From assembly GCA_947626275.1 (NCBI GenBank), contig CANQRL010000002.1:62001-126000 (forward strand): 64,000 nucleotides of DNA. Reading direction: 5' to 3'. Shown piece by piece: positions 1 through 64,000 of this stretch. This DNA comes from an uncultured Bacilli bacterium. GTDB taxonomy: Bacteria > Bacillota_I > Bacilli_A > RF39 > UBA660. The stretch's first letter is position 1. Each line of letters opens with the position of its first letter. The notes below the pieces were generated by a model. The model saw only the letters and a list, made by a program, of their open reading frames with translations, was not told the origin of the DNA and ran no database searches. The position numbers and the translations under genes were made by a program.

Positions 1-556
1 GTCGATTAATAGAAGTACTTGCTAAGGAATCAATTGCTACAATCATTGTAGGTTGTAACAGTTCAATCACTTTGGAAAGTAAATCACTCGTTTCAATTCC
101 TGTTTTTCCCATCACACTAGGAGTAAAGACAGAAACTCTTTGATAGCTAGGATCTGCCATTCCTAGTTCATATAAATGATTGGTAACAATAACCTCTTGA
201 ACCGTTTTTGGACCTAAGGCATCGGGCGTCGAATTCTCATTACCTAGTCCAATTACTAAGATATGATCCTGTTTTGATTTAGGACGAATCATTTTCTTTA
301 ATTCTTTTATACAAACCTGTAAAACTTTTTTACGATTTTCTTCATCTGTAATATCTTCAAATTCAATCGTAATATACTTTCCAGGCTTTTTGCCAATCGC
401 AGAACTTCCTTTCCTTCCTACAATGACAGAAGTAACCGTAATATCTTCTATTTGTTTTTCATTGATACGAACACCCTGAATTGATGTTTTTTTAGAAACA
501 GAATCAATCGCTAAATCGGTGCGTAAAGAATACTTACTTAAATCGACTTCATGCAT
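1..556 (-). CDS. gpr: Spore protease GPR (germination protease), 3'-truncated by window edge
   Basis: GPR degrades the small acid-soluble proteins that coat spore DNA when a spore germinates. I translated the open frame on the minus strand from an ATG at 556; it runs off the left edge after about 185 codons. It begins MHEVDLSKYSLRTDLAID, the usual SLRTDLA start of the family. It contains VIGLGNENSTPDALGP, then TNHLYELG and VMGKTGIETSDLL, and ends near VAIDSLAS, all hallmarks of peptidase family A25. It is divergent from rpsT; rpsT and gpr are also neighbours in Bacillus. Like family members it is presumably made as a zymogen in the forespore. I did not find a convincing sigma-F/G promoter in 557-600. 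Its presence is strong evidence for endospore formation. Confidence 0.93.
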   Translation of the reverse strand, partial: MHEVDLSKYSLRTDLAIDSVSKKTSIQGVRINEKQIEDITVTSVIVGRKGSSAIGKKPGKYITIEFEDITDEENRKKVLQVCIKELKKMIRPKSKQDHILVIGLGNENSTPDALGPKTVQEVIVTNHLYELGMADPSYQRVSVFTPSVMGKTGIETSDLLSKVIELLQPTMIVAIDSLASTSINR

Positions 557-599
557 GATTATCACCACTAATATTTTTAACAAAAATATGTTATTTTAT

Positions 600-628
600 T
601 TGCTTTTTTTAGGGAAGTTTGCTAAAAT
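600..628 (+). promoter_or_regulatory. Sigma-A promoter of rpsT
   Basis: A -35-like TTGCTT at 600-605 and a -10 TAAAAT at 623-628 are separated by 17 bp. They lie 32 bp upstream of the rpsT start. The intergenic stretch 557-660 otherwise only carries the gpr 5' side. Confidence 0.6.
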
Positions 629-660
629 AGGTTTGTATGCGAACCAGGGAGGTGAATAAT

Positions 661-924
661 ATGCCAAACATGAAAAATGCCGAGAAAAGAATTTTAGTAA
701 ATGCTAAAAAAGAAGTAACAAATAATAATTATGAAGCTAGTATGAAAACTGCTATGAAGAATGTAGAAAGAGCCGTTGCTAGCAAAGATAAAGATAAAGC
801 AAAAGAAAGTTTAAAAACAGCTGTTAAAGCGATTGATAAAGCTACCAAAAGTGGTGTTAGTAGTAAGAACAAAAGTGCTAGAAATAAATCACGCTTAACA
901 AAAAAAGTTAACGAAATGGAGTAA
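661..924 (+). CDS. rpsT: 30S ribosomal protein S20
   Basis: S20 is a small basic primary binder of 16S rRNA in the 30S subunit. The 87-residue product starts MPNMKNAEKRILVNAKKEV and is Lys-rich and helical, including KSGVSSKNKSARNKSRL near the C-terminus, as in the family. An in-frame ATG at 637 would add eight residues. The strong Shine-Dalgarno AGGGAGGTG at 646-654 lies between the two ATGs, so the start is 661. It is a monocistronic unit with its own promoter and terminator and is divergent from gpr. Confidence 0.95.
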   Translation: MPNMKNAEKRILVNAKKEVTNNNYEASMKTAMKNVERAVASKDKDKAKESLKTAVKAIDKATKSGVSSKNKSARNKSRLTKKVNEME

Positions 925-939
925 TAAGCTCCTTTTTTT
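918..939 (+). terminator. Rho-independent terminator of rpsT
   Basis: A GGAG/CTCC stem with a 7-nt loop, followed by seven T residues, overlaps the rpsT stop codon. Confidence 0.7.
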
Positions 940-973
940 ATTCTTTTTATGATACAATGAAAATGGTGAAAAT

Positions 974-1927
974 ATGAAACTAAAAAAATGGATTGGAACA
1001 GCCTTACTTTTATTATTATTAATACTCATTGTGATTTATCATAATGAGATTTCTCATTTTATTGTTAAAACCATCATTTATCGAAACTATTCTGTTGAAA
1101 AACTAGAGCCAAACAGTTATGCCCAGCGAAGAGATTATCAATTTGTCCAAATAACAGATGATTTTATTGCAAAAGATTATCAGCATTTACTCAATATCTT
1201 CTACACCATTCTAGATAGTGGAGAAACTTCCTTCTATTTCTTTTGTGGAGAAGAATATACCAATTGCTTAAAAGATGTTGATTCTTTGACGCCTAATGCT
1301 GAAAATAGCAGCTCCTTAGTGGATGATAGTCCTCTTGCAGATGTTAATAATTTTGTACATCCTTATAATAGCTATAGTGCCATCTCAATTACTCCTAATA
1401 ATTTTGGGAAAGTAGAAGTTTTGGTAGAAAAACAATATTCTAATGAAAAGATGGATATTATTAATCAAAAAATAGAAGAAATTAGAAAAGAAATTGAAAA
1501 AGAAAATATGTCTGATGTCGATAAAATCCGTGCTTTCCACGATTACATTATCAACTATACAAAATATGACATTGAAAGAGCGAATAACATGAATCATCCT
1601 GATTTTAAGGATAGTACAACGCATACTGCCTATGGATTAGTAGAGACGAAGATGGCATTGTGTGGCGGATATAGTGATATGCTTTCTATCTATTTACACC
1701 AACTAGGAATTCCAAATATCAAGGTATCGACTAGTAATCACGTATGGAACTTAATCTATATCGATAATAAATGGCAACACTTAGATGTCACATGGGACGA
1801 CCCTGTAACCGATACAAAGGAAGATATTTTAATTGATGACTATTTCTTAATTTCAAAGGAAAAATTAATGGAATTAGATCCTGTTGTCCATCAATTTAAT
1901 GAAACAATTTATGCGGAAGCCAAATAA
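974..1927 (+). CDS. Membrane-anchored transglutaminase-like (cysteine protease fold) protein
   Basis: The 317-residue product has an uncleaved or signal-type hydrophobic N-terminus (residues about 5-22), so it is probably extracytoplasmic. The C-terminal half is a transglutaminase core. MALCGGYSDML supplies the catalytic Cys, SNHVWNLIYID the His and HLDVTWDDP the Asp, in the correct order and spacing. A preceding helix reads DKIRAFHDYIINYTKYD, typical of bacterial transglutaminase-like proteins. Such proteins often act on the cell wall or on surface proteins; the substrate is unknown. The start at 974 is preceded by GGTGAAAAT. It is a single-gene unit ending at a bidirectional terminator shared with rbfA. 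Confidence 0.8.
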   Translation: MKLKKWIGTALLLLLLILIVIYHNEISHFIVKTIIYRNYSVEKLEPNSYAQRRDYQFVQITDDFIAKDYQHLLNIFYTILDSGETSFYFFCGEEYTNCLKDVDSLTPNAENSSSLVDDSPLADVNNFVHPYNSYSAISITPNNFGKVEVLVEKQYSNEKMDIINQKIEEIRKEIEKENMSDVDKIRAFHDYIINYTKYDIERANNMNHPDFKDSTTHTAYGLVETKMALCGGYSDMLSIYLHQLGIPNIKVSTSNHVWNLIYIDNKWQHLDVTWDDPVTDTKEDILIDDYFLISKEKLMELDPVVHQFNETIYAEAK

Positions 1928-1928
1928 A

Positions 1929-1958
1929 AAGAAATCCTATTTTTCATGGATTTCTTTT
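1929..1958. terminator. Bidirectional terminator between the transglutaminase-like gene and rbfA
   Basis: GAAATCC (1931-1937) pairs with GGATTTC (1948-1954). The stem is flanked by A-rich and T-rich tracts, so it can terminate the plus-strand gene and the convergent rbfA operon. Confidence 0.8.
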
Positions 1959-2278
1959 ATTTTTTCTTCAATCTTTCTTCCGTATTCAATAGATTCATCA
2001 TAGACAAATTCTAGTTCTGGGATATGACGGATTTCCATTCTCTCTCCTAGTTCTTTCCGAATGAATCCTTTCGCCCCTCTTAGCGCTTCCATCGTATCTT
2101 TTTTATATTCTTCATGAAGAGTTGTTACATAAACTTTCGCAAAGCTTAAATCACTAGTTGTCTTGACAGCTGTAACCGTTACAAAACGAATATTTTGATT
2201 TTTTATCTCATTCGCTAAAATTTGACTAATCTCTTTTACCATAGCGCTATTGATACGTTCTAATTTAATACTGTTCAT
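1937..2278 (-). CDS. rbfA: Ribosome-binding factor A
   Basis: RbfA is a KH-fold factor for late 30S maturation at the 5' end of 16S rRNA. The 113-residue product matches the usual length. It starts MNSIKLERINSAMVKEISQI and has the characteristic LSFAKVYVTTL strand and a C-terminal MEIRHIPELEFVYDESIEYG. GGTGATAAA precedes the start at 2278. It is the last gene of the rimP-nusA-rnpM-infB-rbfA operon, 51 bp after infB. Confidence 0.95.
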   Translation of the reverse strand: MNSIKLERINSAMVKEISQILANEIKNQNIRFVTVTAVKTTSDLSFAKVYVTTLHEEYKKDTMEALRGAKGFIRKELGERMEIRHIPELEFVYDESIEYGRKIEEKIKEIHEK

Positions 2279-2329
2279 TTTATCACCACTGATGATAGTA
2301 TACCACAGAAAAAGGAAAAAAAGAAGAGA

Positions 2330-4441
2330 TTACTCTCTTGCTTTTTCCACCATTTCGTATACCTCAATCGTATCTCCTACTTTTAAGTCATTAAAGTTAG
2401 CAATGGTTAAACCACACTCTAATCCTTTTTTAACTTCCTTAACGCTATCTTTTTCTCTTTGAAGAGACTGAATAGCACCATCATAGATTACTTTGCTATC
2501 GCGAATAACTCTCGCCTTTGCTCCCATCTTGACAATACCATCTAGAACGTAAGAACCAGCAATAACACCCACTTTTGAGAACTTAAATAATTGTCTTACT
2601 TCTACAGTACCTAAGATTTGTTCCTCATAGACAGGCTCTAACATACCTTTCATCGCAGCTTCCATTTCTTCTACTGCTTTATAGATAATATCATAAAGAC
2701 GAATCTCTACCCCTTTATCTTTAGCATATTCGCGAATTGCATTATTTGGTCTAATGTTAAATCCTACAATAATCGCATTCGAAGCACTTGCAAGAACGAT
2801 ATCACTTTCTGTAATAGCTCCTACACTACTACGAATAACCTTTACTCTAACGCCATCTACTTCAATTTTCTCTAAAGAATTTTTGACAGCTTCAGCACTA
2901 CCGTTAACATCCGCTTTAATAATAACATTAATTTCTTTTACACCATCTTGAATTTTAGCGAATATATCTTCTAGAGAAACACTAGTAGACTTGTTTTGAC
3001 TTTCTTTTTCTTCTGATTTTCTTGCTTCACCAATACTTCTTGCTTGTTTTTCGGTTTCAAAGGCCATAAACTTATCGCCCGCTTTTGGCGTTTCATTCAA
3101 TCCGGTAATTTCAACTGGTTGAGATGGAGAAGCCGTTGTAATTTCTTCTCCCTTATCATTCTTAAGAGTTCGAATCTTACCAAAAGTACTTCCCACAACA
3201 ATAGGATCGCCTAGACGAAGGGTACCGTTTTGAATAAGAACGGTAACAACCGGTCCCACATGTTTATCTAGTTTTGCTTCTACTACGGTACCAATTGCGT
3301 AACGACTTGGATTTGCTTTATACTCTTCCATCTCAGAGACTAAGATGATATTTTCAAGTAAATTATCAATTCCTTCCCCAGTTTTGGCAGAAATCTTAGT
3401 AAATATAGTATCTCCACCCCAAGTATCCGGAGTAAGTCCATATTCAGCAAGTTCTGTCATAACTTTATCTGGGTTAGCTCCTGGCTTATCAATTTTATTA
3501 ATCGCAACAATAATAGGAACACCTGCTGCCTTAGCATGATCAATGGCTTCTTGTGTTTGTGGCATGACACCATCATCTGCCGCTACAATAATTATAACAA
3601 TATCGGTAATGCTTGCCCCACGAGCACGCATTTCTGTAAAGGCCGCATGTCCTGGAGTGTCAATAAAAGTGATAATATCGTCTTTGTACTTTACTTGATA
3701 AGCACTGATGGCTTGAGTAATTCCTCCTGCTTCTCCGAGCGCTACATTGGTCTTACGAATGGTATCTAGTAACGTTGTTTTTCCATGGTCTACATGTCCC
3801 ATAATCGTTACAACGGGAGGTCTTTTTACTAAATCTTCTTCACTATCGTGAATCTCAAAATCCTCAAATTTAATTTGATCTTGCTTCTCATCTTCCCGTT
3901 TTAACTCCTTGTTATACTCCATAACCAGTAAAGAAGCATTGTCAAAATCAATCACATTGTTTACAGTTGCTAGTATACCAATTGTAAATAGCTTCTTAAT
4001 AAGCTCAGCAGCTGTAACGCCTAACTCTTTCGCTAAAGCACCAATTGTCATTCCTTCTTTATAAAGAATAACATTCTTATCGGTTTGCGGAGCATTACTG
4101 ATTAATTTCTCCTTATTCTTGTACATCTCTTTTTTCTTACGGGCTAATTCTTTTTTAGAAGATTTGGTATTGACTGGATTCATTTTCCGATTCTTGTTGT
4201 TAGAAGTAATATTGTCTATCTTCGTCTTTTCCTTTTCAATCAATTCATCTTCTATTTCGTCTATTTCATCGTAGTCTTCATCAGATGGTTCTTGCGCTAA
4301 TACATTATCTAACTCGGTAATAGCGTCCTCATCTAACATGTCTTCATCAGTAGTGGCATCAATTCCTAATTCTTTACATTTTTTTAAGATTTCCTCCACA
4401 CTTTTTTCAACGTCTAAAGCATATTCAAATACGCTCATCAT
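2330..4441 (-). CDS. infB: Translation initiation factor IF-2
   Basis: IF-2 is the GTPase that places fMet-tRNA on the 30S subunit and promotes subunit joining. A short acidic N-terminus is followed by an IF2_N module (residues about 130-180, [20 protein letters not shown]). Next is the G domain with GHVDHGKT at about 215-222, DTPGHAAF and NKID, then the EF-Tu-like and C2 domains. At 703 residues it is compact. An in-frame GTG lies at 4450, but the double ATG at 4441/4438 is preceded by AAGGTG at good spacing, so 4441 is used. In Bacillus an L7Ae-family gene (ylxQ) lies between rnpM and infB; here there is none. Confidence 0.97.
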
Positions 4442-4462
4442 ACTACGCACCTTCTTTCTTTT

Positions 4463-4714
4463 CTAACACATTTTTAGTAGTTCATCAAACACCTCATCTG
4501 GAATCATTATTTCTAAATGCTTTTCTAATATTTTTGTCTTTCTAGCTTGTTCAATTACTTCTTTCGATTTCTTTAAGTAAGCGCCTCTTCCATTCGCTTT
4601 TCCCGTTTCATCGATAATCACGGTCTTTTCTGGCGTTCTTACTACTCGAATCAATTCTTTCTTTGGCAATTTCTCTTTTGTTACAACACAAGTTCTCTCT
4701 GGTACTTTTTTCAT
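4463..4714 (-). CDS. rnpM: RNase P modulator RnpM (YlxR)
   Basis: This small RNA-binding protein (DUF448) is reported in Bacillus to bind RNase P RNA and modulate it. The 83-residue product shows the family pattern: ERTCVVTKEKLPKKELIR, then a strand with VIIDETGKANGRGAYL. It lies one base after the nusA stop and lacks a clear Shine-Dalgarno of its own, so it is probably translated by coupling with nusA. The assignment is firm by motif and by position in the nusA-infB operon. Confidence 0.92.
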   Translation of the reverse strand: MKKVPERTCVVTKEKLPKKELIRVVRTPEKTVIIDETGKANGRGAYLKKSKEVIEQARKTKILEKHLEIMIPDEVFDELLKMC

Positions 4715-4715
4715 C

Positions 4716-5918
4716 TTATTCTAGAATATTAATTCCTGCTTCTTTTACTTGATCAAATGTTTTTACATCTAATTTGTAATGCGTCAATTTAGAAGCAAGT
4801 CTAACATTCGTACCTTTCTTACCAATCGCTAAAGAAAGATTATCATCATTTACAACAACAAGAACTTCTTTGTTCTTCTCATCCGTAATAAATACTCTTA
4901 CATCCTTAGCAGGACTTAAAGCATTGGCAATGAACGTTGCCGTATCCTTGCTATAAGGAATGACATCAATTTTCTCGCCATTTAACTCTTTAATAATGGC
5001 ATTGATACGAGATCCTTTTTCTCCAATGCAGGCTCCAACGGGATCCACATTTGGGTTTTCCGAATATACAGCAATTTTTGTTCTGTTTCCTGGATCACGA
5101 GCAACACTATATATTAAAACAATTCCTTCATTGATTTCTGGAATTTCTAATTCAAATAGTCTCTTTACAAATCCATAGTGTTTTCTCGTTAAGAGAATTA
5201 AAGCTCCCTTTGAATTGATATCTACTTTATTGATATAGGTTTTAATATGAGAACCCATTTTAATCGTCTCACCAGGAATAATTTCTGATTTTGGAAGCAA
5301 ACCTTGCGTTTTTCCTAGATTGATGAAGTAATTCTTTTCATCTTCCATCTCTACTATTCCAGATATCATCTCATCTGTTTTATCACCAAATTCATTGGCA
5401 ATATTCGTTCTTTCTGCTTCTCTTATCTTTTGAACGATTACTTGTTTTGCGGTAGCAGCAGCTACACGTCCAAAATCATGAGGAGTTACTTCTTCTTCAA
5501 TGGTTTCCCCTACTTGAATACCAGGAACAATCTTCTGAGCATCTTCTAGGGTAATATGAAGTCTTTCATCATAAACAAAAGGTTGATGTTCATTATCTTC
5601 TTCCCCTGCTTCTTCCTCAGCTGCCAAAGCAGCTTCCAATTCTGCAAAAGAGTTAATTCCTTCTAGCGAATCATCCTCATAGTCGTTTTCATCTAAAGAT
5701 ACTCTATGTTCTTTATCCAACACAACCGTCCGAAAAGAATATACACGAATGTCTCCTTTTTCACGATCAATCTCCACTCTTACATTAGAAAGAGAATGAT
5801 AATTTTTCTTATAGGCACTTGTAAGCGCCAGTTCCATTGCTTCTAAGATATAATCTTCTGAAATATCTTTCTCTGCTACTAAGGCATCTAAAGCCTTTTT
5901 AAATTCCTTATTATCCAT
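4716..5918 (-). CDS. nusA: Transcription termination/antitermination factor NusA
   Basis: NusA binds RNA polymerase and nascent RNA to modulate pausing and termination. The 400-residue product has the N-terminal polymerase-binding domain, an S1 domain and two KH domains (DPVGACIGEKGSRI and LSLAIGKKGTNVRLAS). It lacks the C-terminal acidic repeats of proteobacteria, as is usual in Bacillota. An acidic Ala/Glu-rich insertion sits in the N-terminal domain (about residues 80-125). An upstream in-frame ATG at 5951 exists, but AAGGGATG precedes the ATG at 5918 and lies inside the rimP stop region, so 5918 is chosen. Confidence 0.96.
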   Translation of the reverse strand: MDNKEFKKALDALVAEKDISEDYILEAMELALTSAYKKNYHSLSNVRVEIDREKGDIRVYSFRTVVLDKEHRVSLDENDYEDDSLEGINSFAELEAALAAEEEAGEEDNEHQPFVYDERLHITLEDAQKIVPGIQVGETIEEEVTPHDFGRVAAATAKQVIVQKIREAERTNIANEFGDKTDEMISGIVEMEDEKNYFINLGKTQGLLPKSEIIPGETIKMGSHIKTYINKVDINSKGALILLTRKHYGFVKRLFELEIPEINEGIVLIYSVARDPGNRTKIAVYSENPNVDPVGACIGEKGSRINAIIKELNGEKIDVIPYSKDTATFIANALSPAKDVRVFITDEKNKEVLVVVNDDNLSLAIGKKGTNVRLASKLTHYKLDVKTFDQVKEAGINILE

Positions 5919-5919
5919 T

Positions 5920-6174
5920 CTATTCACATCCCTTCTCTTTAGAACATACATCTAAAATATAACTTTCATCAATTAAGTCCTTCTCATCTAATAAAGGATT
6001 GACAATTTTACTCACTACTACACAATCCTCTACTTCGATTACTCCAGGCTTATCGATAATAATTCTAAGGAAATTGGTACTTCCTTCTTTCTCGTAAAGA
6101 ACTTCATCTACTAGATAACCTGCTTCTTCAACCGGTTTTGTCACGAGTTCTTTCACTGCCCTTACAATGTCCAT
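5920..6174 (-). CDS. rimP: Short RimP (30S maturation factor), N-terminal domain only
   Basis: RimP assists 30S maturation. The 84-residue product covers only the N-terminal domain: KPVEEAGYLVDEVLYEKEG, FLRIIIDKPG, VEDCVVVSKIVNPLLDE and YILDVCS. The family is usually about 150 residues and continues with an SPGLDRPL motif and an SH3-like C-terminal domain. Here the frame ends five residues after YILDVCS, and the last codons encode the nusA Shine-Dalgarno. I see no leftover of the second domain in any frame before nusA. Identity is supported by its first position in the nusA operon. Confidence 0.85.
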   Translation of the reverse strand: MDIVRAVKELVTKPVEEAGYLVDEVLYEKEGSTNFLRIIIDKPGVIEVEDCVVVSKIVNPLLDEKDLIDESYILDVCSKEKGCE

Positions 6175-6196
6175 ATATCCTCCCTAACAATGTGAA

Positions 6197-6217
6197 AGAG
6201 TGGGGATAACCCACTCT
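6197..6217 (-). promoter_or_regulatory. 5' UTR hairpin of the rimP-nusA-infB operon
   Basis: AGAGTGGG and CCCACTCT form a strong stem with a short loop in the leader. No T-tract follows in the minus direction, so it looks like a structured leader or mRNA stabiliser rather than a terminator. Confidence 0.5.
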
Positions 6218-6237
6218 CTCATCGCAGAACTGCTAAT

Positions 6238-6266
6238 ATTATAGCATATTTTTCCTCACTTGCCTA
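6238..6266 (-). promoter_or_regulatory. Probable sigma-A promoter of the rimP-nusA operon
   Basis: A perfect -10 TATAAT (6243-6238) lies 17 bp from a weak -35 TAGGCA (6266-6261). Confidence 0.55.
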
Positions 6267-6321
6267 CTTTTTTATTATTTTTTTTTGATTTTTTGATATA
6301 ATGTTATTATCGAGGTGAAAC

Positions 6322-7026
6322 ATGAAAAATCAATTAAAAAACGTAGCACTAGGAATCTTAGGATTTGCTATTTACTTCATCGGTTCATCTTTTCAAAAGA
6401 TGCCCCTAGAACTATTCCATATCCAGTATGAAAATTGGCCAACATGGTTACTAGCTACTTACAATATTGTTTATGAAATGATTTTAATTTTTCTCATTGT
6501 TCTATTATTCTATCAAGAGATAAAAAAGCAATTTATCGATTTCAAGAATCATGCCAATCAATATCTCAAAGAATATATTAAATATTGGTTTCTAACATTA
6601 GGACTTATGTATGTCAGCAATCTCATCATCTTTATGTTCTTTACGAACAACATTGCGGGTAATGAACAAGGAGTAAGAGACTTACTAGACAGTTTCCCTA
6701 TTTATACCTTTATTTTGGCAGTTGTTTTAGCGCCTTGGTTGGAAGAATTGGTCTTCCGTTTCTCTCTTCAAAAAATCTGCTTTAATCAAAAATGGGTATT
6801 TATTATTCTTTCTGGACTTATCTTTGGTGGAATGCATGTCATAGGAAATACTACGACTTGGGTAGATTGGTTATACATTATTCCTTATGGTATTCCTGGA
6901 TGGGTCTTTGCTTATGTTTTAACCAAATCAGAAAATATTTTTACCAGCATTATGCTACATACCATTCATAACGGCATTCAGATTTCTATTTTATTACTAG
7001 CTACATTTGCTGGACTATTAGCCTAA
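6322..7026 (+). CDS. CPBP family intramembrane glutamic protease (CAAX/Abi type)
   Basis: The 234-residue product is a multi-pass membrane protein with several hydrophobic helices. It has all three CPBP motifs: WLEELVFRFSLQ (EExxxR), LIFGGMHV (FxxxH) and LHTIHNGI (HxxxN). Members process prenylated proteins or, in bacteria, peptides and regulatory proteins; the substrate here is unknown. GAGGTGAAAC precedes the start, and an extended -10 TGATATAAT lies at 6294-6302. It is monocistronic and convergent with miaA. Confidence 0.88.
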   Translation: MKNQLKNVALGILGFAIYFIGSSFQKMPLELFHIQYENWPTWLLATYNIVYEMILIFLIVLLFYQEIKKQFIDFKNHANQYLKEYIKYWFLTLGLMYVSNLIIFMFFTNNIAGNEQGVRDLLDSFPIYTFILAVVLAPWLEELVFRFSLQKICFNQKWVFIILSGLIFGGMHVIGNTTTWVDWLYIIPYGIPGWVFAYVLTKSENIFTSIMLHTIHNGIQISILLLATFAGLLA

Positions 7027-7053
7027 AAAAGATTAGCAAAAACTAATCTTTTT
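7024..7053. terminator. Bidirectional terminator between the CPBP gene and miaA
   Basis: AGATTAG (7030-7036) pairs with CTAATCT (7043-7049), with A- and T-tracts on the two sides. It serves both convergent genes. Confidence 0.85.
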
Positions 7054-7933
7054 CTATTCTTTTTTTTACTTCCAAAATCGTATTTTCAAAGTTTTCAAAA
7101 TCAACCGCAAACCACTCCACTGGGAGTTGATTACGAAACCAGGTATACTGTCTTTTCGCATAATGACGGCTACGTTTTTGGATAAGTTCTGTAGCTTCTT
7201 CTAACGAAAGTTCCCCATCAAAGTAGGAAAATAGTTCTTTATAACAAATAGGCGTCATCACTGTTCGATTACGAATTTTCAAATCGTATAAATGCCTAGC
7301 TTCTTCCAAAAGTCCATCTTTAAACATGTTATGCACACGTTTGTTGATTCTTTCATACAATTCTTTTCTATCCGTTGTAAGACCAATGAAAATAGTATCA
7401 TATAAAAGGGTATTCGTCTTTTCTTCACTCTGTGGTTTTCCATGATTATAGTAATAGGTTAAAGCTCTCTCTACCCTTTTTCGGTTATTTGGATGAATCG
7501 TCGTATTGGGATCTACCATCGCTAATTCTTCATATAATTGTTCATTCGTTTTTCCTTGAAAAGAATATTCATTTTCCTCTGCTTCAAACTGATAATCGTA
7601 TAAAGCGGCCTTAATATATAAACCGGTACCCCCTACTAGAATAGGGGTTTTTCCTCGTTTTAAAATATCCTCAATCCAGTAACGGCAATCCCTTTGATAA
7701 TCATAGACTGTATATTCCTCCTCAATTGTTTTGATATCTAGTAAGTGGTGAGGAATTTCTTCTTTTTCTTCCTCCGTTACCTTCGCCGTTCCAATATTCA
7801 TTCCTTGAAAAACTTGGGTACTATCCGCATTGATAATCTCCCCATCATAGGCTTTCGCAAGTTCGATACTCAACTTGGTTTTTCCAACGGCTGTTGGTCC
7901 ACAAATCACAATTAATTTCTTCATATTAATCAT
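7043..7933 (-). CDS. miaA: tRNA dimethylallyltransferase
   Basis: MiaA transfers a dimethylallyl group to N6 of A37 in tRNAs reading UNN codons. The roughly 296-residue product carries the P-loop GPTAVGKTKLS, the DSTQVFQGMNIGTAK segment, LVGGTGLYIKA, and the C-terminal KRQYTWFRNQ motif. Two starts are possible: ATG 7933, overlapping the upstream stop by 8 nt, or ATG 7924 (MKKLIVICGP). Neither has a clear Shine-Dalgarno, so translation is probably coupled to the upstream gene. It is co-directional with the F420-ligase-like gene and queA, two of the three being tRNA modification genes. Confidence 0.95.
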   Translation of the reverse strand: MINMKKLIVICGPTAVGKTKLSIELAKAYDGEIINADSTQVFQGMNIGTAKVTEEEKEEIPHHLLDIKTIEEEYTVYDYQRDCRYWIEDILKRGKTPILVGGTGLYIKAALYDYQFEAEENEYSFQGKTNEQLYEELAMVDPNTTIHPNNRKRVERALTYYYNHGKPQSEEKTNTLLYDTIFIGLTTDRKELYERINKRVHNMFKDGLLEEARHLYDLKIRNRTVMTPICYKELFSYFDGELSLEEATELIQKRSRHYAKRQYTWFRNQLPVEWFAVDFENFENTILEVKKRIEKD

Positions 7934-9110
7934 TCGCTAAATTGTCAAAATAACCTTGAATGAAGACAACAGGAGTTCCTTTATCCCCACTACCAGAAGT
8001 CAAATCACATAAAGATCCAACTAAATCGGTAATTCTTCTTGGAGTTGTTCCTTGTGACAACATATTTCCTTTTAAATTAGAACTCTTCTCACGGATTTCC
8101 CCTTTGATTGCCTCTTTCAATTCCTCGCCTCGAAGATCTGCAAACTTATTATCAGATACATATTTTAGTTTAATTTCATTTGGTGTTCCCTCTAAGCCTT
8201 TCGTATAAGCTGGTGAAACAACCGGATCTGCTAACTCCCAAATATGTCCAACAGGATCCTTAAAAGCTCCATCGCCATAAACCATGACTTCTATTTCTTT
8301 ACCGGTAAGCTCTCTTAAGCGATTTTGAATATCGAAGACTAATTGATCCCCACTTTTTGGGAATAGTTTTAATCTCTCTTCTGTTGACTTATTAGAGCCT
8401 AATAAACCATACTTTGGATTATAACCACTATTACCAATTGGCGCATTCATAATTTCAAATAATCCAACGACATGAGCATTCGCTTCCGCTAACATCTTTT
8501 TTGTTTTTTCACGGCTATGGATATCACAATTAATAACATTTTGGGTATATGTTAGAATCGTTTTGGCATTATTAGAAAAGACAAATTCTACTTCGCAATT
8601 CTCACTATGAATGAGGTCTCGATAAAAGTGAACCATATTGATACCAGTAAACGGATGAATAAAATCGCCAAATTCTCTTTCATAATCATCTTCTGTAAAA
8701 GTGTCTCCTAAATCATAAGGACTTGCTTCTAACTTACTCTCATCTAAAATTCCATTTCCAACTTCATCAGATGGAAAACTTAAAAGCATCGTAATCTTGT
8801 TCATTCCTCTAGCAATTCCTTTTAAAATCATCGAAAAACGATTTCTACTTAAAATAGGAAAAACAAGCCCTACTTCCCCCTCTGGAAATTTATTTTTCAC
8901 ATCAGTAGCAATCTCATCAACCGTTACATAGTTTCCCTCTGAAATTCCTACTACTGCCTCTGTAATAGCAACAATATCTCGGTCTTTAAAAGTAAATGGT
9001 TCCGATTTGGATGCCTCCATTAAAGCATCTACGACAATTTGCGCTAAATCATCGTGTTCCTTAATAATAGGGGTACGAATTCCCCTAACAACAGTTCCTA
9101 CATTTCTCAT
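7926..9110 (-). CDS. Coenzyme F420-0:L-glutamate ligase-like protein
   Basis: The 394-residue product resembles the CofE-like family (F420 gamma-glutamyl ligase fold). It starts MRNVGTVVRGIRTPIIKEHDD and continues with RDIVAITEAVVGISEG, VYGDGAFKDPVG and a C-terminal SGDKGTPVVFIQGY. Such genes are common in Bacillota that do not make F420, so the real reaction, probably an amide ligation, is unknown. An ORF start further upstream exists, but AAGGGAGATAAG directly precedes the ATG at 9110. Its end overlaps the miaA start, and queA precedes it, so it may be co-transcribed with tRNA-modification genes. Confidence 0.75.
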   Translation of the reverse strand: MRNVGTVVRGIRTPIIKEHDDLAQIVVDALMEASKSEPFTFKDRDIVAITEAVVGISEGNYVTVDEIATDVKNKFPEGEVGLVFPILSRNRFSMILKGIARGMNKITMLLSFPSDEVGNGILDESKLEASPYDLGDTFTEDDYEREFGDFIHPFTGINMVHFYRDLIHSENCEVEFVFSNNAKTILTYTQNVINCDIHSREKTKKMLAEANAHVVGLFEIMNAPIGNSGYNPKYGLLGSNKSTEERLKLFPKSGDQLVFDIQNRLRELTGKEIEVMVYGDGAFKDPVGHIWELADPVVSPAYTKGLEGTPNEIKLKYVSDNKFADLRGEELKEAIKGEIREKSSNLKGNMLSQGTTPRRITDLVGSLCDLTSGSGDKGTPVVFIQGYFDNLAND

Positions 9111-9163
9111 TCTTATCTCCCTTCTACAAGTCATGTATTTCTGCATGATAACGTTTCTCTTCT

Positions 9164-10186
9164 CTATTTGGTAATAAACATACTATCGCCAAAAGAGAAA
9201 AAGCGATATTCTCTTTCGATAGCCTCTTGATAAGCTCGTAAGATAAGATCCTTTCCAGCAAGTGCACTTACTAACATTAAAAGCGTGGATTTAGGTAGAT
9301 GAAAGTTTGTAATTAAAGCATCAATAGCCTCAAAGGTATACCCTGGATAAATAAAAATATCCGTCCAGCCACTACACTCTTGAAAGGTTCCATACGTCTT
9401 CATAATTGTTTCTAATGTTCTAGTAGAAGTCGTTCCCACACTGATAATTCTTCTACCTTCTTTTTTCGCCTTATTCAAAGTATTAGCTGCTACTTTATCC
9501 ATCATATAAAATTCACTATGCATTTTATGTTTCGTAACATCCTCAACATTGACAGGTCGGAAAGTTCCTAATCCAACATGAAGGGTAATATATACGAGTT
9601 CTATCCCCTTTTCACGTAACTCTTCTAATAGTTCTTTGGTAAAGTGAAGTCCTGCTGTTGGAGCTGCCGCACTTCCCACATTTTTGGCATATACCGTTTG
9701 ATAACGGTCTTTTTCTTTTAACTTTTCATGAATGTAAGGAGGAAGTGGCATTTCCCCTAACTCCTCTAAAATTTCATAAAAAATTCCTTCATAGACAAAT
9801 TGGAAACGACGAATGCCCTCTTCGCCTACCTCTTTACAAATTGCTTTCAATTTTGGTGAAAAAGTAACGACATCCCCAACGTGGATTCGCTTCGCTGGTT
9901 TTACCAAACATTCCCATACATCGCCTACTTCTTTTAACATTAATATCTCGATAACGGCATGCGTTTCTTCTTTTACACCATAAAGTCTAGCGGGCATAAC
10001 CTTCGTATCATTTAATACTAAAACATCCCCCTTTTGTAAATAATTCGCAATATTTTTAAACTGAGTATGTTCTATTTCACCTGTCTCACGATGTAAGACG
10101 AGAAGTTTCGACTCATCTCTTTTCGCAAGTGGCGTCTGCGCAATTAACCGTTCTGGTAGTTCAAAATTAAAATCATCTGTTTTCAT
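9164..10186 (-). CDS. queA: tRNA preQ1(34) S-adenosylmethionine ribosyltransferase-isomerase
   Basis: QueA transfers and isomerises the ribosyl part of SAM onto preQ1 in tRNA to give epoxyqueuosine. The 340-residue product has the family signatures: [66 protein letters not shown], and [16 protein letters not shown] near the end. GGTGATGT, at the end of the upstream hydrolase gene, serves as ribosome binding site. No tgt or queG is visible in the window. Confidence 0.96.
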
Positions 10187-10189
10187 ACA

Positions 10190-10915
10190 TCACCAATTTC
10201 TAATCGATTTTTCATGATAAAATGGAGAGGTCAAGAAACGTTCAATCTCTTCATTGATTTTCTCTACTCGCTCATCCCGAAAGACATCATGTGTCCCTCC
10301 TTGTAAATAGACAATCCATTTTTTTCCTTGGACATGGTCATACACATATTTTGAGCTTGACTGAGGGACAATTTCATCATTTGTTCCTTGAAAGATAAGG
10401 GTTGGAACCGTTACTTGAGAAGGCATATCTTGCGATTTTTTAATCAGTTTCGTAAACTCTAAAAACATCGGTAAAGATACCTTTAATATGCGAGAAACGA
10501 CTTCTTTCGCTTGATACGTTTTCAAAATAGAGGCCCCATGCTTTAAAACCGCGTCGACCTTATCTTTTAGTTCACTATTTTCATCCAAGTACTGAAAAGC
10601 AGGAGCGGCAAGAACAATCTTTTTTACTTCTTTATATTTAGAAGCCGCATAGGTAGCAAGAACGCCACCCATACTATGTCCTACTAAGTAAATGGTACGA
10701 TACCCTTTTTTGATTAACATTTCTACATGTTCATTGGTAGAACGAATCCACTCTTCATAAGTAACATCACTGGTTAAATTTCGTTCATGACCAGGAAGAG
10801 TAAAACTGTAGACGTCAAGTCCTAGTTTTGGGTTCAAGTGATACTGTAAAGACTCTTCGTCATAAACTCCACCAGCAAATCCATGAATAATTAAAACAGC
10901 TTTTCGAAATATCAT
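10190..10915 (-). CDS. Alpha/beta hydrolase, carboxylesterase Est30-like
   Basis: The 241-residue serine hydrolase starts MIFRKAVLIIHGFAGG, which provides the oxyanion-hole HGF. It has the nucleophile elbow LVGHSMGGVLA, the acid in FQGTNDEIVP and the catalytic His in LQGGTHDVF. The architecture and length fit Est30/monoacylglycerol-lipase-like cytoplasmic esterases. It ends 3 bp before queA and begins just after psd, so it is part of the same minus-strand run. Lipid-related substrate is only a guess from the neighbouring psd-pssA pair. Confidence 0.8.
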   Translation of the reverse strand: MIFRKAVLIIHGFAGGVYDEESLQYHLNPKLGLDVYSFTLPGHERNLTSDVTYEEWIRSTNEHVEMLIKKGYRTIYLVGHSMGGVLATYAASKYKEVKKIVLAAPAFQYLDENSELKDKVDAVLKHGASILKTYQAKEVVSRILKVSLPMFLEFTKLIKKSQDMPSQVTVPTLIFQGTNDEIVPQSSSKYVYDHVQGKKWIVYLQGGTHDVFRDERVEKINEEIERFLTSPFYHEKSIRNW

Positions 10916-10916
10916 T

Positions 10917-11768
10917 TTATCGTCTCCCTACTGGTTCAAATAAATACACGCGAGATTCTATTCCCTTAGCAGAATTGTCAAGAATGTCTGAATCTGGTAT
11001 AACGGTATCTTTCGGTACCAAAACAATAACGGTAGACCCCCCAAAACAAAAGTGACCTTTCTCGTCTCCTCGAGAGAATTCCTTCCCTTTCTCATTACAA
11101 ATCTTTCCAACGAGTAAAGCCCCAACTTCCATTTGAACAATCGTTCCAAATGTTTTTGTCTTTAACACTTGATACTCTCTCGTATTCTCTACAAATACTT
11201 TGTATTTTTGAAAAGCAATGGGTTGAACAGTATGTAAAACCCCCTTAAGCTTTTTTTCTTTCACAACGGTTCCACTATCGATATAAGAATATCGATGATA
11301 GTCATCTACACATAACCGATAGACAAAACAGTATCCTCCCTGGAAGGAACTGGCTAATTTAGAATCTTTTAGTAATTCCTCTAGTGTATAACAACTATTC
11401 TTAATCCAAAAAGTAGAATCCTCTTCAATCGGATAGACAGTAAGACGAGAATCCGCTGGCGCTAAAAAGAGATTTTCTTCTTTGGGCATAGGTCGTTTTT
11501 CTTTTTTAATCTTGCGAATAAAAAAATCATTAAAAGATGAATACTCCTCTTCTTGATAATCCTCCATACGGATATGATTTTTTTCAATAAACTTAGGAAT
11601 TCTTCCCTTAGATAGTTTGCTACTCATATACCATCCACATAATTTAGTAACCCATCTCATCATCACTATTTTTAAAAGAACTCTTCCCAAAAAATGGTTG
11701 TATAAAAAGAGAAGAGTTTTATTTTCTTCCTCTGAATAGTAAGTTTTTTCTCTTCTTTCGTAAATCAT
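10917..11768 (-). CDS. psd: Phosphatidylserine decarboxylase proenzyme
   Basis: Psd converts phosphatidylserine to phosphatidylethanolamine at the membrane. The 283-residue product has FNDFFIRKIK, SRLTVYPI, VDDYHRYSY, VGALLVGKICN, and the self-cleavage motif FGGSTVIVL. Cleavage before the Ser there yields the pyruvoyl subunit. The chosen ATG at 11768 shares a base with the pssA stop (TAATG), and GGTGAAATA lies at the end of pssA, so translation is coupled. A longer ORF start inside pssA is rejected. The pair gives a complete route from CDP-diacylglycerol to PE. Confidence 0.93.
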   Translation of the reverse strand: MIYERREKTYYSEEENKTLLFLYNHFLGRVLLKIVMMRWVTKLCGWYMSSKLSKGRIPKFIEKNHIRMEDYQEEEYSSFNDFFIRKIKKEKRPMPKEENLFLAPADSRLTVYPIEEDSTFWIKNSCYTLEELLKDSKLASSFQGGYCFVYRLCVDDYHRYSYIDSGTVVKEKKLKGVLHTVQPIAFQKYKVFVENTREYQVLKTKTFGTIVQMEVGALLVGKICNEKGKEFSRGDEKGHFCFGGSTVIVLVPKDTVIPDSDILDNSAKGIESRVYLFEPVGRR

Positions 11769-12415
11769 TATTTCACCTTTAGCCAAATTAAGACAATAGA
11801 CATCACAATCGCTAAAACGGTACAAGTTACATACCACCAATTTTTCTTTGGCTTTTTAATTTTAAAATTATAAACAAATAGGAAAGCGATTAACGCATAG
11901 ATTCCTAAATAGATGCTGATGAATAAAGAAGCATCTAACACATAGCGCAATAAATAGGCAAGTGGAAGAATCATCGCCGTCATCGTAACCGGTAATCCCG
12001 AATAATACTTTACAGGTCCATCTTCACTGCTTGCTTTTAAATTAAAGAAAGCTAAACGACTAATTCCCGCAATGGTAAAAGCTGTACAAACAGCAATCGC
12101 AACAACTGGACTAAGAGCAATATCAAAATAAGCACTTATTCCATATAAAATCACAATTGGAAAAGCAATAAACGATATCATATCTGTTAAGGAATCAATT
12201 TGAATTCCATATTCTATATCTTCTGCTGTTCGATTTTTACACATCCTAGCTACCTTACCATCAAACATATCACAGATTCCAGATATCATAAGGCAAATAA
12301 TAGCCGCTGTAATCTTAGGAGTGGCAAAGCCAAAGATACAACACATCCCCACCATTGTTGATAATACTCCTAAATAGGTAACAATAACTGATCGATTATA
12401 CTTTCCAATAAACAT
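11768..12415 (-). CDS. pssA: CDP-diacylglycerol-serine O-phosphatidyltransferase
   Basis: PssA makes phosphatidylserine from CDP-diacylglycerol and serine. The 215-residue product is multi-pass with a CDP-alcohol phosphotransferase motif: DMFDGKVARM, then after a slightly longer spacer YGIQIDSLTDMISF. These supply the DG..AR...G...D...D metal ligands. The start is the ATG at 12415 (MFIGKYNRSVIVTYLG), with GAGG upstream; an in-frame TTG at 12430 is less likely. It is coupled to psd. Confidence 0.92.
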   Translation of the reverse strand: MFIGKYNRSVIVTYLGVLSTMVGMCCIFGFATPKITAAIICLMISGICDMFDGKVARMCKNRTAEDIEYGIQIDSLTDMISFIAFPIVILYGISAYFDIALSPVVAIAVCTAFTIAGISRLAFFNLKASSEDGPVKYYSGLPVTMTAMILPLAYLLRYVLDASLFISIYLGIYALIAFLFVYNFKIKKPKKNWWYVTCTVLAIVMSIVLIWLKVK

Positions 12416-12461
12416 CCTAAAAAACCTCAATTTCTACATCTAAAATTATATCATATCAAAG

Positions 12462-12489
12462 AAAAAAAACCAAGTAATGTGGATTACTT
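12462..12489 (-). terminator. Terminator of the ruvAB operon
   Basis: AAGTAA and TTACTT form a stem just past the ruvB stop, and on the minus strand they are followed by eight T residues. Confidence 0.8.
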
Positions 12490-13491
12490 CGTTTCTTTCT
12501 CTAAAAAAGGAATTCCTAAATGTTCATAAGCTTTCCGAGTAACCATTCTTCCCCGGGAAGTTCTCTTTAATAAACCGGTCTGTAACAAGTATGGTTCATA
12601 AACATCCTCAATCGTCGTCTGTTCTTCTCCTATCGAAGAAGCGATAGCCTCAATGCCAACTGGTCCCCCATTAAATTTTTCAATAATAGATTTCAAAAGA
12701 TGGTAATCCGTATCGTCTAATCCCAAGCCATCGACTTTTAATTTATCCAAAGCTAGTTTCGTAATTTCTAGGTTCATGGAACCATCACCCATTACCAAAG
12801 CATAATCACGAACTCGTTTCAATAATCGGTTCGCAATTCTAGGGGTCCCACGACTTCGCTTAGCTAGTTCGTGAGCTGCCTCTTCATCAATGGAAACATC
12901 CAAAACCCGAGCCGTTCTCTTCGCAATTTGTTCTAGTTCTTCGACCGTGTAATAATTTAATTTATTGACAATTCCAAAACGATCCCTTAGTGGTCCTGTT
13001 AAATCTCCCGCTCTCGTGGTTGCCCCTACTAGGGTAAAAGGAGGAAGATCAATTCGAATGTTACGACTACTAGAATCACTTCCAACGATAATATCTAATG
13101 TAAAATCTTCCATTGCCGAGTATAAGATTTCTTCAATAAAACGAGGAATACGATGAATCTCATCAATAAATAAGACATCTCCTGGTTCTAAAGAAGAAAG
13201 AATAGCCGCTAAATCACCGCTTTTTTCAATGGATGGTCCACTCGTCGTTCGGATATTGGTTCCCAATTCATGCGCAATAATATAAGCGAGGGTGGTCTTT
13301 CCTAACCCTGGAGGTCCATACAAAAGAACATGATCTAATGGTTCCTCACGCATTTTAGCTGCTTTAATAAAAATCTCTAAGTTTTCTTTCACTTCTGTCT
13401 GACCTACATATTCGGTTAAATCCTCTGGACGAATATTCATCTCGCCTTGATCTTCTTTTAATTTCTCACTAGTTAGAATGCGATTTTCCAT
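12484..13491 (-). CDS. ruvB: Holliday junction branch migration helicase RuvB
   Basis: RuvB is the AAA+ motor that drives branch migration with RuvA. The 335-residue product shows the RuvB start segment ([16 protein letters not shown]), Walker [10 protein letters not shown] near residue 59, Walker [10 protein letters not shown] and sensor 1 TTRAG. The winged-helix C-terminus includes [16 protein letters not shown] and TSRGR. AAGGAGGAACT precedes the ATG. It lies 9 bp after ruvA; ruvC is absent, as in most Bacillota. Confidence 0.97.
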
Positions 13492-13500
13492 AGTTCCTCC

Positions 13501-14055
13501 TTACTTTAGTAGTAATTTTAAAGCTTCTTTAATCTGTTCCTCAATCGTTTGATCTTGATGAATATGAGGTAATATCTTTTTAATGTCAGTTCCCTTATAG
13601 CCTAATCCCTCTAAAACTTCTACTAATTCTGATAAATTTTGTTCTGATGAAGTAGCACTCGTCGTATTTAATTTTCCTTTTAAATCTAAGATGATTTGTT
13701 TCGCAACTTTATCCCCAATTTTTGGAAATTTTTTCAAATATAAGATATTTTCTCTTTCAATGGCATCTTCAATTCCCTCGATGGAACCACTAGCCAATAT
13801 AGGAAGAGCCATCTTACATCCTAATCCTTTGACTTCAATCAGTTTTAAGAAGAGTTTCTTCTCCTCTAGAGTATGAAATCCATAAAGGGTAAGTTCATCC
13901 TCTCTTACTTGCTGATACACATAGATTAAAACATCGCTATTTAAAGAAAAGGAATAAGGATTTCCTACATTGATAGAATACCCAATACCATTCGCCTCTA
14001 CGACGATATACGTACTTTCTATTTCCGTAATTCGACCTTTTATATATTCGTACAT
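13501..14055 (-). CDS. ruvA: Holliday junction DNA-binding protein RuvA
   Basis: RuvA binds four-way junctions and recruits RuvB. The 184-residue product begins MYEYIKGRITEIESTYIVVE, as usual. It has the helix-hairpin-helix region (KGLGCKMALPIL, PKIGDKVAKQIILDLKGKL) and the C-terminal RuvB-binding three-helix domain (LVEVLEGLGYKGTDIKK). An upstream ATG at 14073 is in frame, but GGTGAAAG sits between the two and supports 14055. Confidence 0.95.
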   Translation of the reverse strand: MYEYIKGRITEIESTYIVVEANGIGYSINVGNPYSFSLNSDVLIYVYQQVREDELTLYGFHTLEEKKLFLKLIEVKGLGCKMALPILASGSIEGIEDAIERENILYLKKFPKIGDKVAKQIILDLKGKLNTTSATSSEQNLSELVEVLEGLGYKGTDIKKILPHIHQDQTIEEQIKEALKLLLK

Positions 14056-14101
14056 ATCTTTCACCATCTTCATTATAGCACAAACAAATGTTTTTGAAAA
14101 T

Positions 14102-14136
14102 AAAAAAAGAGTATTTTTACTTTTTGAAAAATACTC
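14102..14136 (-). terminator. Terminator after the 101-residue membrane protein gene
   Basis: A ten-base-pair stem (GAGTATTTTT 14109-14118 with AAAAATACTC 14127-14136) is followed by T-rich sequence in the minus direction, separating this gene from ruvAB. Confidence 0.75.
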
Positions 14137-14422
14137 GAATAATTAAGAATAAGAAATAAGCCATCAATAGGACAAACATCCAGGCAACTAGGGTATAGAT
14201 AATCCCATCCATGTACCTATCGGCAACCCATAACAAATTATTAGGAAATCTTCCTAGAAAATTCGCTACTTCATTTTTTCCAATATGGTTAGAAATAAAG
14301 TCAAAAATACGAAGCGCCAAATCAAGAGCTGCAATTCCATAAGCTGCCTTTTCTAACTTTCTTCGATAACAAGCCCAACAAATGATGACTATTACCAAAA
14401 ATAATATAACAAATGCATCCAT
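14117..14422 (-). CDS. Small membrane protein of unknown function
   Basis: The 101-residue product has hydrophobic helices at about 3-18 and 75-97 and a weaker one in the middle. Short basic stretches (YRRKLEK, KK at the end) suggest cytoplasmic loops. I do not recognise a family. It sits between the Tim44-like cluster and ruvAB, separated from ruvA by its own terminator, and may be the last gene read from the upstream cluster. Confidence 0.6.
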   Translation of the reverse strand: MDAFVILFLVIVIICWACYRRKLEKAAYGIAALDLALRIFDFISNHIGKNEVANFLGRFPNNLLWVADRYMDGIIYTLVAWMFVLLMAYFLFLIIRVFFKK

Positions 14423-14460
14423 TTTCTCACTACCTTACTAACTGAAATTATATCATATTT

Positions 14461-15315
14461 TTATCGGTTTGACCATCCAGGATACCACTTTTTCATGACA
14501 TCCACTTTTATATTCTCATAAACGGTTGGTAAATGCTGCTGACAATTAGGACAAGTATCTCCCTCTATATTGGTGTTCCCACAATTTGGACAATATGGAC
14601 TTTTCTTAAAATCACAGAGGAACGTTATGAGATAAGATCTTTCAACCTTCTTATCTTTTGATCCACTAACGACATTTTCCTTTTCATCTACAAAATAATC
14701 ATAGAAATTAGCAGTCAATTTAATACTAAGAACCATTTTATCATCTATCGGCTTCTTTTCTACTAAAGTAATTTCGCTAATAAGAAAATCACGGGTGACT
14801 TCTCTTTGGTTTTTCGTTTTTAGTGTTTCCCATTGTTTTAGACAAGCGTTATACATTTTTTCCGTTCCTAGCTTTTTGATTTCTTCTTCATCAAAATTCG
14901 TTTTTGCCAAAGAAACACGATTATAAATAGATTTTAAATCTTCCATTAGAGGCAAATCCTCTTCTGTTAGAGGAATCGGCTGATACTTGACTTGTGAAAA
15001 TTTATCAGGATGAGTCAACCGGTAAATCGGAACTCCAACAAGAATGAGAAGGAATAAAAAGAGAATGATAAAAACCGTAATCGTCGTAAAATAAAGGAAT
15101 GCTATGGCGGAAACAAACCCAAAAATAAGGGGAAGAAAGAGTTTTTTACTCTCTTTCCAACCAAAATTTTTGACTAATTCTATAAGAATCACAATGAGTA
15201 CAATGGCAAGAACAATACTAACAGCCAATATATGAGAGGAAAGTAAAGAGTCCCCAGAAAAGTTAGCATTTTCCTTTGCTAAGAAAAAAGGAAAGTTTTC
15301 TATTAGCATTTTCAT
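14461..15315 (-). CDS. Tim44-like domain membrane protein with zinc ribbon (cluster member 6)
   Basis: The 284-residue product has three hydrophobic segments in its first 110 residues. A Tim44-like module follows (LAKTNFDEEEIKKLGTEKMY through NFYDYFVDEKENVVSG) and then a C-terminal zinc ribbon, CPNCGNTNIEGDTCPNCQQH. It is the most divergent of the six: the signal-like N-terminus and the ATDSG start of the exposed segment are missing, and the usual LVTDELY motif reads LGTEKMY. The start overlaps the upstream stop (ATGA), so translation is coupled. Function is unknown; Tim44-type domains elsewhere bind membranes and translocation partners. Confidence 0.72.
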   Translation of the reverse strand: MKMLIENFPFFLAKENANFSGDSLLSSHILAVSIVLAIVLIVILIELVKNFGWKESKKLFLPLIFGFVSAIAFLYFTTITVFIILFLFLLILVGVPIYRLTHPDKFSQVKYQPIPLTEEDLPLMEDLKSIYNRVSLAKTNFDEEEIKKLGTEKMYNACLKQWETLKTKNQREVTRDFLISEITLVEKKPIDDKMVLSIKLTANFYDYFVDEKENVVSGSKDKKVERSYLITFLCDFKKSPYCPNCGNTNIEGDTCPNCQQHLPTVYENIKVDVMKKWYPGWSNR

Positions 15316-16292
15316 TCTAGATTAAGAGCCTCCTTTTTGCTAAGGCGAAGATCTTTTCCTAATGCTAAAATATTTGTTCCACAATAAGAACATACCGTTT
15401 CCTTTTCTTCTAATTTAGCGCCACAAGAAGGACACCTATCAATTTTTTGCTGACTATAGACAAACGTTAATAGATAGGCTTGATGCCGTTTGGTGCTATT
15501 ACTGCCACTCATTAATTTTTGATTTTCATCGATGATATAATCGTAGAAATCCACCTCTACTCGAACTTTGATAGCTGTCATATTCTTATCAAATTCTTGA
15601 CTCACAAGAGATATTTTATGTTCTTCAAAATCCTTGAGTACTCGTTTGTAATTTTTTTCTCTTAAATCATCTAACTTTCCGGCATATACATTGTATAATT
15701 CGTCCGTTACCAATTTTCTTAATTCTGAGTAGTCAAATTCCGATAAAGCATTTTGAACTTTCAAAAAAAGCTCATAGCACTCCTTTTTGATTTCCTCATT
15801 TTCAACGGTATGAGGAAGTTCTTTGACGTAGGGTTGATAGTCAGATTTGGTCAATGTTCTTTTCGGTGTATCCTTTTTTTGCTTCATTACTAGATAAAGG
15901 ACAAGTCCCAAAAAGAAGAGGATCATAAAGATAGAAACGTAAATTGGAAAAAGGATAAAAAGTTCTAATAGAGTAAGTCCTAAAAAGAGGAATAGAATAC
16001 TTTTTTTCCCTTTTTTCCATCCTTTATTTTTTAAAATATGCGTGGTTATCACAAGGAAAATAACTGCGAAACCAATGCTTGTAAAAATCGCTTTTTCTAC
16101 TAGATTAAAATCCCCACTAAATAATCCGGATGTGGACAAATGAATATCGTATCCATCATTTTCATCTGGTTTTATATGGACGCCTGTAGCAGCCTGAACA
16201 GATGACACCCCACAAGCAAACCAACAAGTACATAGGATGGCAATAGAGAGGATTAAAGAAAGATATTTTTTTAACGTTAATCTTCTGACCAT
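15312..16292 (-). CDS. Tim44-like domain membrane protein with zinc ribbon (cluster member 5)
   Basis: The 326-residue product has an N-terminal signal-like helix ending SSVQAATG, then two or three membrane segments. The Tim44-like module reads LRKLVTDELYNVYAGKLDDL and VDFYDYIIDENQKLMSGS. The zinc ribbon reads CPSCGAKLEEKETVCSYCG, followed by a LRLSKKEA tail shared with its neighbours. An ATG at 16292 preceded by GGGTGGTGG is chosen; it overlaps the end of the upstream gene by 16 nt. It is a paralogue of the four upstream genes. Confidence 0.75.
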   Translation of the reverse strand: MVRRLTLKKYLSLILSIAILCTCWFACGVSSVQAATGVHIKPDENDGYDIHLSTSGLFSGDFNLVEKAIFTSIGFAVIFLVITTHILKNKGWKKGKKSILFLFLGLTLLELFILFPIYVSIFMILFFLGLVLYLVMKQKKDTPKRTLTKSDYQPYVKELPHTVENEEIKKECYELFLKVQNALSEFDYSELRKLVTDELYNVYAGKLDDLREKNYKRVLKDFEEHKISLVSQEFDKNMTAIKVRVEVDFYDYIIDENQKLMSGSNSTKRHQAYLLTFVYSQQKIDRCPSCGAKLEEKETVCSYCGTNILALGKDLRLSKKEALNLE

Positions 16293-17857
16293 GATACCAC
16301 CACCCAATCATATTCTTCTTTTGGTATAGCTGATTGACAATATGGACATACTCCCGTTTGATTATAATCGATAGGAGCTCCACAATTTGGACATTTTGCC
16401 GCTATTCCTAAATTTTTTCTCTCTCTTTTCTCTTCTAATGTTAAATATTCAACATGTTTCTTCTTGTTTTCGTCTCCTGATTTTAACAGTTTTGTCTGGC
16501 TGTCTATTTTATAGGACTTATAATAAGAAGTAATCTGTACTGAAACGCGATATTTATCTGGTAAAACTTGAACATTTTTGATCTCTGTACGATTGACATT
16601 TATCTCTTCATATTTCTGTATCTCAGATGATTTTTTCATACTATCCATTCGTTTTTCAAGTTGTCGTCTTAAATTATCTCCCAAAGAAGAAGATATAGAG
16701 TCTAAATCTTGGGAAGAAAGGGATTCTAATAATCTTGTGAAGAGATTATCCACTTTAGCAACAAACATATCTTCGTTGAATTCTGGTTCCAATTCTTTCA
16801 ACTTTACTAGTCCATTTTCTCTTTCTAATTTTCCTGGTCTTCCCTCTTTTTTGGCAAGACGCATAGAAGTACCTAAACCTTGGATAGGAGACTGGCAATA
16901 TGGACAAACCGTTACTGCATTCTCTAATTTACCACCACAACTTGGACAAGTATCTGAAGAAGTCTCATCACATACAAAAGTAAGAAGATATTGCATATGC
17001 ACTTTTCTTTGGTCAGTTCCTCGCACGATTTCCTTTTTATCATTGACAACATAATCATAAAATTCTACTTCTAATTGCATTTTTAAAGTAGTAACATTTC
17101 CTCCTACCTGTTTACCGATGATAGATTGTTTTTTGACAACAAAATCTTTCATAATGTTCTGTTGACCTTTTAATTTTAAAACCCCTAATTGATTTTGATA
17201 AGTATGGTATAGTTCGTCTGTTACCAATTTTCTTAATGTATCTTCATCAAAATTCATCCAAGCAATTTGAACATCCCTAAAAATTTTATATCCTAATTCT
17301 AGATATTTTTGATCTTCCGGTGTAGAAACATAGTAGGAAGGAGGAAGTTCATCATAAATTTTGATATCTTGTTTCTTACTAAACATAGAGAAGAAGAACC
17401 CTCCAAAGAGAAGGACGAATAAAAGTCCAACGAAAAGGACAGGAGCAAAACTTGGGAAAAGAATAAGAACTAACCAAGCAACCCCTAAAAGTAAGGCAAT
17501 ATTCAATTTTTTTAATGATTTTTTTCTCGTCGTTTTCGAATTGCTTGCTACAATAATAATTACGATTACTACGAGAACAAAGGTAATGGCAAATATAACT
17601 GTCCCTAAACTAACATCACCGGAATAACTTCCAGAAGAGGAACTATGACTAGAACCACTATCATAAGAATCATAGTCGTAGTCATAATCATAACTAGATC
17701 CAGAATCGTAATCGTAGTCATAACTAGATCCGGAGTCATAATCAACATCCCACCCTGAATCGGTTGCGATTGACTGCATAGCTAGTTCTGTATGGAAAGC
17801 ATACATTAGTCCTAACATGATAATCGCTGCTAAAAATAAAGGTATTTGTTTTTTCAA
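16277..17857 (-). CDS. Two-module Tim44-like/zinc-ribbon membrane protein (cluster member 4)
   Basis: At 526 residues this is the largest member. It has a signal-like N-terminus almost identical to that of member 3, then an exposed Tyr-Asp-Ser-Gly repeat (residues 40-70) and two or three membrane helices (about 85-165). Tim44-like module A (LRKLVTDELYHTYQNQLGVL) and ribbon CPSCGGKLENAVTVCPYC follow. A second module B (residues about 355-480) ends in ribbon CPNCGAPIDYNQTGVCPYC. The second half is homologous to the separate 180-residue gene at 18864, so this is a fusion of the two gene types. Translation appears to begin at TTG 17857, with AGGTG eight bases upstream. Confidence 0.75.
   Translation of the reverse strand: MKKQIPLFLAAIIMLGLMYAFHTELAMQSIATDSGWDVDYDSGSSYDYDYDSGSSYDYDYDYDSYDSGSSHSSSSGSYSGDVSLGTVIFAITFVLVVIVIIIVASNSKTTRKKSLKKLNIALLLGVAWLVLILFPSFAPVLFVGLLFVLLFGGFFFSMFSKKQDIKIYDELPPSYYVSTPEDQKYLELGYKIFRDVQIAWMNFDEDTLRKLVTDELYHTYQNQLGVLKLKGQQNIMKDFVVKKQSIIGKQVGGNVTTLKMQLEVEFYDYVVNDKKEIVRGTDQRKVHMQYLLTFVCDETSSDTCPSCGGKLENAVTVCPYCQSPIQGLGTSMRLAKKEGRPGKLERENGLVKLKELEPEFNEDMFVAKVDNLFTRLLESLSSQDLDSISSSLGDNLRRQLEKRMDSMKKSSEIQKYEEINVNRTEIKNVQVLPDKYRVSVQITSYYKSYKIDSQTKLLKSGDENKKKHVEYLTLEEKRERKNLGIAAKCPNCGAPIDYNQTGVCPYCQSAIPKEEYDWVVVSWSED
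17648..17740 (-). repeat. Degenerate Tyr-Asp-Ser-Gly coding repeat
   Basis: Tandem short repeats encode YDYDYDSGSS-type units in the predicted extracytoplasmic segment of the 526-residue protein. The paralogue at 17869-18867 has a Ser/Gly-rich segment in the same place without the same regular repeat. Confidence 0.7.
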
Positions 17858-17868
17858 TATCTCTCACC

Positions 17869-18867
17869 TCACCTTTGTTCCAACACTTCTTTTTTAGAAA
17901 GTCGAATACTGTTTCCCACAGCCTGAATAGGAGAACCACAATAAGGACAAGTAGTTTGTTTTCCATCTAAAGAAGCACCACATCCTGGACATTCTATCGA
18001 TTTTTCATTATAGACAAATGTCAATAAATAGGTCATGTGAACTTTTCGATTTTTGTTTCCTCTAACCACTTTTTCCTTTTCATCAACAATGTAATCATAA
18101 AAGCTTACTTCTAGTTGAACTTGAAACGTAATTAGGTCATCCTTTTTTTCTTTTTTAACAAGGAAAATTCTCGTCAATTCAAACTGATTCATAATGTTTT
18201 TTTGATTCTTTATTTTCAAAGTATCTAACTGGTTACAATACATATTGTAAAGTTCGTCTGTTACTAGATTTTTTAAAGCATCATAATCAAAATTCATCCA
18301 AGCCATTTGAACGTTGTAGAATACGATGTAACTTTCATTGACAAGTTCTTGATCTCCCTCTTCCAATGGGATTTCTTTATATTTTTTACTAGATCTAATA
18401 GAAGAAATCTTTGTCTTTTTAGGAGAAGAGGAAAGAGACATATAAAGAACAAAAATAACCATGGCAATGACAAATAACGTAATAACATAAAGAGGGAAAA
18501 GAATAAGAACATCAATTCCAACATAAAAGGCAAGAGCAACAAGAACATCTATTTTTCCCTTTTTCCATCCCTCTTTGATAAGAAGAACAGTGGCCGTGAT
18601 GACAAAAAGAGCTAAAACAATCGAAGAAATTAAAATCATAGCCCCGACAGGAGGAAGTTCATACGTCAAATCTCCACCACCAGAGCTGGAAGAAGAATCA
18701 TAGGAAGACCAAGAATCTGACCCTCCAGAATAGCCTCCACCACTATCATAACTCGTATCAAATCCTGAATCCGTAGCGATTGACTGCATAGCTAGTTCCG
18801 TATGAAAAGCATACAAGAGTCCTAGCATGATAACCGCTGCTAAAAATAAAGGAATTTGCTTTCTCAT
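17869..18867 (-). CDS. Tim44-like domain membrane protein with zinc ribbon (cluster member 3)
   Basis: The 332-residue product has an N-terminus (RKQIPLFLAAVIMLGLLYAF) nearly the same as member 4. A Gly/Ser/Tyr-rich exposed stretch and three hydrophobic helices follow. The Tim44-like module reads LKNLVTDELYNMYCNQLDTL and VSFYDYIVDEKEKVVRGN, and ribbon CPGCGASLDGKQTTCPYCG ends in LRLSKKE. ATG 18867 with GGAGAG upstream is chosen over a TTG at 18882. It overlaps the upstream 180-residue gene by 4 nt. Confidence 0.75.
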   Translation of the reverse strand: MRKQIPLFLAAVIMLGLLYAFHTELAMQSIATDSGFDTSYDSGGGYSGGSDSWSSYDSSSSSGGGDLTYELPPVGAMILISSIVLALFVITATVLLIKEGWKKGKIDVLVALAFYVGIDVLILFPLYVITLFVIAMVIFVLYMSLSSSPKKTKISSIRSSKKYKEIPLEEGDQELVNESYIVFYNVQMAWMNFDYDALKNLVTDELYNMYCNQLDTLKIKNQKNIMNQFELTRIFLVKKEKKDDLITFQVQLEVSFYDYIVDEKEKVVRGNKNRKVHMTYLLTFVYNEKSIECPGCGASLDGKQTTCPYCGSPIQAVGNSIRLSKKEVLEQR

Positions 18868-19406
18868 AAAGATTCTCTCCAAGAAACTAAAACCCAGTCA
18901 TAATCTTCTTTTGGCATCTGTTGTTTACAATATTCGCATACGCCCGTTTTATTATAATCAATAGGAGCCCCACAGTTTGGACACTTTGCCGCAATACCTA
19001 AAGATTTGTGTTTTCTCTTTTCTTCAAAAACGAGAAAATTAGATTTCTCTACCCTTCTTGAATTATCTCCGCTCTTTAATTTTTTCGTACTATTATCCAA
19101 CTTATAATCCATATATCGAGAAGTTAGAAGTACTTCTATCCGATATCTGTCTTCCAAGATTTCGACCTTTTTTATTTCTGTATGTTTTACATTGAGTTCA
19201 TCATACATCTGAATCTCATTATTCGCTTTCAAATTTTCAATTCTAGTGGAAACCTCTTCTCTTAAAGTTTCTCCTAGAGAAGAAGATACTCTTTCAATAT
19301 CCCGGAACATAATGGAATTCAACATCAAAACAAAGATGTTATCCACTTTCGTTTTAAACATACTTTCCGTAAAAGACGGTTCTAATTTTTGTAATTCTTC
19401 AAACAT
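18864..19406 (-). CDS. Soluble Tim44-like/zinc-ribbon protein (cluster member 2)
   Basis: The 180-residue product has no membrane segment. It begins MFEELQKLEPSFTESMFKTK and has a Tim44-like fold region (MFRDIERVSSSLGETLREEV through YMDYKLDNSTKKLKSGD). It ends with ribbon CPNCGAPIDYNKTGVCEYC and the tail PKEDYDWVLVSW. It aligns along its length with the C-terminal third of the 526-residue protein, including the same ribbon and the DYDWV.VSW end. AGGAGGTATGTAAA precedes the ATG. It probably acts as a partner of member 1 in the same way the two halves act within member 4. Confidence 0.78.
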   Translation of the reverse strand: MFEELQKLEPSFTESMFKTKVDNIFVLMLNSIMFRDIERVSSSLGETLREEVSTRIENLKANNEIQMYDELNVKHTEIKKVEILEDRYRIEVLLTSRYMDYKLDNSTKKLKSGDNSRRVEKSNFLVFEEKRKHKSLGIAAKCPNCGAPIDYNKTGVCEYCKQQMPKEDYDWVLVSWRESL

Positions 19407-19407
19407 T

Positions 19408-20238
19408 TTACATACCTCCTGTCGTTTGATGAATAACTTCCTTTTTCGCTAGACGCATATCTGCCGAAAGACCTTGAATTGGCGATCTACAATACTCACA
19501 GAAATTTTGTTTTGTAAGAGGAGCTCCACAGCTTGGACAGACCTCCTGAGCAACGATATTCGCAACAAAAGTAAGTTTATACTGCATCGTTACCATCGTC
19601 GACTTCTTTCCTCTTACCACCTTACCACTCGCATCTACTACATAATCATAAAAACTGATAGATAAAAAGATGACCGTCGTCTCGACATTTTCTTCCACGG
19701 TTTGGGATTGTAACCCAATCTGTCTCAAAATAAAATTATCCATGATGTTTTTTTGTCCTTTTAGTTGCAAAGTATCTAATTGATTTTTATAGGTATTATA
19801 AAGTTCATCTGTGAGCAAATTTCGTAGTTTCTCATGATCAAAATTCATCCAAGCAATTTGTGTATCATAAAAGACTTGATAAGCTCGAAGAAGAATTGCT
19901 TTCGTATTTGGATCAAAAGCGCTTGCTTCAATAAAATGAATATTTTGGATAGGGTCTACTTTCTTTCCCTTCTTAGGTTTCAAAGTGGAAATCAAAAGGA
20001 AGATAACCAAGATACAAACAGGAATTCCAACAACAGGATACTCGATAACTAATAGGATTAATCGCAATACTAAAAAGATGAGATCTCCCCCTCCAGAGGA
20101 AGAAGACGAATCACTATCGTAGTCAACATCCCATCCAGAATCTGTTGCGAGCATAGATGTCCCTGCAACAACCATAAATATGAAAACAACAACGAGGCAT
20201 ATCCCCATTATTATCCAGTACTTCTTCTTTTTTTCCAC
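19408..20238 (-). CDS. Tim44-like domain membrane protein with zinc ribbon (cluster member 1)
   Basis: The roughly 276-residue product has an N-terminal helix, the exposed ATDSGWDVDYDSDSS segment, a second hydrophobic region and the Tim44-like module LRNLLTDELYNTYKNQLDTL. Ribbon CPSCGAPLTKQNFCEYC and tail MRLAKKE close it. GTG 20238 is preferred as start because GAGGTG lies six bases upstream; an in-frame ATG at 20250 has only a weak site. It is the first gene of the six-gene minus-strand run and is followed after 1 bp by member 2. Confidence 0.75.
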   Translation of the reverse strand: MEKKKKYWIIMGICLVVVFIFMVVAGTSMLATDSGWDVDYDSDSSSSSGGGDLIFLVLRLILLVIEYPVVGIPVCILVIFLLISTLKPKKGKKVDPIQNIHFIEASAFDPNTKAILLRAYQVFYDTQIAWMNFDHEKLRNLLTDELYNTYKNQLDTLQLKGQKNIMDNFILRQIGLQSQTVEENVETTVIFLSISFYDYVVDASGKVVRGKKSTMVTMQYKLTFVANIVAQEVCPSCGAPLTKQNFCEYCRSPIQGLSADMRLAKKEVIHQTTGGM

Positions 20239-20274
20239 AACACACCTCATTTACTCTTTCTACCTTACTCTCTC

Positions 20275-20283
20275 ATTATATCA
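20275..20283 (-). promoter_or_regulatory. Extended -10 promoter of the Tim44-like cluster
   Basis: TGATATAAT on the minus strand (20283-20275) directly follows the clpB terminator and precedes cluster member 1. No good -35 is seen. Confidence 0.5.
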
Positions 20284-20313
20284 AAAAAGAGAAAATATTA
20301 CTTATTTTCTCTT
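20283..20313 (-). terminator. Terminator of clpB
   Basis: An AAGAGAAAATA/TATTTTCTCTT stem overlaps the clpB stop, and on the minus strand it is followed by a run of six T. Confidence 0.85.
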
Positions 20314-22415
20314 AAAAAAAATCCATTTTTATCAACATCGATAATAATTTCAGACTGAAACTTAATGTTATCCATAATTAAATTGTTCGCAATCAAGGTC
20401 TCTAAGTTCCGAGAGATAAATCGCTTAATAGGACGTGCTCCATATTCTGGTTCAAAAGCTTGATCAATAATATACTCTTTTGCCTTATCCGTAAGAAGGA
20501 AAGTAACCTTTTTATCACTTAATCTTGCTTCTATTTCTCGAATAATTTTATCAATAATCTCAGAAATGATATCTTTTGTTAAAGACTTAAAGACGATTAC
20601 TTCATCGATACGGTTGATAAATTCAGGTCGAAAGTTGAGTTTTAGTTCCTTCATTACTAACTCTTCACTATCTTTTTCGTTATTTAAAATGTACTCGCTT
20701 CCTAAGTTAGAAGTCATAATGATAATGGTATTTTTAAAGTCTACTGTTCTTCCTTGAGAATCCGTAATTCGACCATCATCTAGGATTTGTAATAAAATGT
20801 TGAATACATCACGGTGAGCCTTTTCTATTTCATCGAATAGGACAATGCTATAAGGATTTCTTCGAACTGCCTCGGTCAACTGTCCCCCTTCATCATATCC
20901 TACATATCCAGGAGGCGCTCCTACCAATCTAGCAACACTATGAGCTTCCATATATTCGCTCATATCAATTCGAACCATATGACGTTCATCATCGAATAGT
21001 TCTTCAGCAAGTGATCTTGCTACTTCTGTTTTTCCAACACCAGTAGGTCCTAAAAACATAAAAGAACCAATCGGACGATTAGGATCCTTAATACCTGCTC
21101 GAGCCCGTATGATGGCTTCACTTACTAATTTTAAAGCCTCATCTTGACCCTTTACTCTTCTTTTAAGATTCTCTTCTAGATTTAAAAGTTTCTCTCTTTC
21201 CCCGCCAACTAATTTAGAAACAGGCACATTCGTCCATTTAGAAACTACCTGAGCGATATCTTCCTCAGTTACTTCATCACTTAGAATTTGAGAATCCGTC
21301 TCACTTCTTAGCTCTTCTAACTCTTTATTTAAAGTTGGAATTACCCCATGACGAAGTCGCGCTGCTACTTCTAGGTTGTAATCATTTTCCGCTTGCTCCA
21401 ATTCAAAGGTTCGTTTTTCGATTTCTTCTTTTTTGGCATTAATCTTAGATAGGATTGATTTTTCTTCTTCCCATTTGTTACGAAGATTTTTTTCTTCTTC
21501 TTTCATGCCTTTTAACTTTTCATGAATTTCCTCTACCCTTTTCTTAGAAAGCTCATCCTTTTCTTTTTTCAAAGCCTGAAGTTCAATTTCTAATTGCATA
21601 ATTTTACGGGTTAACGTATCTAGTTCCGTTGGAACAGAATCCATTTGAACTTTAATCGTTGAGCAGGCTTCATCCACTAGATCAATCGCTTTATCTGGTA
21701 AGAAACGATCTGTAATATAACGATCAGATAAGGTAGCAGCTGCCACTAACGCTTTATCTTTAATATTGACACTATGGAAGACTTCAAAACGAGATTTTAA
21801 CCCACGCAAAATGGTAATCGTATCTAAAACGGTAGGTTCTGATACTTTTACTTTTTGAAATCTACGTTCGAGTGCCCCATCCTTTTCAATGTATTTACGA
21901 TACTCATTTAAGGTAGTAGCTCCAATTAGATGAATTTCGCCACGCGCTAACATCGGTTTTAGCATGTTACCAGCATCCATTGCTCCTTCCGCTCCCGCAC
22001 CGACAATCATGTGGATTTCATCGATAAACATAATCGTTTCGCCATCTGTTTTCTCAATTTCTTTCAAAACCGCTTTTAAACGGTCCTCAAATTCACCACG
22101 ATACTTCGCGCCAGCAATTAAGGCACCTAAATCGAGTTCCCAAATCGTTTTTCCTTTTAGGCTAGCAGGTACATCACCTTTTACAATCCGTTGGGCAAGA
22201 CCTTCTACAATAGCTGTTTTACCAACTCCTGGTTCTCCAATTAAAACGGGATTGTTCTTCGTCTTTCTAGAAAGAATTCGCGTAATGCTTCGAACCTCTT
22301 CATCACGGCCAATAACCGGATCTACCTTTCCATCACGAACGGATTTGGTGATATCCCTTCCATACTTCTCTAATACATTTTCCAAACTTTCTTGATATGG
22401 ATTTTGCATATTCAT
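20298..22415 (-). CDS. clpB: ATP-dependent chaperone ClpB lacking the N-terminal domain
   Basis: ClpB is a hexameric AAA+ disaggregase that works with DnaK. The 705-residue product opens near [19 protein letters not shown] and goes straight into AAA-1 (GEPGVGKT at about 60-67, Walker B MFIDEIH). A long coiled-coil middle domain follows (about 240-350, including [20 protein letters not shown]), then AAA-2 (GPTGVGKT) and the C-terminal D2 small domain. The two Clp_N repeats (about 150 residues) of standard ClpB are absent. The middle domain and lack of a ClpP-binding loop motif distinguish it from ClpC. GAGGGGG lies before ATG 22415. It is controlled by the CIRCE element upstream. Confidence 0.95.
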
Positions 22416-22454
22416 AATATCCCCCTCTTTCATAATCTGAACGATACATATAAC

Positions 22455-22482
22455 ATTATACTATTATTTTAGCACTTGTCAA
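22455..22482 (-). promoter_or_regulatory. Sigma-A promoter of clpB
   Basis: Perfect -35 TTGACA (22482-22477) and perfect -10 TATAAT (22460-22455) are separated by 16 bp. The -35 lies inside the CIRCE operator. Confidence 0.9.
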
Positions 22483-22495
22483 GTGCGAGTGCTAA
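22469..22495. promoter_or_regulatory. CIRCE operator (HrcA binding site)
   Basis: The inverted repeat TTAGCACTT, nine bases, GAGTGCTAA matches the CIRCE consensus with one mismatch in one arm. It covers the -35 of the clpB promoter, so HrcA binding would block RNA polymerase. No hrcA gene is in the window. Confidence 0.95.
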
Positions 22496-22611
22496 AATAG
22501 GCAAATAATAGAGGGGAAAAAGGGGAAAATTGAAAGAAACGATTTTTGCACTTTGTTACTTTTTATATAAAATATTTAAGCTTATACTTGATTTGTAAAG
22601 AAAATGTGTAC

Positions 22612-22636
22612 AAAAAAAGAATGACGAATCATTCTT
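22612..22636 (-). terminator. Terminator of the infC-rpmI-rplT operon
   Basis: An AAGAATGA/TCATTCTT stem with a TTCG tetraloop is followed on the minus strand by seven T. It overlaps the rplT stop codon by two bases. The rest of 22496-22611 shows nothing recognisable. Confidence 0.9.
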
Positions 22637-23159
22637 AACTTAAAGCAGCTACTAATTCTGCTTTTTTCATAGTTGTATATCCTTCAATTCCTTTTTGTTT
22701 AGCTAATTCTTTTAACTCAGCTACAGACATTTTAGAAACATCTGTGTCTTTCTTTTCTTCTTTAGCAACTTTCTCTTCTTTTACTGCTGGCTTTGAACTT
22801 TTTCCTGCTAAACCATCTTTGGCAACATTTACTAATTTCGTAAATGCAGCTGCATCTTGAATAGCAATTTCGCTCAACATCTTTCTATTAATGGTTACTC
22901 CTGCTTTATTTAATCCATCGATAAATTTAGAATAACTAATATCGTTCATACGACAAGCAGCATTAATACGAGTAATCCATAACTTTCTCATATTTCTCTT
23001 TGTTTGTCTTCTATCTCTATAAGAATATTTCAAAGAGTGCATTACTTGTTCTTTTGCAGTTCTATATAATTTATGTTTGCTTCCAAAGTAACCTTTAGCT
23101 AATTTTAAAACTTTTTTTCTTCTTGCAGCGTGGATAGTTCCACCTTTTACTCTTGCCAT
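22635..23159 (-). CDS. rplT: 50S ribosomal protein L20 with a C-terminal SAP/Rho_N-like extension
   Basis: L20 is an early 23S rRNA assembly protein and the autoregulator of its own operon. Residues 1-118 are canonical: [53 protein letters not shown]. The family normally ends there. This protein runs to 174 residues. A Lys/Glu/Ala linker (119-140) leads to a helix-loop-helix module, [18 protein letters not shown] followed by [10 protein letters not shown], which resembles the SAP or Rho N-terminal nucleic-acid-binding fold. The extension is in frame, and the terminator follows directly after it, so it is not an assembly artefact on sequence evidence. Confidence 0.93.
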
Positions 23160-23176
23160 TTTTTATCCTCCTTCAA

Positions 23177-23371
23177 CTAGTTAAATTTAACGTTTTTGAA
23201 TCTATTTGCATCTGCCTTTGATAATGCAGAAGCATGTCTTCCACTTCTATTAGAAGCGGCATTCTTCTTTCCTGTATTGTGTCTTGTTCCTGGGTGTCCA
23301 ATTTTTACTGATCCACCATCACGAACATTTAATACCTTTTTTGTTCCTTTGTGTGTTTTTAATTTTGGCAT
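23177..23371 (-). CDS. rpmI: 50S ribosomal protein L35
   Basis: The 64-residue basic protein starts MPKLKTHKGTKKVLNVRDGG and has the Lys/His/Arg-rich pattern and length of L35. It is the middle gene of the infC-rpmI-rplT operon, 17 bp before rplT and 10 bp after infC. Confidence 0.95.
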   Translation of the reverse strand: MPKLKTHKGTKKVLNVRDGGSVKIGHPGTRHNTGKKNAASNRSGRHASALSKADANRFKNVKFN

Positions 23372-23381
23372 AATATTCCTC

Positions 23382-23912
23382 CTATTTTTCTTTTTTTGGC
23401 ATAAGTATCATTGTCATATTACGTCCATCAAGAAGTGGTTTTTGCTCAATTTCAGCGACACTTTCAAGAGCCGTCGCAAAACGCAATAGAACATCACGTC
23501 CTAATTCTGTATGAGCCATTTCACGTCCTTTAAAACGGATAGAAGCTTTTACACGGTGACCTTTTTCTAAATATTTAACAGCTTGGTTTACTCTCGTATT
23601 GAAATCATGAACATCGATGGCTACTGAAAGCCGATATTCCTTCATTTCTAAATTGGTTTCTCTTTGCTTTTTCAAATTCTCTTTTTGTTTTTTCTTATTT
23701 TCATATTTAAACTTATTGTAATCCATAATTTTACATACCGGTGGATTACCATTTTGATTAATTAAGACAAGATCAAACCCTGCATAGGTTGAGAGCGTAA
23801 GCGCATCCTTAATATTCTTAATTCCTAACTGTTCACCGTTTGGTCCAATAACCATGACTTCTTTTGCACGTATTTGTTCATTAATGAACAAATCTCTTTC
23901 TTTGTTTGCTAT
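23382..23912 (-). CDS. infC: Translation initiation factor IF-3, ATA start codon
   Basis: IF-3 prevents premature subunit joining and proofreads start codons. The 176-residue product has the N-domain (FINEQIRAKEVMVIGPNGEQ) and the C-domain (KEYRLSVAIDVHDFNTRV, VKASIRFKGREMAHTELGRD, MTMILMPKK). The only in-frame GTG (23921) overlaps the last base of the AGGAGG Shine-Dalgarno and cannot be the start. Exactly eight bases after AGGAGG is ATA (23912-23910), followed by ANKERDLFINEQIR. IF-3 genes typically start with rare codons such as ATT so that IF-3 represses its own translation; ATA fits that logic. Confidence 0.93.
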   Translation of the reverse strand: MANKERDLFINEQIRAKEVMVIGPNGEQLGIKNIKDALTLSTYAGFDLVLINQNGNPPVCKIMDYNKFKYENKKKQKENLKKQRETNLEMKEYRLSVAIDVHDFNTRVNQAVKYLEKGHRVKASIRFKGREMAHTELGRDVLLRFATALESVAEIEQKPLLDGRNMTMILMPKKEK

Positions 23913-23926
23913 AACAAACACCTCCT

Positions 23927-24085
23927 ATTTTCATAAATGAAATGGTATCTTATACCATGAAAAAAGTGCATACAGGGTATCCACTTTTCAAGCACATATG
24001 ATATTTCAATCTTGGCCTTTACCTACTGCTTAAGCAATCAGGTGGATGTGGATACATCGCTTTCCTTTTTTTCATTACACGAAAG
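23927..24085 (-). promoter_or_regulatory. 5' leader of infC-rpmI-rplT, L20-leader type with attenuator
   Basis: About 160 nt of structured untranslated RNA lies between the infC promoter and the Shine-Dalgarno. It holds several complementary segments and ends in a terminator-like hairpin. In low-GC Gram-positives this operon is controlled by L20 binding a leader that promotes premature termination. Position and layout fit that class; I cannot compute the full fold. Confidence 0.7.
23960..23989 (-). terminator. Attenuator hairpin in the infC leader
   Basis: On the minus strand GAAAAGTGGATA pairs with TATGCACTTTTTTC around a CCCTG loop and leads into a T-run, upstream of the infC ribosome binding site. 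Confidence 0.75.
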
Positions 24086-24114
24086 ATTATACATAAATAT
24101 TCTATGTTTGTCAA
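24086..24114 (-). promoter_or_regulatory. Sigma-A promoter of infC-rpmI-rplT
   Basis: Perfect TTGACA (24114-24109) and perfect TATAAT (24091-24086) are 17 bp apart. The -35 lies 3 bp past the prsW stop codon. Confidence 0.92.
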
Positions 24115-24117
24115 GCA

Positions 24118-24975
24118 TTAATTATTCCCTTCGGTATTTTCTAGATGATTATGTCCACATTTTGGGCAAAATTTACCGATAACCTTCTCACCACAAATGG
24201 GACAGAAAAGATACCGATAAGTGGTTTGATACCGAGTTGCGACAACTGGAGCATTATAAGCATTTTCCGCTATGTCATAGTGAACACTAGCTAATTGACG
24301 TACTTTTTTTGGTACCTCATTAAATAAGAAACATACAAAAATCACAAATAAAATTGTAAATGGACTGGCCATTGTCGCACCATATACTAAATAGTCATAG
24401 ATTCCATGAAAAAGAATGGGATAAAAAAGACTTTTCCATTTGTGTTTTTTGGATAATTCTTTATTTTTATGTTTATCTGCTGTCTTAGCCATTCCTAAGT
24501 GATATCCCATGATGACACCAAAACAGGCATGTCCTGGAACTGCTGTAATCGCTCTTACAACTGCGGTAGAGAGACCACCCGTTAAGACATAAATGATGTT
24601 TTCAATACAAGCAAATCCTAGGGCTACAAAAGTGGAATAAACAATCGCATCATACGCATGATTAAATTCTTTATTATGGTAACCAATGACATAGACAAAA
24701 AACCATTTCGAAAATTCCTCGATAAGGGCAACTCCAATAAAAACATAAGGAATGAGTGTAAAAATATTTAGATTCTCGGCATTATCCGTTGAGAAGAAAG
24801 GAATCGTTTGATCCATGACGTAAGAAACACCAAGCGTAATAGCCGTTGACCCTATTCCCATCAAAAACAAACTGATTAGTAACCCCTTTGGTTCTTTTTC
24901 AAAATCATTATTATAAATGTATTGTCCTAATAGAAAGACAGGTAAAATCGATAAAAAAATTAAAATTGGTCCCAC
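24118..24975 (-). CDS. PrsW-family intramembrane glutamic protease with C-terminal zinc ribbon
   Basis: The 285-residue multi-pass membrane protein has the PrsW motifs: LIEEFSKWFFVY (EExxK), ALGFACIEN, VPGHACFGVIMG and FHGIYDYL. In Bacillus PrsW starts the cleavage of an anti-sigma factor; CPBP and PrsW share the fold. Unusually, the C-terminal tail adds a zinc ribbon, CPICGEKVIGKFCPKCG, probably cytoplasmic. The start is GTG 24975 with AAGGTAGGG upstream, and an extended -10 TGTTATAAT lies just upstream. The ribbon echoes those of the Tim44-like cluster. Confidence 0.85.
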   Translation of the reverse strand: MGPILIFLSILPVFLLGQYIYNNDFEKEPKGLLISLFLMGIGSTAITLGVSYVMDQTIPFFSTDNAENLNIFTLIPYVFIGVALIEEFSKWFFVYVIGYHNKEFNHAYDAIVYSTFVALGFACIENIIYVLTGGLSTAVVRAITAVPGHACFGVIMGYHLGMAKTADKHKNKELSKKHKWKSLFYPILFHGIYDYLVYGATMASPFTILFVIFVCFLFNEVPKKVRQLASVHYDIAENAYNAPVVATRYQTTYRYLFCPICGEKVIGKFCPKCGHNHLENTEGNN

Positions 24976-25018
24976 GATATCCCTACCTTTCCAATGTTAT
25001 TATAACATAGTTTTTCGT

Positions 25019-25050
25019 AAAAAAAATACTTCATCAAGAAGTATTTTTTT
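25019..25050. terminator. Terminator of gap
   Basis: AAATACTTC (25024-25032) and GAAGTATTT (25038-25046) form a stem with A/T tracts on both sides, downstream of gap. Confidence 0.85.
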
Positions 25051-25053
25051 AGT

Positions 25054-26058
25054 TTACATTTGTCCTAGATATTTAGCGGTACGAACCATTTGTGCACTAT
25101 AACCCATTTCGTTATCATACCAAGCAACAACTTTTACCATTTGTTTGCCATCTACTTCCAAAACTTTGGTAAGTTGGCCATCAACAAGTCCACCTAAATG
25201 AGAACCGATGATATCACTAGAAACAATTGGGTCCATTGTAAATCCTATCGTCTCATTAGCATTGGCCTTAAATAGATTGTTTAGTTCTTCTTCAGAAGTA
25301 TTTCTAGCAAGTTCTAAGGTTAAGTCAACAACAGAACCAGTCGTAGTAGGAACACGAAGCGCTCCACCATCCATTTTTCCCTTAACAGATGGAATAACTA
25401 ATCCAAGAGCACTTGCAGCTCCTGTTGAAGATGGCACAATGTTTGCTGCACAAGCTCTACCACGACGAGCATTGATTCCTTTTTTATGAGCAATATCTAG
25501 AGTAGCTTGATCATTGGTATAAGCATGAACAGTGGTCATATATCCTTTTACAATACCAATATTTTTCTCAATAATATTGACAACAGGCGCTAAACAGTTC
25601 GTCGTACAACTTGCCGCACTAATAACCGTCTCACTACCATCTAATGTATCATGGTTAACATTGTAAACGATAGTCTTTAAATCTCCTTTAGCAGGAGCAG
25701 AAATAATAACCTTTTTAGCTCCAGCACGAATATGAGCAGATGCCTTCTCTAAATCGGTAAATCTACCAGTACATTCAAACACTTCGTCAATACCAAGTTC
25801 TCCCCATGGAAGATTAGCGGGATCTGTTTCTGCATAAACACGAATATGTCTTCCCCCTACAATAATAGAATTTTCATCATGAGAAATTTCATCTACACGA
25901 TAACAACGATGAGAAGTATCATATTTCAATAGATATGCTAACTGTTCTGCATCCGTTAAATCATTGATAGCGACTACTTCAAATGCAGGATCTTCTTCCA
26001 TAATTCTAAATACAAGTCTTCCTATTCTTCCGAATCCGTTAATTGCTACTTTTATCAT
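25054..26058 (-). CDS. gap: Glyceraldehyde-3-phosphate dehydrogenase, type I
   Basis: This is the glycolytic NAD-dependent enzyme oxidising glyceraldehyde 3-phosphate. The 334-residue product starts MIKVAINGFGRIGRLVFRI (Rossmann glycine motif). It has the catalytic SAASCTTNCLAP and the substrate-binding SSTGAASALG and VVAWYDNEMGYS. GAGGGAAGAAA precedes ATG 26058; a further upstream in-frame start lies inside the preceding gene. It lies 14 bp after the kinase gene. Confidence 0.97.
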   Translation of the reverse strand: MIKVAINGFGRIGRLVFRIMEEDPAFEVVAINDLTDAEQLAYLLKYDTSHRCYRVDEISHDENSIIVGGRHIRVYAETDPANLPWGELGIDEVFECTGRFTDLEKASAHIRAGAKKVIISAPAKGDLKTIVYNVNHDTLDGSETVISAASCTTNCLAPVVNIIEKNIGIVKGYMTTVHAYTNDQATLDIAHKKGINARRGRACAANIVPSSTGAASALGLVIPSVKGKMDGGALRVPTTTGSVVDLTLELARNTSEEELNNLFKANANETIGFTMDPIVSSDIIGSHLGGLVDGQLTKVLEVDGKQMVKVVAWYDNEMGYSAQMVRTAKYLGQM

Positions 26059-26072
26059 TTTCTTCCCTCTTT

Positions 26073-27737
26073 CTAATTTTTGAAGCAACTTCCCCCAATA
26101 AATTCTCTTAATACGGAATCCATAGGCACATCATCACTTGGAATAGGCAAGAAATTTCGTAAGAAATTAATTAGCCTCAATGCCTCTGGATACTCTTTAT
26201 CACTTTCGTCCACACAGAAGAGAAGCGGTTCTACATAAGTCTTTAAAACTCCCACCTCATAAATGAGTGACGAATTGATAACAGAATCAACCTCATCCTG
26301 AAAAGGATAAATATTTTTTCGTTCTCCCATTTCTACCGACTTCCACATATGTAAAGTCTGAGAAGCCGTATAACCACGGGTCTTACTATCACGAACAATC
26401 CTTCTTAACTTTCGCAAATCACTCGTATGCACATGGCTGTGATTATCAATATTGATTTGTGTCAATGGACTAATATAAATTTTATATTTATTTTTTCGAT
26501 CGACAGACATCGTCAAGATATCATTTAAGGCATGGATTCCCTCAATGATAATCATATCGTTAGGTCCCAACTTTTCGTAATGACCGCGATATTCTCTTTT
26601 CCCAGTCACAAAGTTATAGAAAGGAATTTCTACTTTCTTTCCTTCTAAAAGTTGTGATAAGTGTTTATTGAATAGATTTAAATCTACTGTATAAAGAGAT
26701 TCAAAATCATATTCTCCCTTTTCATTTTTAGGAGTATCTTCTTTATTAACAAAGTAGTCATCTGTCGAAAGTTGAATGATGTTTATTCCTCTACTACGCA
26801 AACAAGTGACTAATTTCTTTGCTGTCGTTGTCTTTCCACTACTAGAAGGACCTGCTAGCAGAATTAACTTCACGTCCTTCTTTTCAGCAATGACATCTGA
26901 TATACGTACTAATTGTGTGTTGTAATTTGTTTCGGCTAAGCGAATTAAATCATCGATTTGAGCATTCGATACCACCTGATTTAAATCCGATGCGTTGTTG
27001 ATTCCGAGGCGCATACATAACTCATTATACCGTTGGAATTCTTCAAACACTTTCTCATGATGAACATAATCCAAAGTACATTCTGGATTTAGCGTACTAG
27101 GAAGGGATAATACAAATCCCCTAGTATCGATTCTCGTTAATCTAAATTCATTGATTTGCCTTGTACTAAAAGCTAATTTCGTATAGAAATAATCATACAT
27201 ATCATCTAAGCGATAGAGGTTAACAAACGTATTAGAAATATATTTCAAAACATTTACTTTATCCATTCTCTTTTTCTTTTTGAAATATTGAATGGCATCG
27301 ACCCGAGAGACATTCATCTTTTTGAAAACGTAATCATCTGTATAAATCTTATGCATCTCATCTTCAATGGCAGAAACAATCTCATCGGTCATCTCCATCC
27401 CTTCGATTCTACAAAAGACACCTAAATCGATAGAATGGTCAATTAAAACCTCTTTTTCTTCGCCATATAAATGTCTTACCGCTACTAACATCATAAATAT
27501 CGCGCTAGCGGCATAAACACTATGACCCAATGTACTACTTCTATCATAGAATTCAACATTACATTTTTTTGTAATCACATCGGAGAGTTCCGTAATATCA
27601 TTATCGACTTTTGCTACTAGAATATCATAGTCATAATACTGTCTAAAACTCTTACTGATTTGTTTTAAAGTGGTACCAACAGGAAACTCTTTTACTTCTA
27701 GCTGGTTATAGGTCACCTCAACTGTCTTCTCACTCAT
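26073..27737 (-). CDS. TGS-domain nucleoside (uridine) kinase-like protein
   Basis: The 554-residue product joins a TGS-like and threonyl-tRNA-synthetase-editing-like N-terminus to a kinase domain of the phosphoribulokinase/uridine kinase family. The N-terminus includes VTYNQLEVKEFPVGTTLKQI and a HSVYAASAIFMM segment. The kinase has P-loop LAGPSSSGKTTTAKKL at about 295, then STDDYFVNKEDTPKNEKG, YDFESLYTVDL and IIIEGIHALND. This architecture is common in Bacillota and is annotated as nucleoside kinase; the substrate is not certain. GAGGGATTGT precedes the ATG. It is divergent from clpP. Confidence 0.85.
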   Translation of the reverse strand: MSEKTVEVTYNQLEVKEFPVGTTLKQISKSFRQYYDYDILVAKVDNDITELSDVITKKCNVEFYDRSSTLGHSVYAASAIFMMLVAVRHLYGEEKEVLIDHSIDLGVFCRIEGMEMTDEIVSAIEDEMHKIYTDDYVFKKMNVSRVDAIQYFKKKKRMDKVNVLKYISNTFVNLYRLDDMYDYFYTKLAFSTRQINEFRLTRIDTRGFVLSLPSTLNPECTLDYVHHEKVFEEFQRYNELCMRLGINNASDLNQVVSNAQIDDLIRLAETNYNTQLVRISDVIAEKKDVKLILLAGPSSSGKTTTAKKLVTCLRSRGINIIQLSTDDYFVNKEDTPKNEKGEYDFESLYTVDLNLFNKHLSQLLEGKKVEIPFYNFVTGKREYRGHYEKLGPNDMIIIEGIHALNDILTMSVDRKNKYKIYISPLTQINIDNHSHVHTSDLRKLRRIVRDSKTRGYTASQTLHMWKSVEMGERKNIYPFQDEVDSVINSSLIYEVGVLKTYVEPLLFCVDESDKEYPEALRLINFLRNFLPIPSDDVPMDSVLREFIGGSCFKN

Positions 27738-27848
27738 ACAATCCCTCTATTCTCTATAGACTATTTTATCAAAAAAATATACCTTTGTCATTAATTTTTG
27801 AATATTTTCCCCTATTTCATCCTATGATAATATTAGGAGATGATATGC

Positions 27849-28421
27849 TTGTTAATTCCTACTGTTATCGAAAAAAAACATGGCAGTGAGAGAGTCTATG
27901 ATTTATACTCCAGGTTACTAGAAGACCGGATTATTCTTCTAACCGGAGAAATTGATGAAAATCTAGCCAATATCATCGTGAGTGAATTGCTCTATTTAGA
28001 TTCTATTAATCACCAAGATATATCTCTTTATATCAATTCTCCAGGTGGAAGTGTGACAGCTGGAATGGCTATCTATGATACCATCCACTTTATCAAAAGC
28101 GACGTATCGACCATTTGTCTTGGAATGGCAGCATCCATGGGTGCTTTCCTCCTTTCAAGTGGAGCAAAGGGAAAGAGATTTTGCCTTCCCAATAGTGAAG
28201 TCATGATTCATCAGCCCTTAGGAGGAGCACAGGGACAAGCAACCGAAATTAAAATTGCCGCTGAGCATATCTTAAAAATCAAACAAAAGTTAAATGACAT
28301 TTTAGCTCGTAATACGGGCAAAGAAAAAGGTATCATTGAAAATGATACCGAACGAGATTTTTTCATGGATGCGAATGAAGCATTAGAATATGGAATTATT
28401 GACAAGATTCTAGTTTCCTAG
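27849..28421 (+). CDS. clpP: ATP-dependent Clp protease proteolytic subunit, TTG start
   Basis: ClpP forms the tetradecameric serine protease chamber. The catalytic triad is visible: Ser in [15 protein letters not shown], His in VMIHQPLGG and Asp in [10 protein letters not shown]. The handle and N-terminal region match too ([20 protein letters not shown]). The only upstream in-frame ATG (27840) abuts TAGGAG with no spacing. TTG 27849 lies nine bases after GGAG and gives the canonical MLIPTVIE start, so 190 residues are predicted. No Clp ATPase other than clpB, which does not pair with ClpP, is in the window. Confidence 0.93.
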
Positions 28422-28430
28422 AGTCTTTTT
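28406..28430 (+). terminator. Terminator of clpP
   Basis: A GATTCTAG/CTAGAGTC stem (one G-T pair) with a 4-nt loop and five T overlaps the clpP stop. Confidence 0.8.
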
Positions 28431-28728
28431 AAATGTATTTTGCTCTACTCATGTCAATGAGTTGCATGAGATTACTATCTTCTTTCTCCTTCCAACTTTT
28501 TACTGTTTGACTAGCTTCCGCTTGATCTGCCTCATCAAATAAATCCTCGGAACTAGAAAGAATTGATACCGAACGATTATTGACAATCGAAACGGCGTTA
28601 GAAAACTCCAACTTTTGTTCTAACGATTTTAAATACTCACTAATATTGTCTAATTGCTCTTGCAATCTCCTATTTTGTTCAATAATTCGTCTATTTTGAT
28701 CTAATACTTCAGAAATGCTTTTTTCCAT
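28429..28728 (-). CDS. Small coiled-coil protein of unknown function
   Basis: The 99-residue soluble protein has a predicted coiled coil over residues about 5-45 (EVLDQNRRIIEQNRRLQEQL) and a polar, acidic C-terminal half. GAAGGAGGCGCT precedes its ATG, so expression is likely. I recognise no family. It is convergent with clpP and downstream of greA across the greA terminator. Confidence 0.65.
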   Translation of the reverse strand: MEKSISEVLDQNRRIIEQNRRLQEQLDNISEYLKSLEQKLEFSNAVSIVNNRSVSILSSSEDLFDEADQAEASQTVKSWKEKEDSNLMQLIDMSRAKYI

Positions 28729-28772
28729 AGCGCCTCCTTCTACCTAAATTATAGCAATTCTCTTCCAAAAGA

Positions 28773-28804
28773 AAAGAAAAAAAGTGAAGAATTTTCTTCA
28801 CTTT
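28773..28804 (-). terminator. Terminator of greA
   Basis: AAAGTGAAGAA and TTCTTCACTTT form an 11-bp stem followed on the minus strand by a T-rich run. Confidence 0.85.
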
Positions 28805-29273
28805 ACGCAATTTGTACAATTTTAACTTCGTACTTACCATTTGGACTATCAACTGATACAACAGCCCCTACTCCTAATCCCATAATGGCTTTCGCAATAG
28901 GAGATTCATTGGAAATTTTATTCGCAAATGGATCAGCTTCCTTACTACCAACGATTGAGTACTCTTCTTGTTCTTTATCATCTACATACTCAATAGTTAC
29001 TCTAGTACCAATTGAGACAACATCTTTATTTACATCCTTAATAACAACCGCTTTTTCAATCATATGCTCTAGCTCTTGAATTCTAGCTTCCACTTGTGCC
29101 TGATCGTTACGAGCGGCATCATATTCTGCATTCTCACTTAAGTCACCTAATGCTCTAGCGTCTTTTAAAGCCTGGATAATTTCAGGTCTTCTCTCGAGTT
29201 TTAGAACATCTAGTTCTTTTTTTATTTCTTCTAACCCTTCTTCCGTTAGATAAATTTCTTTTGCACTTGACAT
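28803..29273 (-). CDS. greA: Transcription elongation factor GreA
   Basis: GreA rescues backtracked RNA polymerase by inducing transcript cleavage. The 156-residue product has the N-terminal coiled coil with the acidic tip (ALGDLSENAEYDAARNDQAQ) and the C-terminal FKBP-like domain (VEYSIVGSKEADP-type segment, SPIAKAIMGLGVGAVV). AAAGGTGGATTTT precedes ATG 29273; the upstream in-frame start at 29315 is not supported. As in Bacillus (yrrN-yrrO-udk-greA) it follows the trhP genes. Confidence 0.95.
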   Translation of the reverse strand: MSSAKEIYLTEEGLEEIKKELDVLKLERRPEIIQALKDARALGDLSENAEYDAARNDQAQVEARIQELEHMIEKAVVIKDVNKDVVSIGTRVTIEYVDDKEQEEYSIVGSKEADPFANKISNESPIAKAIMGLGVGAVVSVDSPNGKYEVKIVQIA

Positions 29274-29340
29274 AAAATCCACCTTTAACTTTCTTTTTAA
29301 CATTAAGTCTACCAAATAATACTACTTTTTTCCTTATTTG

Positions 29341-30546
29341 TCAACTTATTTTAGAAACCCTTATCATATCATAAGGTTCTAGCTTTTCAGCGACTGGAAT
29401 TCTTACTAATTGTCTTGGATGTCTCACAATTTCGATAAGATTTCCCTCTTCATCATAAATATCCGATACTTGATAAGGAATCACTTCATGATGGGGTCCA
29501 AATATCTCTATTTTATCCCCTTTTTTAAAGTAATTTCGTTGCTCTATTAAAGCCTCTTTCTTATCGTCATCGTAGGAAAGAACAATTCCCAAAAAATCTT
29601 GATTAGAAACTTCTTCTCTTCCATTATAATAGCTACAATCTTCTCCATAAGAACCGTGGAAAAACTGTGGTACAGAATCTCTATTCGCAACAGCACGTAA
29701 TACTTTCTCTAACGATTCATCATAAACATAATTTTCCTTGTTAAGGAAATAATCATCCATCACTTTTCGATAAATCGATACCACCGTCGCAATATAATAG
29801 ACTGATCTCATTCTTCCCTCTATTTTAAAGGAAGAAATTCCCATTTCTATCATTTCTGGAATATATTTGAGAAGAGACAAGTCCTTACTACACAAAGTAA
29901 AGTCTCTTTCTCCTTCGATAATATTCTTCTGTTCGTCTAATAATTTAAAATCCCAACGGCAAATTTGACTACATCCGCCTCGGTTAGCATCTCTATCTGT
30001 TAAGAAATTCGATAAGACACATCTACCACTATATCCAGCACACATCGCTCCATGAATAAACGTCTCTATTTCAACCGGAACTTTTTGAATAATCTCTTCA
30101 ATTTCCTCTTTTGTACATTCCCTACCTAGAACAATTCGACTAACTCCCTCTTTTTGAAAAAAGGAAGCTGATTCATAATTAACTGTCGACTGTTGCGTAG
30201 ACAGGTGAATCTCTAAATGGGTATGTTTTTTTGCCATTTCAATTACATAAGGATCACTTACAATAATGGCATCTATCCCCGTTTCTTCAATCTGTTTAAG
30301 GTAGGATACTAACGATTCTGCTTCTTTATTATGAAGAACAATATTGACAGTTACATAAACTTTTTTCCCCAGCTTATGGGCGAATATTGTTGCTTCTTTC
30401 ATCTCTTCTAGTGTAAAATTAATAGCATTTGCCCGAAGACCAAAAGAAGGCCCTCCAAAATAGACAGCATCTGCTCCGTAAAGAAGCGCTACCTTTAATC
30501 TTTCTAAATCTCCTGCTGGCGCTAACAACTCTGGCTTACTTCTCAT
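29341..30546 (-). CDS. trhP2: U32 family tRNA hydroxylation protein (YrrO/TrhP2-like)
   Basis: In Bacillus the two U32 proteins YrrN and YrrO are needed for 5-hydroxyuridine at tRNA position 34. This 401-residue product starts RSKPELLAPAGDLERLKVAL. It carries the full U32 signature ETFIHGAMCAGYSGRCVLS plus GGCSQICRW, which supply conserved cysteines. It overlaps its partner by 11 nt, as expected for a coupled pair. Old annotations call it a collagenase-like protease; protease activity is doubtful. Confidence 0.88.
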   Translation of the reverse strand: MRSKPELLAPAGDLERLKVALLYGADAVYFGGPSFGLRANAINFTLEEMKEATIFAHKLGKKVYVTVNIVLHNKEAESLVSYLKQIEETGIDAIIVSDPYVIEMAKKHTHLEIHLSTQQSTVNYESASFFQKEGVSRIVLGRECTKEEIEEIIQKVPVEIETFIHGAMCAGYSGRCVLSNFLTDRDANRGGCSQICRWDFKLLDEQKNIIEGERDFTLCSKDLSLLKYIPEMIEMGISSFKIEGRMRSVYYIATVVSIYRKVMDDYFLNKENYVYDESLEKVLRAVANRDSVPQFFHGSYGEDCSYYNGREEVSNQDFLGIVLSYDDDKKEALIEQRNYFKKGDKIEIFGPHHEVIPYQVSDIYDEEGNLIEIVRHPRQLVRIPVAEKLEPYDMIRVSKIS

Positions 30547-31411
30547 TTTTCTTCACCTGATAAACCGTTTCTTTATATAAAAATCCCAAACCGTTATTTG
30601 GAAATAATGTGTTTAGTTCTTCCTTTACTTCTTCTCGATTCGTATCTGTTACGATTGAGAATAATTCCAGTACTCTTTGAAACTTATCAATAGGAAGAAA
30701 AGCACCACTGATGAAAACGTACTCCATATTATGCTTTTGATATTCTAAATATTCCGTTATGGAATTTTGAATAAAAGAAGAATAGATCTCTGTCCCAATT
30801 TTTCTTTCTAAAATCGGATAGGTATTTTCTTCCTTCCACAGGTAAAACTCTTTAGAATTCGTTTTTAATTGAAAATGTTTTAAATAGTTTGAAATCGCCA
30901 ATCTTTTTGATACATACATCGGTAGATATCCAAAAACTTGAACAATGCAAGGAACATGAATACTTTCCTGAATTTCTAAAATTTCCCGTTTGGTAATTTC
31001 ATTCGATAGGAATACTCCTTGAATACCATGTTGTTCCCAATAGATAATGGTATGAGAATTAGTCGCTAAATGCTCCGCACTCCAAATGAGTGGTAAGTCT
31101 AACGATAGTCTATGATGAATTTGTAAAACTGCTACATCATAATAAAAAATACCATCAACTTGATATTCCTGACACTTCTTTAAAAGGCGCTCTAAAGATT
31201 CTAAATCGCCATTATGCATATTCTTATTAAGAGAGATGAAAACTTCCTTTTTCTTTCCCTTTACTTTTTCTACCACTTCTTTTAATTCATCTTCCGAGAT
31301 TTCTGTAAAATTAACCGAAAAATTGGTAATTCCAACTAGAATAGCATCTGCATATTCTAGGATATTTTCCAACTCCTCTTTATGAGGTGGCATCACTAAT
31401 AGTTTAGTCAT
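30536..31411 (-). CDS. trhP1: U32 family protein, partner subunit (YrrN/TrhP1-like)
   Basis: The 291-residue product has the TIM-barrel start of U32 proteins (MTKLLVMPPHKEELENILEY) and PCIVQVFGYLPMYVSKR. The latter corresponds to the signature region but lacks the cysteines, as in YrrN. AAAGGAGGTTTCT precedes ATG 31411; the longer frame to 31471 runs into the terminator of the upstream gene and is rejected. The order with trhP2 and greA matches Bacillus. Confidence 0.83.
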   Translation of the reverse strand: MTKLLVMPPHKEELENILEYADAILVGITNFSVNFTEISEDELKEVVEKVKGKKKEVFISLNKNMHNGDLESLERLLKKCQEYQVDGIFYYDVAVLQIHHRLSLDLPLIWSAEHLATNSHTIIYWEQHGIQGVFLSNEITKREILEIQESIHVPCIVQVFGYLPMYVSKRLAISNYLKHFQLKTNSKEFYLWKEENTYPILERKIGTEIYSSFIQNSITEYLEYQKHNMEYVFISGAFLPIDKFQRVLELFSIVTDTNREEVKEELNTLFPNNGLGFLYKETVYQVKKNEK

Positions 31412-31430
31412 AGAAACCTCCTTTAAAATG

Positions 31431-31457
31431 AAAAAAAGCGTCTTCTTTAGAAGACGC
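31431..31457 (-). terminator. Terminator between the orphan pilin-like gene and trhP1
   Basis: A GCGTCTTC/GAAGACGC stem with a 4-nt loop is followed on the minus strand by seven T. Confidence 0.9.
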
Positions 31458-31479
31458 CATAATCGTACCACAAACGATC

Positions 31480-31965
31480 TTATTTTGTCAAATTTTGAGG
31501 AGAGATATAAGCTATACCATCATTAGATTGATAAGCCTCTAGCTGTCCACTAGGTTGACAACCATCATTATATAAGAAACAACTTAAACATTCTGAGATA
31601 CTAGCATTTTCAGAAGCGGCAGCGGATTGTGTTACAACAAACTGCGTAATTCCCGCTACGAAAAAGATAACTGCTGTCGCAATAAACTTCTTAATTAATT
31701 TTCCTTTTGCTTTCATAATCTCATCTGGAGTTCCAGCGACAATCGCCTTTACCAAAGCAACAATACTGAAAATAATGAGAATAATGGGTGCAGCAATAAC
31801 AATTAGGGTATACGCAATACTTGTAAGTTGTGGAATAGGAGCTGGAATATTGGTAGCTGAACCACAAGTTACATAAGAAGTTTGCGTAGGTTCGATTGCC
31901 TGAACGGCTGGTAAAAATAGTAAACTTACCATAACGATTAATAAACCGATTTTTAATTTTTTCAT
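31480..31965 (-). CDS. Orphan VirB2/TrbC-like two-helix membrane protein
   Basis: The 161-residue product has a signal peptide (GLLIVMVSLLFLPAVQA), an exposed VTCGSATNIPAPIPQL, helix 1, a cytoplasmic loop GTPDEIMKAKGKLIKK, helix 2 and an outer tail with ECLSCFLYNDGC. This is the layout of the four small VirB2-like proteins at 58692-61991, and the CG..NIP and CxxCF marks are shared. It lies alone among housekeeping and spore genes, about 7.3 kb before the nearest relative. ATG 31965 with AGGTGATAGA is used. Role as pilin or membrane subunit is inferred. Confidence 0.75.
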   Translation of the reverse strand: MKKLKIGLLIVMVSLLFLPAVQAIEPTQTSYVTCGSATNIPAPIPQLTSIAYTLIVIAAPIILIIFSIVALVKAIVAGTPDEIMKAKGKLIKKFIATAVIFFVAGITQFVVTQSAAASENASISECLSCFLYNDGCQPSGQLEAYQSNDGIAYISPQNLTK

Positions 31966-31993
31966 TCTATCACCTATCAATGTTTCTAGTGCC

Positions 31994-32002
31994 ATTATAT
32001 CA
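31994..32002 (-). promoter_or_regulatory. Extended -10 promoter of the orphan pilin-like gene
   Basis: TGATATAAT on the minus strand lies about 30 bp before the start. With its own terminator this gene is a single transcription unit. Confidence 0.55.
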
Positions 32003-32048
32003 TATTTCTTCTTTTTAGAAAATATATTTTAGAAGAAAGGATGATTTT

Positions 32049-32354
32049 ATGAACAATAACTATGGGAATATCTCTCCCTATCAAAACACTCCCCCTTTAA
32101 ATGAACAATCCTATGTGGAAAACATTTTACGGCTCAATCGAGGAAAACAAGTAGAAGTTTACATGTCTTTTGCGGATTCTTTAGAGTGGCGTGATCGTGT
32201 CTTTCGAGGCGTCATTGAGCAATCAGGAAAAGACCATATTATCCTGAGCGATCCTTCGACAGGAAATTGGTATTTACTACTTTTGATTTATGTAAACTAT
32301 ATCAAATTTGATGAACAAATTAACACAAGTGATATCTTCTATCCTTCTATTTAA
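32049..32354 (+). CDS. gerQ: Spore coat protein GerQ
   Basis: GerQ is a coat protein cross-linked by Tgl in Bacillus spores and needed for normal germination. The 101-residue product has the conserved block NEQSYVENILRLNRGKQVEV, then YMSFADSLEWRDRVFRGVIE, GKDHIILSDPSTGNWYLLLL and VNYIKFDEQI. The typical Pro/Gln-rich N-terminus is short. AAAGGATGATTTT precedes the ATG. The transglutaminase-like gene at 974 is not Tgl. Confidence 0.92.
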   Translation: MNNNYGNISPYQNTPPLNEQSYVENILRLNRGKQVEVYMSFADSLEWRDRVFRGVIEQSGKDHIILSDPSTGNWYLLLLIYVNYIKFDEQINTSDIFYPSI

Positions 32355-32357
32355 AAG

Positions 32358-32386
32358 TTGTCAAAAAAAGGGAAATTTGCTATAAT
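32358..32386 (+). promoter_or_regulatory. Sigma-A promoter of lemA
   Basis: TTGTCA (32358-32363) and TATAAT (32381-32386) are 17 bp apart, just past the gerQ stop. Confidence 0.85.
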
Positions 32387-32401
32387 GAGTATGGTGATGA
32401 T

Positions 32402-32953
32402 ATGACATTAGCAATCGTCTTACTATCCATAGTAGCTGTTGTAGGCATCTTTACTCTTTTTTTTCTTTTTACCTACAACCACTTTCAAGAATATATTATT
32501 CGGATTAACGAAGCAGAGGTAAGCATTGATTCTGTATTACGAAAAAGGTTTGACTTACTGAATAAATCAATTGACTTCATTAAGGAAAGTGTCAATACGG
32601 AAGCAACCGATACCATTCTTCCAACCGTTATTAAGCTAAGATCACAAAGCGTTTCCAATATTGAACTCGACAAACAATTATATGCTGCTATTGAAGAATT
32701 TCAAGCATACGCTAATAAATATGAAGAATTGAAGAAAAATGAGGGATATCTAAAAACGCAAGTACATCTTATGGAATCGGAATCAGAAATTGTTGCCTTA
32801 CGAAAATATTACAATGATATTACAGTGGGGTATAATAAATTAGTTCGTTCTTTTCCTTCCTGTATTGTTGCCTTCTTCAAGAAATATTCTAAAAAAGAAT
32901 TATATGAGGAACAAAAAGGTAAGAAAAGTATTCTAGATGAATTGAAAGCCTAA
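32402..32953 (+). CDS. lemA: LemA family membrane-anchored protein
   Basis: The 183-residue product has one N-terminal membrane helix (about 5-28), then a helical-bundle domain with EYIIRINEAEVSIDSVLRKR and the family FDLLNKSIDFIK and VALRKYYNDITVGYNKLVRS. LemA proteins are widespread and of unclear function. It has its own promoter and shares a terminator with the convergent divIC. Confidence 0.85.
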   Translation: MTLAIVLLSIVAVVGIFTLFFLFTYNHFQEYIIRINEAEVSIDSVLRKRFDLLNKSIDFIKESVNTEATDTILPTVIKLRSQSVSNIELDKQLYAAIEEFQAYANKYEELKKNEGYLKTQVHLMESESEIVALRKYYNDITVGYNKLVRSFPSCIVAFFKKYSKKELYEEQKGKKSILDELKA

Positions 32954-32980
32954 AAAAAGAAATCATTCCGATTTCTTTTT
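32952..32980. terminator. Bidirectional terminator lemA/divIC
   Basis: AAAGAAATC (32956-32964) pairs with GATTTCTTT (32970-32978), flanked by A- and T-runs. Confidence 0.85.
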
Positions 32981-33397
32981 CTTTTTGTCATGTAAAATAA
33001 TATATAAAAAGACAACGAATAATACTCCTAATGATATCGTAATAACGTTTTTGTTCATCTCTAGCTTATCTTCTTGCGTTGCTACTTCTTCTTGAGACTC
33101 ATTAATTTTAATAATGAGCTCCCCTTCTTTAGAATATAAGTAGTTTTCTCTAGCAAACTTAGCAATATATTCGGGATCATGTAATTTATCAATTTCTATT
33201 TTTAACTCATCTGCATGTTCTTGCAGTTCTAAATACGTTTTTTCTAATTCCGCTTTTTCCTTTTTTAACTGATACAAAGTCGTCGTATAAGAGAAGACAG
33301 TAAAGGCAAAATATCCGATTAAAAGAAGACAAAGTGGTCCAAATACAATCAATCGATTTTTCGCTTGAGCAGTCATTTCCTTTCTTCTCTTTGCCAT
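32963..33397 (-). CDS. divIC: Septum formation initiator DivIC/FtsB-like, with extra C-terminal helix
   Basis: DivIC is a bitopic divisome protein partnering FtsL and DivIB. The 144-residue product has a membrane helix (about 17-38), a coiled coil (YQLKKEKAELEKTYLELQEH) and the DivIC end motif DPEYIAKFARENYLYSKEGE. Normal members stop soon after this. Here a linker and a second hydrophobic helix (VITISLGVLFVVFLYIIL) plus a KKKKKS tail follow. GGTGATAGT precedes the ATG. It follows yabP-yabQ as in Bacillus. Confidence 0.87.
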   Translation of the reverse strand: MAKRRKEMTAQAKNRLIVFGPLCLLLIGYFAFTVFSYTTTLYQLKKEKAELEKTYLELQEHADELKIEIDKLHDPEYIAKFARENYLYSKEGELIIKINESQEEVATQEDKLEMNKNVITISLGVLFVVFLYIILHDKKKKKSE

Positions 33398-33418
33398 ACT
33401 ATCACCATATTCATTCTA

Positions 33419-33694
33419 TCATTTTTTTATTTTTCTTGCAATGACATCCCCTACGATAAAACCCGCACAAATCAAAAATAAAGAATAAATATGTAAAATT
33501 CCGTCACTAATTCTTTCTAATCCTAAAAAATAAAGAAGAGTCGATAAGAGAATAAAGCTAAACGTATTTAAAATACGAAAATAGACATTGTCACAATATA
33601 GTAGTTTTTTTAGGAAGTAGTAGAAAAGAAAAAAAAGAATTCCAAATAGAAAAGAATAACCAATCAATGAAAATTGAAGAGAAAGTGGTATCAT
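33419..33694 (-). CDS. yabQ: Spore cortex biosynthesis protein YabQ-like
   Basis: YabQ is a membrane protein required for the spore cortex. The 91-residue product has about three membrane helices and starts SLQFSLIGYSFLFGILFFLF, as in the family. It is shorter than Bacillus YabQ, lacking the extended C-terminal part. The identification relies on hydrophobic pattern plus the conserved order yabP-yabQ-divIC; its start overlaps the yabP stop (ATGA). Confidence 0.8.
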   Translation of the reverse strand: MIPLSLQFSLIGYSFLFGILFFLFYYFLKKLLYCDNVYFRILNTFSFILLSTLLYFLGLERISDGILHIYSLFLICAGFIVGDVIARKIKK

Positions 33695-33972
33695 TTAAAA
33701 ATCTTGGAGAATAGGGAATCTTCTTTTTCTTTTTTGGTATTTTCGGTATACGTTAAACTGTTAAATTTTCCCTTAATGGAAACGTTTCCTTGATAGGTAT
33801 CTAGCTTAATAATTTCTAAATCCGTGCCCTTAATACTAAGATACCCCATCGTCGTTTCCAACTGAAACTCCTGGGAATCAAAATTGTCAATTTTTTTCAC
33901 TCCACTTACAGCAATGTTTTTTCTTTCTGTAATGGTAATGTTATGATTATAAGAAGTCATCTCTTTATCCAT
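33691..33972 (-). CDS. yabP: Sporulation protein YabP
   Basis: YabP is a spore cortex protein in the mother cell. The 93-residue product matches the family closely: HNITITERKNIAVSGVKKID, FDSQEFQLETTMGYLSIKG, then YQGNVSIKGKFNSLTY. AGGAGGCATAT precedes the ATG. It heads the yabP-yabQ-divIC run, a well conserved sporulation and division cluster. Confidence 0.92.
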   Translation of the reverse strand: MDKEMTSYNHNITITERKNIAVSGVKKIDNFDSQEFQLETTMGYLSIKGTDLEIIKLDTYQGNVSIKGKFNSLTYTENTKKEKEDSLFSKIFK

Positions 33973-34015
33973 ATATGCCTCCTAGTAAACTATATGGTAC
34001 AAGTCCTTTAGATAT

Positions 34016-34038
34016 GAAAAAAAACTCTTTCGAGTTTT
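34016..34038 (-). terminator. Terminator of spoVG
   Basis: An AAAACTC/GAGTTTT stem with a TTTC loop is followed on the minus strand by a T-run, 1-20 bp past the spoVG stop. Confidence 0.8.
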
Positions 34039-34302
34039 TTATTCAGCTTCTTCTTTATTGTAAGCTTCAAAAATTGCATCTTCAAACATTTTTCTTGTTT
34101 CAGAATTAATTGGATGCGCTATATCATGATATTCGCCTTCTGCATTTTTACGACTTGGCATAGCGATGAAAAGTCCATCGTTTCCTTCGATAATTCTGAT
34201 ATCACGTACGGCAAAGCAGTCGTCGATCAATACAGAAGCAATCCCTTTCATTCTAGATTCTTCTTTGTCAATTTTCTTGACATTTACAGATGTAATTTGC
34301 AT
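34039..34302 (-). CDS. spoVG: SpoVG, regulatory RNA/DNA-binding protein
   Basis: The 87-residue product has the SpoVG signature: MQITSVNVKKIDKEESRMKG, ASVLIDDCFAVRDIRIIEG, GLFIAMPSRK and DIAHPINSETRKMFEDAI. Members regulate sporulation and many surface traits by binding nucleic acid. ATG 34302 with AAAGGGAG at seven bases is chosen over 34308. It is monocistronic. Confidence 0.96.
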   Translation of the reverse strand: MQITSVNVKKIDKEESRMKGIASVLIDDCFAVRDIRIIEGNDGLFIAMPSRKNAEGEYHDIAHPINSETRKMFEDAIFEAYNKEEAE

Positions 34303-34335
34303 AAGCACACTCCCTTTCGCTAGTCTTACAACTTA

Positions 34336-34364
34336 AGTATATAATATTTTAAAAGTGATTGCAA
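34336..34364 (-). promoter_or_regulatory. Sigma-A-type promoter of spoVG
   Basis: TTGCAA (34364-34359) and TATACT (34341-34336) are 17 bp apart. In Bacillus spoVG uses sigma-H; I see no sigma-H-like pair here. Confidence 0.65.
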
Positions 34365-34398
34365 TAGTTTTCTATTGTTTTTCATAAGATTTCATCGC

Positions 34399-34836
34399 TT
34401 ACAGGCGTTTCATATGCTGCTTCATGTCACGTTCCATATCGCGTTTCTTAATTGTCTCACGTTTGTCATAATTTTTCTTACCGCGAGCAATTCCTAACAA
34501 GACTTTAGCGTGGTTTTTCACAAAATATACCTTAATAGGGATTAATGTATATCCTTCTTGAGCGATTTTATCCCGAATCTTGAAAATCTCTTTTTTATGA
34601 AGCAACAATTTTCTCGTCCGTGTTTCGTCATGATTGAAAATATTTCCATTTTCATACACACTGATGTGCATATTTAGAAGATAGACTTCATTATTTTTCA
34701 AAATGGCATAACTATCTTTTAACTGTGCTTTTCCATTACGAATAGATTTGATTTCTGTCCCTTTTAAGACAATTCCTGCCTCATATGTCTCCTCTATTTC
34801 ATAGTCATATTTTGCTTTTCGATTTGTAATTTCCAT
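34399..34836 (-). CDS. smpB: SsrA-binding protein SmpB
   Basis: SmpB delivers tmRNA to stalled ribosomes. The 145-residue product shows [70 protein letters not shown] and [16 protein letters not shown]. It lies just downstream of the rnr/capA group, so rnr and smpB are close as in many Bacillota. No ssrA gene was found in the window. Confidence 0.96.
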
Positions 34837-34837
34837 G

Positions 34838-35974
34838 TTATACCTCCCTGCTTACTATTTCCATGTATTCCTTTTCTATCGCTTCATGATTTTTTAAAAT
34901 CTTATCGGTCAATTCAGAAAAAGGATATACTTTAAAATTACGGTTACTAGAGTCGTAGTAGGTATAGTGAAGTTGGGTGTCCATATTTTCAAAACGTACC
35001 TTACCATCTTCACCAATCACAATATCTAATCCGACCAAAAGACCAATAATCTTTTCTAATCCTAGTACTTTTTGAGCCGAAATAAAGTTTCCTAAAGAGT
35101 AAATAACGAGCATATCATCGACATAACCAATCGGTTGAATGACATGAGGGTGAGAGCCAATAATGAGATTGACTCCTAAACTAGATAAATACTTCGCTAC
35201 TTCTTTTTGCTCATCCGTTGGTACATGGGTATACTCATTTCCCCAATGCATTGCCACCATGATGACTTCTGCTCCTTTTTCCTTTACTGTTTCAATATCC
35301 TTTTTCACTTGCTCTTTTTCATAGACATTGACAAGATATTCTTTTCCAAATGGCATCGTTAAACCATTGGTTCTCATCGTATAAGAAAGAAAAGCGTATT
35401 TAATCCCATTTTGTTCATAAACTGGTAGAGCATTTCGTTCCTCCCAAGAAGAATAGGTACCTGCTGTAATGACATTTTTTCGCTTTTTCCAAAAAGCATT
35501 GGAATAAAGAATACCGGATTCATTCCTGTCTAAGCTATGATTGTTGGCAAGACTGACTAAATTAAAGCCAATAGATACCAAATCAGAACCAATTGCATCT
35601 GGTGAATTCAACCGTGGATAGTGTTGCGGAGTTCCCCCACCAATAATACTTTCTTGATTATAATATTTCAAATCATAATCTTTAATGATTTTTTCAATAG
35701 AAGTAAACATCGGTTTAAAATTATAAGAGTTTTTCCCTGTCTGGGCATCCGCAAATACAGCTCCATGGATGAGCGCATCTCCTACCATGACAAGGGACAT
35801 CCTTCGCTCCTGTGGTTCTTTCTTCTCCGTGTTAGGAGACTCTGATGGGCCTTCGTACTTCGGTTTCACTTGATTGTTAGGAATCGAAACATATACATAG
35901 ATAGTCGCACTTAACACTAATAAAAAGATAATAGACAGAATAATGGTACTTCTAGATTTTCTCCTCTTTTTCAT
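34838..35974 (-). CDS. CapA-like metallophosphatase-fold membrane protein (copy 1)
   Basis: The 378-residue product has an N-terminal helix (about 9-28) followed by an exposed PGA_cap/CapA domain. Motifs are [48 protein letters not shown] and GSHPHVIQP, which carry the metal-binding Asp/His/Asn residues. CapA proteins take part in poly-gamma-glutamate export or related envelope work; here no pgs genes are seen. It ends 1 bp before smpB and lies 21 bp after its paralogue. Confidence 0.85.
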
Positions 35975-35995
35975 ATTGAAACTCCTCTTTTTAAC

Positions 35996-37138
35996 TTACC
36001 CTACAATTTGTAAATATTCTTGTTCTAAATCTGTATAATTTTTTAGAATTTTATCCGTTAGTTCAGAAAAAGGATATACTTTAAAATTTTTCCGACTAGC
36101 AGATGAATACGTATACAATAGCGTCTTATTGATATTCTCAAAATGAACGGAATTATCTTCATCCACAACAATATCCAAGCCTACCATAAGACCTATCGTT
36201 TTATCTAAAGTTGGTGTCTCATGACCAGAAATGAAATTTCCTAAAGAGTAGATGACAAGCGTGTTTCCTACATAAGAAACTGGTTGAATGACATGAGGAT
36301 GGGCACCAATAATAAGGTTAACCCCCAAACTAGCTAAGTGATTAGCTACCTCTTTTTGACTAGCATTTGGCTTATGGGTATACTCATTTCCCCAATGCAT
36401 CGCAACTAAAATGACTTCTGCGCCCTTTTCTTTTGCTTTCGTAACATCCTGTGTCGCCAATTCAGGCGAATAGACATTCACTAGGTATTCTTTTCCCTTA
36501 GGTGTCTTCAATCCATTGGTTGCCATCGTATAAGATAAAAAGGCATATTTAATTCCATTTTGCTCATAAATAGGAATCTCATCCCTCTCTTCTTTAGAGG
36601 AATAGGTTCCTGTTGTTATTACTCCCTCTTGCTTCTTCCAGTAACTATTAGAGTATAAAATACCATCTTCATTCTTATCTAAAGTATGGTTGTTCGCAAG
36701 ACTAACAAGATTAAAACCAATCGAAATCATGTTGTCTGCAAAAGCATCAGGCGTATTAAACCGGGGATAAGTGGTAGGTGTTCCCCCACCAATAATGGTT
36801 TCTTGATTATAATATCTTAAATCATAGTCATGAATCAATGGTTCTATGGAAGATAACATAGAAGAAAAATCATATTTTCCATTGGATAAAGCATCTTTAT
36901 ACACCACTTCGTGGATAAGTGCATCTCCTACCATGACAAGAGACATTCTTCGTTCTTTTAGAATCTCCTCAACAGGAGGCGTTTGTTCTTCTACTACATT
37001 GGAATTGTTTTCTTTTGTCTGCTCTTTCTTTGCCTGATTAAAAGGTTTAAGAACAAGAAAAAGTCCTAATCCCAATACGAAGAGAAGAAGGAAGCTAGCT
37101 AGAAAAACTCTTCCTTTTCTAATTCTTTTCTTTTTCAT
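35996..37138 (-). CDS. CapA-like metallophosphatase-fold membrane protein (copy 2)
   Basis: The 380-residue product is a tandem paralogue of copy 1, with the same motifs ([50 protein letters not shown]) and a shared C-terminal block [16 protein letters not shown]. It has an N-terminal basic stretch and membrane helix. Two ATGs are in frame; AAGG lies directly against the one at 37147 but nine bases before 37138, so 37138 is used. It overlaps the end of rnr by 20 nt. Confidence 0.85.
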   Translation of the reverse strand: MKKKRIRKGRVFLASFLLLFVLGLGLFLVLKPFNQAKKEQTKENNSNVVEEQTPPVEEILKERRMSLVMVGDALIHEVVYKDALSNGKYDFSSMLSSIEPLIHDYDLRYYNQETIIGGGTPTTYPRFNTPDAFADNMISIGFNLVSLANNHTLDKNEDGILYSNSYWKKQEGVITTGTYSSKEERDEIPIYEQNGIKYAFLSYTMATNGLKTPKGKEYLVNVYSPELATQDVTKAKEKGAEVILVAMHWGNEYTHKPNASQKEVANHLASLGVNLIIGAHPHVIQPVSYVGNTLVIYSLGNFISGHETPTLDKTIGLMVGLDIVVDEDNSVHFENINKTLLYTYSSASRKNFKVYPFSELTDKILKNYTDLEQEYLQIVG

Positions 37139-39254
37139 CTTGGACATCCTTCTTTAATGCAAAATCGATTGTGTGTTCTTCTTTGTTGGCAGAAATAGCA
37201 ACAACTTCTACTTCATCGCCTAAGCGATACCCACGTTTATTTCGCTTTCCAATAAAAGAAAACGTCGATTCATCATAAGTATAATAATCGTCTTTTAGAC
37301 TTTCTACATGAACAAGACCTTCAATCATATTAGGAAGTTGGACAAAAAAACCAAAACTCATAACCGTTGTAATGATTCCTTTAAATTCTTCTCCAATATG
37401 GGATAGCATATATTCTGCCATCTTCATGTCATCGACTTCTCTTTCACAATCTACGGAAGCTCTTTCTCGTTCTGAAGAATGTTCTGCATAAAGAGGAAGC
37501 TTAGATTGCCATCTCTTAATATCATCAACACTAACTCCTTCCGTAAGAAGGCATTTACGGATGGATCTATGAACCGTTAAATCTGGATATCTTCGAATAG
37601 GAGAAGTAAAATGACAATAGATTTTACTAGCAAGACCAAAATGCCCTATATTGGTTGTATCATAGACAGCCTTTTGCATACTTCTTAACATTTGACTAGA
37701 AAGAATATAATATTCTTTCTTATCTTTTAATTGATTCAATATTTCCTGAATCAATTTAGGCGTTACTTTATTCATGTTCGCATGAATTTGATATCCTAGG
37801 ACACTTACGAGATGCAAGAAATTAGTCATTTTCTCTTCACTAGGTTCCCCGTGAACACGATATACTAACGGATAATCCATATAGTAGAAATGGCTAGCTA
37901 CGGTTTCATTCGCAACAATCATGAAGTCTTCAATCAAGTTTTCGCCAACGCCTCGATTCCGAAGGACAACATCAATGGCTTCGCCTTTTTCATTGACAAC
38001 AATTTTTGGTTCCTCTAACTCAAAGTCAATGTATCCCTTTTCAGTCTTATTTTTTCTTAAGATGGAAGCCAATTCTGCCATTAATTTTAAGGTATCTGCA
38101 TAATCTTCATACCCTTCTGGAATTTCATTTCTTTCTAAAATAGAATTTACTTTGTCATAAGTCATCTGTATTCTAGAACGAATCACGCTATCAAAGATAT
38201 CGTAAGTAACTACATTTCCATTCGGATCAATTTCCATCATGCAAGTCATCGCAAGTCGATCTACTCCTGGATTTAAAGAACAAATACCATTCGATAATTC
38301 ATGAGGAAGCATTGGCGTTACCCGGTCCGCTAAATAAACACTGGTTCCTCTGGATGCAGCTTCTTTATCAAGAGCACTATCTTCTTTAACATAATAACTT
38401 ACATCGGCAATATGAACGCCTAATTCATAATTTCCATTTTCTAGTTTGGTAAGAGAAATAGCATCGTCTATATCCTTTGTATCATTACCATCAATCGTAA
38501 AAATTACTTTATCCCGTAAATCTTGTTTTGGATCTTTGACACGCTTCTTTATTTCTTCCTCTGTTACTCTATCAGGTATCGTAGCAACCTCTTCCATAAC
38601 CTCTTCTGGAAAAGCATCACTAATCTCATACTTTGCCATGATGGATAAAATATCGACTCCTGGGTCATTAATATGTCCAATCACTTTGATAATCTCTCCA
38701 CGATAATCCAATTCTTTCGTAGGAGATAATAACTTGACAACTACTTTATGTCCATCGACTAAATTTGCATAATAATTGACATCAATACGGACACTTTTCA
38801 TTATTTTCGTGTCATCTGGTTTTACGAATATCTTACCATGCTTGTAGAAAACAGTACCTACTAACTGCTTTACACCTCGTTCGACAATGCGAATAACCTC
38901 TCCTACCATTGGTTCTGCATTTTTATCGATAATATTTACGATAACCTTATCTTTATGGACTGCTCCATTTAAGTGTTCTTCATAAACTTTTATCTCTTCC
39001 CCATTTTCCTGCATTACATAACCGGTTCCTTTAGAGGTAACGGATAAAATTCCTACTCTAGAATTACTATCCTCAAACAACATATAATTGCCATGTTTCG
39101 TACGGTAGATTTTGGTATCTACTTCTAATTGGTTAAGAGCTTTTAACAATTCTTTTAAATCGTCAGCCGTTCCTAATTTCATAATGGTCTCAATCTCATG
39201 AACTCCGAGAGCTCTTCTTTCCTGATTTAAAATTTCCAAAATTTTCTCTTCCAT
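37119..39254 (-). CDS. rnr: Ribonuclease R
   Basis: RNase R is a 3'-5' exoribonuclease acting on structured RNA. The 711-residue product has an N-terminal winged helix, cold-shock domains and the RNB domain with TIDGNDTKDIDDAISL (catalytic Asps). GLASKIYCHFTSPIRRYPDL and a C-terminal S1 domain (FKGIITTVMSFGFFVQL) with a Lys-rich end follow. ATG 39254 with GGTGAATAGT is preferred to 39266. It is first in the rnr-capA-capA-smpB run. Confidence 0.96.
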   Translation of the reverse strand: MEEKILEILNQERRALGVHEIETIMKLGTADDLKELLKALNQLEVDTKIYRTKHGNYMLFEDSNSRVGILSVTSKGTGYVMQENGEEIKVYEEHLNGAVHKDKVIVNIIDKNAEPMVGEVIRIVERGVKQLVGTVFYKHGKIFVKPDDTKIMKSVRIDVNYYANLVDGHKVVVKLLSPTKELDYRGEIIKVIGHINDPGVDILSIMAKYEISDAFPEEVMEEVATIPDRVTEEEIKKRVKDPKQDLRDKVIFTIDGNDTKDIDDAISLTKLENGNYELGVHIADVSYYVKEDSALDKEAASRGTSVYLADRVTPMLPHELSNGICSLNPGVDRLAMTCMMEIDPNGNVVTYDIFDSVIRSRIQMTYDKVNSILERNEIPEGYEDYADTLKLMAELASILRKNKTEKGYIDFELEEPKIVVNEKGEAIDVVLRNRGVGENLIEDFMIVANETVASHFYYMDYPLVYRVHGEPSEEKMTNFLHLVSVLGYQIHANMNKVTPKLIQEILNQLKDKKEYYILSSQMLRSMQKAVYDTTNIGHFGLASKIYCHFTSPIRRYPDLTVHRSIRKCLLTEGVSVDDIKRWQSKLPLYAEHSSERERASVDCEREVDDMKMAEYMLSHIGEEFKGIITTVMSFGFFVQLPNMIEGLVHVESLKDDYYTYDESTFSFIGKRNKRGYRLGDEVEVVAISANKEEHTIDFALKKDVQDEKEKN

Positions 39255-39288
39255 ACTATTCACCATTTCTATTATACTATAAAACGAT

Positions 39289-39319
39289 AAAAAATAGATA
39301 GCTGTTCGCTACCTATTTT
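39289..39319 (-). terminator. Terminator of fused pilin-like gene 3 (repeat copy 1)
   Basis: ATAGATAGC pairs with GCTACCTAT around a 5-nt loop, followed on the minus strand by a T-rich run. Near-identical hairpins follow the other two paralogues and the 43146 gene. Confidence 0.8.
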
Positions 39320-40593
39320 AAACAATATTGGTAAGTATCTTGACCAAAAATTCCTAATATGAACTCTAATAGTAATGGAAGTAAGAAGATAATAAGCGCT
39401 ACAATTAATCTCTTTGCAAACTTTCCACTTACTTTCTTGATTTCATCTTCATTATCTGCCGCTATCGCTTTAATAAAGTCTAAGATAGTTAGAATAATGA
39501 TTACTACTGGCACGATATATCTTATCCATGATACGATTCTTATTAGCCATGCAGCAAGTCTTTCTGATATGTTACAACTATTAGAATCACCATTAGCGGA
39601 ATTAATGCCATGGCTCTCTTTTATCTCACTTATATCTTTTTCCAACTTTAAGCAAGCCTGCACACAAACATCCGAATAATCACGAACTTTAAATACAGAT
39701 TGACATAAACTCGAAAGATATTGTTCAGTTTCGTGAACACGTGAATAAAGAGATGCTTCGTCATCCTCTCCATTCTCAATTTGCCCATAAAGAGAATCAA
39801 TTTGATTTTTATACCTATTATAGGTAAGGCAAGAAGATTCTACTTCTTCATCACAATCATCACCAGAGCATTCTCTATTTTCACAATAAGGATATCCTGC
39901 TTGGCTCGCTGCCATGCTATCATTAAAAATATAATAATTAGCAGATCCTTTATCTGATTTACAAGCAACGGTAGGAAGACATTTTTCAGTTCCCCTTTCT
40001 TCAGAAAACCAAGATTCTTCTAATCCTTCCCCTTTCCAATAATAAACACCTAAATAAGCAGAACTAGTTGATTCAATTACAACTGTCTTTGTATTGGTAT
40101 CTACCTTAATAGTATATCCTACACCTGGATATTCACAAGTATAACTATCAGTATCTGCACCTTCCCATTTGTAAACAGACATAGAACCAACTCCAGATTC
40201 AGCAACAGAAACGCCTTCTGTTGATATTGTTTCCGAAGTAAAACCATACCATTCTCGTCCATTACTTGCAATAACCCCTATATATGTAGGACAATTGCCA
40301 GATTGAATATCAGAAGCACCCTTTTTACTTTGCCCCCAGTTCATTATTGACTCATTTCCGCCTAATGCAGACCAAGAAGAAGATGTTCCTTCATGACTAT
40401 TATCGTCATAAATAGTAATGGTTATTGTTGCATTTTGATAAGCAGGTCCACCCGTTGTTGTGGAGCCATCGGATTTTAAATCATTTTGATATGTATACTT
40501 ACAAACTTCTTTTACTTCTTTCGCACATACATTTTCACCTAAAAATAAAAGCAAGAAAAAAGCAAAAAATAGATACCAGTATTTTCTACTCAT
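39313..40593 (-). CDS. Secreted Cys-rich protein with VirB2-like two-helix C-terminal anchor (copy 3)
   Basis: The 426-residue product has a signal peptide (YLFFAFFLLLFLGENVCA). A roughly 300-residue extracytoplasmic domain with many Cys follows. The C-terminal block of about 85 residues starts NSCNISERLAAWLIRIVSW, has a helix, the loop DFIKAIAADNEDEIKK, a second helix and the end DTYQYCLK. That block is almost identical in the two neighbouring genes and shares the DEIKK loop with the small VirB2-like proteins. AGGTGGTTTT precedes the ATG, and an extended -10 (TGGTATAAT, 40618-40610) lies upstream. It is its own transcription unit. Confidence 0.75.
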   Translation of the reverse strand: MSRKYWYLFFAFFLLLFLGENVCAKEVKEVCKYTYQNDLKSDGSTTTGGPAYQNATITITIYDDNSHEGTSSSWSALGGNESIMNWGQSKKGASDIQSGNCPTYIGVIASNGREWYGFTSETISTEGVSVAESGVGSMSVYKWEGADTDSYTCEYPGVGYTIKVDTNTKTVVIESTSSAYLGVYYWKGEGLEESWFSEERGTEKCLPTVACKSDKGSANYYIFNDSMAASQAGYPYCENRECSGDDCDEEVESSCLTYNRYKNQIDSLYGQIENGEDDEASLYSRVHETEQYLSSLCQSVFKVRDYSDVCVQACLKLEKDISEIKESHGINSANGDSNSCNISERLAAWLIRIVSWIRYIVPVVIIILTILDFIKAIAADNEDEIKKVSGKFAKRLIVALIIFLLPLLLEFILGIFGQDTYQYCLK

Positions 40594-40609
40594 AAAACCA
40601 CCTAGACTA

Positions 40610-40618
40610 ATTATACCA
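40610..40618 (-). promoter_or_regulatory. Extended -10 promoter, copy 3 of the fused pilin-like genes
   Basis: TGGTATAAT on the minus strand lies about 17-25 bp before the ATG, just after the terminator of the upstream paralogue. The same arrangement precedes the other two copies (41729-41721 and 43108-43100). Confidence 0.55.
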
Positions 40619-40624
40619 TATTTT

Positions 40625-40655
40625 AAAAAAAAGGTAGCTATTCGCTACCTATTTT
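40625..40655 (-). terminator. Terminator of fused pilin-like gene 2 (repeat copy 2)
   Basis: AGGTAGC and GCTACCT form the stem with a TATTC loop; a run of T follows on the minus strand. Confidence 0.8.
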
Positions 40656-41704
40656 AAACAATATTGGTAAGTACTTTGGCCAAAAATTCCTAATATGAAT
40701 TCTAATAGTAATGGAAGTAAGAAGATAATGAGCGCTACTATTAATCTCTTTGCAAACTTGCCACTTACTTTCTTTATTTCATCTTCATTATCTGCCGCTA
40801 TCGCCTTAATAAAATCTAAGATGGTGAGAATAATGATTGCTACTGGCACGATATATCTTACCCAAGATACGATTCTTATTAGCCATGCAGCAAGTCTTTC
40901 TGATATGTTGCAACTATTAGAATCACCTTGAATACTATTTATGTGATTTGCTACTTTTGCATCGGCTATGGCCTTTTCCATTTGTGTACAATCTTTTACG
41001 CACTGTGATGACCAATCTAATGATTTTAAAACGCCATGACAATATACCTCTAGTTTATCAATTTCATCATTTACTTGCTTATATAAAGCAGCAGTAGATT
41101 TTCCTTGTTCCTCTGCTTGATGAATATCCTGATAAAAATCATTTATTTTCTCCATAGCGTTATCCATTGTTCCACATTCAAAATCTTTTTCTTCCGGTGT
41201 TAATGTCTCATCTTCACCAGAGTAAGAGATGTAACCACAACCCGCATACATGACATTCGTAAGAAAATCCCACCATTCCTTATCCTCCATATAATAATGA
41301 GTTGTGCTATTCCTAGCTGAACCATCATCATAATAGAATTCGTATCCAGATGTTAAAACAGAAGTAGCAAATTCTCCTAGTGTAGTAGTCGAAATACTGT
41401 AATGACATAGATAAAGATTACTACATTTATCTGATTGACTACTTTCAAACCATTGTTGCGAAATAGAATCATCTATGGAGAACAAAATAGATGTTCCGCT
41501 AGCCAGTTCTAAAAAAGTATCTAAAGGTCCATTATTTACTCTACTTATACTAATATTCTTACTTGCCTCATCAACATCAATGACAAAATCATTTAAGTCA
41601 TCGCAATAACCACCATCACATTGATACTGGCAAGAAAATGCCAAAGATTTCGTTGTAAAAACAAAGAAACAAATGAAAAAAAATACTAAAAATCTTTTTT
41701 TCAT
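40649..41704 (-). CDS. Secreted Cys-rich protein with VirB2-like two-helix C-terminal anchor (copy 2)
   Basis: The 351-residue product has a signal peptide (FLVFFFICFFVFTTKSLAF). An exodomain unlike those of copies 1 and 3 follows (it begins CQYQCDGGYCDD). The C-terminal block is nearly identical (NSCNISERLAAWLIRIVSW ... STYQYCLK). The helical stretch before that block (DCTQMEKAIADAKVANHINS) corresponds to similar segments in the others. AGGTGATGAT precedes the ATG, and an extended -10 TGTTATAAT lies upstream. Confidence 0.75.
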   Translation of the reverse strand: MKKRFLVFFFICFFVFTTKSLAFSCQYQCDGGYCDDLNDFVIDVDEASKNISISRVNNGPLDTFLELASGTSILFSIDDSISQQWFESSQSDKCSNLYLCHYSISTTTLGEFATSVLTSGYEFYYDDGSARNSTTHYYMEDKEWWDFLTNVMYAGCGYISYSGEDETLTPEEKDFECGTMDNAMEKINDFYQDIHQAEEQGKSTAALYKQVNDEIDKLEVYCHGVLKSLDWSSQCVKDCTQMEKAIADAKVANHINSIQGDSNSCNISERLAAWLIRIVSWVRYIVPVAIIILTILDFIKAIAADNEDEIKKVSGKFAKRLIVALIIFLLPLLLEFILGIFGQSTYQYCLK

Positions 41705-41720
41705 ATCATCACCTATTCTA

Positions 41721-41729
41721 ATTATAACA
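41721..41729 (-). promoter_or_regulatory. Extended -10 promoter, copy 2 of the fused pilin-like genes
   Basis: TGTTATAAT on the minus strand precedes the copy 2 ATG, directly after the terminator of copy 1. Confidence 0.55.
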
Positions 41730-41734
41730 TATTT

Positions 41735-41766
41735 TAAAAAAATAGATAGCTATTCGCTACCTATTT
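41735..41766 (-). terminator. Terminator of fused pilin-like gene 1 (repeat copy 3)
   Basis: AATAGATAGC and GCTACCTATT form the stem; on the minus strand a T-run follows. It is nearly identical to the other three copies. Confidence 0.8.
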
Positions 41767-43083
41767 TAAACAATATTGGTAAGTATCTTGACCAAAAATT
41801 CCTAATATGAACTCTAATAGTAATGGAAGTAAGAAGATAATAAGCGCTACAATTAATCTTTTCGCAAACCTACCGCTTGCTTTCTTTATTTCATCTTCAT
41901 TATCTGCTGCTATCGCTTTAATAAAATCTAAAATCGTTAGAATAATGATTACTACTGGCACGATATATCTTATCCATGATACTATTCTTATTAGCCACGC
42001 AACAAGTCTTTCTGATATGTTACAACTATTAGAATCACTAGTGACAGAATTAATGCCATACTTTTCCTTTATATCACTTAAGTCTTTTTCATAGTTGATA
42101 CATGCTTTAACACAATTAGAAGAATAATCATAACTTCTTAACATTGCATTACAAAATGCTGCTGTAGTTTTCTCTATATCATGAACTTTAGAATAGTACT
42201 GATCATTATCCCCATTTGCGTTTTGGGAAATTTTATAATAATAATGTTCTATGCTATCATCATCTGCATCACAATCCCCATTAGTGCAAAATAATTTTTT
42301 GTTATAACTTTCGCATGAATAATTTTGACTATTACAATCTGATCCAGAACAAGTTTTTACACCACACTCCGTATATCCAGCTTCATAAGCTTCGCCTTCA
42401 TCAGAAAAGATATAATAAGTTACCATACCACTCAAAGCAATGTTGTTATAGCAAGACACGGTAGCTAAGCACTCATCAGTATTCCGATCTTCAGAAAACC
42501 AAGTACTTTCAAGAGTTTCTCCAATTTGATAAGAAAGAGAAGATGTTACCCCTAAATCCGTTGAAAGAGAAAGCGTTTTGTCGAGGCGATTTACCACAAT
42601 AGTGTAAAACTGGTAGCGACAAGAATAAATTCCTAATTGTGATTGATGATTATCGTTTTTGAAAACAGAAACCTGATTAGTCTGCCAGAAATTATCTGCT
42701 GCCTTTGTTGCTGATTCCATCAAATCCTCTTCATTCACTCCATAATATTTTACTCCAACAAGACCATAAAAATTGCTCATCAAAACAAGGTAATCTGGAC
42801 ACTCTGTTTCGCTAACAGCAGCAAAATAATCTGTATTTTCTCCCCAGTTTAAAACCTCTTCACTTCCACCAGGTCCACCACTCAATTGATTTGATCCATC
42901 TGTATAAATTTCAAGAGTTACAGTCCTTCCTGCATAACTTCCACTTGACGTAATCTTTCCCGCGTCTGTTATGCTTGCATAAGATGAATAGGTACAAGTT
43001 TTACTAACCTCTTCAGCCAATAATTTTTCAGGGAAGAAAAGGAAAAATGACAGTACAATTCCTATCAAAATTTTCTTTTTCAT
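41761..43083 (-). CDS. Secreted Cys-rich protein with VirB2-like two-helix C-terminal anchor (copy 1)
   Basis: The 440-residue product has a signal peptide (ILIGIVLSFFLFFPEKLLAE). The exodomain is distantly similar to copy 3: CTYSSYASI, a NWGEN motif versus NWGQS, and TWFSEDRNTDECL versus SWFSEERGTEKCL. The C-terminal anchor is the shared one (NSCNISERLVAWLIRIVSW, DNEDEIKKASGRFAKRL). AGGTGATGAT precedes the ATG, with an extended -10 TGATATAAT upstream. Multiple Cys suggest disulfide-stabilised extracellular structure. Confidence 0.75.
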   Translation of the reverse strand: MKKKILIGIVLSFFLFFPEKLLAEEVSKTCTYSSYASITDAGKITSSGSYAGRTVTLEIYTDGSNQLSGGPGGSEEVLNWGENTDYFAAVSETECPDYLVLMSNFYGLVGVKYYGVNEEDLMESATKAADNFWQTNQVSVFKNDNHQSQLGIYSCRYQFYTIVVNRLDKTLSLSTDLGVTSSLSYQIGETLESTWFSEDRNTDECLATVSCYNNIALSGMVTYYIFSDEGEAYEAGYTECGVKTCSGSDCNSQNYSCESYNKKLFCTNGDCDADDDSIEHYYYKISQNANGDNDQYYSKVHDIEKTTAAFCNAMLRSYDYSSNCVKACINYEKDLSDIKEKYGINSVTSDSNSCNISERLVAWLIRIVSWIRYIVPVVIIILTILDFIKAIAADNEDEIKKASGRFAKRLIVALIIFLLPLLLEFILGIFGQDTYQYCLK

Positions 43084-43099
43084 ATCATCACCTAGATTT

Positions 43100-43108
43100 A
43101 TTATATCA
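43100..43108 (-). promoter_or_regulatory. Extended -10 promoter, copy 1 of the fused pilin-like genes
   Basis: TGATATAAT on the minus strand precedes the copy 1 ATG after the terminator of the 43146 gene. Confidence 0.55.
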
Positions 43109-43112
43109 TATT

Positions 43113-43146
43113 TAAAAAAAATAGATAGCAGTTCGCTACCTATTTT
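43113..43146 (-). terminator. Terminator after the YjdF-like gene (repeat copy 4)
   Basis: ATAGATAGC (43121-43129) and GCTACCTAT (43135-43143) form the stem; the T-run follows on the minus strand. Confidence 0.8.
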
Positions 43147-43754
43147 TATTGAATTCCTTGCATAAACCCTTTTACAAATAATTCTTTACCTCGTTTTTCT
43201 TCAAACACATAACATACAGCAATGAAAATGGCTCCTAAGAAAGCTACAATGATATCTTGCATGGTATCATTTACTCCTGTTAAAGCCACCCTTTGAGCAT
43301 CTCCACCAAAGAAAATATTCGCAATATATTCAAACATCTCCCATCCTGATGCTACTAACATAGTAAATGATAAAAGAAAAAGAATATTAAAAGCAATTTT
43401 TCTTTTGTCATATAAATCTGCCACCTTCAAAAAGAGAAGAGCAAATAAAGCAGTTAGTACTCCTGAAATGGTATGTGTCACTTTATCAAAATAAGCAATA
43501 TGATTATAAAGTTCTAATGTTGTTCCTAAAAAATGAGCACTAAAGATGAATAAAACAACAATAAACTTAATCATAGTAGATATTTTTTTATGAAAAAGTT
43601 TTTCCACCCAATAAGGAGCAGTAATCGTTAAAACAATAGAACTATCTTTTAAAATTAAACCAATTTCTTTATCTCTCGTAATAGCAAAATAAAGTCCTCC
43701 AACAATAGCGATTGCTATCATGACAAAATTAAGAATCTGAAGCATCTTCTTCAT
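43146..43754 (-). CDS. YjdF/DUF2238-like membrane protein
   Basis: The 202-residue product has about six membrane helices. It carries the pattern of the YjdF-type family: HIAYFDKVTHTISGVL, SGWEMFEYIANIFFGG and GVNDTMQDIIVAFLGA, with conserved Asp/His/Glu in membrane-near positions. Function is unknown. ATG 43754 with GAGG ten bases upstream is chosen. The frame overlaps the rmuC end by 26 nt, so it is co-transcribed with rmuC. Confidence 0.72.
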   Translation of the reverse strand: MKKMLQILNFVMIAIAIVGGLYFAITRDKEIGLILKDSSIVLTITAPYWVEKLFHKKISTMIKFIVVLFIFSAHFLGTTLELYNHIAYFDKVTHTISGVLTALFALLFLKVADLYDKRKIAFNILFLLSFTMLVASGWEMFEYIANIFFGGDAQRVALTGVNDTMQDIIVAFLGAIFIAVCYVFEEKRGKELFVKGFMQGIQ

Positions 43755-44811
43755 AGTCAATAGACCTCATTTCTACTTGATTAATGCTATTAAACCTTTT
43801 AGTTATCTTATCAGTGGTAGTGTGAATATCTTTTACATCCTTACTAACCGTTTCAATGCTTCTATAAAGTTTATCCCATCTTTCACGATATCTTGAAAAT
43901 TCTCCATCTAGCAATTGTAATTCTTTATGAATCACTTGAGCATATTTATCCCGCTCAATATTCTTCATAATAATTTGAATAGTAGTTAAAGTACTGATAA
44001 GGGTTGTTGGAGAAGTAATCCAAACTCTTTTTTTATAAGCGTATTCTAATAGTTCAGTATGATAAGCATTTACTTCAGCAAAAATAGCTTCTGCTGGTAA
44101 GAACAAAATAGCTTGATCACTAGTTATTCCGGGAATAATATATTTACTACTAATGGCATCAATATGCTTTTTCATATCGACTTTGAACAATTTTTCGGCA
44201 TTTGCTCGAACATCCGCACTATTTTTCTTGTTCACCATTGCCTGATAATTTTCCAAAGGAAATTTAGAATCGATCGCTATCGTACCTAATGGTTCTGGCG
44301 CAAACAAGACACAGTCTGCTATCGTTCCATTAGAAAATGTATGCTGCATCTCATATATTTTTGTATTATGTTGACCAAATACATTCGACATAATATGCTC
44401 TAAATTAACTTCACCAAAAATACCACGAGTCTTTTTGTCCGTCAGAATCCCCTGTAGAGAAACAATATCAGTAGATAAACTATCTATTTTCTTTTGAGCT
44501 TCATCAATCTTGGATAATCTTTCTAAAACAGAAGTAAACGTTTTATTGGTTTTCTCAAAGTTTTCATCTAAGCGTTCGTTTACTTTATCGGTAATCATTC
44601 GTAGCCTAGTATCTAATTTTTCATTTGTTTTTTCAAAATCATCACGAATATCTCTACTAAAATCGTTTTTAAAATCACCTATTTCTTTTACAATATCTGT
44701 TTCTAACTTACTTATCTTTTCTACTACAGAATCATCATGATGCGTTCTTACCAATAAGAAAACTAAAAGAACAATGTTTAAAATAGATAATCCAATAATA
44801 ATATAATCCAT
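43729..44811 (-). CDS. rmuC: DNA recombination protein RmuC
   Basis: RmuC is a membrane-anchored nuclease-fold protein that limits DNA rearrangement. The 360-residue product has an N-terminal helix (IIIGLSILNIVLLVFLLVRT) and a long coiled coil to about residue 110. The conserved core follows: RGIFGEVNLEHIMSNVFGQH, AIDSKFPLENYQ, DQAILFLPAEAIFAEV and VWITSPTTLISTLTTI. The start overlaps the DUF4176 gene stop (TAATG). Confidence 0.93.
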   Translation of the reverse strand: MDYIIIGLSILNIVLLVFLLVRTHHDDSVVEKISKLETDIVKEIGDFKNDFSRDIRDDFEKTNEKLDTRLRMITDKVNERLDENFEKTNKTFTSVLERLSKIDEAQKKIDSLSTDIVSLQGILTDKKTRGIFGEVNLEHIMSNVFGQHNTKIYEMQHTFSNGTIADCVLFAPEPLGTIAIDSKFPLENYQAMVNKKNSADVRANAEKLFKVDMKKHIDAISSKYIIPGITSDQAILFLPAEAIFAEVNAYHTELLEYAYKKRVWITSPTTLISTLTTIQIIMKNIERDKYAQVIHKELQLLDGEFSRYRERWDKLYRSIETVSKDVKDIHTTTDKITKRFNSINQVEMRSIDYEEDASDS

Positions 44812-45092
44812 TATCCCACCTGAGTTTGAGTCGTTGGAATATTTTTTAGGAAAGCTTTAAATTTTGTTTCCTCATCATTTACATATCCCAAATAGTAAAT
44901 ATCCGCGATTTGACTATGATCAAAAACAAAAATACTCTTGCTATCGATAATTCCTTCTGGATAAGAACATCCACTATAATCATACACTTTTTCGCTTCCT
45001 GGTTTGATAATTCCAAATCCTGTTATCATTAACTTCTTATTTGCATCCTTTAATAATACAATCGTTCCAACTGGTAAATATTTTTCTGTCAT
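44811..45092 (-). CDS. DUF4176-like small protein
   Basis: The 93-residue soluble protein starts YLPVGTIVLLKDANKKLMIT and has YDYSGCSYPEGII and IADIYYLGYVNDEE. This is the pattern of DUF4176, a small family often encoded near secretion loci (type VII) in Bacillota. No type VII gene is seen here. GAGGAATGAAGT precedes its ATG. It lies between the 532-residue protein and rmuC. Confidence 0.72.
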   Translation of the reverse strand: MTEKYLPVGTIVLLKDANKKLMITGFGIIKPGSEKVYDYSGCSYPEGIIDSKSIFVFDHSQIADIYYLGYVNDEETKFKAFLKNIPTTQTQVG

Positions 45093-45109
45093 ACTTCATT
45101 CCTCTCTTT

Positions 45110-46708
45110 CTAATCCCAAAAAGTAAGATAATCAACAGCGCCTGATGCTAATTCACCAAGACCATCCCATTGTTCAGCACCCCACTCCAAAGCCATATCT
45201 TTTAATTCTTCTGCACCTTCAGCAATCTCCTCTGCTTTTTGAGAGCCCCATTCCATCAAATTATCTTTAGCTTCTTCAAGTGCTTCTCCTGCATTTTCAA
45301 GAAGTTCTTCCCCCTTCTCCCTTATGCCATCAACAAATTCTTCACCCTTCTCTCTTATACCGTCGACAATTTCTTCCCCCTTTTCTCTTGCTGCATCGAA
45401 CAATTCGCCGGCGTCTTCTTTGAATTGCTCAAAATCGTCTTGAGAATCAATAACACCCTCGGAAAAAGCTCTAATTTTTTCCTTGGCAATAGCTCCTCCA
45501 GCAGCAACAACAGCTTGGTATCCCATTAACAATCCTGTATACCATTGATCTGCAGGAATGTCTGTAACAACACTATCTGTAATATAATCCGCTCCAAACG
45601 AAAGAGTCGTCGAACCAACTATAGAGGTTCTAGCCAAAAAGCCAATATCTAGAAGATCACAAATATCACTAAAGGAACCTACAGCACCCATGACATCATC
45701 ACTAGAAATATCCTGAATTTTACTAAGGCAATCCATAGTAGACTCAAAGTCGTAAAATAAATTTGGAAGTCTTTTTTCAATGGCCCGTGCGGAAATAAAA
45801 ACATTATTCTTTCTTAATACATCAGATATATAATTAGGAAGTTCAGGATAGATATCTAAAAGGGCATTTGTAATTTTCCTTCCACGGCTCATATTTTCAT
45901 CCTCTAAAAAGGCTTCATATAAATTTCGAACATTTTTATCGTTAAAATTTAGTTCTATTCCCAAGGTTTGCTCATACGGTGCTACAAACGTTTGAAGAGT
46001 GCCTGGCAAATCTTCAAAAATTAAATTTAAATTCTTATAAGGAATCTGTTTTTCTTGAACAAGGTCAATCACATCTAAAAAGATTTTCTGTGGCTCCAAT
46101 TCTTCCTCTCCAAGAAATAATTCTGTAAATTCTGAAATAACGTCCAAATTTTCATATAGAATCTTAACGGTCTCATTATTTAACCGAATTCCTAGTCCTG
46201 CTTCGTCTACATGAGGTTGTAAATAATTGCAAATGACTTCATCAATATTAGAAAAATTTGCTTTCAACTCTTCATAAGTTATATTAGAAGAAGAAATTCG
46301 CTTTACAATATCCAAGGCAATCTCTTCCATATTGTCATCCGTCAAATCTACATCAGAATAAGCAACCGCCAAAGAAAGAAAAAAGATTTTGTGATCATAA
46401 ATAAGCTGTTCACTAAAATTATCTGTATTAATCCCCATGGCAGCAAATTTCTCTTTTATTGTTGCAATAGCATCCTCTATCTGCTTCTTTGGACTTAATT
46501 TTTCTATTTTCTTTTTTGGGTTGAATCCGTCCAGTATCCCCGCTATCGTTTCAAGCGTTCCTTTACTTTCCTTAGTCTCTTCTTCATATTCTTCGTATTC
46601 ACCGTTTAAATTTTGTTGAAAAGTGTCTAATGATGTATTTCCTTTAGAAGGATTGGAAGTTTCCAATTTAGAAGTTTGAAACTTCCCAGAATCCGAATTG
46701 AAATTCAT
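45110..46708 (-). CDS. Large acidic helical protein with C-terminal amphipathic repeats, candidate secretion substrate
   Basis: I do not recognise a family for this 532-residue product. There is no signal peptide. The N-terminus is polar (Ser/Thr/Asn, then Glu-rich), the middle is helical (about 60-390), and one moderately hydrophobic stretch (WYTGLLMGYQAVVAAGGAIA) lies near 395-415. The last 110 residues are repeats of about 11 residues (AREKGEEIVDG, IREKGEEFVDG, IREKGEELLEN) ending WDGLGELASGAVDYLTFWD. It sits next to the coupling ATPase and a DUF4176 gene, which suggests a secreted or membrane-active substrate, but this is inference. Confidence 0.6.
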   Translation of the reverse strand: MNFNSDSGKFQTSKLETSNPSKGNTSLDTFQQNLNGEYEEYEEETKESKGTLETIAGILDGFNPKKKIEKLSPKKQIEDAIATIKEKFAAMGINTDNFSEQLIYDHKIFFLSLAVAYSDVDLTDDNMEEIALDIVKRISSSNITYEELKANFSNIDEVICNYLQPHVDEAGLGIRLNNETVKILYENLDVISEFTELFLGEEELEPQKIFLDVIDLVQEKQIPYKNLNLIFEDLPGTLQTFVAPYEQTLGIELNFNDKNVRNLYEAFLEDENMSRGRKITNALLDIYPELPNYISDVLRKNNVFISARAIEKRLPNLFYDFESTMDCLSKIQDISSDDVMGAVGSFSDICDLLDIGFLARTSIVGSTTLSFGADYITDSVVTDIPADQWYTGLLMGYQAVVAAGGAIAKEKIRAFSEGVIDSQDDFEQFKEDAGELFDAAREKGEEIVDGIREKGEEFVDGIREKGEELLENAGEALEEAKDNLMEWGSQKAEEIAEGAEELKDMALEWGAEQWDGLGELASGAVDYLTFWD

Positions 46709-46768
46709 AAAATCATCCTTTTCTATTTTCTACTAAGTTTATTATATCACATATATATTTGTTTCCAT

Positions 46769-46795
46769 CAAAAAAGTAGCAAAAAATTTGCTACT
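46769..46795 (-). terminator. Terminator of the T4SS-like operon after the coupling protein gene
   Basis: An AGTAGCAAA/TTTGCTACT stem with a 3-nt loop is followed on the minus strand by a run of T. It overlaps the last bases of the gene. Confidence 0.85.
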
Positions 46796-48986
46796 AATCA
46801 TCCCCAAAAAAGTCATCAAAGAACTCATCATCACTAACTTTCGAAGAAGATGGCTGAGGCTTTGGCACTTGCGAAGGAATATCTCTTGTTGGCATTGGAG
46901 GAATTTTTGAATTAGGTATTTCCGGATTTGGTATTTCTGGGTTTGGTATTTCCGGATTTGGAATCGAAGTTTGAGAAGTTGCTTGAGCAGCTTTCTCCTG
47001 CTTCTCCTCTTCCTCTAATTCTGCTATTTTAGCATCTATTCTCTTCACTAAGTCCTCTACATTGATTCCTCCACCTGGAGGCTTCGTTGCTGGTACTGCT
47101 GGACTACTTCCAACATCTCTCGTTGGCAATGGTCTAGAAGAAAAAGGACTTTGTGGAGTACCCGCTCCAAATGGAACAGGAGGAACCTGGGAAATAGGTG
47201 CTCCCATAGGAGGAATTGGCGTAGGCATTTTTGCCCCTCCTGGTCCTCCTGAATTTCCTAAAAGATTATTAATTTTTTCTTCTCTCTTAGCGTCAACATA
47301 TCCTTTCAAATCAAATATTTGAACAGGAATCTCCTCTCTTTGTGGATAAGAGGCCTTTGGAAAGTTGTGTCCCCAATCCATCTGAAAGTTAGGCGTTAAT
47401 TTGGTCTTAAATGGCATTGTTCTAATACGAAGAATAATCGTCTGCCATTGTTCCATTCTCTGTAAGTCACTAACGGTAACAAGTGGGGTTGAAGAAGTCT
47501 TTTCTTTTTCTTTTGATTTTACTTCTCCACACATCTTACTAATTTCTTCCAACGCACTTAACTCTGTACTAATTAAGTATACGATGTTACCACAGTTACC
47601 TTTAATGGTTTCTCCGTTTTCCTTTCCATATACTTCATATAATTGTGAGAAGTTCTGGATAATGAAGGTAAAACGAATATTTCTTGAACGAGCTGCTGTT
47701 ACCATGGTCGTAACATCTTTTAAAGGTGGCATATTCGCAAACTCATCCAAAATGAAGTTTGTTCTATGTGGTAATTTTCCTCCGTTTTCTTGAGCAACAG
47801 AAATAAGCGTTTCATAACATTGTTTCAAGAAAATAGTTACCAAGGTATGATACGTTGTTTTTTCATCTTGAATAACGATAAATACTGCTGTCTTTTTATT
47901 ACCGATATCTCTCATATCAAAGTCGTTATTCGCAAGCATCTCTGATAAATTCGTACGAGACGCAAACAACTGAACTCTTTGCTTAAAAACAGAAAGAATA
48001 GAACCCTTCGTTTCATTTGGTGCCATCAAGGTTGATGAAGCTTTAATATAAGCGGTACTGGCAGGATCTTTAAAGCTAAAATACTCTTTAATATAAGTAG
48101 TATTCGCTAGCTTTTCCTCTCCTACCGTCGTCATTAAGTTAATACTATTTAAATTGATTTGTGATTCATCGCCATCTTCAAAAAGGGCGAAAGATAAACC
48201 TGAAAAATAATCGGCAGAAGTATTTTCCCAGAATGGGTCTTGTCCTTTTGCTGATGGATCTTTTAAGATATTGGCTGCTAAGTCTTCCAATAACTCAATC
48301 GATTTATCAATTTTATGTTGTTTATATAAAGAATATGGCAAATACATTGGGTTCCAACTATTTCCTTGTTGAGGATCACGGAAGTTCAATAAGACTATAT
48401 TGTAACCTAAACTTTTTAAATAGTTAGAAGTTAACTCGAAAATTTCACCTTTAGGGTCGGTAATAATCATAGACTCATCATGCTTAGCAAGTAAGTTTAC
48501 CATTGGAAGTACGGTAGTCTGTGTTTTACCAGCACCAGTAGAACCGATAACTAGGTTATGATATCCACCATTATCTACCCACACCTTTTTAGGTGTCATG
48601 ATAAGAGGAATACCAGCTGCATCTGTTTTTGGCGCCAATGGGTCTACTGCTACTACATCAAGTCCATTTTGAATTTCTTTGTCTTTGGCCCATCTAGAAT
48701 AATTTTTTTCTTTCTTAGCACCAATTTGAATACCAATTCCCTCTTCACGTTCAATAAACCAAGATTGAACGCTTAAAAACATGGCAATAATGGAAATGAT
48801 GAAAAGCATCAAAGTAAATGGTAACCATCGCGTAATAGCAGGAATAATATTAAATCCCGCAAACTCATTTTCTGCAATAAATAGTCCAACATTAGAAACT
48901 GCTAAACAGAGTAAAAGAAAGACTACAGCAGAGAATATTGCAAATATAACGACGTCTTTTGTATCTGCTCGAAATTTTAGTTTCAA
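46794..48986 (-). CDS. VirD4/TraG-type coupling ATPase, TTG start
   Basis: The 730-residue product has two N-terminal membrane helices (about 11-38 and 55-75) and a TraG/VirD4 ATPase. Walker A is VIGSTGAGKTQTTVLP (about 147-160), followed by MIITDPKGEIFELTS and Walker B FILDEFANMPPL. ARSRNIRFTFIIQNFSQLYE and a GNCGNIVYL segment complete the core. The last 150 residues are Pro-rich with an NPEIP repeat and an acidic end DDEFFDDFFGDD. AGGTG lies five bases before TTG 48986 and there is no alternative ATG. It would select substrates for the T4SS-like machine encoded upstream. Confidence 0.92.
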   Translation of the reverse strand: MKLKFRADTKDVVIFAIFSAVVFLLLCLAVSNVGLFIAENEFAGFNIIPAITRWLPFTLMLFIISIIAMFLSVQSWFIEREEGIGIQIGAKKEKNYSRWAKDKEIQNGLDVVAVDPLAPKTDAAGIPLIMTPKKVWVDNGGYHNLVIGSTGAGKTQTTVLPMVNLLAKHDESMIITDPKGEIFELTSNYLKSLGYNIVLLNFRDPQQGNSWNPMYLPYSLYKQHKIDKSIELLEDLAANILKDPSAKGQDPFWENTSADYFSGLSFALFEDGDESQINLNSINLMTTVGEEKLANTTYIKEYFSFKDPASTAYIKASSTLMAPNETKGSILSVFKQRVQLFASRTNLSEMLANNDFDMRDIGNKKTAVFIVIQDEKTTYHTLVTIFLKQCYETLISVAQENGGKLPHRTNFILDEFANMPPLKDVTTMVTAARSRNIRFTFIIQNFSQLYEVYGKENGETIKGNCGNIVYLISTELSALEEISKMCGEVKSKEKEKTSSTPLVTVSDLQRMEQWQTIILRIRTMPFKTKLTPNFQMDWGHNFPKASYPQREEIPVQIFDLKGYVDAKREEKINNLLGNSGGPGGAKMPTPIPPMGAPISQVPPVPFGAGTPQSPFSSRPLPTRDVGSSPAVPATKPPGGGINVEDLVKRIDAKIAELEEEEKQEKAAQATSQTSIPNPEIPNPEIPNPEIPNSKIPPMPTRDIPSQVPKPQPSSSKVSDDEFFDDFFGDD
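46900..46959 (-). repeat. 15-bp tandem repeat in the coupling protein gene
   Basis: Three near-identical 15-bp units (46915-46959) plus one degenerate unit encode NPEIP/NSKIP in the C-terminal tail of the coupling protein. Copy number may vary between strains. Confidence 0.85.
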
Positions 48987-49001
48987 ATTATCACCTACTA
49001 T

Positions 49002-49697
49002 CTATTCATCCATTTTATTTCGTTGTTTGTTTTGATTAACTATGGTTAAAACAACATAAACACCAATTAAAACAACAACAAGACCAATACCGGCATAAAC
49101 ATACCAATTAGACTCTTCTTCCTTCATAGCTTGATTAAAAGTTAATGTTAACGTTCTTTCTTCTGAATTTTCATCAAAATTCCATGTATACGTATTACTA
49201 TCCTTATCATAAGAGTCAGCGTTGTGGTTAGTAACTTCAAAAGGTACAACAATACTTATTTTTGCTGTTTGTACTTTATATCCTGTCTCTTGATCTTGCT
49301 CGTCTACTGAAAAAGAACCCGTAATACTAAGTGTCGTTTCATCTCCATTTTTTGTATAAGTAATTTCATTTCCAAATTGTTCTGATATTTTCGTATTTTT
49401 TACATATTCTTCCAAACTGTTATAGTTCTTTGTAAGAGTAGCCCCACCTTTATCAGAATCGTTAATATAACCTACTTGATATTTATTAGCATTGATTACC
49501 TCTAAATTTGGCTCTAATATAAAACCGACAACTCTTTGAACAGAAGAATTTTCATATTGAAGAAAAAATTCAGCAGGCTCAGTGGCACTTAATGTTTCTG
49601 ATACTGTCAAATCTTCATTAATTCGTAAAGTATAATTTGCTTCACATCCACAACATAACATTACAAAGAAAAGTAATAAAATAAAATTTTTCTTCAT
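49002..49697 (-). CDS. Lipoprotein-like protein with C-terminal membrane helix (A)
   Basis: The 231-residue product has a short signal peptide ending in a lipobox-like CCGC (Cys18). A beta-rich extracytoplasmic domain follows (ANYTLRINEDLTVSETLSA, then EERTLTLTFNQAM) and a C-terminal membrane helix (about 200-222) with a basic tail. It is similar in layout to the 51104 gene. A protein held at both ends is unusual. It lies between the SpoIID-C39 enzyme and the coupling protein; role unknown. Confidence 0.7.
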   Translation of the reverse strand: MKKNFILLLFFVMLCCGCEANYTLRINEDLTVSETLSATEPAEFFLQYENSSVQRVVGFILEPNLEVINANKYQVGYINDSDKGGATLTKNYNSLEEYVKNTKISEQFGNEITYTKNGDETTLSITGSFSVDEQDQETGYKVQTAKISIVVPFEVTNHNADSYDKDSNTYTWNFDENSEERTLTLTFNQAMKEEESNWYVYAGIGLVVVLIGVYVVLTIVNQNKQRNKMDE

Positions 49698-49709
49698 AGA
49701 ACGAACCTC

Positions 49710-51095
49710 CTATTTTGTAACAATTAAAAAGCCTGAACTTTGAACTTCTTCTACAACTTTATTGAAACTGAACCATTTTTGTTGTGTTCGTTTTCTACTA
49801 GCAGGGTCTGCCACAGATACATAACCATCTGCGCGAGTTCCTGTAAGGACAATATAATGTCCTCCCGTAGTAAAGATACCTGGTCCCATTAAAGCAACAA
49901 CGAGTGAATTACCACTAGCTAAGGCACTTGTTACCTTAGAAAGGTTTCCATTTTTTTTCACAAATTCCGCTTTATAACCATATTGCTCTGCTAGTGATTG
50001 TAGTGCCCAGTAATAACTACCACTAGATGTACAACCACCTAACTGACAAACTTGTTGCGTCGTTACAATTGGGCTAATATCTCTCCCCGTAAAACTAGAT
50101 AATACAATTGCCATAGAGCTAGGTCCACAACCATGACTAGCAATCGTTGCGTACCCTCCTTTTGATCTTTTATATTGTCCTACACCAACATTACTAGAAT
50201 AGTAATAATTGCCATAATCGCCTTGATTCCAATAGCGAACTTGTCCAAATTCTGAATCGACAAATTCGATTGGTCCAATATAATCCCCATCACTTAAAGC
50301 TTCAATGGTTCCACCATAAAAGGTGTCCAAAATTTCTTTATAAGTCTTTCCATTGGCAGCCATCCAACCAGCAACAATTTGACTCATTCCCCAATGGTGA
50401 TCTAAAGAAGGTGCTCCCGTAGTTGGTGCCCAATTATTGGCTGCTAAAACTTCTGATTTGGAAGGTCCTTCCCATGTCCAAGCACTATTGGGATCATCGG
50501 AAAATCTTTGAAAATTAATATGCCAATGACCATTCGTTTCATAGCAGTAAATACTATTTGGATAAGAAAGATACTGAGTAAGAGCCACCTTTCCATTTCT
50601 CATGACAACCATACCAGCCGTATCTCTTGCTGCATCAATGTATGGCTTATCAGAAGGATTATCTTCTTTTACTTCCGAAAATGCTTGATAGCTTTGTCCA
50701 TTATCTACTGTACAATCCGCACTACTTTGCTTACTTGCAATAAGAAATGATCTTGCTGCAATTGCTTGGGCTTTTAATAGCTCTGGTTTATCAGACTCCG
50801 AACCAACTTCTTGCTTTACAACCCCTGCTATGTAATCCTCTAGAGTATACGTTCCCGAACCTCTTACGGTTACAATACTACAAATGCCTCCATAGTTCAA
50901 GTTATATTGAGAGATATCCTCTCCTAATAGATATCGATACATCTCTCTTAATTGATAAATTTCTTTTCTTTTCAATTCTACAGGAGTTTTATTTTTAGCA
51001 TCCTGATATTCATAAGATTTTACACTTGCTATATGAAATAAACAAAGGCATAAAATAAGATTTACTAATAATATTTTTCGCATTCTTTTCTTCAT
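49710..51095 (-). CDS. SpoIID/LytB domain fused to C39-like cysteine peptidase, cell-wall enzyme of the T4SS-like locus
   Basis: The roughly 461-residue product has an N-terminal signal anchor (ILLVNLILCLCLFHIASV). A SpoIID/LytB domain follows (about 70-215: YTLEDYIAGVVKQEVG, LLKAQAIAARSFLI). SpoIID-type domains are lytic transglycosylases on peptidoglycan. A C39-like domain comes next (about 310-461) with Cys in SHGCGPSSMA, His in TTGGHYIVLTG and Asp in VSVADPASR. M5 (ATG 51095) with AGGTG upstream is preferred over GTG 51107. It likely opens the wall for the secretion channel, a VirB1-like job. Confidence 0.85.
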   Translation of the reverse strand: MKKRMRKILLVNLILCLCLFHIASVKSYEYQDAKNKTPVELKRKEIYQLREMYRYLLGEDISQYNLNYGGICSIVTVRGSGTYTLEDYIAGVVKQEVGSESDKPELLKAQAIAARSFLIASKQSSADCTVDNGQSYQAFSEVKEDNPSDKPYIDAARDTAGMVVMRNGKVALTQYLSYPNSIYCYETNGHWHINFQRFSDDPNSAWTWEGPSKSEVLAANNWAPTTGAPSLDHHWGMSQIVAGWMAANGKTYKEILDTFYGGTIEALSDGDYIGPIEFVDSEFGQVRYWNQGDYGNYYYSSNVGVGQYKRSKGGYATIASHGCGPSSMAIVLSSFTGRDISPIVTTQQVCQLGGCTSSGSYYWALQSLAEQYGYKAEFVKKNGNLSKVTSALASGNSLVVALMGPGIFTTGGHYIVLTGTRADGYVSVADPASRKRTQQKWFSFNKVVEEVQSSGFLIVTK

Positions 51096-51103
51096 ACCGC
51101 ACC

Positions 51104-51784
51104 TCACACACGATTGATTTCTCTACGTCTAAAAATCTTAAAAATAGCAAATAAGACTACTATTCCTATTATTGCTCCTGCAATTCCTAAGAAAATCCAT
51201 ACTCCGTATCCCACTACTTTAGATTGAGTGGATACCTCTATTTGAATATCTACATTAGAAGCATTAGACTGATTTATCGCCCAAGTATACTCCGTATCTG
51301 ATATTTCATAAGGAATATTAGCAGAGTTTACCTTGTTCTTCGTAACAATTTTAAACTCTGTGTCGCCACCAGATTCATCCAAACAGTAATATTTACCAGA
51401 TAACTCAATAGATATCTTTTTTCTATCTACAACTATCTTTTTATTTTCAAAACATTCATTTAAATATCTAGATGATGGTAGTTCTCCTTCCTTATACTCA
51501 TAAGTTAAAGTCATATCCGTTATGTTTCCATTTTCAACGAGTTTCTTTTGGTATGGAGTATCTCCATCCTCAATAGGAAATATATCGTCTTCTTTCGCCC
51601 ATCTGATAGCACTTTCACTATATATACTTGAACTAGGAGATTCATCAGAATCCTCTACTATTTTTGTATTATCAATAGGAATATTTATTTGTTCTGTAAT
51701 TTTGGAACCATCGATCTCGAGTTGATAAGTTGCTGTACATCCACATAAAAATAATACCATAATCAACATAATATATTTTTTCAT
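51104..51784 (-). CDS. Lipoprotein-like protein with C-terminal membrane helix (B)
   Basis: The 226-residue product has a signal peptide with a good lipobox LCGC (Cys16) and starts TATYQLEIDGSKITEQINI after it. A beta-rich domain and a C-terminal helix (about 195-217, WIFLGIAGAIIGIVVLFAIF) with an RRRE tail follow. It is a distant relative of the 49002 gene; the two flank the SpoIID-C39 gene. GGAGTAAGTT precedes the ATG. Confidence 0.7.
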   Translation of the reverse strand: MKKYIMLIMVLFLCGCTATYQLEIDGSKITEQINIPIDNTKIVEDSDESPSSSIYSESAIRWAKEDDIFPIEDGDTPYQKKLVENGNITDMTLTYEYKEGELPSSRYLNECFENKKIVVDRKKISIELSGKYYCLDESGGDTEFKIVTKNKVNSANIPYEISDTEYTWAINQSNASNVDIQIEVSTQSKVVGYGVWIFLGIAGAIIGIVVLFAIFKIFRRREINRV

Positions 51785-51814
51785 AACTTACTCCTCTCTA
51801 TCATGATAATACAA

Positions 51815-53737
51815 TTAATAAAATTTATAATAGTTATTAGGGTTTACATAACCTGCACTTCTACTAGGTTTAAATCCTAAGTGTAAATGGGCTCCATATG
51901 AATTTCCTGAATTCCCAGATAACATGATTACTTGTCCTTGTTCTACTCTGTCCCCTTCTTTAACTACAAAGGAAGAAGCATGCATGTAAGTGCTACAAAC
52001 TCCATTATCATGCTGAATCATAATGTAATTTCCAGCTCCACCATTACAACTAGATGACGTGGTTAATGGCGGACAACCACCTTTTGCTGCAATCACGACT
52101 CCTGATGCTACAGCATAAACACTCGTACCAGCTGGAGCGTATAGGTCTACCCCACCATGAAAATCAGGTTTTCCATTTAAAATTCTGCTACCATAGCGAG
52201 AATTTATACGTAATGGCAATGGAAGAGGATATATATATTCTCCCTCTTCGGCAGAAGGTGTCAAATCGACATCTCCATCAATCATTCCTGGATCAGTAAC
52301 ACCAGCTCCGTTATCTGGTAAATATAACTTGTGCTCTAGAAATTCTAACAAAAACTCATCATATTTATCTAAGTCCAAACTATAATTACTTGAAATATTA
52401 TAAGTTTCTCCTACATCACATTTCAAATAATAAGGTTGTCCTGGTTGCAAATACATATCTTCTACATCAGTGTCTGTTTTCGTTTTCGTAATGACAACAG
52501 AAGTAGTACCATCTGCATTTCTAACTGTTTTAGAACATGTTTGAGTCGTCGTTTTTGTTACCATATTTTTTGCTAAAATTTGTAAATCATATTGGTAGTT
52601 ACTTGAAGATAAATACTCATAACCACTTATTTTCTTATAATCATAATCCCAGTCTAAGTTCATAAGGGTATCTAGATTTTCAACATCATCGTAATTGTAC
52701 TCATTGAATAGCTTCTTAAACATATCTTTAGAATCTAAGTTTAATCCAATCGCGGTTGCCATTAATAATTCCCATTCAATTTTTACACCATATTTTTGTT
52801 TATAACGATAGCTAATATCGTTTACTTTTACATAAAATTTTACTTCGTCTCTCTCTAGACATTCTTCGGGAGTTTCACAATCAAATTGTTCATAAATATT
52901 TCCCAAATTTTCCCGTCTTGATAAAAATTCGTTATAAGTGAGATTTCCTGTTCCCATGCCTACAGCTAATTCTTCTGAGCCCATTCCCATCTCTTCTTTA
53001 AACTTTGTATACTCTCTTGCTTCTTGATTTCCGACAATGTTTCCAACAAAAATTTCAAAAGCATTTTTATCAGCTATATACGATACAACAAATGCCATAA
53101 AAAATATAACAAAGCAAAATGATGGCAATATTCCTAGGAAAATAATTAACTTTGCGACAAGAGGAAGACGTAAAGTGATACCACCACTTTCTTTTTCCTT
53201 CGCTTGTTCTTCCGCCTCTTTATCAGCTGCCGTTTTATCCATTTCACTTTTTCCGGCATTATCAGCAACATTTTTTAAACCACTTAAAGTGCCCATAGCC
53301 GGATTCATCATGCCGAGCATCGACTTTTTTCCTAGTTTAGAACTAGCGATTTTATCGCTGATACCTTTAGGAACACCCATAGATTGTAGACCAGCAGAAG
53401 CCACTTTGTTTTTTAATCCCTGTGCTCGATCTTGAGGGGCATGACTGCCTGCAGCATTAGTTGGAGCATTTTTATTTCCTATTCCCTCTCTAGGAGGCAA
53501 TCCTCCATTGTTTCCAAGTCCTTCTTTAGACCCAATAGACTGTTGACCAGGAATACCATCTTTCTTTGGCAGACTAGCTGCTGCTGATTTTCCCTTATTT
53601 TGTTCAGGAAGTGGAGGTGGCGTATAAGAACGCTCTCTTGCTTTGGCAAGATTTTCTCCCTGACTTTCTATTTGTCTTTCCCTTAGAGAAGGAGATAACG
53701 ATGAGTTTCTCCCACCGTTATTTTGATTGTTATTCAT
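51815..53737 (-). CDS. Membrane-anchored M23 peptidase with long cytoplasmic region, T4SS-associated
   Basis: The 640-residue product has a disordered Asn/Gly/Pro-rich, then Lys/Ala-rich N-terminus (about 1-190) and one membrane helix (about 195-225). A middle domain (about 240-440) and a C-terminal M23/LytM domain follow, with HGGVDLYAP and GAHLHLGF supplying zinc ligands and YIMIQHDNGVCSTYMH between. It would cut peptide cross-bridges in peptidoglycan. ATG 53737 with TAGGTGATACT is used. It sits between the VirB4 ATPase and lipoprotein B, the position of wall hydrolases in Gram-positive T4SS loci. Confidence 0.87.
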   Translation of the reverse strand: MNNNQNNGGRNSSLSPSLRERQIESQGENLAKARERSYTPPPLPEQNKGKSAAASLPKKDGIPGQQSIGSKEGLGNNGGLPPREGIGNKNAPTNAAGSHAPQDRAQGLKNKVASAGLQSMGVPKGISDKIASSKLGKKSMLGMMNPAMGTLSGLKNVADNAGKSEMDKTAADKEAEEQAKEKESGGITLRLPLVAKLIIFLGILPSFCFVIFFMAFVVSYIADKNAFEIFVGNIVGNQEAREYTKFKEEMGMGSEELAVGMGTGNLTYNEFLSRRENLGNIYEQFDCETPEECLERDEVKFYVKVNDISYRYKQKYGVKIEWELLMATAIGLNLDSKDMFKKLFNEYNYDDVENLDTLMNLDWDYDYKKISGYEYLSSSNYQYDLQILAKNMVTKTTTQTCSKTVRNADGTTSVVITKTKTDTDVEDMYLQPGQPYYLKCDVGETYNISSNYSLDLDKYDEFLLEFLEHKLYLPDNGAGVTDPGMIDGDVDLTPSAEEGEYIYPLPLPLRINSRYGSRILNGKPDFHGGVDLYAPAGTSVYAVASGVVIAAKGGCPPLTTSSSCNGGAGNYIMIQHDNGVCSTYMHASSFVVKEGDRVEQGQVIMLSGNSGNSYGAHLHLGFKPSRSAGYVNPNNYYKFY

Positions 53738-53758
53738 AGTATCACCTACCAACTAATT

Positions 53759-55546
53759 TTATAGGCCTCCGCCTTTTCCAAATGATTCTAATTCCTCATC
53801 TGTTACAATTATATTAATTCTCATACGTCTAGATCCACAAACAAACAAAGCTTCTCCTTGACCATATCTCTTAATACTATCAATTTCACTTTCATTCAAG
53901 TCAATAAGTCGCGCTAAATCTTCTGCCGCTTGTTTTTTCAATCCCATTGCTAGGTAATAAGAGGCATTATCAAAGATAGCCTTTCCTTGAACAAATACAG
54001 CAGGATCACAGAAGTCTGTTGGTTGTTGCGTAATGATAATCGTTCCTGTATTATACTTTCTTGCACGTCTTTGGATTTGCGCTAAAAAGTCAGCTCCCAA
54101 AGCATTTTGATTACTCAATAATACATGGGCCTCATCAACCATCAAAACTGTATTGTGAGAAGAATCAAGCGTTAAACTCCAAGCATATTTTAATACGTTA
54201 AAGAATAAAGCATTTCGAATATTTGTATCAGAGTTCATTAACTCTTTAATATTGAATACAATGAAATCACTGTTAGATTTAATAGTAGTATGTCCATCAA
54301 AGTAATATCTTAATTCTTTAATTAAAGGTCTAATCTTTAATTCTAGTCTCTCCAAAACATCTCTTTCTTGCGTTCTTTCAGGCATAGATAAAATTTTTCC
54401 TTTAATAGTCGCATATACATCTTTTAGAGTTGGATAATCATTGGAAGTTAGTTTTGTAAAATCCGTTTCAAAATTAATATTGAAACGTCTATACGTCTCC
54501 TGAAGAATTTCACTAAACATATTTGTTACATCTTCTTCAGTCGTAGGGTCATAATACTTTAAGAAGGCCTTTACGGATTGTAAAGTTCTCGTTAAAGTAG
54601 TATATCCTAAGCCTTGTTTTACTTCTTCTTCATCAGCATCCATAACTACTTCGAGTGGGTTAATCATACCAAAGTCTCCACCCTTACCTAAGCTGATAAA
54701 GTCTCCACCATAAAGCTTACACATATCCTCTAGCTCGCCCTCTGGGTCAATAACAACAACTTGATTGTTATTTCTTAAATGAGAACGTACTAACAATTTA
54801 GCCGCTGTAGATTTACCACTACCAGAAGTACCTAGAATAATCATATTGGCATTATTTCTATTGTGTTCTTTCTTAATTTGATATAAGAATTGGTTAAATA
54901 GAATAACACCTCCAGAGAAATCAACTCCTAACAAAGTAGATAATCCTGGATCCTTAATACTATCGAAAATAAATGGATACATTGCTGCAATTGTTGGAGC
55001 AGGAATTGGTGTTCCAATTCTATCTTCAATATCCTGTTTAGGATAAATTGCCAACATTGATTTTAAAACCTTATCCTGTTCAAAACGAAGAGGAATCGCT
55101 TTCATTTCCATTGCTTCAAGATAGTTTCTAATTTGTAATTTCTTGACAGTTAATTCATCTTCAGAATTTGCTGTAATCATAATGTGCATTTGGAAATCAA
55201 AGATTTTCGCCTGACTAGCAGCAAGCTCAGAAACGAATTGTTCCAAAGAGTCATAGTCTTGTCTAATTCTTTCCTGAATGGTTCGGTCATGCTCATCTTG
55301 ATATCTCTGCTTTAAGTCAGCAATCTCTTTATTTAGCATCTTTTGGATAGAACTAAATGGAAGGGGTATGTTTTTGATAACCAACTTAATTCCTGACATA
55401 GAAGTCAAAGAAGCTAGATAACCTGGATAAATATATTTTGGATATCCAATTACTGTTAGAATTGTTGCATGCTTATCACTAATAACAAAAGAAGCAGGTT
55501 TAAACTCCAAGCCTTTAGGAGCAATTTGGCTTTTAATGTCCATCAT
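53759..55546 (-). CDS. VirB4/TraC-type ATPase, C-terminal part of a split protein
   Basis: The 595-residue product has the later part of the VirB4 N-domain (KIFDFQMHIMITANSEDEL), then Walker A IILGTSGSGKSTAAKLL (about 236-252). VVVIDPEGELEDMCKLYGG, Walker B TVLMVDEAHVLLSN and IIITQQPTDFCDPA follow. VirB4 powers assembly of the secretion channel. The first roughly 180 residues expected for this family are in the preceding gene, whose stop overlaps this start (ATGA), so the pair is translated together. Confidence 0.92.
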   Translation of the reverse strand: MMDIKSQIAPKGLEFKPASFVISDKHATILTVIGYPKYIYPGYLASLTSMSGIKLVIKNIPLPFSSIQKMLNKEIADLKQRYQDEHDRTIQERIRQDYDSLEQFVSELAASQAKIFDFQMHIMITANSEDELTVKKLQIRNYLEAMEMKAIPLRFEQDKVLKSMLAIYPKQDIEDRIGTPIPAPTIAAMYPFIFDSIKDPGLSTLLGVDFSGGVILFNQFLYQIKKEHNRNNANMIILGTSGSGKSTAAKLLVRSHLRNNNQVVVIDPEGELEDMCKLYGGDFISLGKGGDFGMINPLEVVMDADEEEVKQGLGYTTLTRTLQSVKAFLKYYDPTTEEDVTNMFSEILQETYRRFNINFETDFTKLTSNDYPTLKDVYATIKGKILSMPERTQERDVLERLELKIRPLIKELRYYFDGHTTIKSNSDFIVFNIKELMNSDTNIRNALFFNVLKYAWSLTLDSSHNTVLMVDEAHVLLSNQNALGADFLAQIQRRARKYNTGTIIITQQPTDFCDPAVFVQGKAIFDNASYYLAMGLKKQAAEDLARLIDLNESEIDSIKRYGQGEALFVCGSRRMRINIIVTDEELESFGKGGGL

Positions 55547-56094
55547 GATAACACCGTCCCAAACTCTGTCGTCATACCACCATTTAAGAAGTTATCCAAA
55601 ATCATTCTTAAATCGTCATTGGTTGTTTGAAATGCCGTTAAACCAGCATTAGCAAAGTTTCCAATTAAATTTCGAATTCGTTTATTAATTAATTCGGAAT
55701 CTTTCTCTTTAAATAACAAGAAATACTCCGTATCAACAACGTTATTAGCTGCAAACATATTAGCTTTATTAATATCTTCGTTAATAATCTTTCTTCTTGC
55801 AGGATCCATTACTGTATTGTATAGAAGTTGTAATTGAGAAAGATATACGTTAATATCAACTGGTCTATCTGCTACAATGATCCAAAATTCAAAATCAATA
55901 ACGTTAAAAACAGTTTTCAAGTTGGTAATAATCGCATTTTGTGTAGATGGATCTAGGATGAAAATATTTCTAGGCATAATTTTTACACCAGTTACTTTTT
56001 GACCATTATCAAGTAAAATAATTCCATTCGTAATACTTTTTACAGGAACATCCGCTTCTGTATATTTACTTTTACTCTTTGTCGTTTGAGCCAT
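55543..56094 (-). CDS. VirB4 N-terminal-domain protein (split VirB4)
   Basis: The 183-residue soluble protein starts MAQTTKSKSKYTEADVPVKS. It has NIFILDPSTQNAIITNLKTV and FWIIVADRPVDINVYLSQL, and then ENEFLLF-like and ELINKRIRNLIGNF segments. Together these look like the N-terminal part of TrsE/VirB4-type proteins. It contains no ATP-binding site. ATG 56094 with GGTG eight bases upstream is preferred. It overlaps prgI by 23 nt and the ATPase gene by 4 nt. Confidence 0.75.
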   Translation of the reverse strand: MAQTTKSKSKYTEADVPVKSITNGIILLDNGQKVTGVKIMPRNIFILDPSTQNAIITNLKTVFNVIDFEFWIIVADRPVDINVYLSQLQLLYNTVMDPARRKIINEDINKANMFAANNVVDTEYFLLFKEKDSELINKRIRNLIGNFANAGLTAFQTTNDDLRMILDNFLNGGMTTEFGTVLS

Positions 56095-56389
56095 TGCCAA
56101 AGCACCATCCTTTCCAAACAAAATGTTGTCTTGTTGTATAAAACTCAAAAGCTACTCTAATAAATGTCCTAACATTGTGATAATTTGGAATTGGCATTAC
56201 CAAGAATGCACAAAAACTACCAGGAGCAATTGCTATAAGTGCATATAGCAATTGGTCCACAGGAAGTATCATTAATAGTGTTAAGGAAATAACCAATCCC
56301 GTTATAAAAATTCCTAGGTCTAATTGTGTAAAAACCCCTAATATTAACATTGATTTTTTCGAGTTAGCAGGTATTAAATATTGTCCCAT
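56072..56389 (-). CDS. PrgI family protein (VirB3-like)
   Basis: The 105-residue product has the family start YLIPANSKKSMLILGVFTQL, two membrane helices (about 27-45 and 48-68) and the conserved PIPNYHNVRTFIRVAFEFY after them. PrgI proteins sit beside VirB4 in Gram-positive conjugation systems. The gene order VirB6-like, PrgI, VirB4 is the standard order. GGGGTGTGATACGAT precedes the ATG. Confidence 0.9.
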   Translation of the reverse strand: MGQYLIPANSKKSMLILGVFTQLDLGIFITGLVISLTLLMILPVDQLLYALIAIAPGSFCAFLVMPIPNYHNVRTFIRVAFEFYTTRQHFVWKGWCFGNGSNDKE

Positions 56390-56409
56390 ATCGTATCACA
56401 CCCCTTTTA

Positions 56410-58590
56410 TTATTTTTTAGAACCGCCAGCATATTTTGCAACATCTTCGGTACCTCGATATGAAGAAGAAGATTCCCAAGCATTTCTCTCTCCTTGAGCA
56501 CCTTTGGATGTAGCTTTGAGGTCGTTTGGATTTGCAGTGATTTGAACTTCCCTTGAAACTTGATGTCCTGAGGCATCTGTATATGTATACTGAATATGTT
56601 CATCGTTAACTTGTTCAATAAGTTTATTCATTGTTCCCTGTAAGTTTTGAATCCTTGCAGTTGCAGCATCGCCACCTGCAGCCCCACCTGCACCATCATC
56701 TATTCTTTCCGTTCCAGCAGCTATCTGTTTAATACGTTGATCTAAAGCGTCTTCTGCTTGCTTTAAAGCAGCTTGATACTGCTCTGCTGCTGTTATTATC
56801 TTAGCCTGACCAGTAGTTGGGTCTATAATTGTGTTCCCATGGCTATCCGTTGCATATTTATCTTTGAAAGCACTCGAACCAGCTTGTTTGATACCTTCAG
56901 ACACTGCTTTTAATCGTTTAGATTCTTTATCAACAGAAGTTACTGTCTTAGAAACCTCATCCCATGTCTGACTAATTGCCTCCATCTTTCCAGAAATAGA
57001 TTTCTGATGCTCAGCTCTTGTTTCACCATGGAAAGCATTGTAAAGTTTTTCACCTGTAACTGACCATGGATTAACACCATCTGCAGCCATTTGATCTAAT
57101 TCTTTCTTTCTTGCACGACCAGCACCATAAGAACTTGCAAAGTTTTTACCAAACTTTTCTCCTCTAGCAGCACCAAGGATAGCTTTTCCCATAGCTCCGC
57201 CTCTTAAACCTTGTCCAGAAAGTAGTCCAGCGAGTCCAACACCAGCAGCGGTTCCTACTCCCACTGTTGCGCCTAACGCTAAACCTTTACCTAAATTTCC
57301 TACTGCCTTAACAGGAGCTGATAAAATTTTACCACCAGGAATAGATTCCAATTTTTTTACAGGATTTAAAGTGAAATCTCCAGTACCTTTTATTCCTAGA
57401 GCATCTTCTAGAACTTTTGGTAACTGCTTAGCAAACATCAAAACGCCAATAATAACGAATATTTGAACCCATAAATCAGTTACTCTCTCTCCTGTAACAA
57501 CATCCCGGATACCAGAACGAGTTACACCAGAAATAACATAAATTGCTAGATAAAGGGCAATTAATCTCATAAATAAACTAGCATAAGTTGTTCCAACTTG
57601 TCTAATCCATTTGCTAAACATTCCGTCTTTTCCACTCTTTGGATCGATATAAGAAAGAATTGGAATTGGCGCAATTAATTGATAAAAAGCTAGTTTAACG
57701 CTACGAACAGCAACATCAATACAGAACAATAGTAATACCCACAAGACAGCTACACCAACTGCCGTACTTAATGGAGCCATATAATCTACAACATATAAGC
57801 CGTCAGTATTGTTTTTTGTCATCATGGCAATATCGTGCTTAAACATTAAGTAAAAATTTTGTCTAGAAACACCTTGAGCATAAGTTTGATACAAGTCTTT
57901 ATCAGACCAAGCATCAGCATAAGCTAAGCTCTCACTATACGTTCCATCAGAAGCTCTATCTCCAAAGCAATCTTTATTCAAAATAAAGATATTAGAATCA
58001 TTGGAGTCTACTTTAACTTGACCAGCATTGTCACCAGATTCCACATATTCATAAGGAATGGCACATGCATTAATACTAGCATTTCCACTATCTTCATACA
58101 ATCCCATATAATTAGGTTGGAAGAACGTATACATCAGTACAAATTTTATTTTTTCACCGGCTGTATCAATTTGATAAGTGGTAGACCCATTATTTCCTGC
58201 TGATGGAGTACCAAAAACAAAGGAAGCTAACGTATTATCCTCTAAAATAATAGCTTGCAAATTATACAATTCCTTAAACCCATAAGGAACTAAAACTAAC
58301 ATAACTAAAGAGAGAACAACCCTCTTCATGACAGAAGCGAATCCTTTTTCTTTATCAACAAACTCATCTGGATTTAGTACATAAGTAATAAGGGAAAGAC
58401 TAATTTTAAAGAGCATAAAAATGCCAATAAGCATATAAATCCTAGTGGCAAATTCACCTATGAAGCTCTCATCTAAAATCGTCGTCCTAGCAATAACTAG
58501 GAGTAAATCATAGACTTTTCCTATTCCTTCATAAACAACTCTATCAATATTAAAAAATAATGTCCTTAAAACTTTTACTATATATTCCAT
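56410..58590 (-). CDS. VirB6/TrbL-like polytopic channel protein
   Basis: The 726-residue product has about six membrane helices in residues 40-400, including IYMLIGIFMLFKISLSLITY and VVLSLVMLVLVPYGFKELYN. A long hydrophilic cytoplasmic tail (about 410-726) follows, with Gly/Ala-rich and charged helical stretches. It contains an exposed loop with Cys (about 170-215). Such proteins form the inner membrane channel of Gram-positive T4SS. AAGGAGTAGCTTCT precedes the ATG. The long tail is a feature of this family in Bacillota and may bind the ATPases. Confidence 0.82.
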   Translation of the reverse strand: MEYIVKVLRTLFFNIDRVVYEGIGKVYDLLLVIARTTILDESFIGEFATRIYMLIGIFMLFKISLSLITYVLNPDEFVDKEKGFASVMKRVVLSLVMLVLVPYGFKELYNLQAIILEDNTLASFVFGTPSAGNNGSTTYQIDTAGEKIKFVLMYTFFQPNYMGLYEDSGNASINACAIPYEYVESGDNAGQVKVDSNDSNIFILNKDCFGDRASDGTYSESLAYADAWSDKDLYQTYAQGVSRQNFYLMFKHDIAMMTKNNTDGLYVVDYMAPLSTAVGVAVLWVLLLFCIDVAVRSVKLAFYQLIAPIPILSYIDPKSGKDGMFSKWIRQVGTTYASLFMRLIALYLAIYVISGVTRSGIRDVVTGERVTDLWVQIFVIIGVLMFAKQLPKVLEDALGIKGTGDFTLNPVKKLESIPGGKILSAPVKAVGNLGKGLALGATVGVGTAAGVGLAGLLSGQGLRGGAMGKAILGAARGEKFGKNFASSYGAGRARKKELDQMAADGVNPWSVTGEKLYNAFHGETRAEHQKSISGKMEAISQTWDEVSKTVTSVDKESKRLKAVSEGIKQAGSSAFKDKYATDSHGNTIIDPTTGQAKIITAAEQYQAALKQAEDALDQRIKQIAAGTERIDDGAGGAAGGDAATARIQNLQGTMNKLIEQVNDEHIQYTYTDASGHQVSREVQITANPNDLKATSKGAQGERNAWESSSSYRGTEDVAKYAGGSKK

Positions 58591-58620
58591 AGAAGCTACT
58601 CCTTCTATGTTATTATACCA

Positions 58621-58648
58621 AAAAAAAACTATTTAATAAATAGTTTTT
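58621..58648 (-). terminator. Terminator of the 129-residue pilin-like gene
   Basis: AAACTATTT and AAATAGTTT form a stem with a 3-nt loop, followed on the minus strand by a T-run of eight. A second imperfect hairpin (GAAAGA..TCTTTC, 58669-58691) directly follows the gene. Some read-through into the VirB6-like gene is likely. Confidence 0.75.
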
Positions 58649-58691
58649 GTTATCAATTCTTTAATAAAAGAAAGATGTATAAAACGTCTTT

Positions 58692-59081
58692 CTAGAAACC
58701 AACATCTCTTGCGCCATCAACTGTACAAGCATTGGCATCACCGTTAACGAAACATTTAAAGCAACTTGCAATACTGTCATCATCATTAGAAATGAAACTA
58801 ATTACCATTTGTACAATCGTAATAACGAAGAATACGATTACAGCGGCAATAAGTCTTTTGATGAAAGTTTGTTGACCTTTCTTAATTTCATCTTCTTTTT
58901 GTGCCATAACTGCTTTTGCCAAATCTAACATACCAAAAATGATTAAGAGAATTGGAACAACAATCTTAATAATTAAGACAATCATAGAAACGACATATGG
59001 TAACATACCACTGAAGCTCATTCCAATATCGCCACATGTGTAAGTTAAATTTGTATCAATATTTGCTAAAACCTGTAACAT
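58692..59081 (-). CDS. VirB2-like pilin/small two-helix membrane protein
   Basis: The 129-residue product lacks a classical signal peptide. Its outer N-terminus carries YTCGDIGM, then helix 1 (IVVPILLIIFGMLDLAKAVM), the cytoplasmic loop AQKEDEIKKGQQTFIKR, helix 2 and an outer tail CFKCFVNGDANAC. Size and topology match VirB2/TrbC pilins. AGGAGGAG and a perfect promoter precede it, which suggests high expression, as expected of a pilin. Confidence 0.78.
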   Translation of the reverse strand: MLQVLANIDTNLTYTCGDIGMSFSGMLPYVVSMIVLIIKIVVPILLIIFGMLDLAKAVMAQKEDEIKKGQQTFIKRLIAAVIVFFVITIVQMVISFISNDDDSIASCFKCFVNGDANACTVDGARDVGF

Positions 59082-59105
59082 TTTTCTCCTCCTCTAGCTA
59101 AGTTA

Positions 59106-59134
59106 ATTATACTATAGCTCTATTTTTTTGTCAA
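59106..59134 (-). promoter_or_regulatory. Consensus sigma-A promoter of the 129-residue pilin-like gene
   Basis: Perfect TTGACA (59134-59129) and perfect TATAAT (59111-59106) are 17 bp apart and followed by a strong AGGAGGAG. Confidence 0.92.
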
Positions 59135-59141
59135 CAAATGC

Positions 59142-60242
59142 TTATTTTATTATGTATGGATCTTGTTCCGTTCCAGAACCAGTCGTATAGAGTTCTTGAC
59201 CACTTAAATAGATAACCCAATAATAGCTAACTGTATTTCTTGCTCGTAAAGTATTGACATATCCACCACTTATATCATATACCTCGTACGTGTTATCTGC
59301 AGAACCAATAGAAGTCCATGAAGTAGTAACCGTATTAGATAAATAATTGTAGTTAACACAAGATCCCGCGCCAACACTAGTACAATTCTCATCTAAACTT
59401 GCCATAGGGAAATCCAATGTATTAATAACACTGATATATTCTCCCTCCAACACCTCTGAGCAATCAATATCATAGGAAATCTCTCTATTTTTATCAGAAC
59501 GTTTTCCGATACAAACATCATGTGGAATCAAATGAATTTTGTTCTGTTCTTGCGTAATTGAAGCATAATCTTTCTGCAACGTTTCACGTAAAAAGCTATT
59601 TTCATATTCGTTAATACCATAAGATTTCTCTATTTCCGTATTATACTTGTTATCCCAAATTTTCTTGGCTTTCTCAGCATTCGCCTTAATTACTCTTAAA
59701 TTACCATTTTCATCAATCTTGATAATTCTCCATAAAAGTCCACCAAACGAAATGTAATTATTAACTAATTTTCCTCTGAAAATATACTCGCCATTTACTT
59801 CGTATAAGCCACCTTCATAAGGATCTTCGGAATCCGCAACAAGATTGTCTTCAATTACTTTATCATAAAAATGTACAGTAGTATAATTGGTACAATCCAA
59901 ATGTGGCAAATAAAGGGCGCTTCCACCATTATTCATAACAAGAACTCGACCAGTACAAGTATCCTTGATCTGTTTACTTAAATCTCCAATACTTCCTGAA
60001 GAAACTAAAGTAGCAGAATCTAACTCAATACTCTCCCCATCTTGTGGAACAGAGTCTGGATTTTTCTTCAAATAAGTTTGCGCAGCCTTCACTAGCTTTT
60101 GTTCCAGTTTGCTGTAATTATTTCCAGGACCTGCCAACAATTTAATAATGATCAAGATAACAATAAGAAGAACAATGGCTCCAAGTATGATTCCACCCAT
60201 TATATAGACCTTTCGATCTAATTGTTTCAATTTTTCAATCAT
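59142..60242 (-). CDS. Membrane-anchored pseudopilin-like surface protein
   Basis: The 366-residue product has one N-terminal helix (about 14-36, GGIILGAIVLLIVILIIIKL), preceded by a basic cytoplasmic stretch, with the rest outside. The segment after the helix (LEQKLVKAAQTYLKKNPDSV) and the following GDLSKQIKDTCTGRVLVMNN resemble the head of type IV pilin-like proteins of Bacillota. A second domain has FGGLLWRIIKIDENGNLRVI and Trp/Tyr-rich strands, found in uncharacterised surface proteins. Eight or so Cys may form disulfides. No prepilin peptidase site is evident. AGGAGGTTTCAT precedes the ATG. Confidence 0.65.
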   Translation of the reverse strand: MIEKLKQLDRKVYIMGGIILGAIVLLIVILIIIKLLAGPGNNYSKLEQKLVKAAQTYLKKNPDSVPQDGESIELDSATLVSSGSIGDLSKQIKDTCTGRVLVMNNGGSALYLPHLDCTNYTTVHFYDKVIEDNLVADSEDPYEGGLYEVNGEYIFRGKLVNNYISFGGLLWRIIKIDENGNLRVIKANAEKAKKIWDNKYNTEIEKSYGINEYENSFLRETLQKDYASITQEQNKIHLIPHDVCIGKRSDKNREISYDIDCSEVLEGEYISVINTLDFPMASLDENCTSVGAGSCVNYNYLSNTVTTSWTSIGSADNTYEVYDISGGYVNTLRARNTVSYYWVIYLSGQELYTTGSGTEQDPYIIK

Positions 60243-60272
60243 ATGAAACCTCCTAAAAATATTCTGGAATTA

Positions 60273-60656
60273 TTATCCATTTAGGAAACCATTGATGCAG
60301 TTCATGATATCAGTTCCATCGTCATCGCCATCAGTTACAAAAGATACTACCATTCTTACAACGGCAATAACAAAGAAAATGATAACAGCGGCAATAAGTC
60401 TCTTAATGAAAGTTTGTTGTCCTTTCTTTATTTCATCTTCTTTTTGAGCCATAACACCTTTTGCTAAATCTAGCATTCCAAAAATGACTAATAAAACTGG
60501 CGCTACTACTTGAATGAGTAAAATAATCGTGTGAACAACTTTTACAATCTTAGCATCCACATTAATCTCAAAGCATTCAAGAGCATACACTGGTGAAGCT
60601 ATCAAAAGCATTCCCATAATAAGTGCCGCAAATATCGCTATTTTTTTCTTTTTCAT
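60273..60656 (-). CDS. VirB2-like pilin/small two-helix membrane protein
   Basis: The 127-residue product has a signal peptide (IAIFAALIMGMLLIASPVYA), then LECFEINVDAKI. Helix 1 (VVAPVLLVIFGMLDLAKGVM), the loop AQKEDEIKKGQQTFIKR and helix 2 follow, ending with DIMNCINGFLNG. It has fewer cysteines than its paralogues (one near each end). It has its own promoter. Confidence 0.78.
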   Translation of the reverse strand: MKKKKIAIFAALIMGMLLIASPVYALECFEINVDAKIVKVVHTIILLIQVVAPVLLVIFGMLDLAKGVMAQKEDEIKKGQQTFIKRLIAAVIIFFVIAVVRMVVSFVTDGDDDGTDIMNCINGFLNG

Positions 60657-60675
60657 AATCTCACTCCTCTAAAAC

Positions 60676-60703
60676 ATTATACTATTATTTTTACAATTTG
60701 CAA
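60676..60703 (-). promoter_or_regulatory. Promoter of the 127-residue pilin-like gene
   Basis: A TATAAT (60681-60676) lies 16 bp from TTGCAA (60703-60698), about 25 bp before the ATG. Confidence 0.7.
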
Positions 60704-60742
60704 AGAATGCCATTGCATTTGTTGAAATGATGGAATTTCATT

Positions 60743-61231
60743 TTAACTTGGATTACCTGTTTCTCCACTATCAGGAGTACCATCGCCATCTCCACCATCA
60801 CAGTTTTCAACACCATTTACAAAGCAGTCAATACAAGAAATAATATTTTCTTTGTTACTATCTGAATCGCCTACGATACCAATTAACATTTTAACCAATG
60901 CAATGATAAAGAATACCAATGCTCCCATAATTAATCGTTTAATGAATGTCTGTTGACCTTTCTTTATTTCATCTTCTTTTTGGGACATAACTCCTTTGGC
61001 CAAATCAATTATCCCAAAAAAGACCAAAAGAATAGGAACGATGGTTTGTCCAATCAAAATTCCAGTACTAACAACTTGCGGAGCCCTATCTGGTATATTC
61101 GAAATGTTTCCGCAAGAAACCTTATTGGTTTCTAGCCAAGCAACATCTTCATCCGCAGCATAAGCAGTATTTATATTTACCACAAAGGAAAATATAAATA
61201 GCAAGGAAAGTGCAATTAACATTTTTTTCAT
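60743..61231 (-). CDS. VirB2-like pilin/small two-helix membrane protein
   Basis: The 162-residue product has a signal peptide (LIALSLLFIFSFVVNINTAY), the outer motif VSCGNISNIPDRAPQ and helix 1. The loop SQKEDEIKKGQQTFIKR, helix 2 and an outer tail CIDCFVNGVENC with an acidic Gly-rich end follow. GAGGGAGAATAAT precedes ATG 61231, which follows the upstream stop by 1 bp; it is therefore coupled to the 252-residue gene. Confidence 0.78.
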   Translation of the reverse strand: MKKMLIALSLLFIFSFVVNINTAYAADEDVAWLETNKVSCGNISNIPDRAPQVVSTGILIGQTIVPILLVFFGIIDLAKGVMSQKEDEIKKGQQTFIKRLIMGALVFFIIALVKMLIGIVGDSDSNKENIISCIDCFVNGVENCDGGDGDGTPDSGETGNPS

Positions 61232-61232
61232 A

Positions 61233-61991
61233 TTATTCTCCCTCACCTTCCTCTGCTTCCGCTTCTACACACTGACCAGAAATAAAGCAATTTAGACAAT
61301 CTGTTGTCGTAGTGCTATCTTGTAAAAAGCTAGTAAGCATTTTGACTACTGCAAACACAAAGAATACAATAGCGGCTGCAATTAATCGCTTAACAAAGGT
61401 CTGTTGTCCCCTTTTTATTTCATCTTCTTTTTGAGCCATAACAGCTTTTGCTAAATCTAGCATTCCCAAAACCACTAAAACTACTGGAACCAATACTTGC
61501 AACAACAAATAAATAATTCTCGTTGTTTTCGGAATATTTGCTGGAATATTAGTGATTTTTCCACATGATACAGGAGAATCCGCACCATTTTTCAAATTAC
61601 CAACATTAGATGAATGAAATGGAGAATTAGGAGAACTATTCAACGAATCAATCTGAGTATATGCCGTTCCAGAATATCCATGTTCATATGGTGGGTAGAT
61701 AGCCCCATCACTATAAATATGTATTGACTCTAAGCACGATTTCATGCTACTCGTAACCGTTAGGTTCTCTGTTCCTAAGTCCTCGTACTCGCCAGTATCA
61801 TACTTCTGTGAGTAATACTTTACAACCTCTCCTCCACCACTTTCCTTAACTCGAATGTGAAGAAAAGTATCCTTTTTTTGAGCATTGGAATAGAAATGAT
61901 AATAGCAATCTTCTTCAGCACTTACATTTTTTATCCCTAAAAACACGACAAAAACTATTAAAATAATAGTTTTTGTTAATTTGCGTCTCAT
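61233..61991 (-). CDS. VirB2-like two-helix protein with N-terminal exodomain
   Basis: The 252-residue product has a signal peptide (TIILIVFVVFLGIKNVSAEE) and then an extra exodomain of about 110 residues with two Cys. The standard module follows: VSCGKITNIPANIPK, helix 1, AQKEDEIKRGQQTFVKR, helix 2 and DCLNCFISGQC with an acidic end. It is intermediate between the plain small proteins and the large three-gene family at 39313-43083. Confidence 0.77.
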   Translation of the reverse strand: MRRKLTKTIILIVFVVFLGIKNVSAEEDCYYHFYSNAQKKDTFLHIRVKESGGGEVVKYYSQKYDTGEYEDLGTENLTVTSSMKSCLESIHIYSDGAIYPPYEHGYSGTAYTQIDSLNSSPNSPFHSSNVGNLKNGADSPVSCGKITNIPANIPKTTRIIYLLLQVLVPVVLVVLGMLDLAKAVMAQKEDEIKRGQQTFVKRLIAAAIVFFVFAVVKMLTSFLQDSTTTTDCLNCFISGQCVEAEAEEGEGE

Positions 61992-62016
61992 AAAATCACC
62001 TCTGATTATACTAAAA

Positions 62017-62991
62017 TTATCTTACTCGATCAAAACCTAGTTTGTTTAAGAACTCAACCAAAGGTGCATTTCTCTTCTCTCGTTCATCGAGTGGAGGTAA
62101 ATTATAGAAAACCTTTACACGTGCCTCATATTCGAAATCTAGCACATCTTTTGAACTTAACAAACTTTTATTCAATACAACCCTTTTATCTTTTAAACTT
62201 CTTAAAACTTGTGGAGTAATCATTGTCAATCGATTTAGCTTAATAACAGATGGTTCAATGAGATATAATATTTCATTACATAATCCTTCTGCCTGAACAC
62301 TATTATTTACATCCACGATAATAGCATCACAGTCACGATACTTACTAACTTCTGCACTAACATTTCCACTAACGGTGGAAACAAATCCTGGAACTTTCAA
62401 ATACGTAAAATCCGTCTTATCCACTTCAATAGCAGCAACGTTGTAATACTTTGATAATTCATTATACATCATGTAAACCAAAGTAGTTGCTCCAGAATTC
62501 TTTGTAATATTCTTCACACCAATAATTCTACCACTGTATCCAGAGCCCACATTTTGCACAATGACATTCTGAGTAACCTGAGTAGGGGCTTGCGGAACTA
62601 CTGCCACCTCTTCTAATTGATGGAATTGTGCTACATCACGATAACTATTCGGATGATTATACAAATACTGTATACCATCAACGTTTCTAGTGAAATTGTA
62701 AATTCCCATAGAAATTAGCTTTGATAAATAAGAAGGAGAAGTACTCTCTTCCGTATCATCTAACAAAAGAATAACTTTTTCCATTGGTAAAGAAATTGAT
62801 AATTTTTGTAAATTACGAATATCCTTATAATTTTTAATTGCTGTAATATCAAGTATCATACGCTGATAAAAAAAGTTCTGAAATGTACTAATAATTTCAT
62901 CCACTTCAAACTCACCGTTCATACTTTTTATTACATCAATTCCTAGATTTTCTAGCATCAATTGATATTTATTAGAAACGATAACATTCAT
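62017..62991 (-). CDS. TadZ/CpaE-like protein with atypical P-loop
   Basis: The 324-residue product has an N-terminal response-regulator-like half (about 1-110: VILLLDDTEESTSPSYLSKL, SMGIYNFTRN), a linker, and a MinD/CpaE-type ATPase half. The Walker A region reads IGVKNITKNSGATTLVYMMY, with Ala in place of the usual Lys before TT. It also has AAIEVDKTDFTYL and CDAIIVDVNNS. TadZ proteins localise Tad pilus machinery and are often catalytically weak. It lies between the pseudopilin-like genes and the pilin-like cluster. Confidence 0.7.
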   Translation of the reverse strand: MNVIVSNKYQLMLENLGIDVIKSMNGEFEVDEIISTFQNFFYQRMILDITAIKNYKDIRNLQKLSISLPMEKVILLLDDTEESTSPSYLSKLISMGIYNFTRNVDGIQYLYNHPNSYRDVAQFHQLEEVAVVPQAPTQVTQNVIVQNVGSGYSGRIIGVKNITKNSGATTLVYMMYNELSKYYNVAAIEVDKTDFTYLKVPGFVSTVSGNVSAEVSKYRDCDAIIVDVNNSVQAEGLCNEILYLIEPSVIKLNRLTMITPQVLRSLKDKRVVLNKSLLSSKDVLDFEYEARVKVFYNLPPLDEREKRNAPLVEFLNKLGFDRVR

Positions 62992-63013
62992 TCAATATCA
63001 CCTTTCATTTATA

Positions 63014-63493
63014 CTAATTGTTATAATGAACTTCGACATCATAAATTGACTTTGTTTCACCATAGACAGGGAATTCAACATAATTTCCAATCAAAGGGAA
63101 ATCAAAGTGCATAAATGTAGCCACCCCATAGTAATGTCCCTTTTCGTTATTGTATTCATAGACACAATAGCGATAAGTAGTTATACCATTATTAGAATTA
63201 CCATAAACAACCGTTCCTCCAGCACGATTTGGACAAGATGTATTTGCTACAGCTAGATGATATCCAATATCCTTCAAACTAGATTCCACTTCTGCTTGGA
63301 CGAGGTTAACAACTGTGCTACCTCTTGTTGACGTAACATCCCAAGCACCATATTTTTCAATTGTATAAATAATTCTATTTTTAACTTTGAATGCTTTAGA
63401 ATAGCTAATAGATCCTATTAGCAAGGCAGACATTACGCCAAGAAATATCAATAATAAATTTACAATAAACGTGTTTCCTATTGCCTCACGCAT
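63014..63493 (-). CDS. TadE/F-like pseudopilin
   Basis: The 159-residue product has one N-terminal helix (FIVNLLLIFLGVMSALLIGS) followed by YSKAFKVKNRIIYTIEKYG. It has an outer domain with two Cys and a C-terminal segment (FDFPLIGNYVEFPVYGETK) typical of TadE-like minor pilins. GGGGTGATTTAG precedes the ATG. It is paralogous to the next gene upstream. Confidence 0.62.
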   Translation of the reverse strand: MREAIGNTFIVNLLLIFLGVMSALLIGSISYSKAFKVKNRIIYTIEKYGAWDVTSTRGSTVVNLVQAEVESSLKDIGYHLAVANTSCPNRAGGTVVYGNSNNGITTYRYCVYEYNNEKGHYYGVATFMHFDFPLIGNYVEFPVYGETKSIYDVEVHYNN

Positions 63494-63513
63494 CTAAATC
63501 ACCCCATTCTAAA

Positions 63514-64000
63514 CTATCCAAAGTAATAAATTCTACTGGTTCTAGAAAATATAGGAATTGCTAATAGATTTTCAATAACAGGAAATCTAAATCTCATAAA
63601 GGTTAATACTCCAAAGGTATAATAAATATCCGTCGTTTCAACTTCCATACCGTCAGCAGACAAAGCGCCATTGTCATTCCAATATAAATAAATGCAATAT
63701 CCTTCATCTTTTGGGTCGCTTGGATTTGCTAGCCATCTTACTCCCTCAACAGTAAAGTCTTCCACCTCACTATATTTATTAGCCAAGTATCTTTGACTCG
63801 TATTTTTCCAAGTATCTGGGCAATCTACTTTTGTTGTAATATCATAGCCCATACTAGTTAATCCAACATCAATTTGAGCTTTGGCGTATGAATTATAGCC
63901 TTCATACATTTCAATAGAGTTAACGATATAATTGTTAACTCTATAGGCTTTGTAATAGCTAAAAGTTCCAGCCAAAAATGCAAATACTAAAAATATAAAT
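63514..64000 (-). CDS. TadE/F-like pseudopilin, 5' end beyond window
   Basis: The open frame continues past the right edge; the part visible covers the C-terminal 160 residues or so. At the edge it reads a hydrophobic helix ending AFLAGTFSYYKAYRV, matching the helix of the next gene. The outer domain has Cys in TKVDCPDTWKN and EGYCIYLYW and ends with FRFPVIENLLAIPIFSRTS, parallel to the neighbour. A TTG at 63975 is inside the helix and is not a likely start. More Tad-type genes may lie to the right. Confidence 0.6.
   Translation of the reverse strand, partial: FIFLVFAFLAGTFSYYKAYRVNNYIVNSIEMYEGYNSYAKAQIDVGLTSMGYDITTKVDCPDTWKNTSQRYLANKYSEVEDFTVEGVRWLANPSDPKDEGYCIYLYWNDNGALSADGMEVETTDIYYTFGVLTFMRFRFPVIENLLAIPIFSRTSRIYYFG

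Follow-up and report, generated by a model that had tools for sequence, protein, structure and literature searches.

An amplified array of Tim44-like zinc-ribbon proteins in a gut Bacilli bacterium, with relatives beside SPFH genes

Genes and signals at the locus

The window analysed here is a 64-kb stretch of DNA from an uncultured gut bacterium of the Bacilli. Between a clpB-type gene and ruvA, it carries a minus-strand block of six tightly packed open reading frames (ORFs), which we call A to F. The first-pass annotation had described a close-packed block on one strand, and so it is. The spacings from A to F in order are 1, −19, 11, −31 and −4 bases, with the overlaps hinging on mechanically called starts. 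As a gene family, the array is genuine, conserved and expanded, far past chance.

By alignment, its proteins are of two types. In the M type (A, C, D1, E and F), hydrophobic segments at the N-terminus lead into a Tim44-like head and then a CxxC...CxxC ribbon, and the S type (B and D2) has the head and the ribbon only. Gene A (19408–20250) encodes an M protein of 280 residues with a signal-like helix at 5–32, a DSGWD tail, helices at 55–88, the head and the zinc ribbon (PF04280, 52.5 bits). Gene B (18864–19406) encodes a soluble S protein of 180 residues, head and ribbon (45.9 bits), and C (17869–18882) an M protein of 337 residues (40.5 bits; alignment A1).

Gene D (16277–17857) encodes 526 residues, in which an M-type part (about 1–345, D1) is fused to an S-type part (about 346–526, D2). 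PF04280 matches it in two stretches (90.8 bits) and our own profile finds two domains. E (15312–16307) is a diverged M type of 331 residues without the DSG tail motif in a motif scan (48.2 bits). The most diverged M type is F (14461–15315; 284 residues; 43.5 bits), in which neither a signal peptide nor a DSG tail is evident by the motif scan and which sits on a long tree branch.

The array had been divided earlier into five membrane proteins and one soluble version. The membrane–soluble split stands, but the M-S fusion in D had gone unnoticed, and thus the six genes hold seven heads. Of the motifs said to be shared, the ribbon does trail each Tim44-like head in the alignment of the array proteins and FYDY occurs in A, C, D1, E and F, but LVTDELY is not universal, reading LLTDELY in A and LGTEKMY in F. 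The dN/dS ratios against the nearest relative are about 0.11 (B), 0.23 (A) and 0.28 (D1), so these three pairs are under purifying selection.

Upstream of the array and outside it, the clpB-type gene (20298–22433, minus strand) encodes a 711-residue ATPase without the ClpB N-terminal domain (TIGR03346, 1127 bits against a cut-off of 1232; profile positions 144–850 of 853). A CIRCE-like site, the HrcA operator, overlaps a consensus promoter ahead of it (22469–22495, minus strand; one mismatch to the consensus, 0.05 expected in the window). Genome-wide, there are only three such sites at two or fewer mismatches, and the other two precede Hsp20-like and HtpG-like genes, as read from the sequence. 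Most clpB-bearing related loci also have a CIRCE-like site ahead of clpB.

An A+T-rich, terminator-like hairpin (20287–20313, minus strand; −9.3 kcal/mol) spans the clpB stop codon and is followed by a T-run. Then comes the extended −10 promoter-like sequence TGATATAAT (20275–20283, minus strand) ahead of A. The hairpin is identical in L086 and L087, and some hairpin with a T-run is found in all seven sites examined. The equivalent gap of all seven contains TGNTATAAT, even at one site without an array. Hence, the array probably has its own promoter. We do not claim HrcA or heat-shock co-regulation with clpB, because in the window and its relatives the hairpin and a fresh extended −10 lie between clpB and A.

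On the other side, a 101-residue membrane protein is encoded ahead of ruvA (14117–14422, minus strand). It is present in 9 of the 12 genus genomes, including the array-less G053 and G119, and was rejected as a seventh member because it is kept where the array is absent. Elsewhere in the window, upstream of translation genes, lies a gene for a PrsW-family membrane protease with a zinc-ribbon-like C-terminal end (24118–24975), which scores 122.5 bits with Pfam but falls short of the NCBIfam PrsW cut-off.

Heads, ribbons and tails

In a Pfam profile search, all six array proteins exceed the PF04280 gathering score of 29.6, at 40.5–90.8 bits. Structures were predicted for two of them, A and B, singly. 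Alignment A4 comprised 70 of the 75 retained S proteins with eight others, and A5 part of the 81 retained M proteins with others. The model of B, from 78 sequences, has a mean pLDDT of 93, and its top PDB match is the C-terminal domain (CTD) of human Tim44, 2cw9 (Foldseek E 1.2e-5; Z 14.4, rmsd 3.0 over 148 residues). The AlphaFold model of A, from 72 sequences, has a mean pLDDT of 87 and shows helix 5–32, a low-confidence stretch at 48–55, helices up to residue 88 and then the head. Its top PDB match is also 2cw9 (Foldseek E 5.8e-6). The Tim44-type module recognised earlier in the six genes is thus borne out by the profile in all of them and by the predicted fold of A and B.

The fold has more than one use. 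Mitoribosomal mL45 and plant PARC6/ARC6 score nearly as well as 2cw9 against the S model of B, and most structural matches to that model are at about 10–16% identity. Hence, the fold by itself cannot indicate 'protein import', and nothing beyond the predicted fold supports a role of the mitochondrial translocation type. Tim44, mL45 and PARC6/ARC6, alike in fold, have other partners. The profile search that had been proposed as a check assigned PF04280 and left the NCBIfam Tim44_TimA adaptor and TimA models (NF033778, NF033779) below their curated cut-offs in all six proteins (best 59.2 against 80 and 26.7 against 200). To this weak similarity, the array proteins add the ribbon and the DSG tail.

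The tail is a mark of the M type. At the 80 relative loci described below, DSG[FW]D lies in the first 90 residues of 80 of 96 M proteins, in none of the 80 S proteins and, of 983 other ORFs, in only one, which encodes an M-like protein without a head (L173). In 73 of the 80 M proteins with the motif, the residue before it is alanine, often within V/I/A/L-K-A. Within the window, A, C and D carry the motif preceded by 'AT' not 'A', and E and F lack it. From the sequence pattern, Ala-DSG[FW]D may be where signal peptidase cuts, leaving a tail exposed.

The exceptional protein (L173:4752-5138; 128 residues) has a signal-like segment, a DSGFDSSYDSD tail and membrane helices without the Tim44-like head. 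Its gene sits between M and S genes.

SPFH linkage and history of the array

A search of one-per-species genomes with the S profile gave 99 relatives, and the locus counts rest on 80 of them. All but one of the 80 records are titled as MAGs, from uncultured Bacilli, Firmicutes, Clostridia and similar. Proteins were labelled S or M by whichever of the two profiles scores higher. This is the survey of other genomes that had been suggested, and it bears out the pairing: 68 of the 80 loci have an M gene no more than three genes from S. A true SPFH ORF (YdjI-like; at least 330 residues matched, above 350 bits) is somewhere in 32 of them. It is absent from the other 48, for part of which contig ends account.

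Within three genes of S, an SPFH gene is found in 29 of the 80 loci; for the 52 loci whose flanks reach 4 kb or more on each side, the figure is 21. When the neighbours within four genes of the block were clustered over the 80 loci, SPFH was the commonest family (31 loci), always on the same strand (31/31) and at position +/-1 in 28. The SPFH-to-S gap has a median of −1 base in 14 cases, so the linkage in these relatives is operon-like. Next commonest are clpB (14 loci, 3 on the same strand) and the spoIIGA-like and sigE-like genes (10 loci). In nine loci (L181, L192, L210, L215, L217, L223, L226, L231 and L236), SPFH/S/M blocks face a convergent clpB, and clpB therefore adjoins the module in two different arrangements.

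The three SPFH proteins that were scanned, from S loci and contig C1 of the window's genome, have a Band_7_1 match with C-terminal ribbons. One SPFH match (L162) was dropped, as it covers only residues 264–290 at 20.7 bits and reads as a PrsW-like protein with a ribbon. At L183, SPFH, M, M, S, TFIIB-ribbon and TPM genes stand in a row. In a single-sequence search, this is the only one of the 80 loci with TPM and TFIIB-ribbon genes beside M/S, and such genes are also near M in L047.

The adjacency extends further. In other Bacilli families, M relatives directly adjoin SPFH in L139, L141 and L142, and S-like L143 does likewise. Listed by genome, the cases outside the window's family with SPFH alongside are the M relatives of G410, G353 and G226 and the S-like protein of G370, and SPFH was not seen near the relatives in G189, G305, G447 and G253 when their ORFs were read by eye. 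A phylum-wide search with alignment A1 matched 97 of 392 genomes, most rows being the ribbon only (profile about 244–280), and the long matches outside the window's family come from about a dozen genomes. SPFH is absent beside the window array and beside all six other arrays of the genus.

Across the order (117 genomes), 20 genomes have PF04280 and, as read by eye from the table, Band_7_1 is matched over at least about 145 profile positions in 29. The long Band_7_1 match occurs in 15 of the 20 PF04280 genomes versus 14 of the 97 others (Fisher p 1.9e-7, ignoring relatedness). In the genus, PF04280 is found in 11 and Band_7_1 in all 12 of 12 genomes. A profile search that matches the B. subtilis control genome found PspA in none of these 12, and above the cut-off in none of the 117 of the order, two of which hold a sub-threshold fragment. 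The window's genome itself has a YdjI-like SPFH gene on contig C1, adjoining one for a 250-residue Tim44-like ribbon protein (L039; about 21–22 bits, below the cut-off), and a second, stronger Band_7_1 protein on contig C4.

The site ahead of ruvA was compared in the genus genomes except G117, G120 and G125, where ruvA was not found. It holds M-M-m-S-M-M in G121, M-M-S-M in G126, M-S-M in G123 and G124 and S-M in G122 and G118. The gene number thus runs from 2 to 6, with zero in G053 and G119, and every one of the seven genus arrays includes an S head. S proteins encoded at this site fall into one clade (8 rows, 100/100), which gives its S genes a single origin.

The M tree joins A to the first M of G123 and of G124 (99/95), and D1 to the second M of G123 (95/96). 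Four G121 and three G126 M proteins make a group of their own (99/98). These groupings indicate that an M-S-M core expanded separately in two branches. The placing of C, E and F has weak support, and the F branch is very long. Among the 80 other S loci, from a collection that may omit records very near the window's genome, there are no blocks of more than three genes. The array's ancestry is well supported: an M-S pair that elsewhere is often part of an SPFH (YdjI-like) module has been amplified specifically in this genus.

Possible role, rivals and other settings of the heads

Few cases of recruitment of SPFH (flotillin-like) proteins to the bacterial membrane are known. Of characterised sets, PspA-YdjGHI of B. 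subtilis comes closest, in which, according to two papers, recruitment of YdjI, an SPFH protein, and of PspA to the membrane requires YdjG and YdjH (PMC8581546; PMC9239133). Ravi and others describe YdjG as ribbons, an NTF2-like domain and a transmembrane segment and YdjH as TPM (PMC11237479).

Both systems have an SPFH protein with a C-terminal ribbon and membrane proteins, which in B. subtilis anchor it (PMC8581546), and L183 joins SPFH, TFIIB-ribbon and TPM genes to M and S. They differ in that the genus lacks PspA and the window array has no adjoining SPFH, TPM (YdjH) or TFIIB-ribbon (YdjG) gene. Moreover, the M and S heads are PF04280, whereas the B. subtilis control genome matches Band_7_1 and PspA but not PF04280. 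YdjG and YdjH are thus analogues of M and S, not shown homologues.

From the gene linkage and by analogy with B. subtilis, the preferred reading, at about even odds, is that the array, multiplied in this genus and no longer next to SPFH, encodes anchors and an adaptor for an SPFH envelope scaffold that works without PspA. The M proteins would span the membrane with the acidic, DSG[FW]D-rich tail outside and the Tim44-like/zinc-ribbon head in the cytoplasm, and S would be a soluble copy of that head. M and S heads may come together as a platform beneath the membrane on which the SPFH protein docks. Such a platform could help to keep the membrane orderly when the envelope is stressed, in the way that YdjG/YdjH act for YdjI and PspA, though here without PspA. 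The unlinked copy in the window might still serve the SPFH protein of contig C1.

A broader form of this proposal is more tentative and on the doubtful side. Several membrane Tim44-like/ribbon heads and a soluble head would make a mixed-subunit, PspA-independent SPFH platform under the membrane, its anchor number varying between species by duplication and fusion, and this would be a separate membrane-stress machinery in many uncultured gut Bacilli. Gene linkage points to this family as a candidate for both anchor and adaptor of YdjI-like SPFH proteins in PspA-less bacteria, and the Tim44-like fold would gain a testable bacterial role beyond protein import.

The SPFH protein of the genus has its own adjoining Tim44-like partner (L039), so the array may have left the SPFH partnership. 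It would then be an independent array of diversified surface-tail M proteins selected for variety, for example envelope sensors. This is rather doubtful. It agrees with the 2 to 6 genes at one site and none in G053 and G119, the missing DSG motif of E and F and the location of the genus SPFH elsewhere, but the conserved part is the heads and ribbons, which are under purifying selection, and all seven genus arrays retain the S head. Adaptors of the Tim44/TimA type, whose heads bind a membrane translocase or chaperone and aid protein movement or folding, with the adjoining ClpB as a partner, are unlikely. The TimA models stay below cut-off, no outstanding translocase gene is among the frequent neighbours and clpB, although near the S/M block in 14 of the 80 loci, is on the opposite strand in 11 of these 14. 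The match to the Tim44 CTD and the weak NCBIfam adaptor match favour such a role, but mL45 and PARC6 use the same fold, so function is not told by it.

That clpB lies directly upstream in six of the seven genus arrays, the window's included, with one of the genome's three CIRCE-like sites and a consensus promoter ahead of it, raises the idea that the array is a cluster of heat-shock helpers transcribed together with clpB from the promoter under CIRCE control. We consider this quite unlikely, as the hairpin and T-run at the clpB stop and then the extended −10 recur in all seven sites examined, and clpB is mostly convergent in the other loci of the family. An anti-phage defence locus could explain the patchy presence and the variable copy number but is highly improbable, since PADLOC models match only at the ribbon level, in D (E 0.0035), and the neighbours met most often are SPFH and housekeeping genes. 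A phage origin was also rejected: PHROGs matches are weak and mostly at the ribbon level, and a phage collection gave one match, to an unverified and unannotated 6.6-kb faecal scaffold.

The earlier remark that no bacterial system of this make-up is described holds in part. It stands insofar as the Tim44-SPFH pair was found in no paper of the literature searched, where SPFH with Tim44 gave one unrelated paper. It has to be qualified in that Monoglobus pectinilyticus (NZ_OY725743.1) already has an annotated 'TIM44-like domain-containing protein' adjoining an 'SPFH domain-containing protein', and PspA-YdjGHI is a near characterised set. The Monoglobus gene has a PF04280 head with a partial ribbon match and lies 15 bases ahead of the Band_7_1 gene. 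It differs in being a single gene of 328 residues, with no separate S partner or tandem array seen within 18.5 kb. Hence, the array is not categorically new, while the Tim44-SPFH combination is absent from the literature searched.

The heads occur in other settings, too. In ten loci (L163–L171 and L179), a lone S gene is directly behind spoIIGA-like and sigE-like genes, so named by reading their sequence. This is a second conserved context, in which the soluble head may be tied to sporulation or its regulator. At L040:7886-10669, next to an S gene, two adjoining proteins each have two Tim44-like heads, the first without a ribbon, as another mode of head multiplication. In the window's genome, a 264-residue Tim44-like ribbon protein (L038:7963-8757; G000:C4) is encoded immediately downstream of the genes for RNA polymerase beta/beta', with similarly placed counterparts in G053 (L042) and, diverged, in G117 (L090).

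Follow-up and report, generated by a model that had tools for sequence, protein, structure and literature searches.

The gene block described here is best read, on its sequence, as a chromosomally fixed, relaxase-free relative of the T4SS and Tad machines of Bacilli plasmids. It comprises 33 genes on the minus strand of an uncultured RF39 bacterium, from position 39313 of the window (the whole 64,000-nucleotide stretch that was analysed) to about 74431, and is flanked by rnr and scpAB, with intergenic gaps of 101 bp or less throughout. Its conjugation-type T4SS and Tad-type pilus seem, on balance, to form one contact machine that is used on other cells. No known relaxase, the DNA-nicking enzyme of conjugation, was found, and the probable role is thus contact with other cells and not plasmid transfer. 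A wider reading, offered tentatively, is that a domesticated conjugation machine and a Tad-type pilus constitute a dedicated, order-wide contact and translocation organelle of RF39, in which a cassette array diversifies the recognition ectodomains of the pilins. If true, RF39 would join Patescibacteria as a second lineage with a monoderm, non-conjugative T4SS and VirB2-like pilins.

The original prediction listed VirD4, a split VirB4, PrgI, a VirB6-like protein, two wall hydrolases, VirB2-like proteins, a TadZ-like protein and two TadE/F-like proteins on one strand, and all were recovered on the minus strand (Table 1). Its right limit of 64000 was too short, as the T4SS/Tad genes continue for about 10.4 kb beyond the window and stop 67 bp short of the divergent scpA. 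TadA, TadB and TadC, which it had proposed to seek to the right of 64000, are found there. This right-hand part (contig C2, 126077-136431) contains a Flp-like prepilin, TadC, TadB, TadA, CpaB, a DUF5411 protein (4.5e-46), p1130, p228 and p532tm. p1130 is a surface protein of 1130 aa, and p228 and p532tm are membrane proteins. BLAST finds relatives of the 1130-aa protein at 25-42%, and a profile search with it gave no matches.

Table 1. Features of the T4SS/Tad locus within the window, in order of position.
Feature	Position	Strand	Evidence or remark
Hairpin spacer copy after ecto1	39297..39313	-	
ecto1, VirB2-like pilin with large ectodomain, 426 aa	39313..40593	-	PF18895 0.0022 over residues 347-411, under cut-off
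Hairpin/T-tract/TATAAT spacer between ecto2 and ecto1	40633..40649	-	
ecto2, VirB2-like pilin with large ectodomain, 351 aa	40649..41704	-	Pilin end near-identical to ecto1/ecto3
Hairpin/T-tract/TATAAT spacer between ecto3 and ecto2	41745..41761	-	
ecto3, VirB2-like pilin with large ectodomain, 440 aa	41761..43083	-	PF18895 0.00043, under cut-off
Hairpin/T-tract/TATAAT spacer before ecto3	43124..43140	-	
DUF2238 membrane protein, conserved neighbour	43146..43760	-	PF09997 2.2e-4, under cut-off; 3' of RmuC in relatives
RmuC, conserved neighbour of VirD4	43729..44811	-	PF02646 3e-59
DUF4176 protein, accessory	44811..45092	-	PF13780 3.4e-27
532-aa helical protein, accessory, candidate cargo	45110..46708	-	No signal or TM segment
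VirD4/TraG coupling ATPase	46794..48986	-	PF02534 5.7e-57; NCBIfam NF045973 (CD1115 VirD4) 291.9 bits, cut-off 250
lipoB, lipoprotein-like, C-terminal TM	49002..49697	-	Sequence, TM 202-220
SpoIID + C39 wall hydrolase (VirB1-like role)	49710..51107	-	PF08486 7.6e-14; PF13529 4.5e-15
lipoA, lipoprotein-like, C-terminal TM	51104..51784	-	Sequence, TM 197-215; present in 41/80 loci
M23 peptidase with TM anchor	51815..53752	-	PF01551 9e-25
VirB4 C-terminal ATPase part	53759..55546	-	NF045975 1.9e-104; orthologues in 99/117 genomes
VirB4 N-terminal part	55543..56148	-	NF045975 1.5e-14; real start probably within ORF
PrgI/VirB3	56072..56389	-	Two TM segments; homologous to plasmid VirB3-position genes, 22-35 bits
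VirB6/TrbL-like channel protein	56410..58590	-	PF19597 1.1e-5, 25.5 bits, just below cut-off 27
VirB2-like pilin a	58692..59081	-	Two TM, conserved loop
p366, single-TM protein with large ectodomain	59142..60242	-	Conserved in 22 loci
VirB2-like pilin b	60273..60656	-	
VirB2-like pilin c	60743..61246	-	
VirB2-like pilin d with ectodomain	61233..61991	-	
TadZ-like two-domain protein	62017..62991	-	Model: ParA/MinD fold Z 14.3; 3fkq E 1.1e-3
TadE-like subunit 2	63014..63493	-	Leader MREAIG
TadE-like subunit 1	63514..64047 (window ends 64000)	-	Leader MRESIG

The T4SS portion contains the parts that characterise a monoderm (MPF-FATA-like) T4SS, namely VirB4, VirD4, VirB3/PrgI, VirB6, and a VirB1-type wall hydrolase. 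Both halves of VirB4 match NF045975, the mycoplasma-ICE VirB4 family, under its equivalog cut-off. The split is not a sign of damage or of a pseudogene, since C-terminal frames of about 600 aa are kept throughout the order. VirB8 has no Pfam match in the locus, and lipoA and lipoB are candidates by position only. DUF4176 is known alongside type VII secretion loci, which makes the 532-aa protein and the DUF4176 protein attractive as a cargo pair; neither has a homologue in the other loci compared, and the pair thus remains a mere candidate cargo. Accessory ORFs near VirD4 in relatives, searched for toxin and effector domains, are mostly housekeeping genes and mobile-type nucleases, and no effector was called.

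The Tad-type portion comprises the TadA/CpaF ATPase and the CpaB/RcpC protein of a Tad pilus. TadA matches PF00437 at 5.6e-27 and has CpaF as its best PDB match (1.2e-17), with VirB11 scoring similarly in NCBIfam. CpaB matches TIGR03177 at 2.8e-7, under the cut-off, and reaches 127.9 bits to the annotated CpaB of plasmid pEYLC1.2. Pfam does not recognise TadB, TadC, TadZ, or Flp, which have diverged too far. TadB and TadC agree in position and topology; RF39 profiles select their pEYLC1.2 counterparts at 20.5 and 34.7 bits, and Pfam T2SSF is not reached. The top Foldseek row for the TadC model is EpsF, with a probability of 0.91 but an E-value of 0.57. The ParA/MinD fold of the TadZ-like model (rmsd 3.0 over 159 residues of 154-320) is one for which other ParA-like ATPases score equally, and the 3fkq match covers two domains. 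PDB sequence searches with TadZ, TadC, p366, and VirB2 profiles gave nothing meaningful, and hhalign comparisons of individual plasmid proteins with the RF39 profiles of TadC and TadZ found no matches, the profiles being too shallow. The Flp-like and TadE-like subunits have a common six-residue leader, M[KR]E[AS]xG. The canonical Flp motif G/xxxxEY is absent from the prepilin, which has no E5-Y6 and is thus named Flp-like. The genome has one A24 prepilin peptidase, beside PilB on another contig (C1) and outside the locus; it is undetected in several congeners.

VirB2-like proteins are present as predicted, although seven, and not four, lie inside the locus, and an eighth gene lies outside it at 31480-31995. 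The large ectodomains of ecto1, ecto2, and ecto3 (39313-43083) are N-terminal, whereas their final 279 bp are 91-95% identical. With these near-identical pilin ends and the repeated hairpin/TATAAT spacers, the three genes form a cassette array. The ectodomains of the VirB2-like pilins that carry large ones are species-specific. The hairpin spacers argue against the whole block as one transcription unit, and point to separate transcription of ecto1-3 at least.

Of the 117 sampled genomes, 99 have an orthologue of VirB4, 104 one of VirD4, and 98 one of TadA; 88 have all three. TadA tends to occur where VirB4 does (Fisher p = 2.4e-4), and when both are on the same contig they lie at most 25 kb apart in 39 of 44 cases. 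The gene order CpaB-TadA-B-C-Flp-TadE-TadZ-VirB2-VirB6-VirB3-VirB4N-VirB4C-hydrolase-VirD4-RmuC is found in dozens of named loci, and such identity across dozens of species puts the locus far beyond chance. The synteny comparison proposed in the original prediction thus gives a near-constant order, which, with a position next to rnr in several species, agrees with its claim that the locus is fixed in the chromosome. Its resident T4SS/Tad hybrid is likewise borne out. A Mantel test relates VirB4 distances to those of the Tad proteins with r about 0.7; the value for VirB4 and RmuC is nearly as high (0.64), so the correlation may reflect common descent only. Three genera lack Tad and keep the T4SS (g22, g41, and g46, two genomes each), three genomes keep Tad without the T4SS (G097, G110, and G116), and in G111 VirB4, VirD4, and TadA are scattered over a single contig. 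The modules are therefore separable. The VirB4 tree makes the T4SS of families f13/f19, near which no Tad gene was detected, and not the plasmid hybrids, the sister group of the resident clade. T4SS and Tad may therefore have been paired on more than one occasion. RF39 is an uncultured gut order with many auxotrophies, and no isolate was found in the literature.

Searches for relaxases (PF03432, MobL, MobP3) found none in the genome, and contig C2 has no tyrosine integrase; the original prediction had likewise seen neither a relaxase nor an integrase. A relaxase with an integrase to the right, which the original prediction named as the finding that would overturn it, was looked for and not found. 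PF03432 gives a signal in 21 sister genomes, but among the 117 relatives every relaxase is more than 60 kb from the resident VirB4 and VirD4 or on another contig, and 14 of the 27 relaxase matches adjoin other, ICE-type T4SS genes. The locus shows no known relaxase, no tyrosine integrase, and not the variable location of a conjugative element or ICE. Since neither enzyme is nearby and the relaxases of relatives sit with other T4SSs, the reading as a resident, relaxase-free T4SS/Tad hybrid holds at the level of sequence.

The plasmids pEYLC1.2 of Exiguobacterium acetylicum (NZ_CP082335) and NZ_CP063416 of Parageobacillus resemble the RF39 locus in having VirD4 CD1115, VirB3, VirB6, and VirB4 on one strand, together with DUF5411-like, CpaB, TadZ, TadA, TadB, TadC, Flp, and DUF4320/TadE proteins. 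In contrast, both relaxases (MobP3, MobQ) and partition genes are present on these plasmids, and no large VirB2 ectodomain array was seen. VirB4 is also split in pEYLC1.2, the MobP3 plasmid to which the RF39 locus is homologous component by component. The Mycoplasmatota zrk4 plasmid CP074574 has a split VirB4, a VirB2 with a very large ectodomain, and a Tad module with a canonical Flp motif, but it is plasmid-borne and its VirB4 belongs to a different clade. The pLS20-type Listeria plasmid pLIS13 has, together with genome G121, the closest TadA outside the order, with TadE-like and DUF5411-like neighbours. It is less clearly a hybrid and differs in its MobP2 relaxase, its divergent VirB4, and the lack of a recognised CpaB or TadZ. 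The tad locus of a Cutibacterium acnes plasmid, described in 2017, adjoins VirB4/TcpC-type transfer genes, by published description, in an actinobacterial, plasmid-borne setting (PMC5696575). IncI R64 and PAPI-1 also pair T4SS genes with a type IV pilus (PMC12857230), but they are Gram-negative, conjugative, and mobile, and the pilus is not Tad. The pairing is therefore not unique to RF39, and its presence on conjugative plasmids means that secretion systems are not the only setting of this architecture. The predicted status as undescribed stands for the RF39 locus, of which no description was found in the open-access literature, and not for the architecture. Conjugation in Gram-positive bacteria had been regarded as lacking a mating-pair pilus (PMC11730352), and the occurrence of this Tad module on conjugative plasmids suggests one.

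The closest described analogue, compared by published description, is the T4SS of Patescibacteria. It is likewise monoderm and chromosomal, has VirB4, VirD4, VirB3, and VirB6, and mostly lacks a relaxase (PMC12102498, PMC12857230); VirB2-like pilin arrays, small genomes, and action alongside a type IV pilus are further similarities. In Saccharibacteria the T4P and T4SS are separate and both essential for epibiotic growth (PMC12857230, PMC12102498), whereas the RF39 locus has its Tad-type module in the same gene block and, in addition, SpoIID/M23 wall hydrolases. Monoderm VirB2 pilins had been described only from Patescibacteria, and the evolution of monoderm T4SSs into dedicated effector translocators is a long-standing question (both PMC12857230). 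With the RF39 locus, natural versions of a pilus-linked, relaxase-free T4SS become available in their hundreds. The common Flp/TadE leader, the species-specific ectodomains, and the three-gene cassette array are new details.

In the proposed contact machine, TadA would power a short Flp/TadE fibre that touches a partner cell and draws it in, and the wall hydrolases would open the peptidoglycan. VirB4, VirB6, and VirB3, with the VirB2-like pilins, some with variable ectodomains, would provide the conduit and the recognition surface. VirD4 would load a substrate, likelier protein than DNA because no relaxase was found; an ancestral relaxase would have been lost. By these means a reduced-genome bacterium could interact with, or feed on, other gut microbes or the host.

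It is unlikely that the T4SS instead moves DNA among RF39 cells joined by the Tad-type pilus, or imports DNA without a classical relaxase, by analogy with the Ced/Ted import of archaea or the chromosomal transfer of mycoplasmas. Archaea are known to import DNA in this way, and the nearest named VirB4/VirB6 families are those of mycoplasma ICEs, which move large chromosomal regions (PMC12857230). A tad locus is needed for transformation in another bacterium, according to a statement cited in PMC5696575. RmuC belongs to a family of recombination proteins and comes after VirD4 in many loci, but it is the sole DNA-processing gene in the locus and may be a mere neighbour, and the wide retention of VirD4, a coupling protein, points to export. 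A surface appendage only, with adhesive Tad fibres and displayed VirB2-like ectodomain proteins and no translocation into other cells, is less probable still. The many variable extracellular domains, the cassette array, the 1130-aa surface protein, and the adhesive nature of Tad modules in other systems are in line with it, whereas two T4SS ATPases, VirB6, and wall hydrolases, retained order-wide, exceed the needs of an adhesin, and conservation is highest in VirB4 (mean pairwise distance 0.21).

A cryptic mobile element, either an ICE or a mobilisable island whose relaxase escaped recognition, is the least probable explanation. The relaxase search spanned part of the relaxase families, and homologous machines sit on relaxase-bearing plasmids. 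In contrast to such an element, the RF39 locus is near single copy in almost all species and keeps its order and rnr-side place, and the searches given above found no tyrosine integrase on its contig and no relaxase near it in the 117 genomes. VirB4 identity is 65-91% within the order and drops to at most about 33% outside it.

The T4SS and Tad genes that the original prediction named in the window are all present on the minus strand, and TadA, TadB and TadC, which it proposed to seek right of position 64000, are found there and complete the locus. Its 33 genes leave a largest intergenic gap of 101 bp; rnr lies 46 bp from the left end, and divergent scpA/scpB is the neighbour beyond the right end. 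The genome comprises 1.40 Mb in 30 contigs, and the window covers positions 62001-126000 of contig C2. The wall hydrolases in the locus are consistent with the peptidoglycan wall predicted to be retained in most species of RF39, an order with reduced genomes and numerous auxotrophies. A DUF4176 protein and a 532-aa helical protein, inserted between RmuC and VirD4, have no homologues in the other loci compared, and are possible candidates for cargo.

Coordinates of the locus features and of related sequences (window positions, those above 64000 lying right of the window, except where another contig or sequence is named)
Feature	Position	Strand	Remark
VirB2-like gene outside the locus	31480-31995		isolated among housekeeping genes; PF18895, 1e-5
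Three-gene ecto cassette array with spacers	39297-43140	minus	ecto1, ecto2, ecto3
DUF4176 protein and 532-aa helical protein	44811-46708
p366	59142-60242		single-TM protein
Right part of locus	64077 to 74431	minus	Flp-like prepilin, TadC, TadB, TadA, CpaB, DUF5411, three more proteins
Last three locus products	within 64077 to 74431	minus	1130-aa secreted protein, 228-aa membrane protein, 532-aa membrane protein
PilB-type type IV pilus with A24 prepilin peptidase	G000:C1:163519-165549		own genome, another contig
1085-aa protein	L006:1101-4358		Ig-like repeats
T4SS-Tad locus of another Bacilli family	L162 (G121:C17:2000-21999)		TadA-TadB-TadC-VirB6-VirB4C-VirB4N, ArdC-like antirestriction gene

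TadA has CpaF as its best PDB match, and in NCBIfam the VirB11 and TadA families are nearly equal. In the model of the TadZ-like protein, a receiver-like domain at the N-terminus is followed by a ParA/MinD domain at the C-terminus; its structure matches include 3fkq, E. rectale TadZ, and other ParA-like proteins score equally well. TadC matches the T2SS protein EpsF weakly, and E5-Y6 is absent from the Flp-like protein. For these reasons this side of the locus is called a Tad-type module and is not certified as a Tad pilus. A short leader, M[KR]E[ASG]xG, stands ahead of a hydrophobic stretch in the Flp-like, TadE1 and TadE2 proteins (48/50, 27/39 and 28/53 under the strict pattern). Among 684 background ORFs it occurs once, and in each other family at most once. 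This suggests that the three are processed in common. The single Pfam A24 prepilin peptidase detected in the genome is outside the locus, next to a PilB-type type IV pilus, and several genomes of the same genus yielded no match.

The locus is probably a translocation machine that depends on contact and mediates interaction with neighbouring cells. Its nearest working precedent, by likeness in way of working, is Saccharibacteria, whose epibiotic growth requires both T4P and a relaxase-poor T4SS that has VirB2-like pilins (PMC12857230, PMC12102498). The main rival, a machine for DNA exchange, is unlikely. No relaxase matches PF03432, MobL or a MobP3 protein in the own genome; for the MobP3 query, the genomes searched offered no positive control. 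PF03432 gives 27 matches in 21 of 117 relatives sampled from the order; 14 have other, ICE-type VirB4/VirD4 genes no more than 20 kb away, none comes as near as 60 kb to a resident VirB4 or VirD4, and the only one sharing a contig with resident genes is separated from VirD4 by 66 kb and from VirB4 by 72 kb. In the sister VirB4 clade (families f13 and f19), two genomes, G199 and G359, carry a relaxase about 5 kb or less from VirB4. The own genome has four tyrosine integrases, all on contigs other than that of the locus. For the relaxase families searched and for tyrosine integrases, the predicted lack holds. A cryptic mobile element is the least probable reading, a very doubtful one.

The 117 relatives form a single family with genomes of 0.6-1.6 Mb. 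VirB4 has orthologues in 99 of them, TadA in 98 and VirD4 in 104; all three occur together in 88 and none in 8. Some absences may be assembly gaps, since the genomes are MAGs whose completeness is estimated at about 90-99%. Gene order is nearly constant. VirB4 identity outside the order is at most about 33% in a class-wide sample. The best 80 named contigs carrying this VirB4 are MAGs of uncultured gut Bacilli/Tenericutes, including a 79% identical VirB4 in Candidatus Coprosoma intestinipullorum, assigned by its authors to GTDB order RF39 (PMC8035907). The genome is on this basis placed in RF39 with high confidence. Distances correlate with those of VirB4 for VirD4 (r 0.82), TadC (0.71), TadZ (0.70) and TadB (0.69); RmuC also reaches 0.64, so shared descent accounts for much of these correlations. 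TadA is missing in genera g22, g41 and g46 (two genomes each), G097, G110 and G116 have TadA without a T4SS, and the three genes lie far apart in the single-contig genome G111. The T4SS and Tad modules can thus separate. A pure appendage, the third-ranked reading, is improbable. No description of a T4SS-Tad locus in RF39 was found in the open-access literature: open-access papers on RF39/Tenericutes genomes leave VirB genes unmentioned, the one pilus passage found concerns another lineage, and Tad is not among the entries of a T4SS review from 2025.

Exiguobacterium plasmid pEYLC1.2 carries, in order, a MobP3 relaxase, VirD4, pilin, TrbL, VirB3, VirB4N and VirB4C, then a 932-aa protein, a DUF5411-like protein, CpaB, AAA/TadZ, TadA, TadB, TadC, Flp and DUF4320. 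RF39 profiles match the corresponding genes for VirB4C (293 bits), VirD4 (259), VirB4N (57), VirB3 (22), CpaB (128), TadA (119), TadC (35), DUF5411 (23), TadB (21) and TadZ (14), bits being given because E-values refer to a small sequence set. A Parageobacillus plasmid has a similar block with MobQ. On a Mycoplasmatota zrk4 plasmid VirB4 is split, a VirB2 bears a huge ectodomain and the Tad module is canonical. In Listeria pLIS13 (pLS20 kind, MobP2), genes for TadE-like and DUF5411-like proteins neighbour TadA. Bacilli plasmids on which a T4SS is joined to a Tad module, full or partial, are L171 (NZ_CP082335, pEYLC1.2), L177 (NZ_CP063416, the Parageobacillus plasmid), L157 (CP074574, the zrk4 plasmid) and L152 (NZ_MZ089994). 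Relatives of the pEYLC1.2 CpaB occur in only 9 plasmid records. On such plasmids the Tad module is possibly a mating pilus of Gram-positive conjugation. L162 is probably a mobile T4SS-Tad element; its genome, G121, has no PF03432 relaxase. In the VirB4 tree the f13/f19 elements, with no Tad gene detected near VirB4, are sister to the resident clade, zrk4 groups with Exiguobacterium, and VirB4s of RF39 ICEs lie elsewhere; in the TadA tree, whose branches are long, G121 and pLIS13 are nearest to RF39. From these placements, T4SS and Tad were probably paired more than once. The resident system is most plausibly descended from conjugative machinery, now fixed and without a relaxase.

Seven VirB2-like genes lie inside the locus and one outside. 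Ectodomain forms are common, 62 of 189 VirB2-like ORFs in relatives having at least 200 aa; the ecto3 ectodomain has one homologue only among 100 loci. In ecto1, ecto2 and ecto3 the last 279 bp, a 3' pilin block, are 91-95% identical in DNA, with a sharp border to upstream parts near 50%, where the ectodomains diverge. Upstream of each gene stands a copy of one spacer made of a hairpin, a T tract and TATAAT; a fourth copy follows ecto1, and no others were found in 36 kb. Two of the four copies were also detected by a terminator scan. By sequence, this layout appears to be that of a recombining cassette array, possibly an antigenic-variation-like system. Like the isolated gene at 31480-31995, a VirB2-like gene of the congener G053 is found beyond rnr. 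The C-terminus of the 1085-aa L006 protein is similar, judged by eye, to that of p366.
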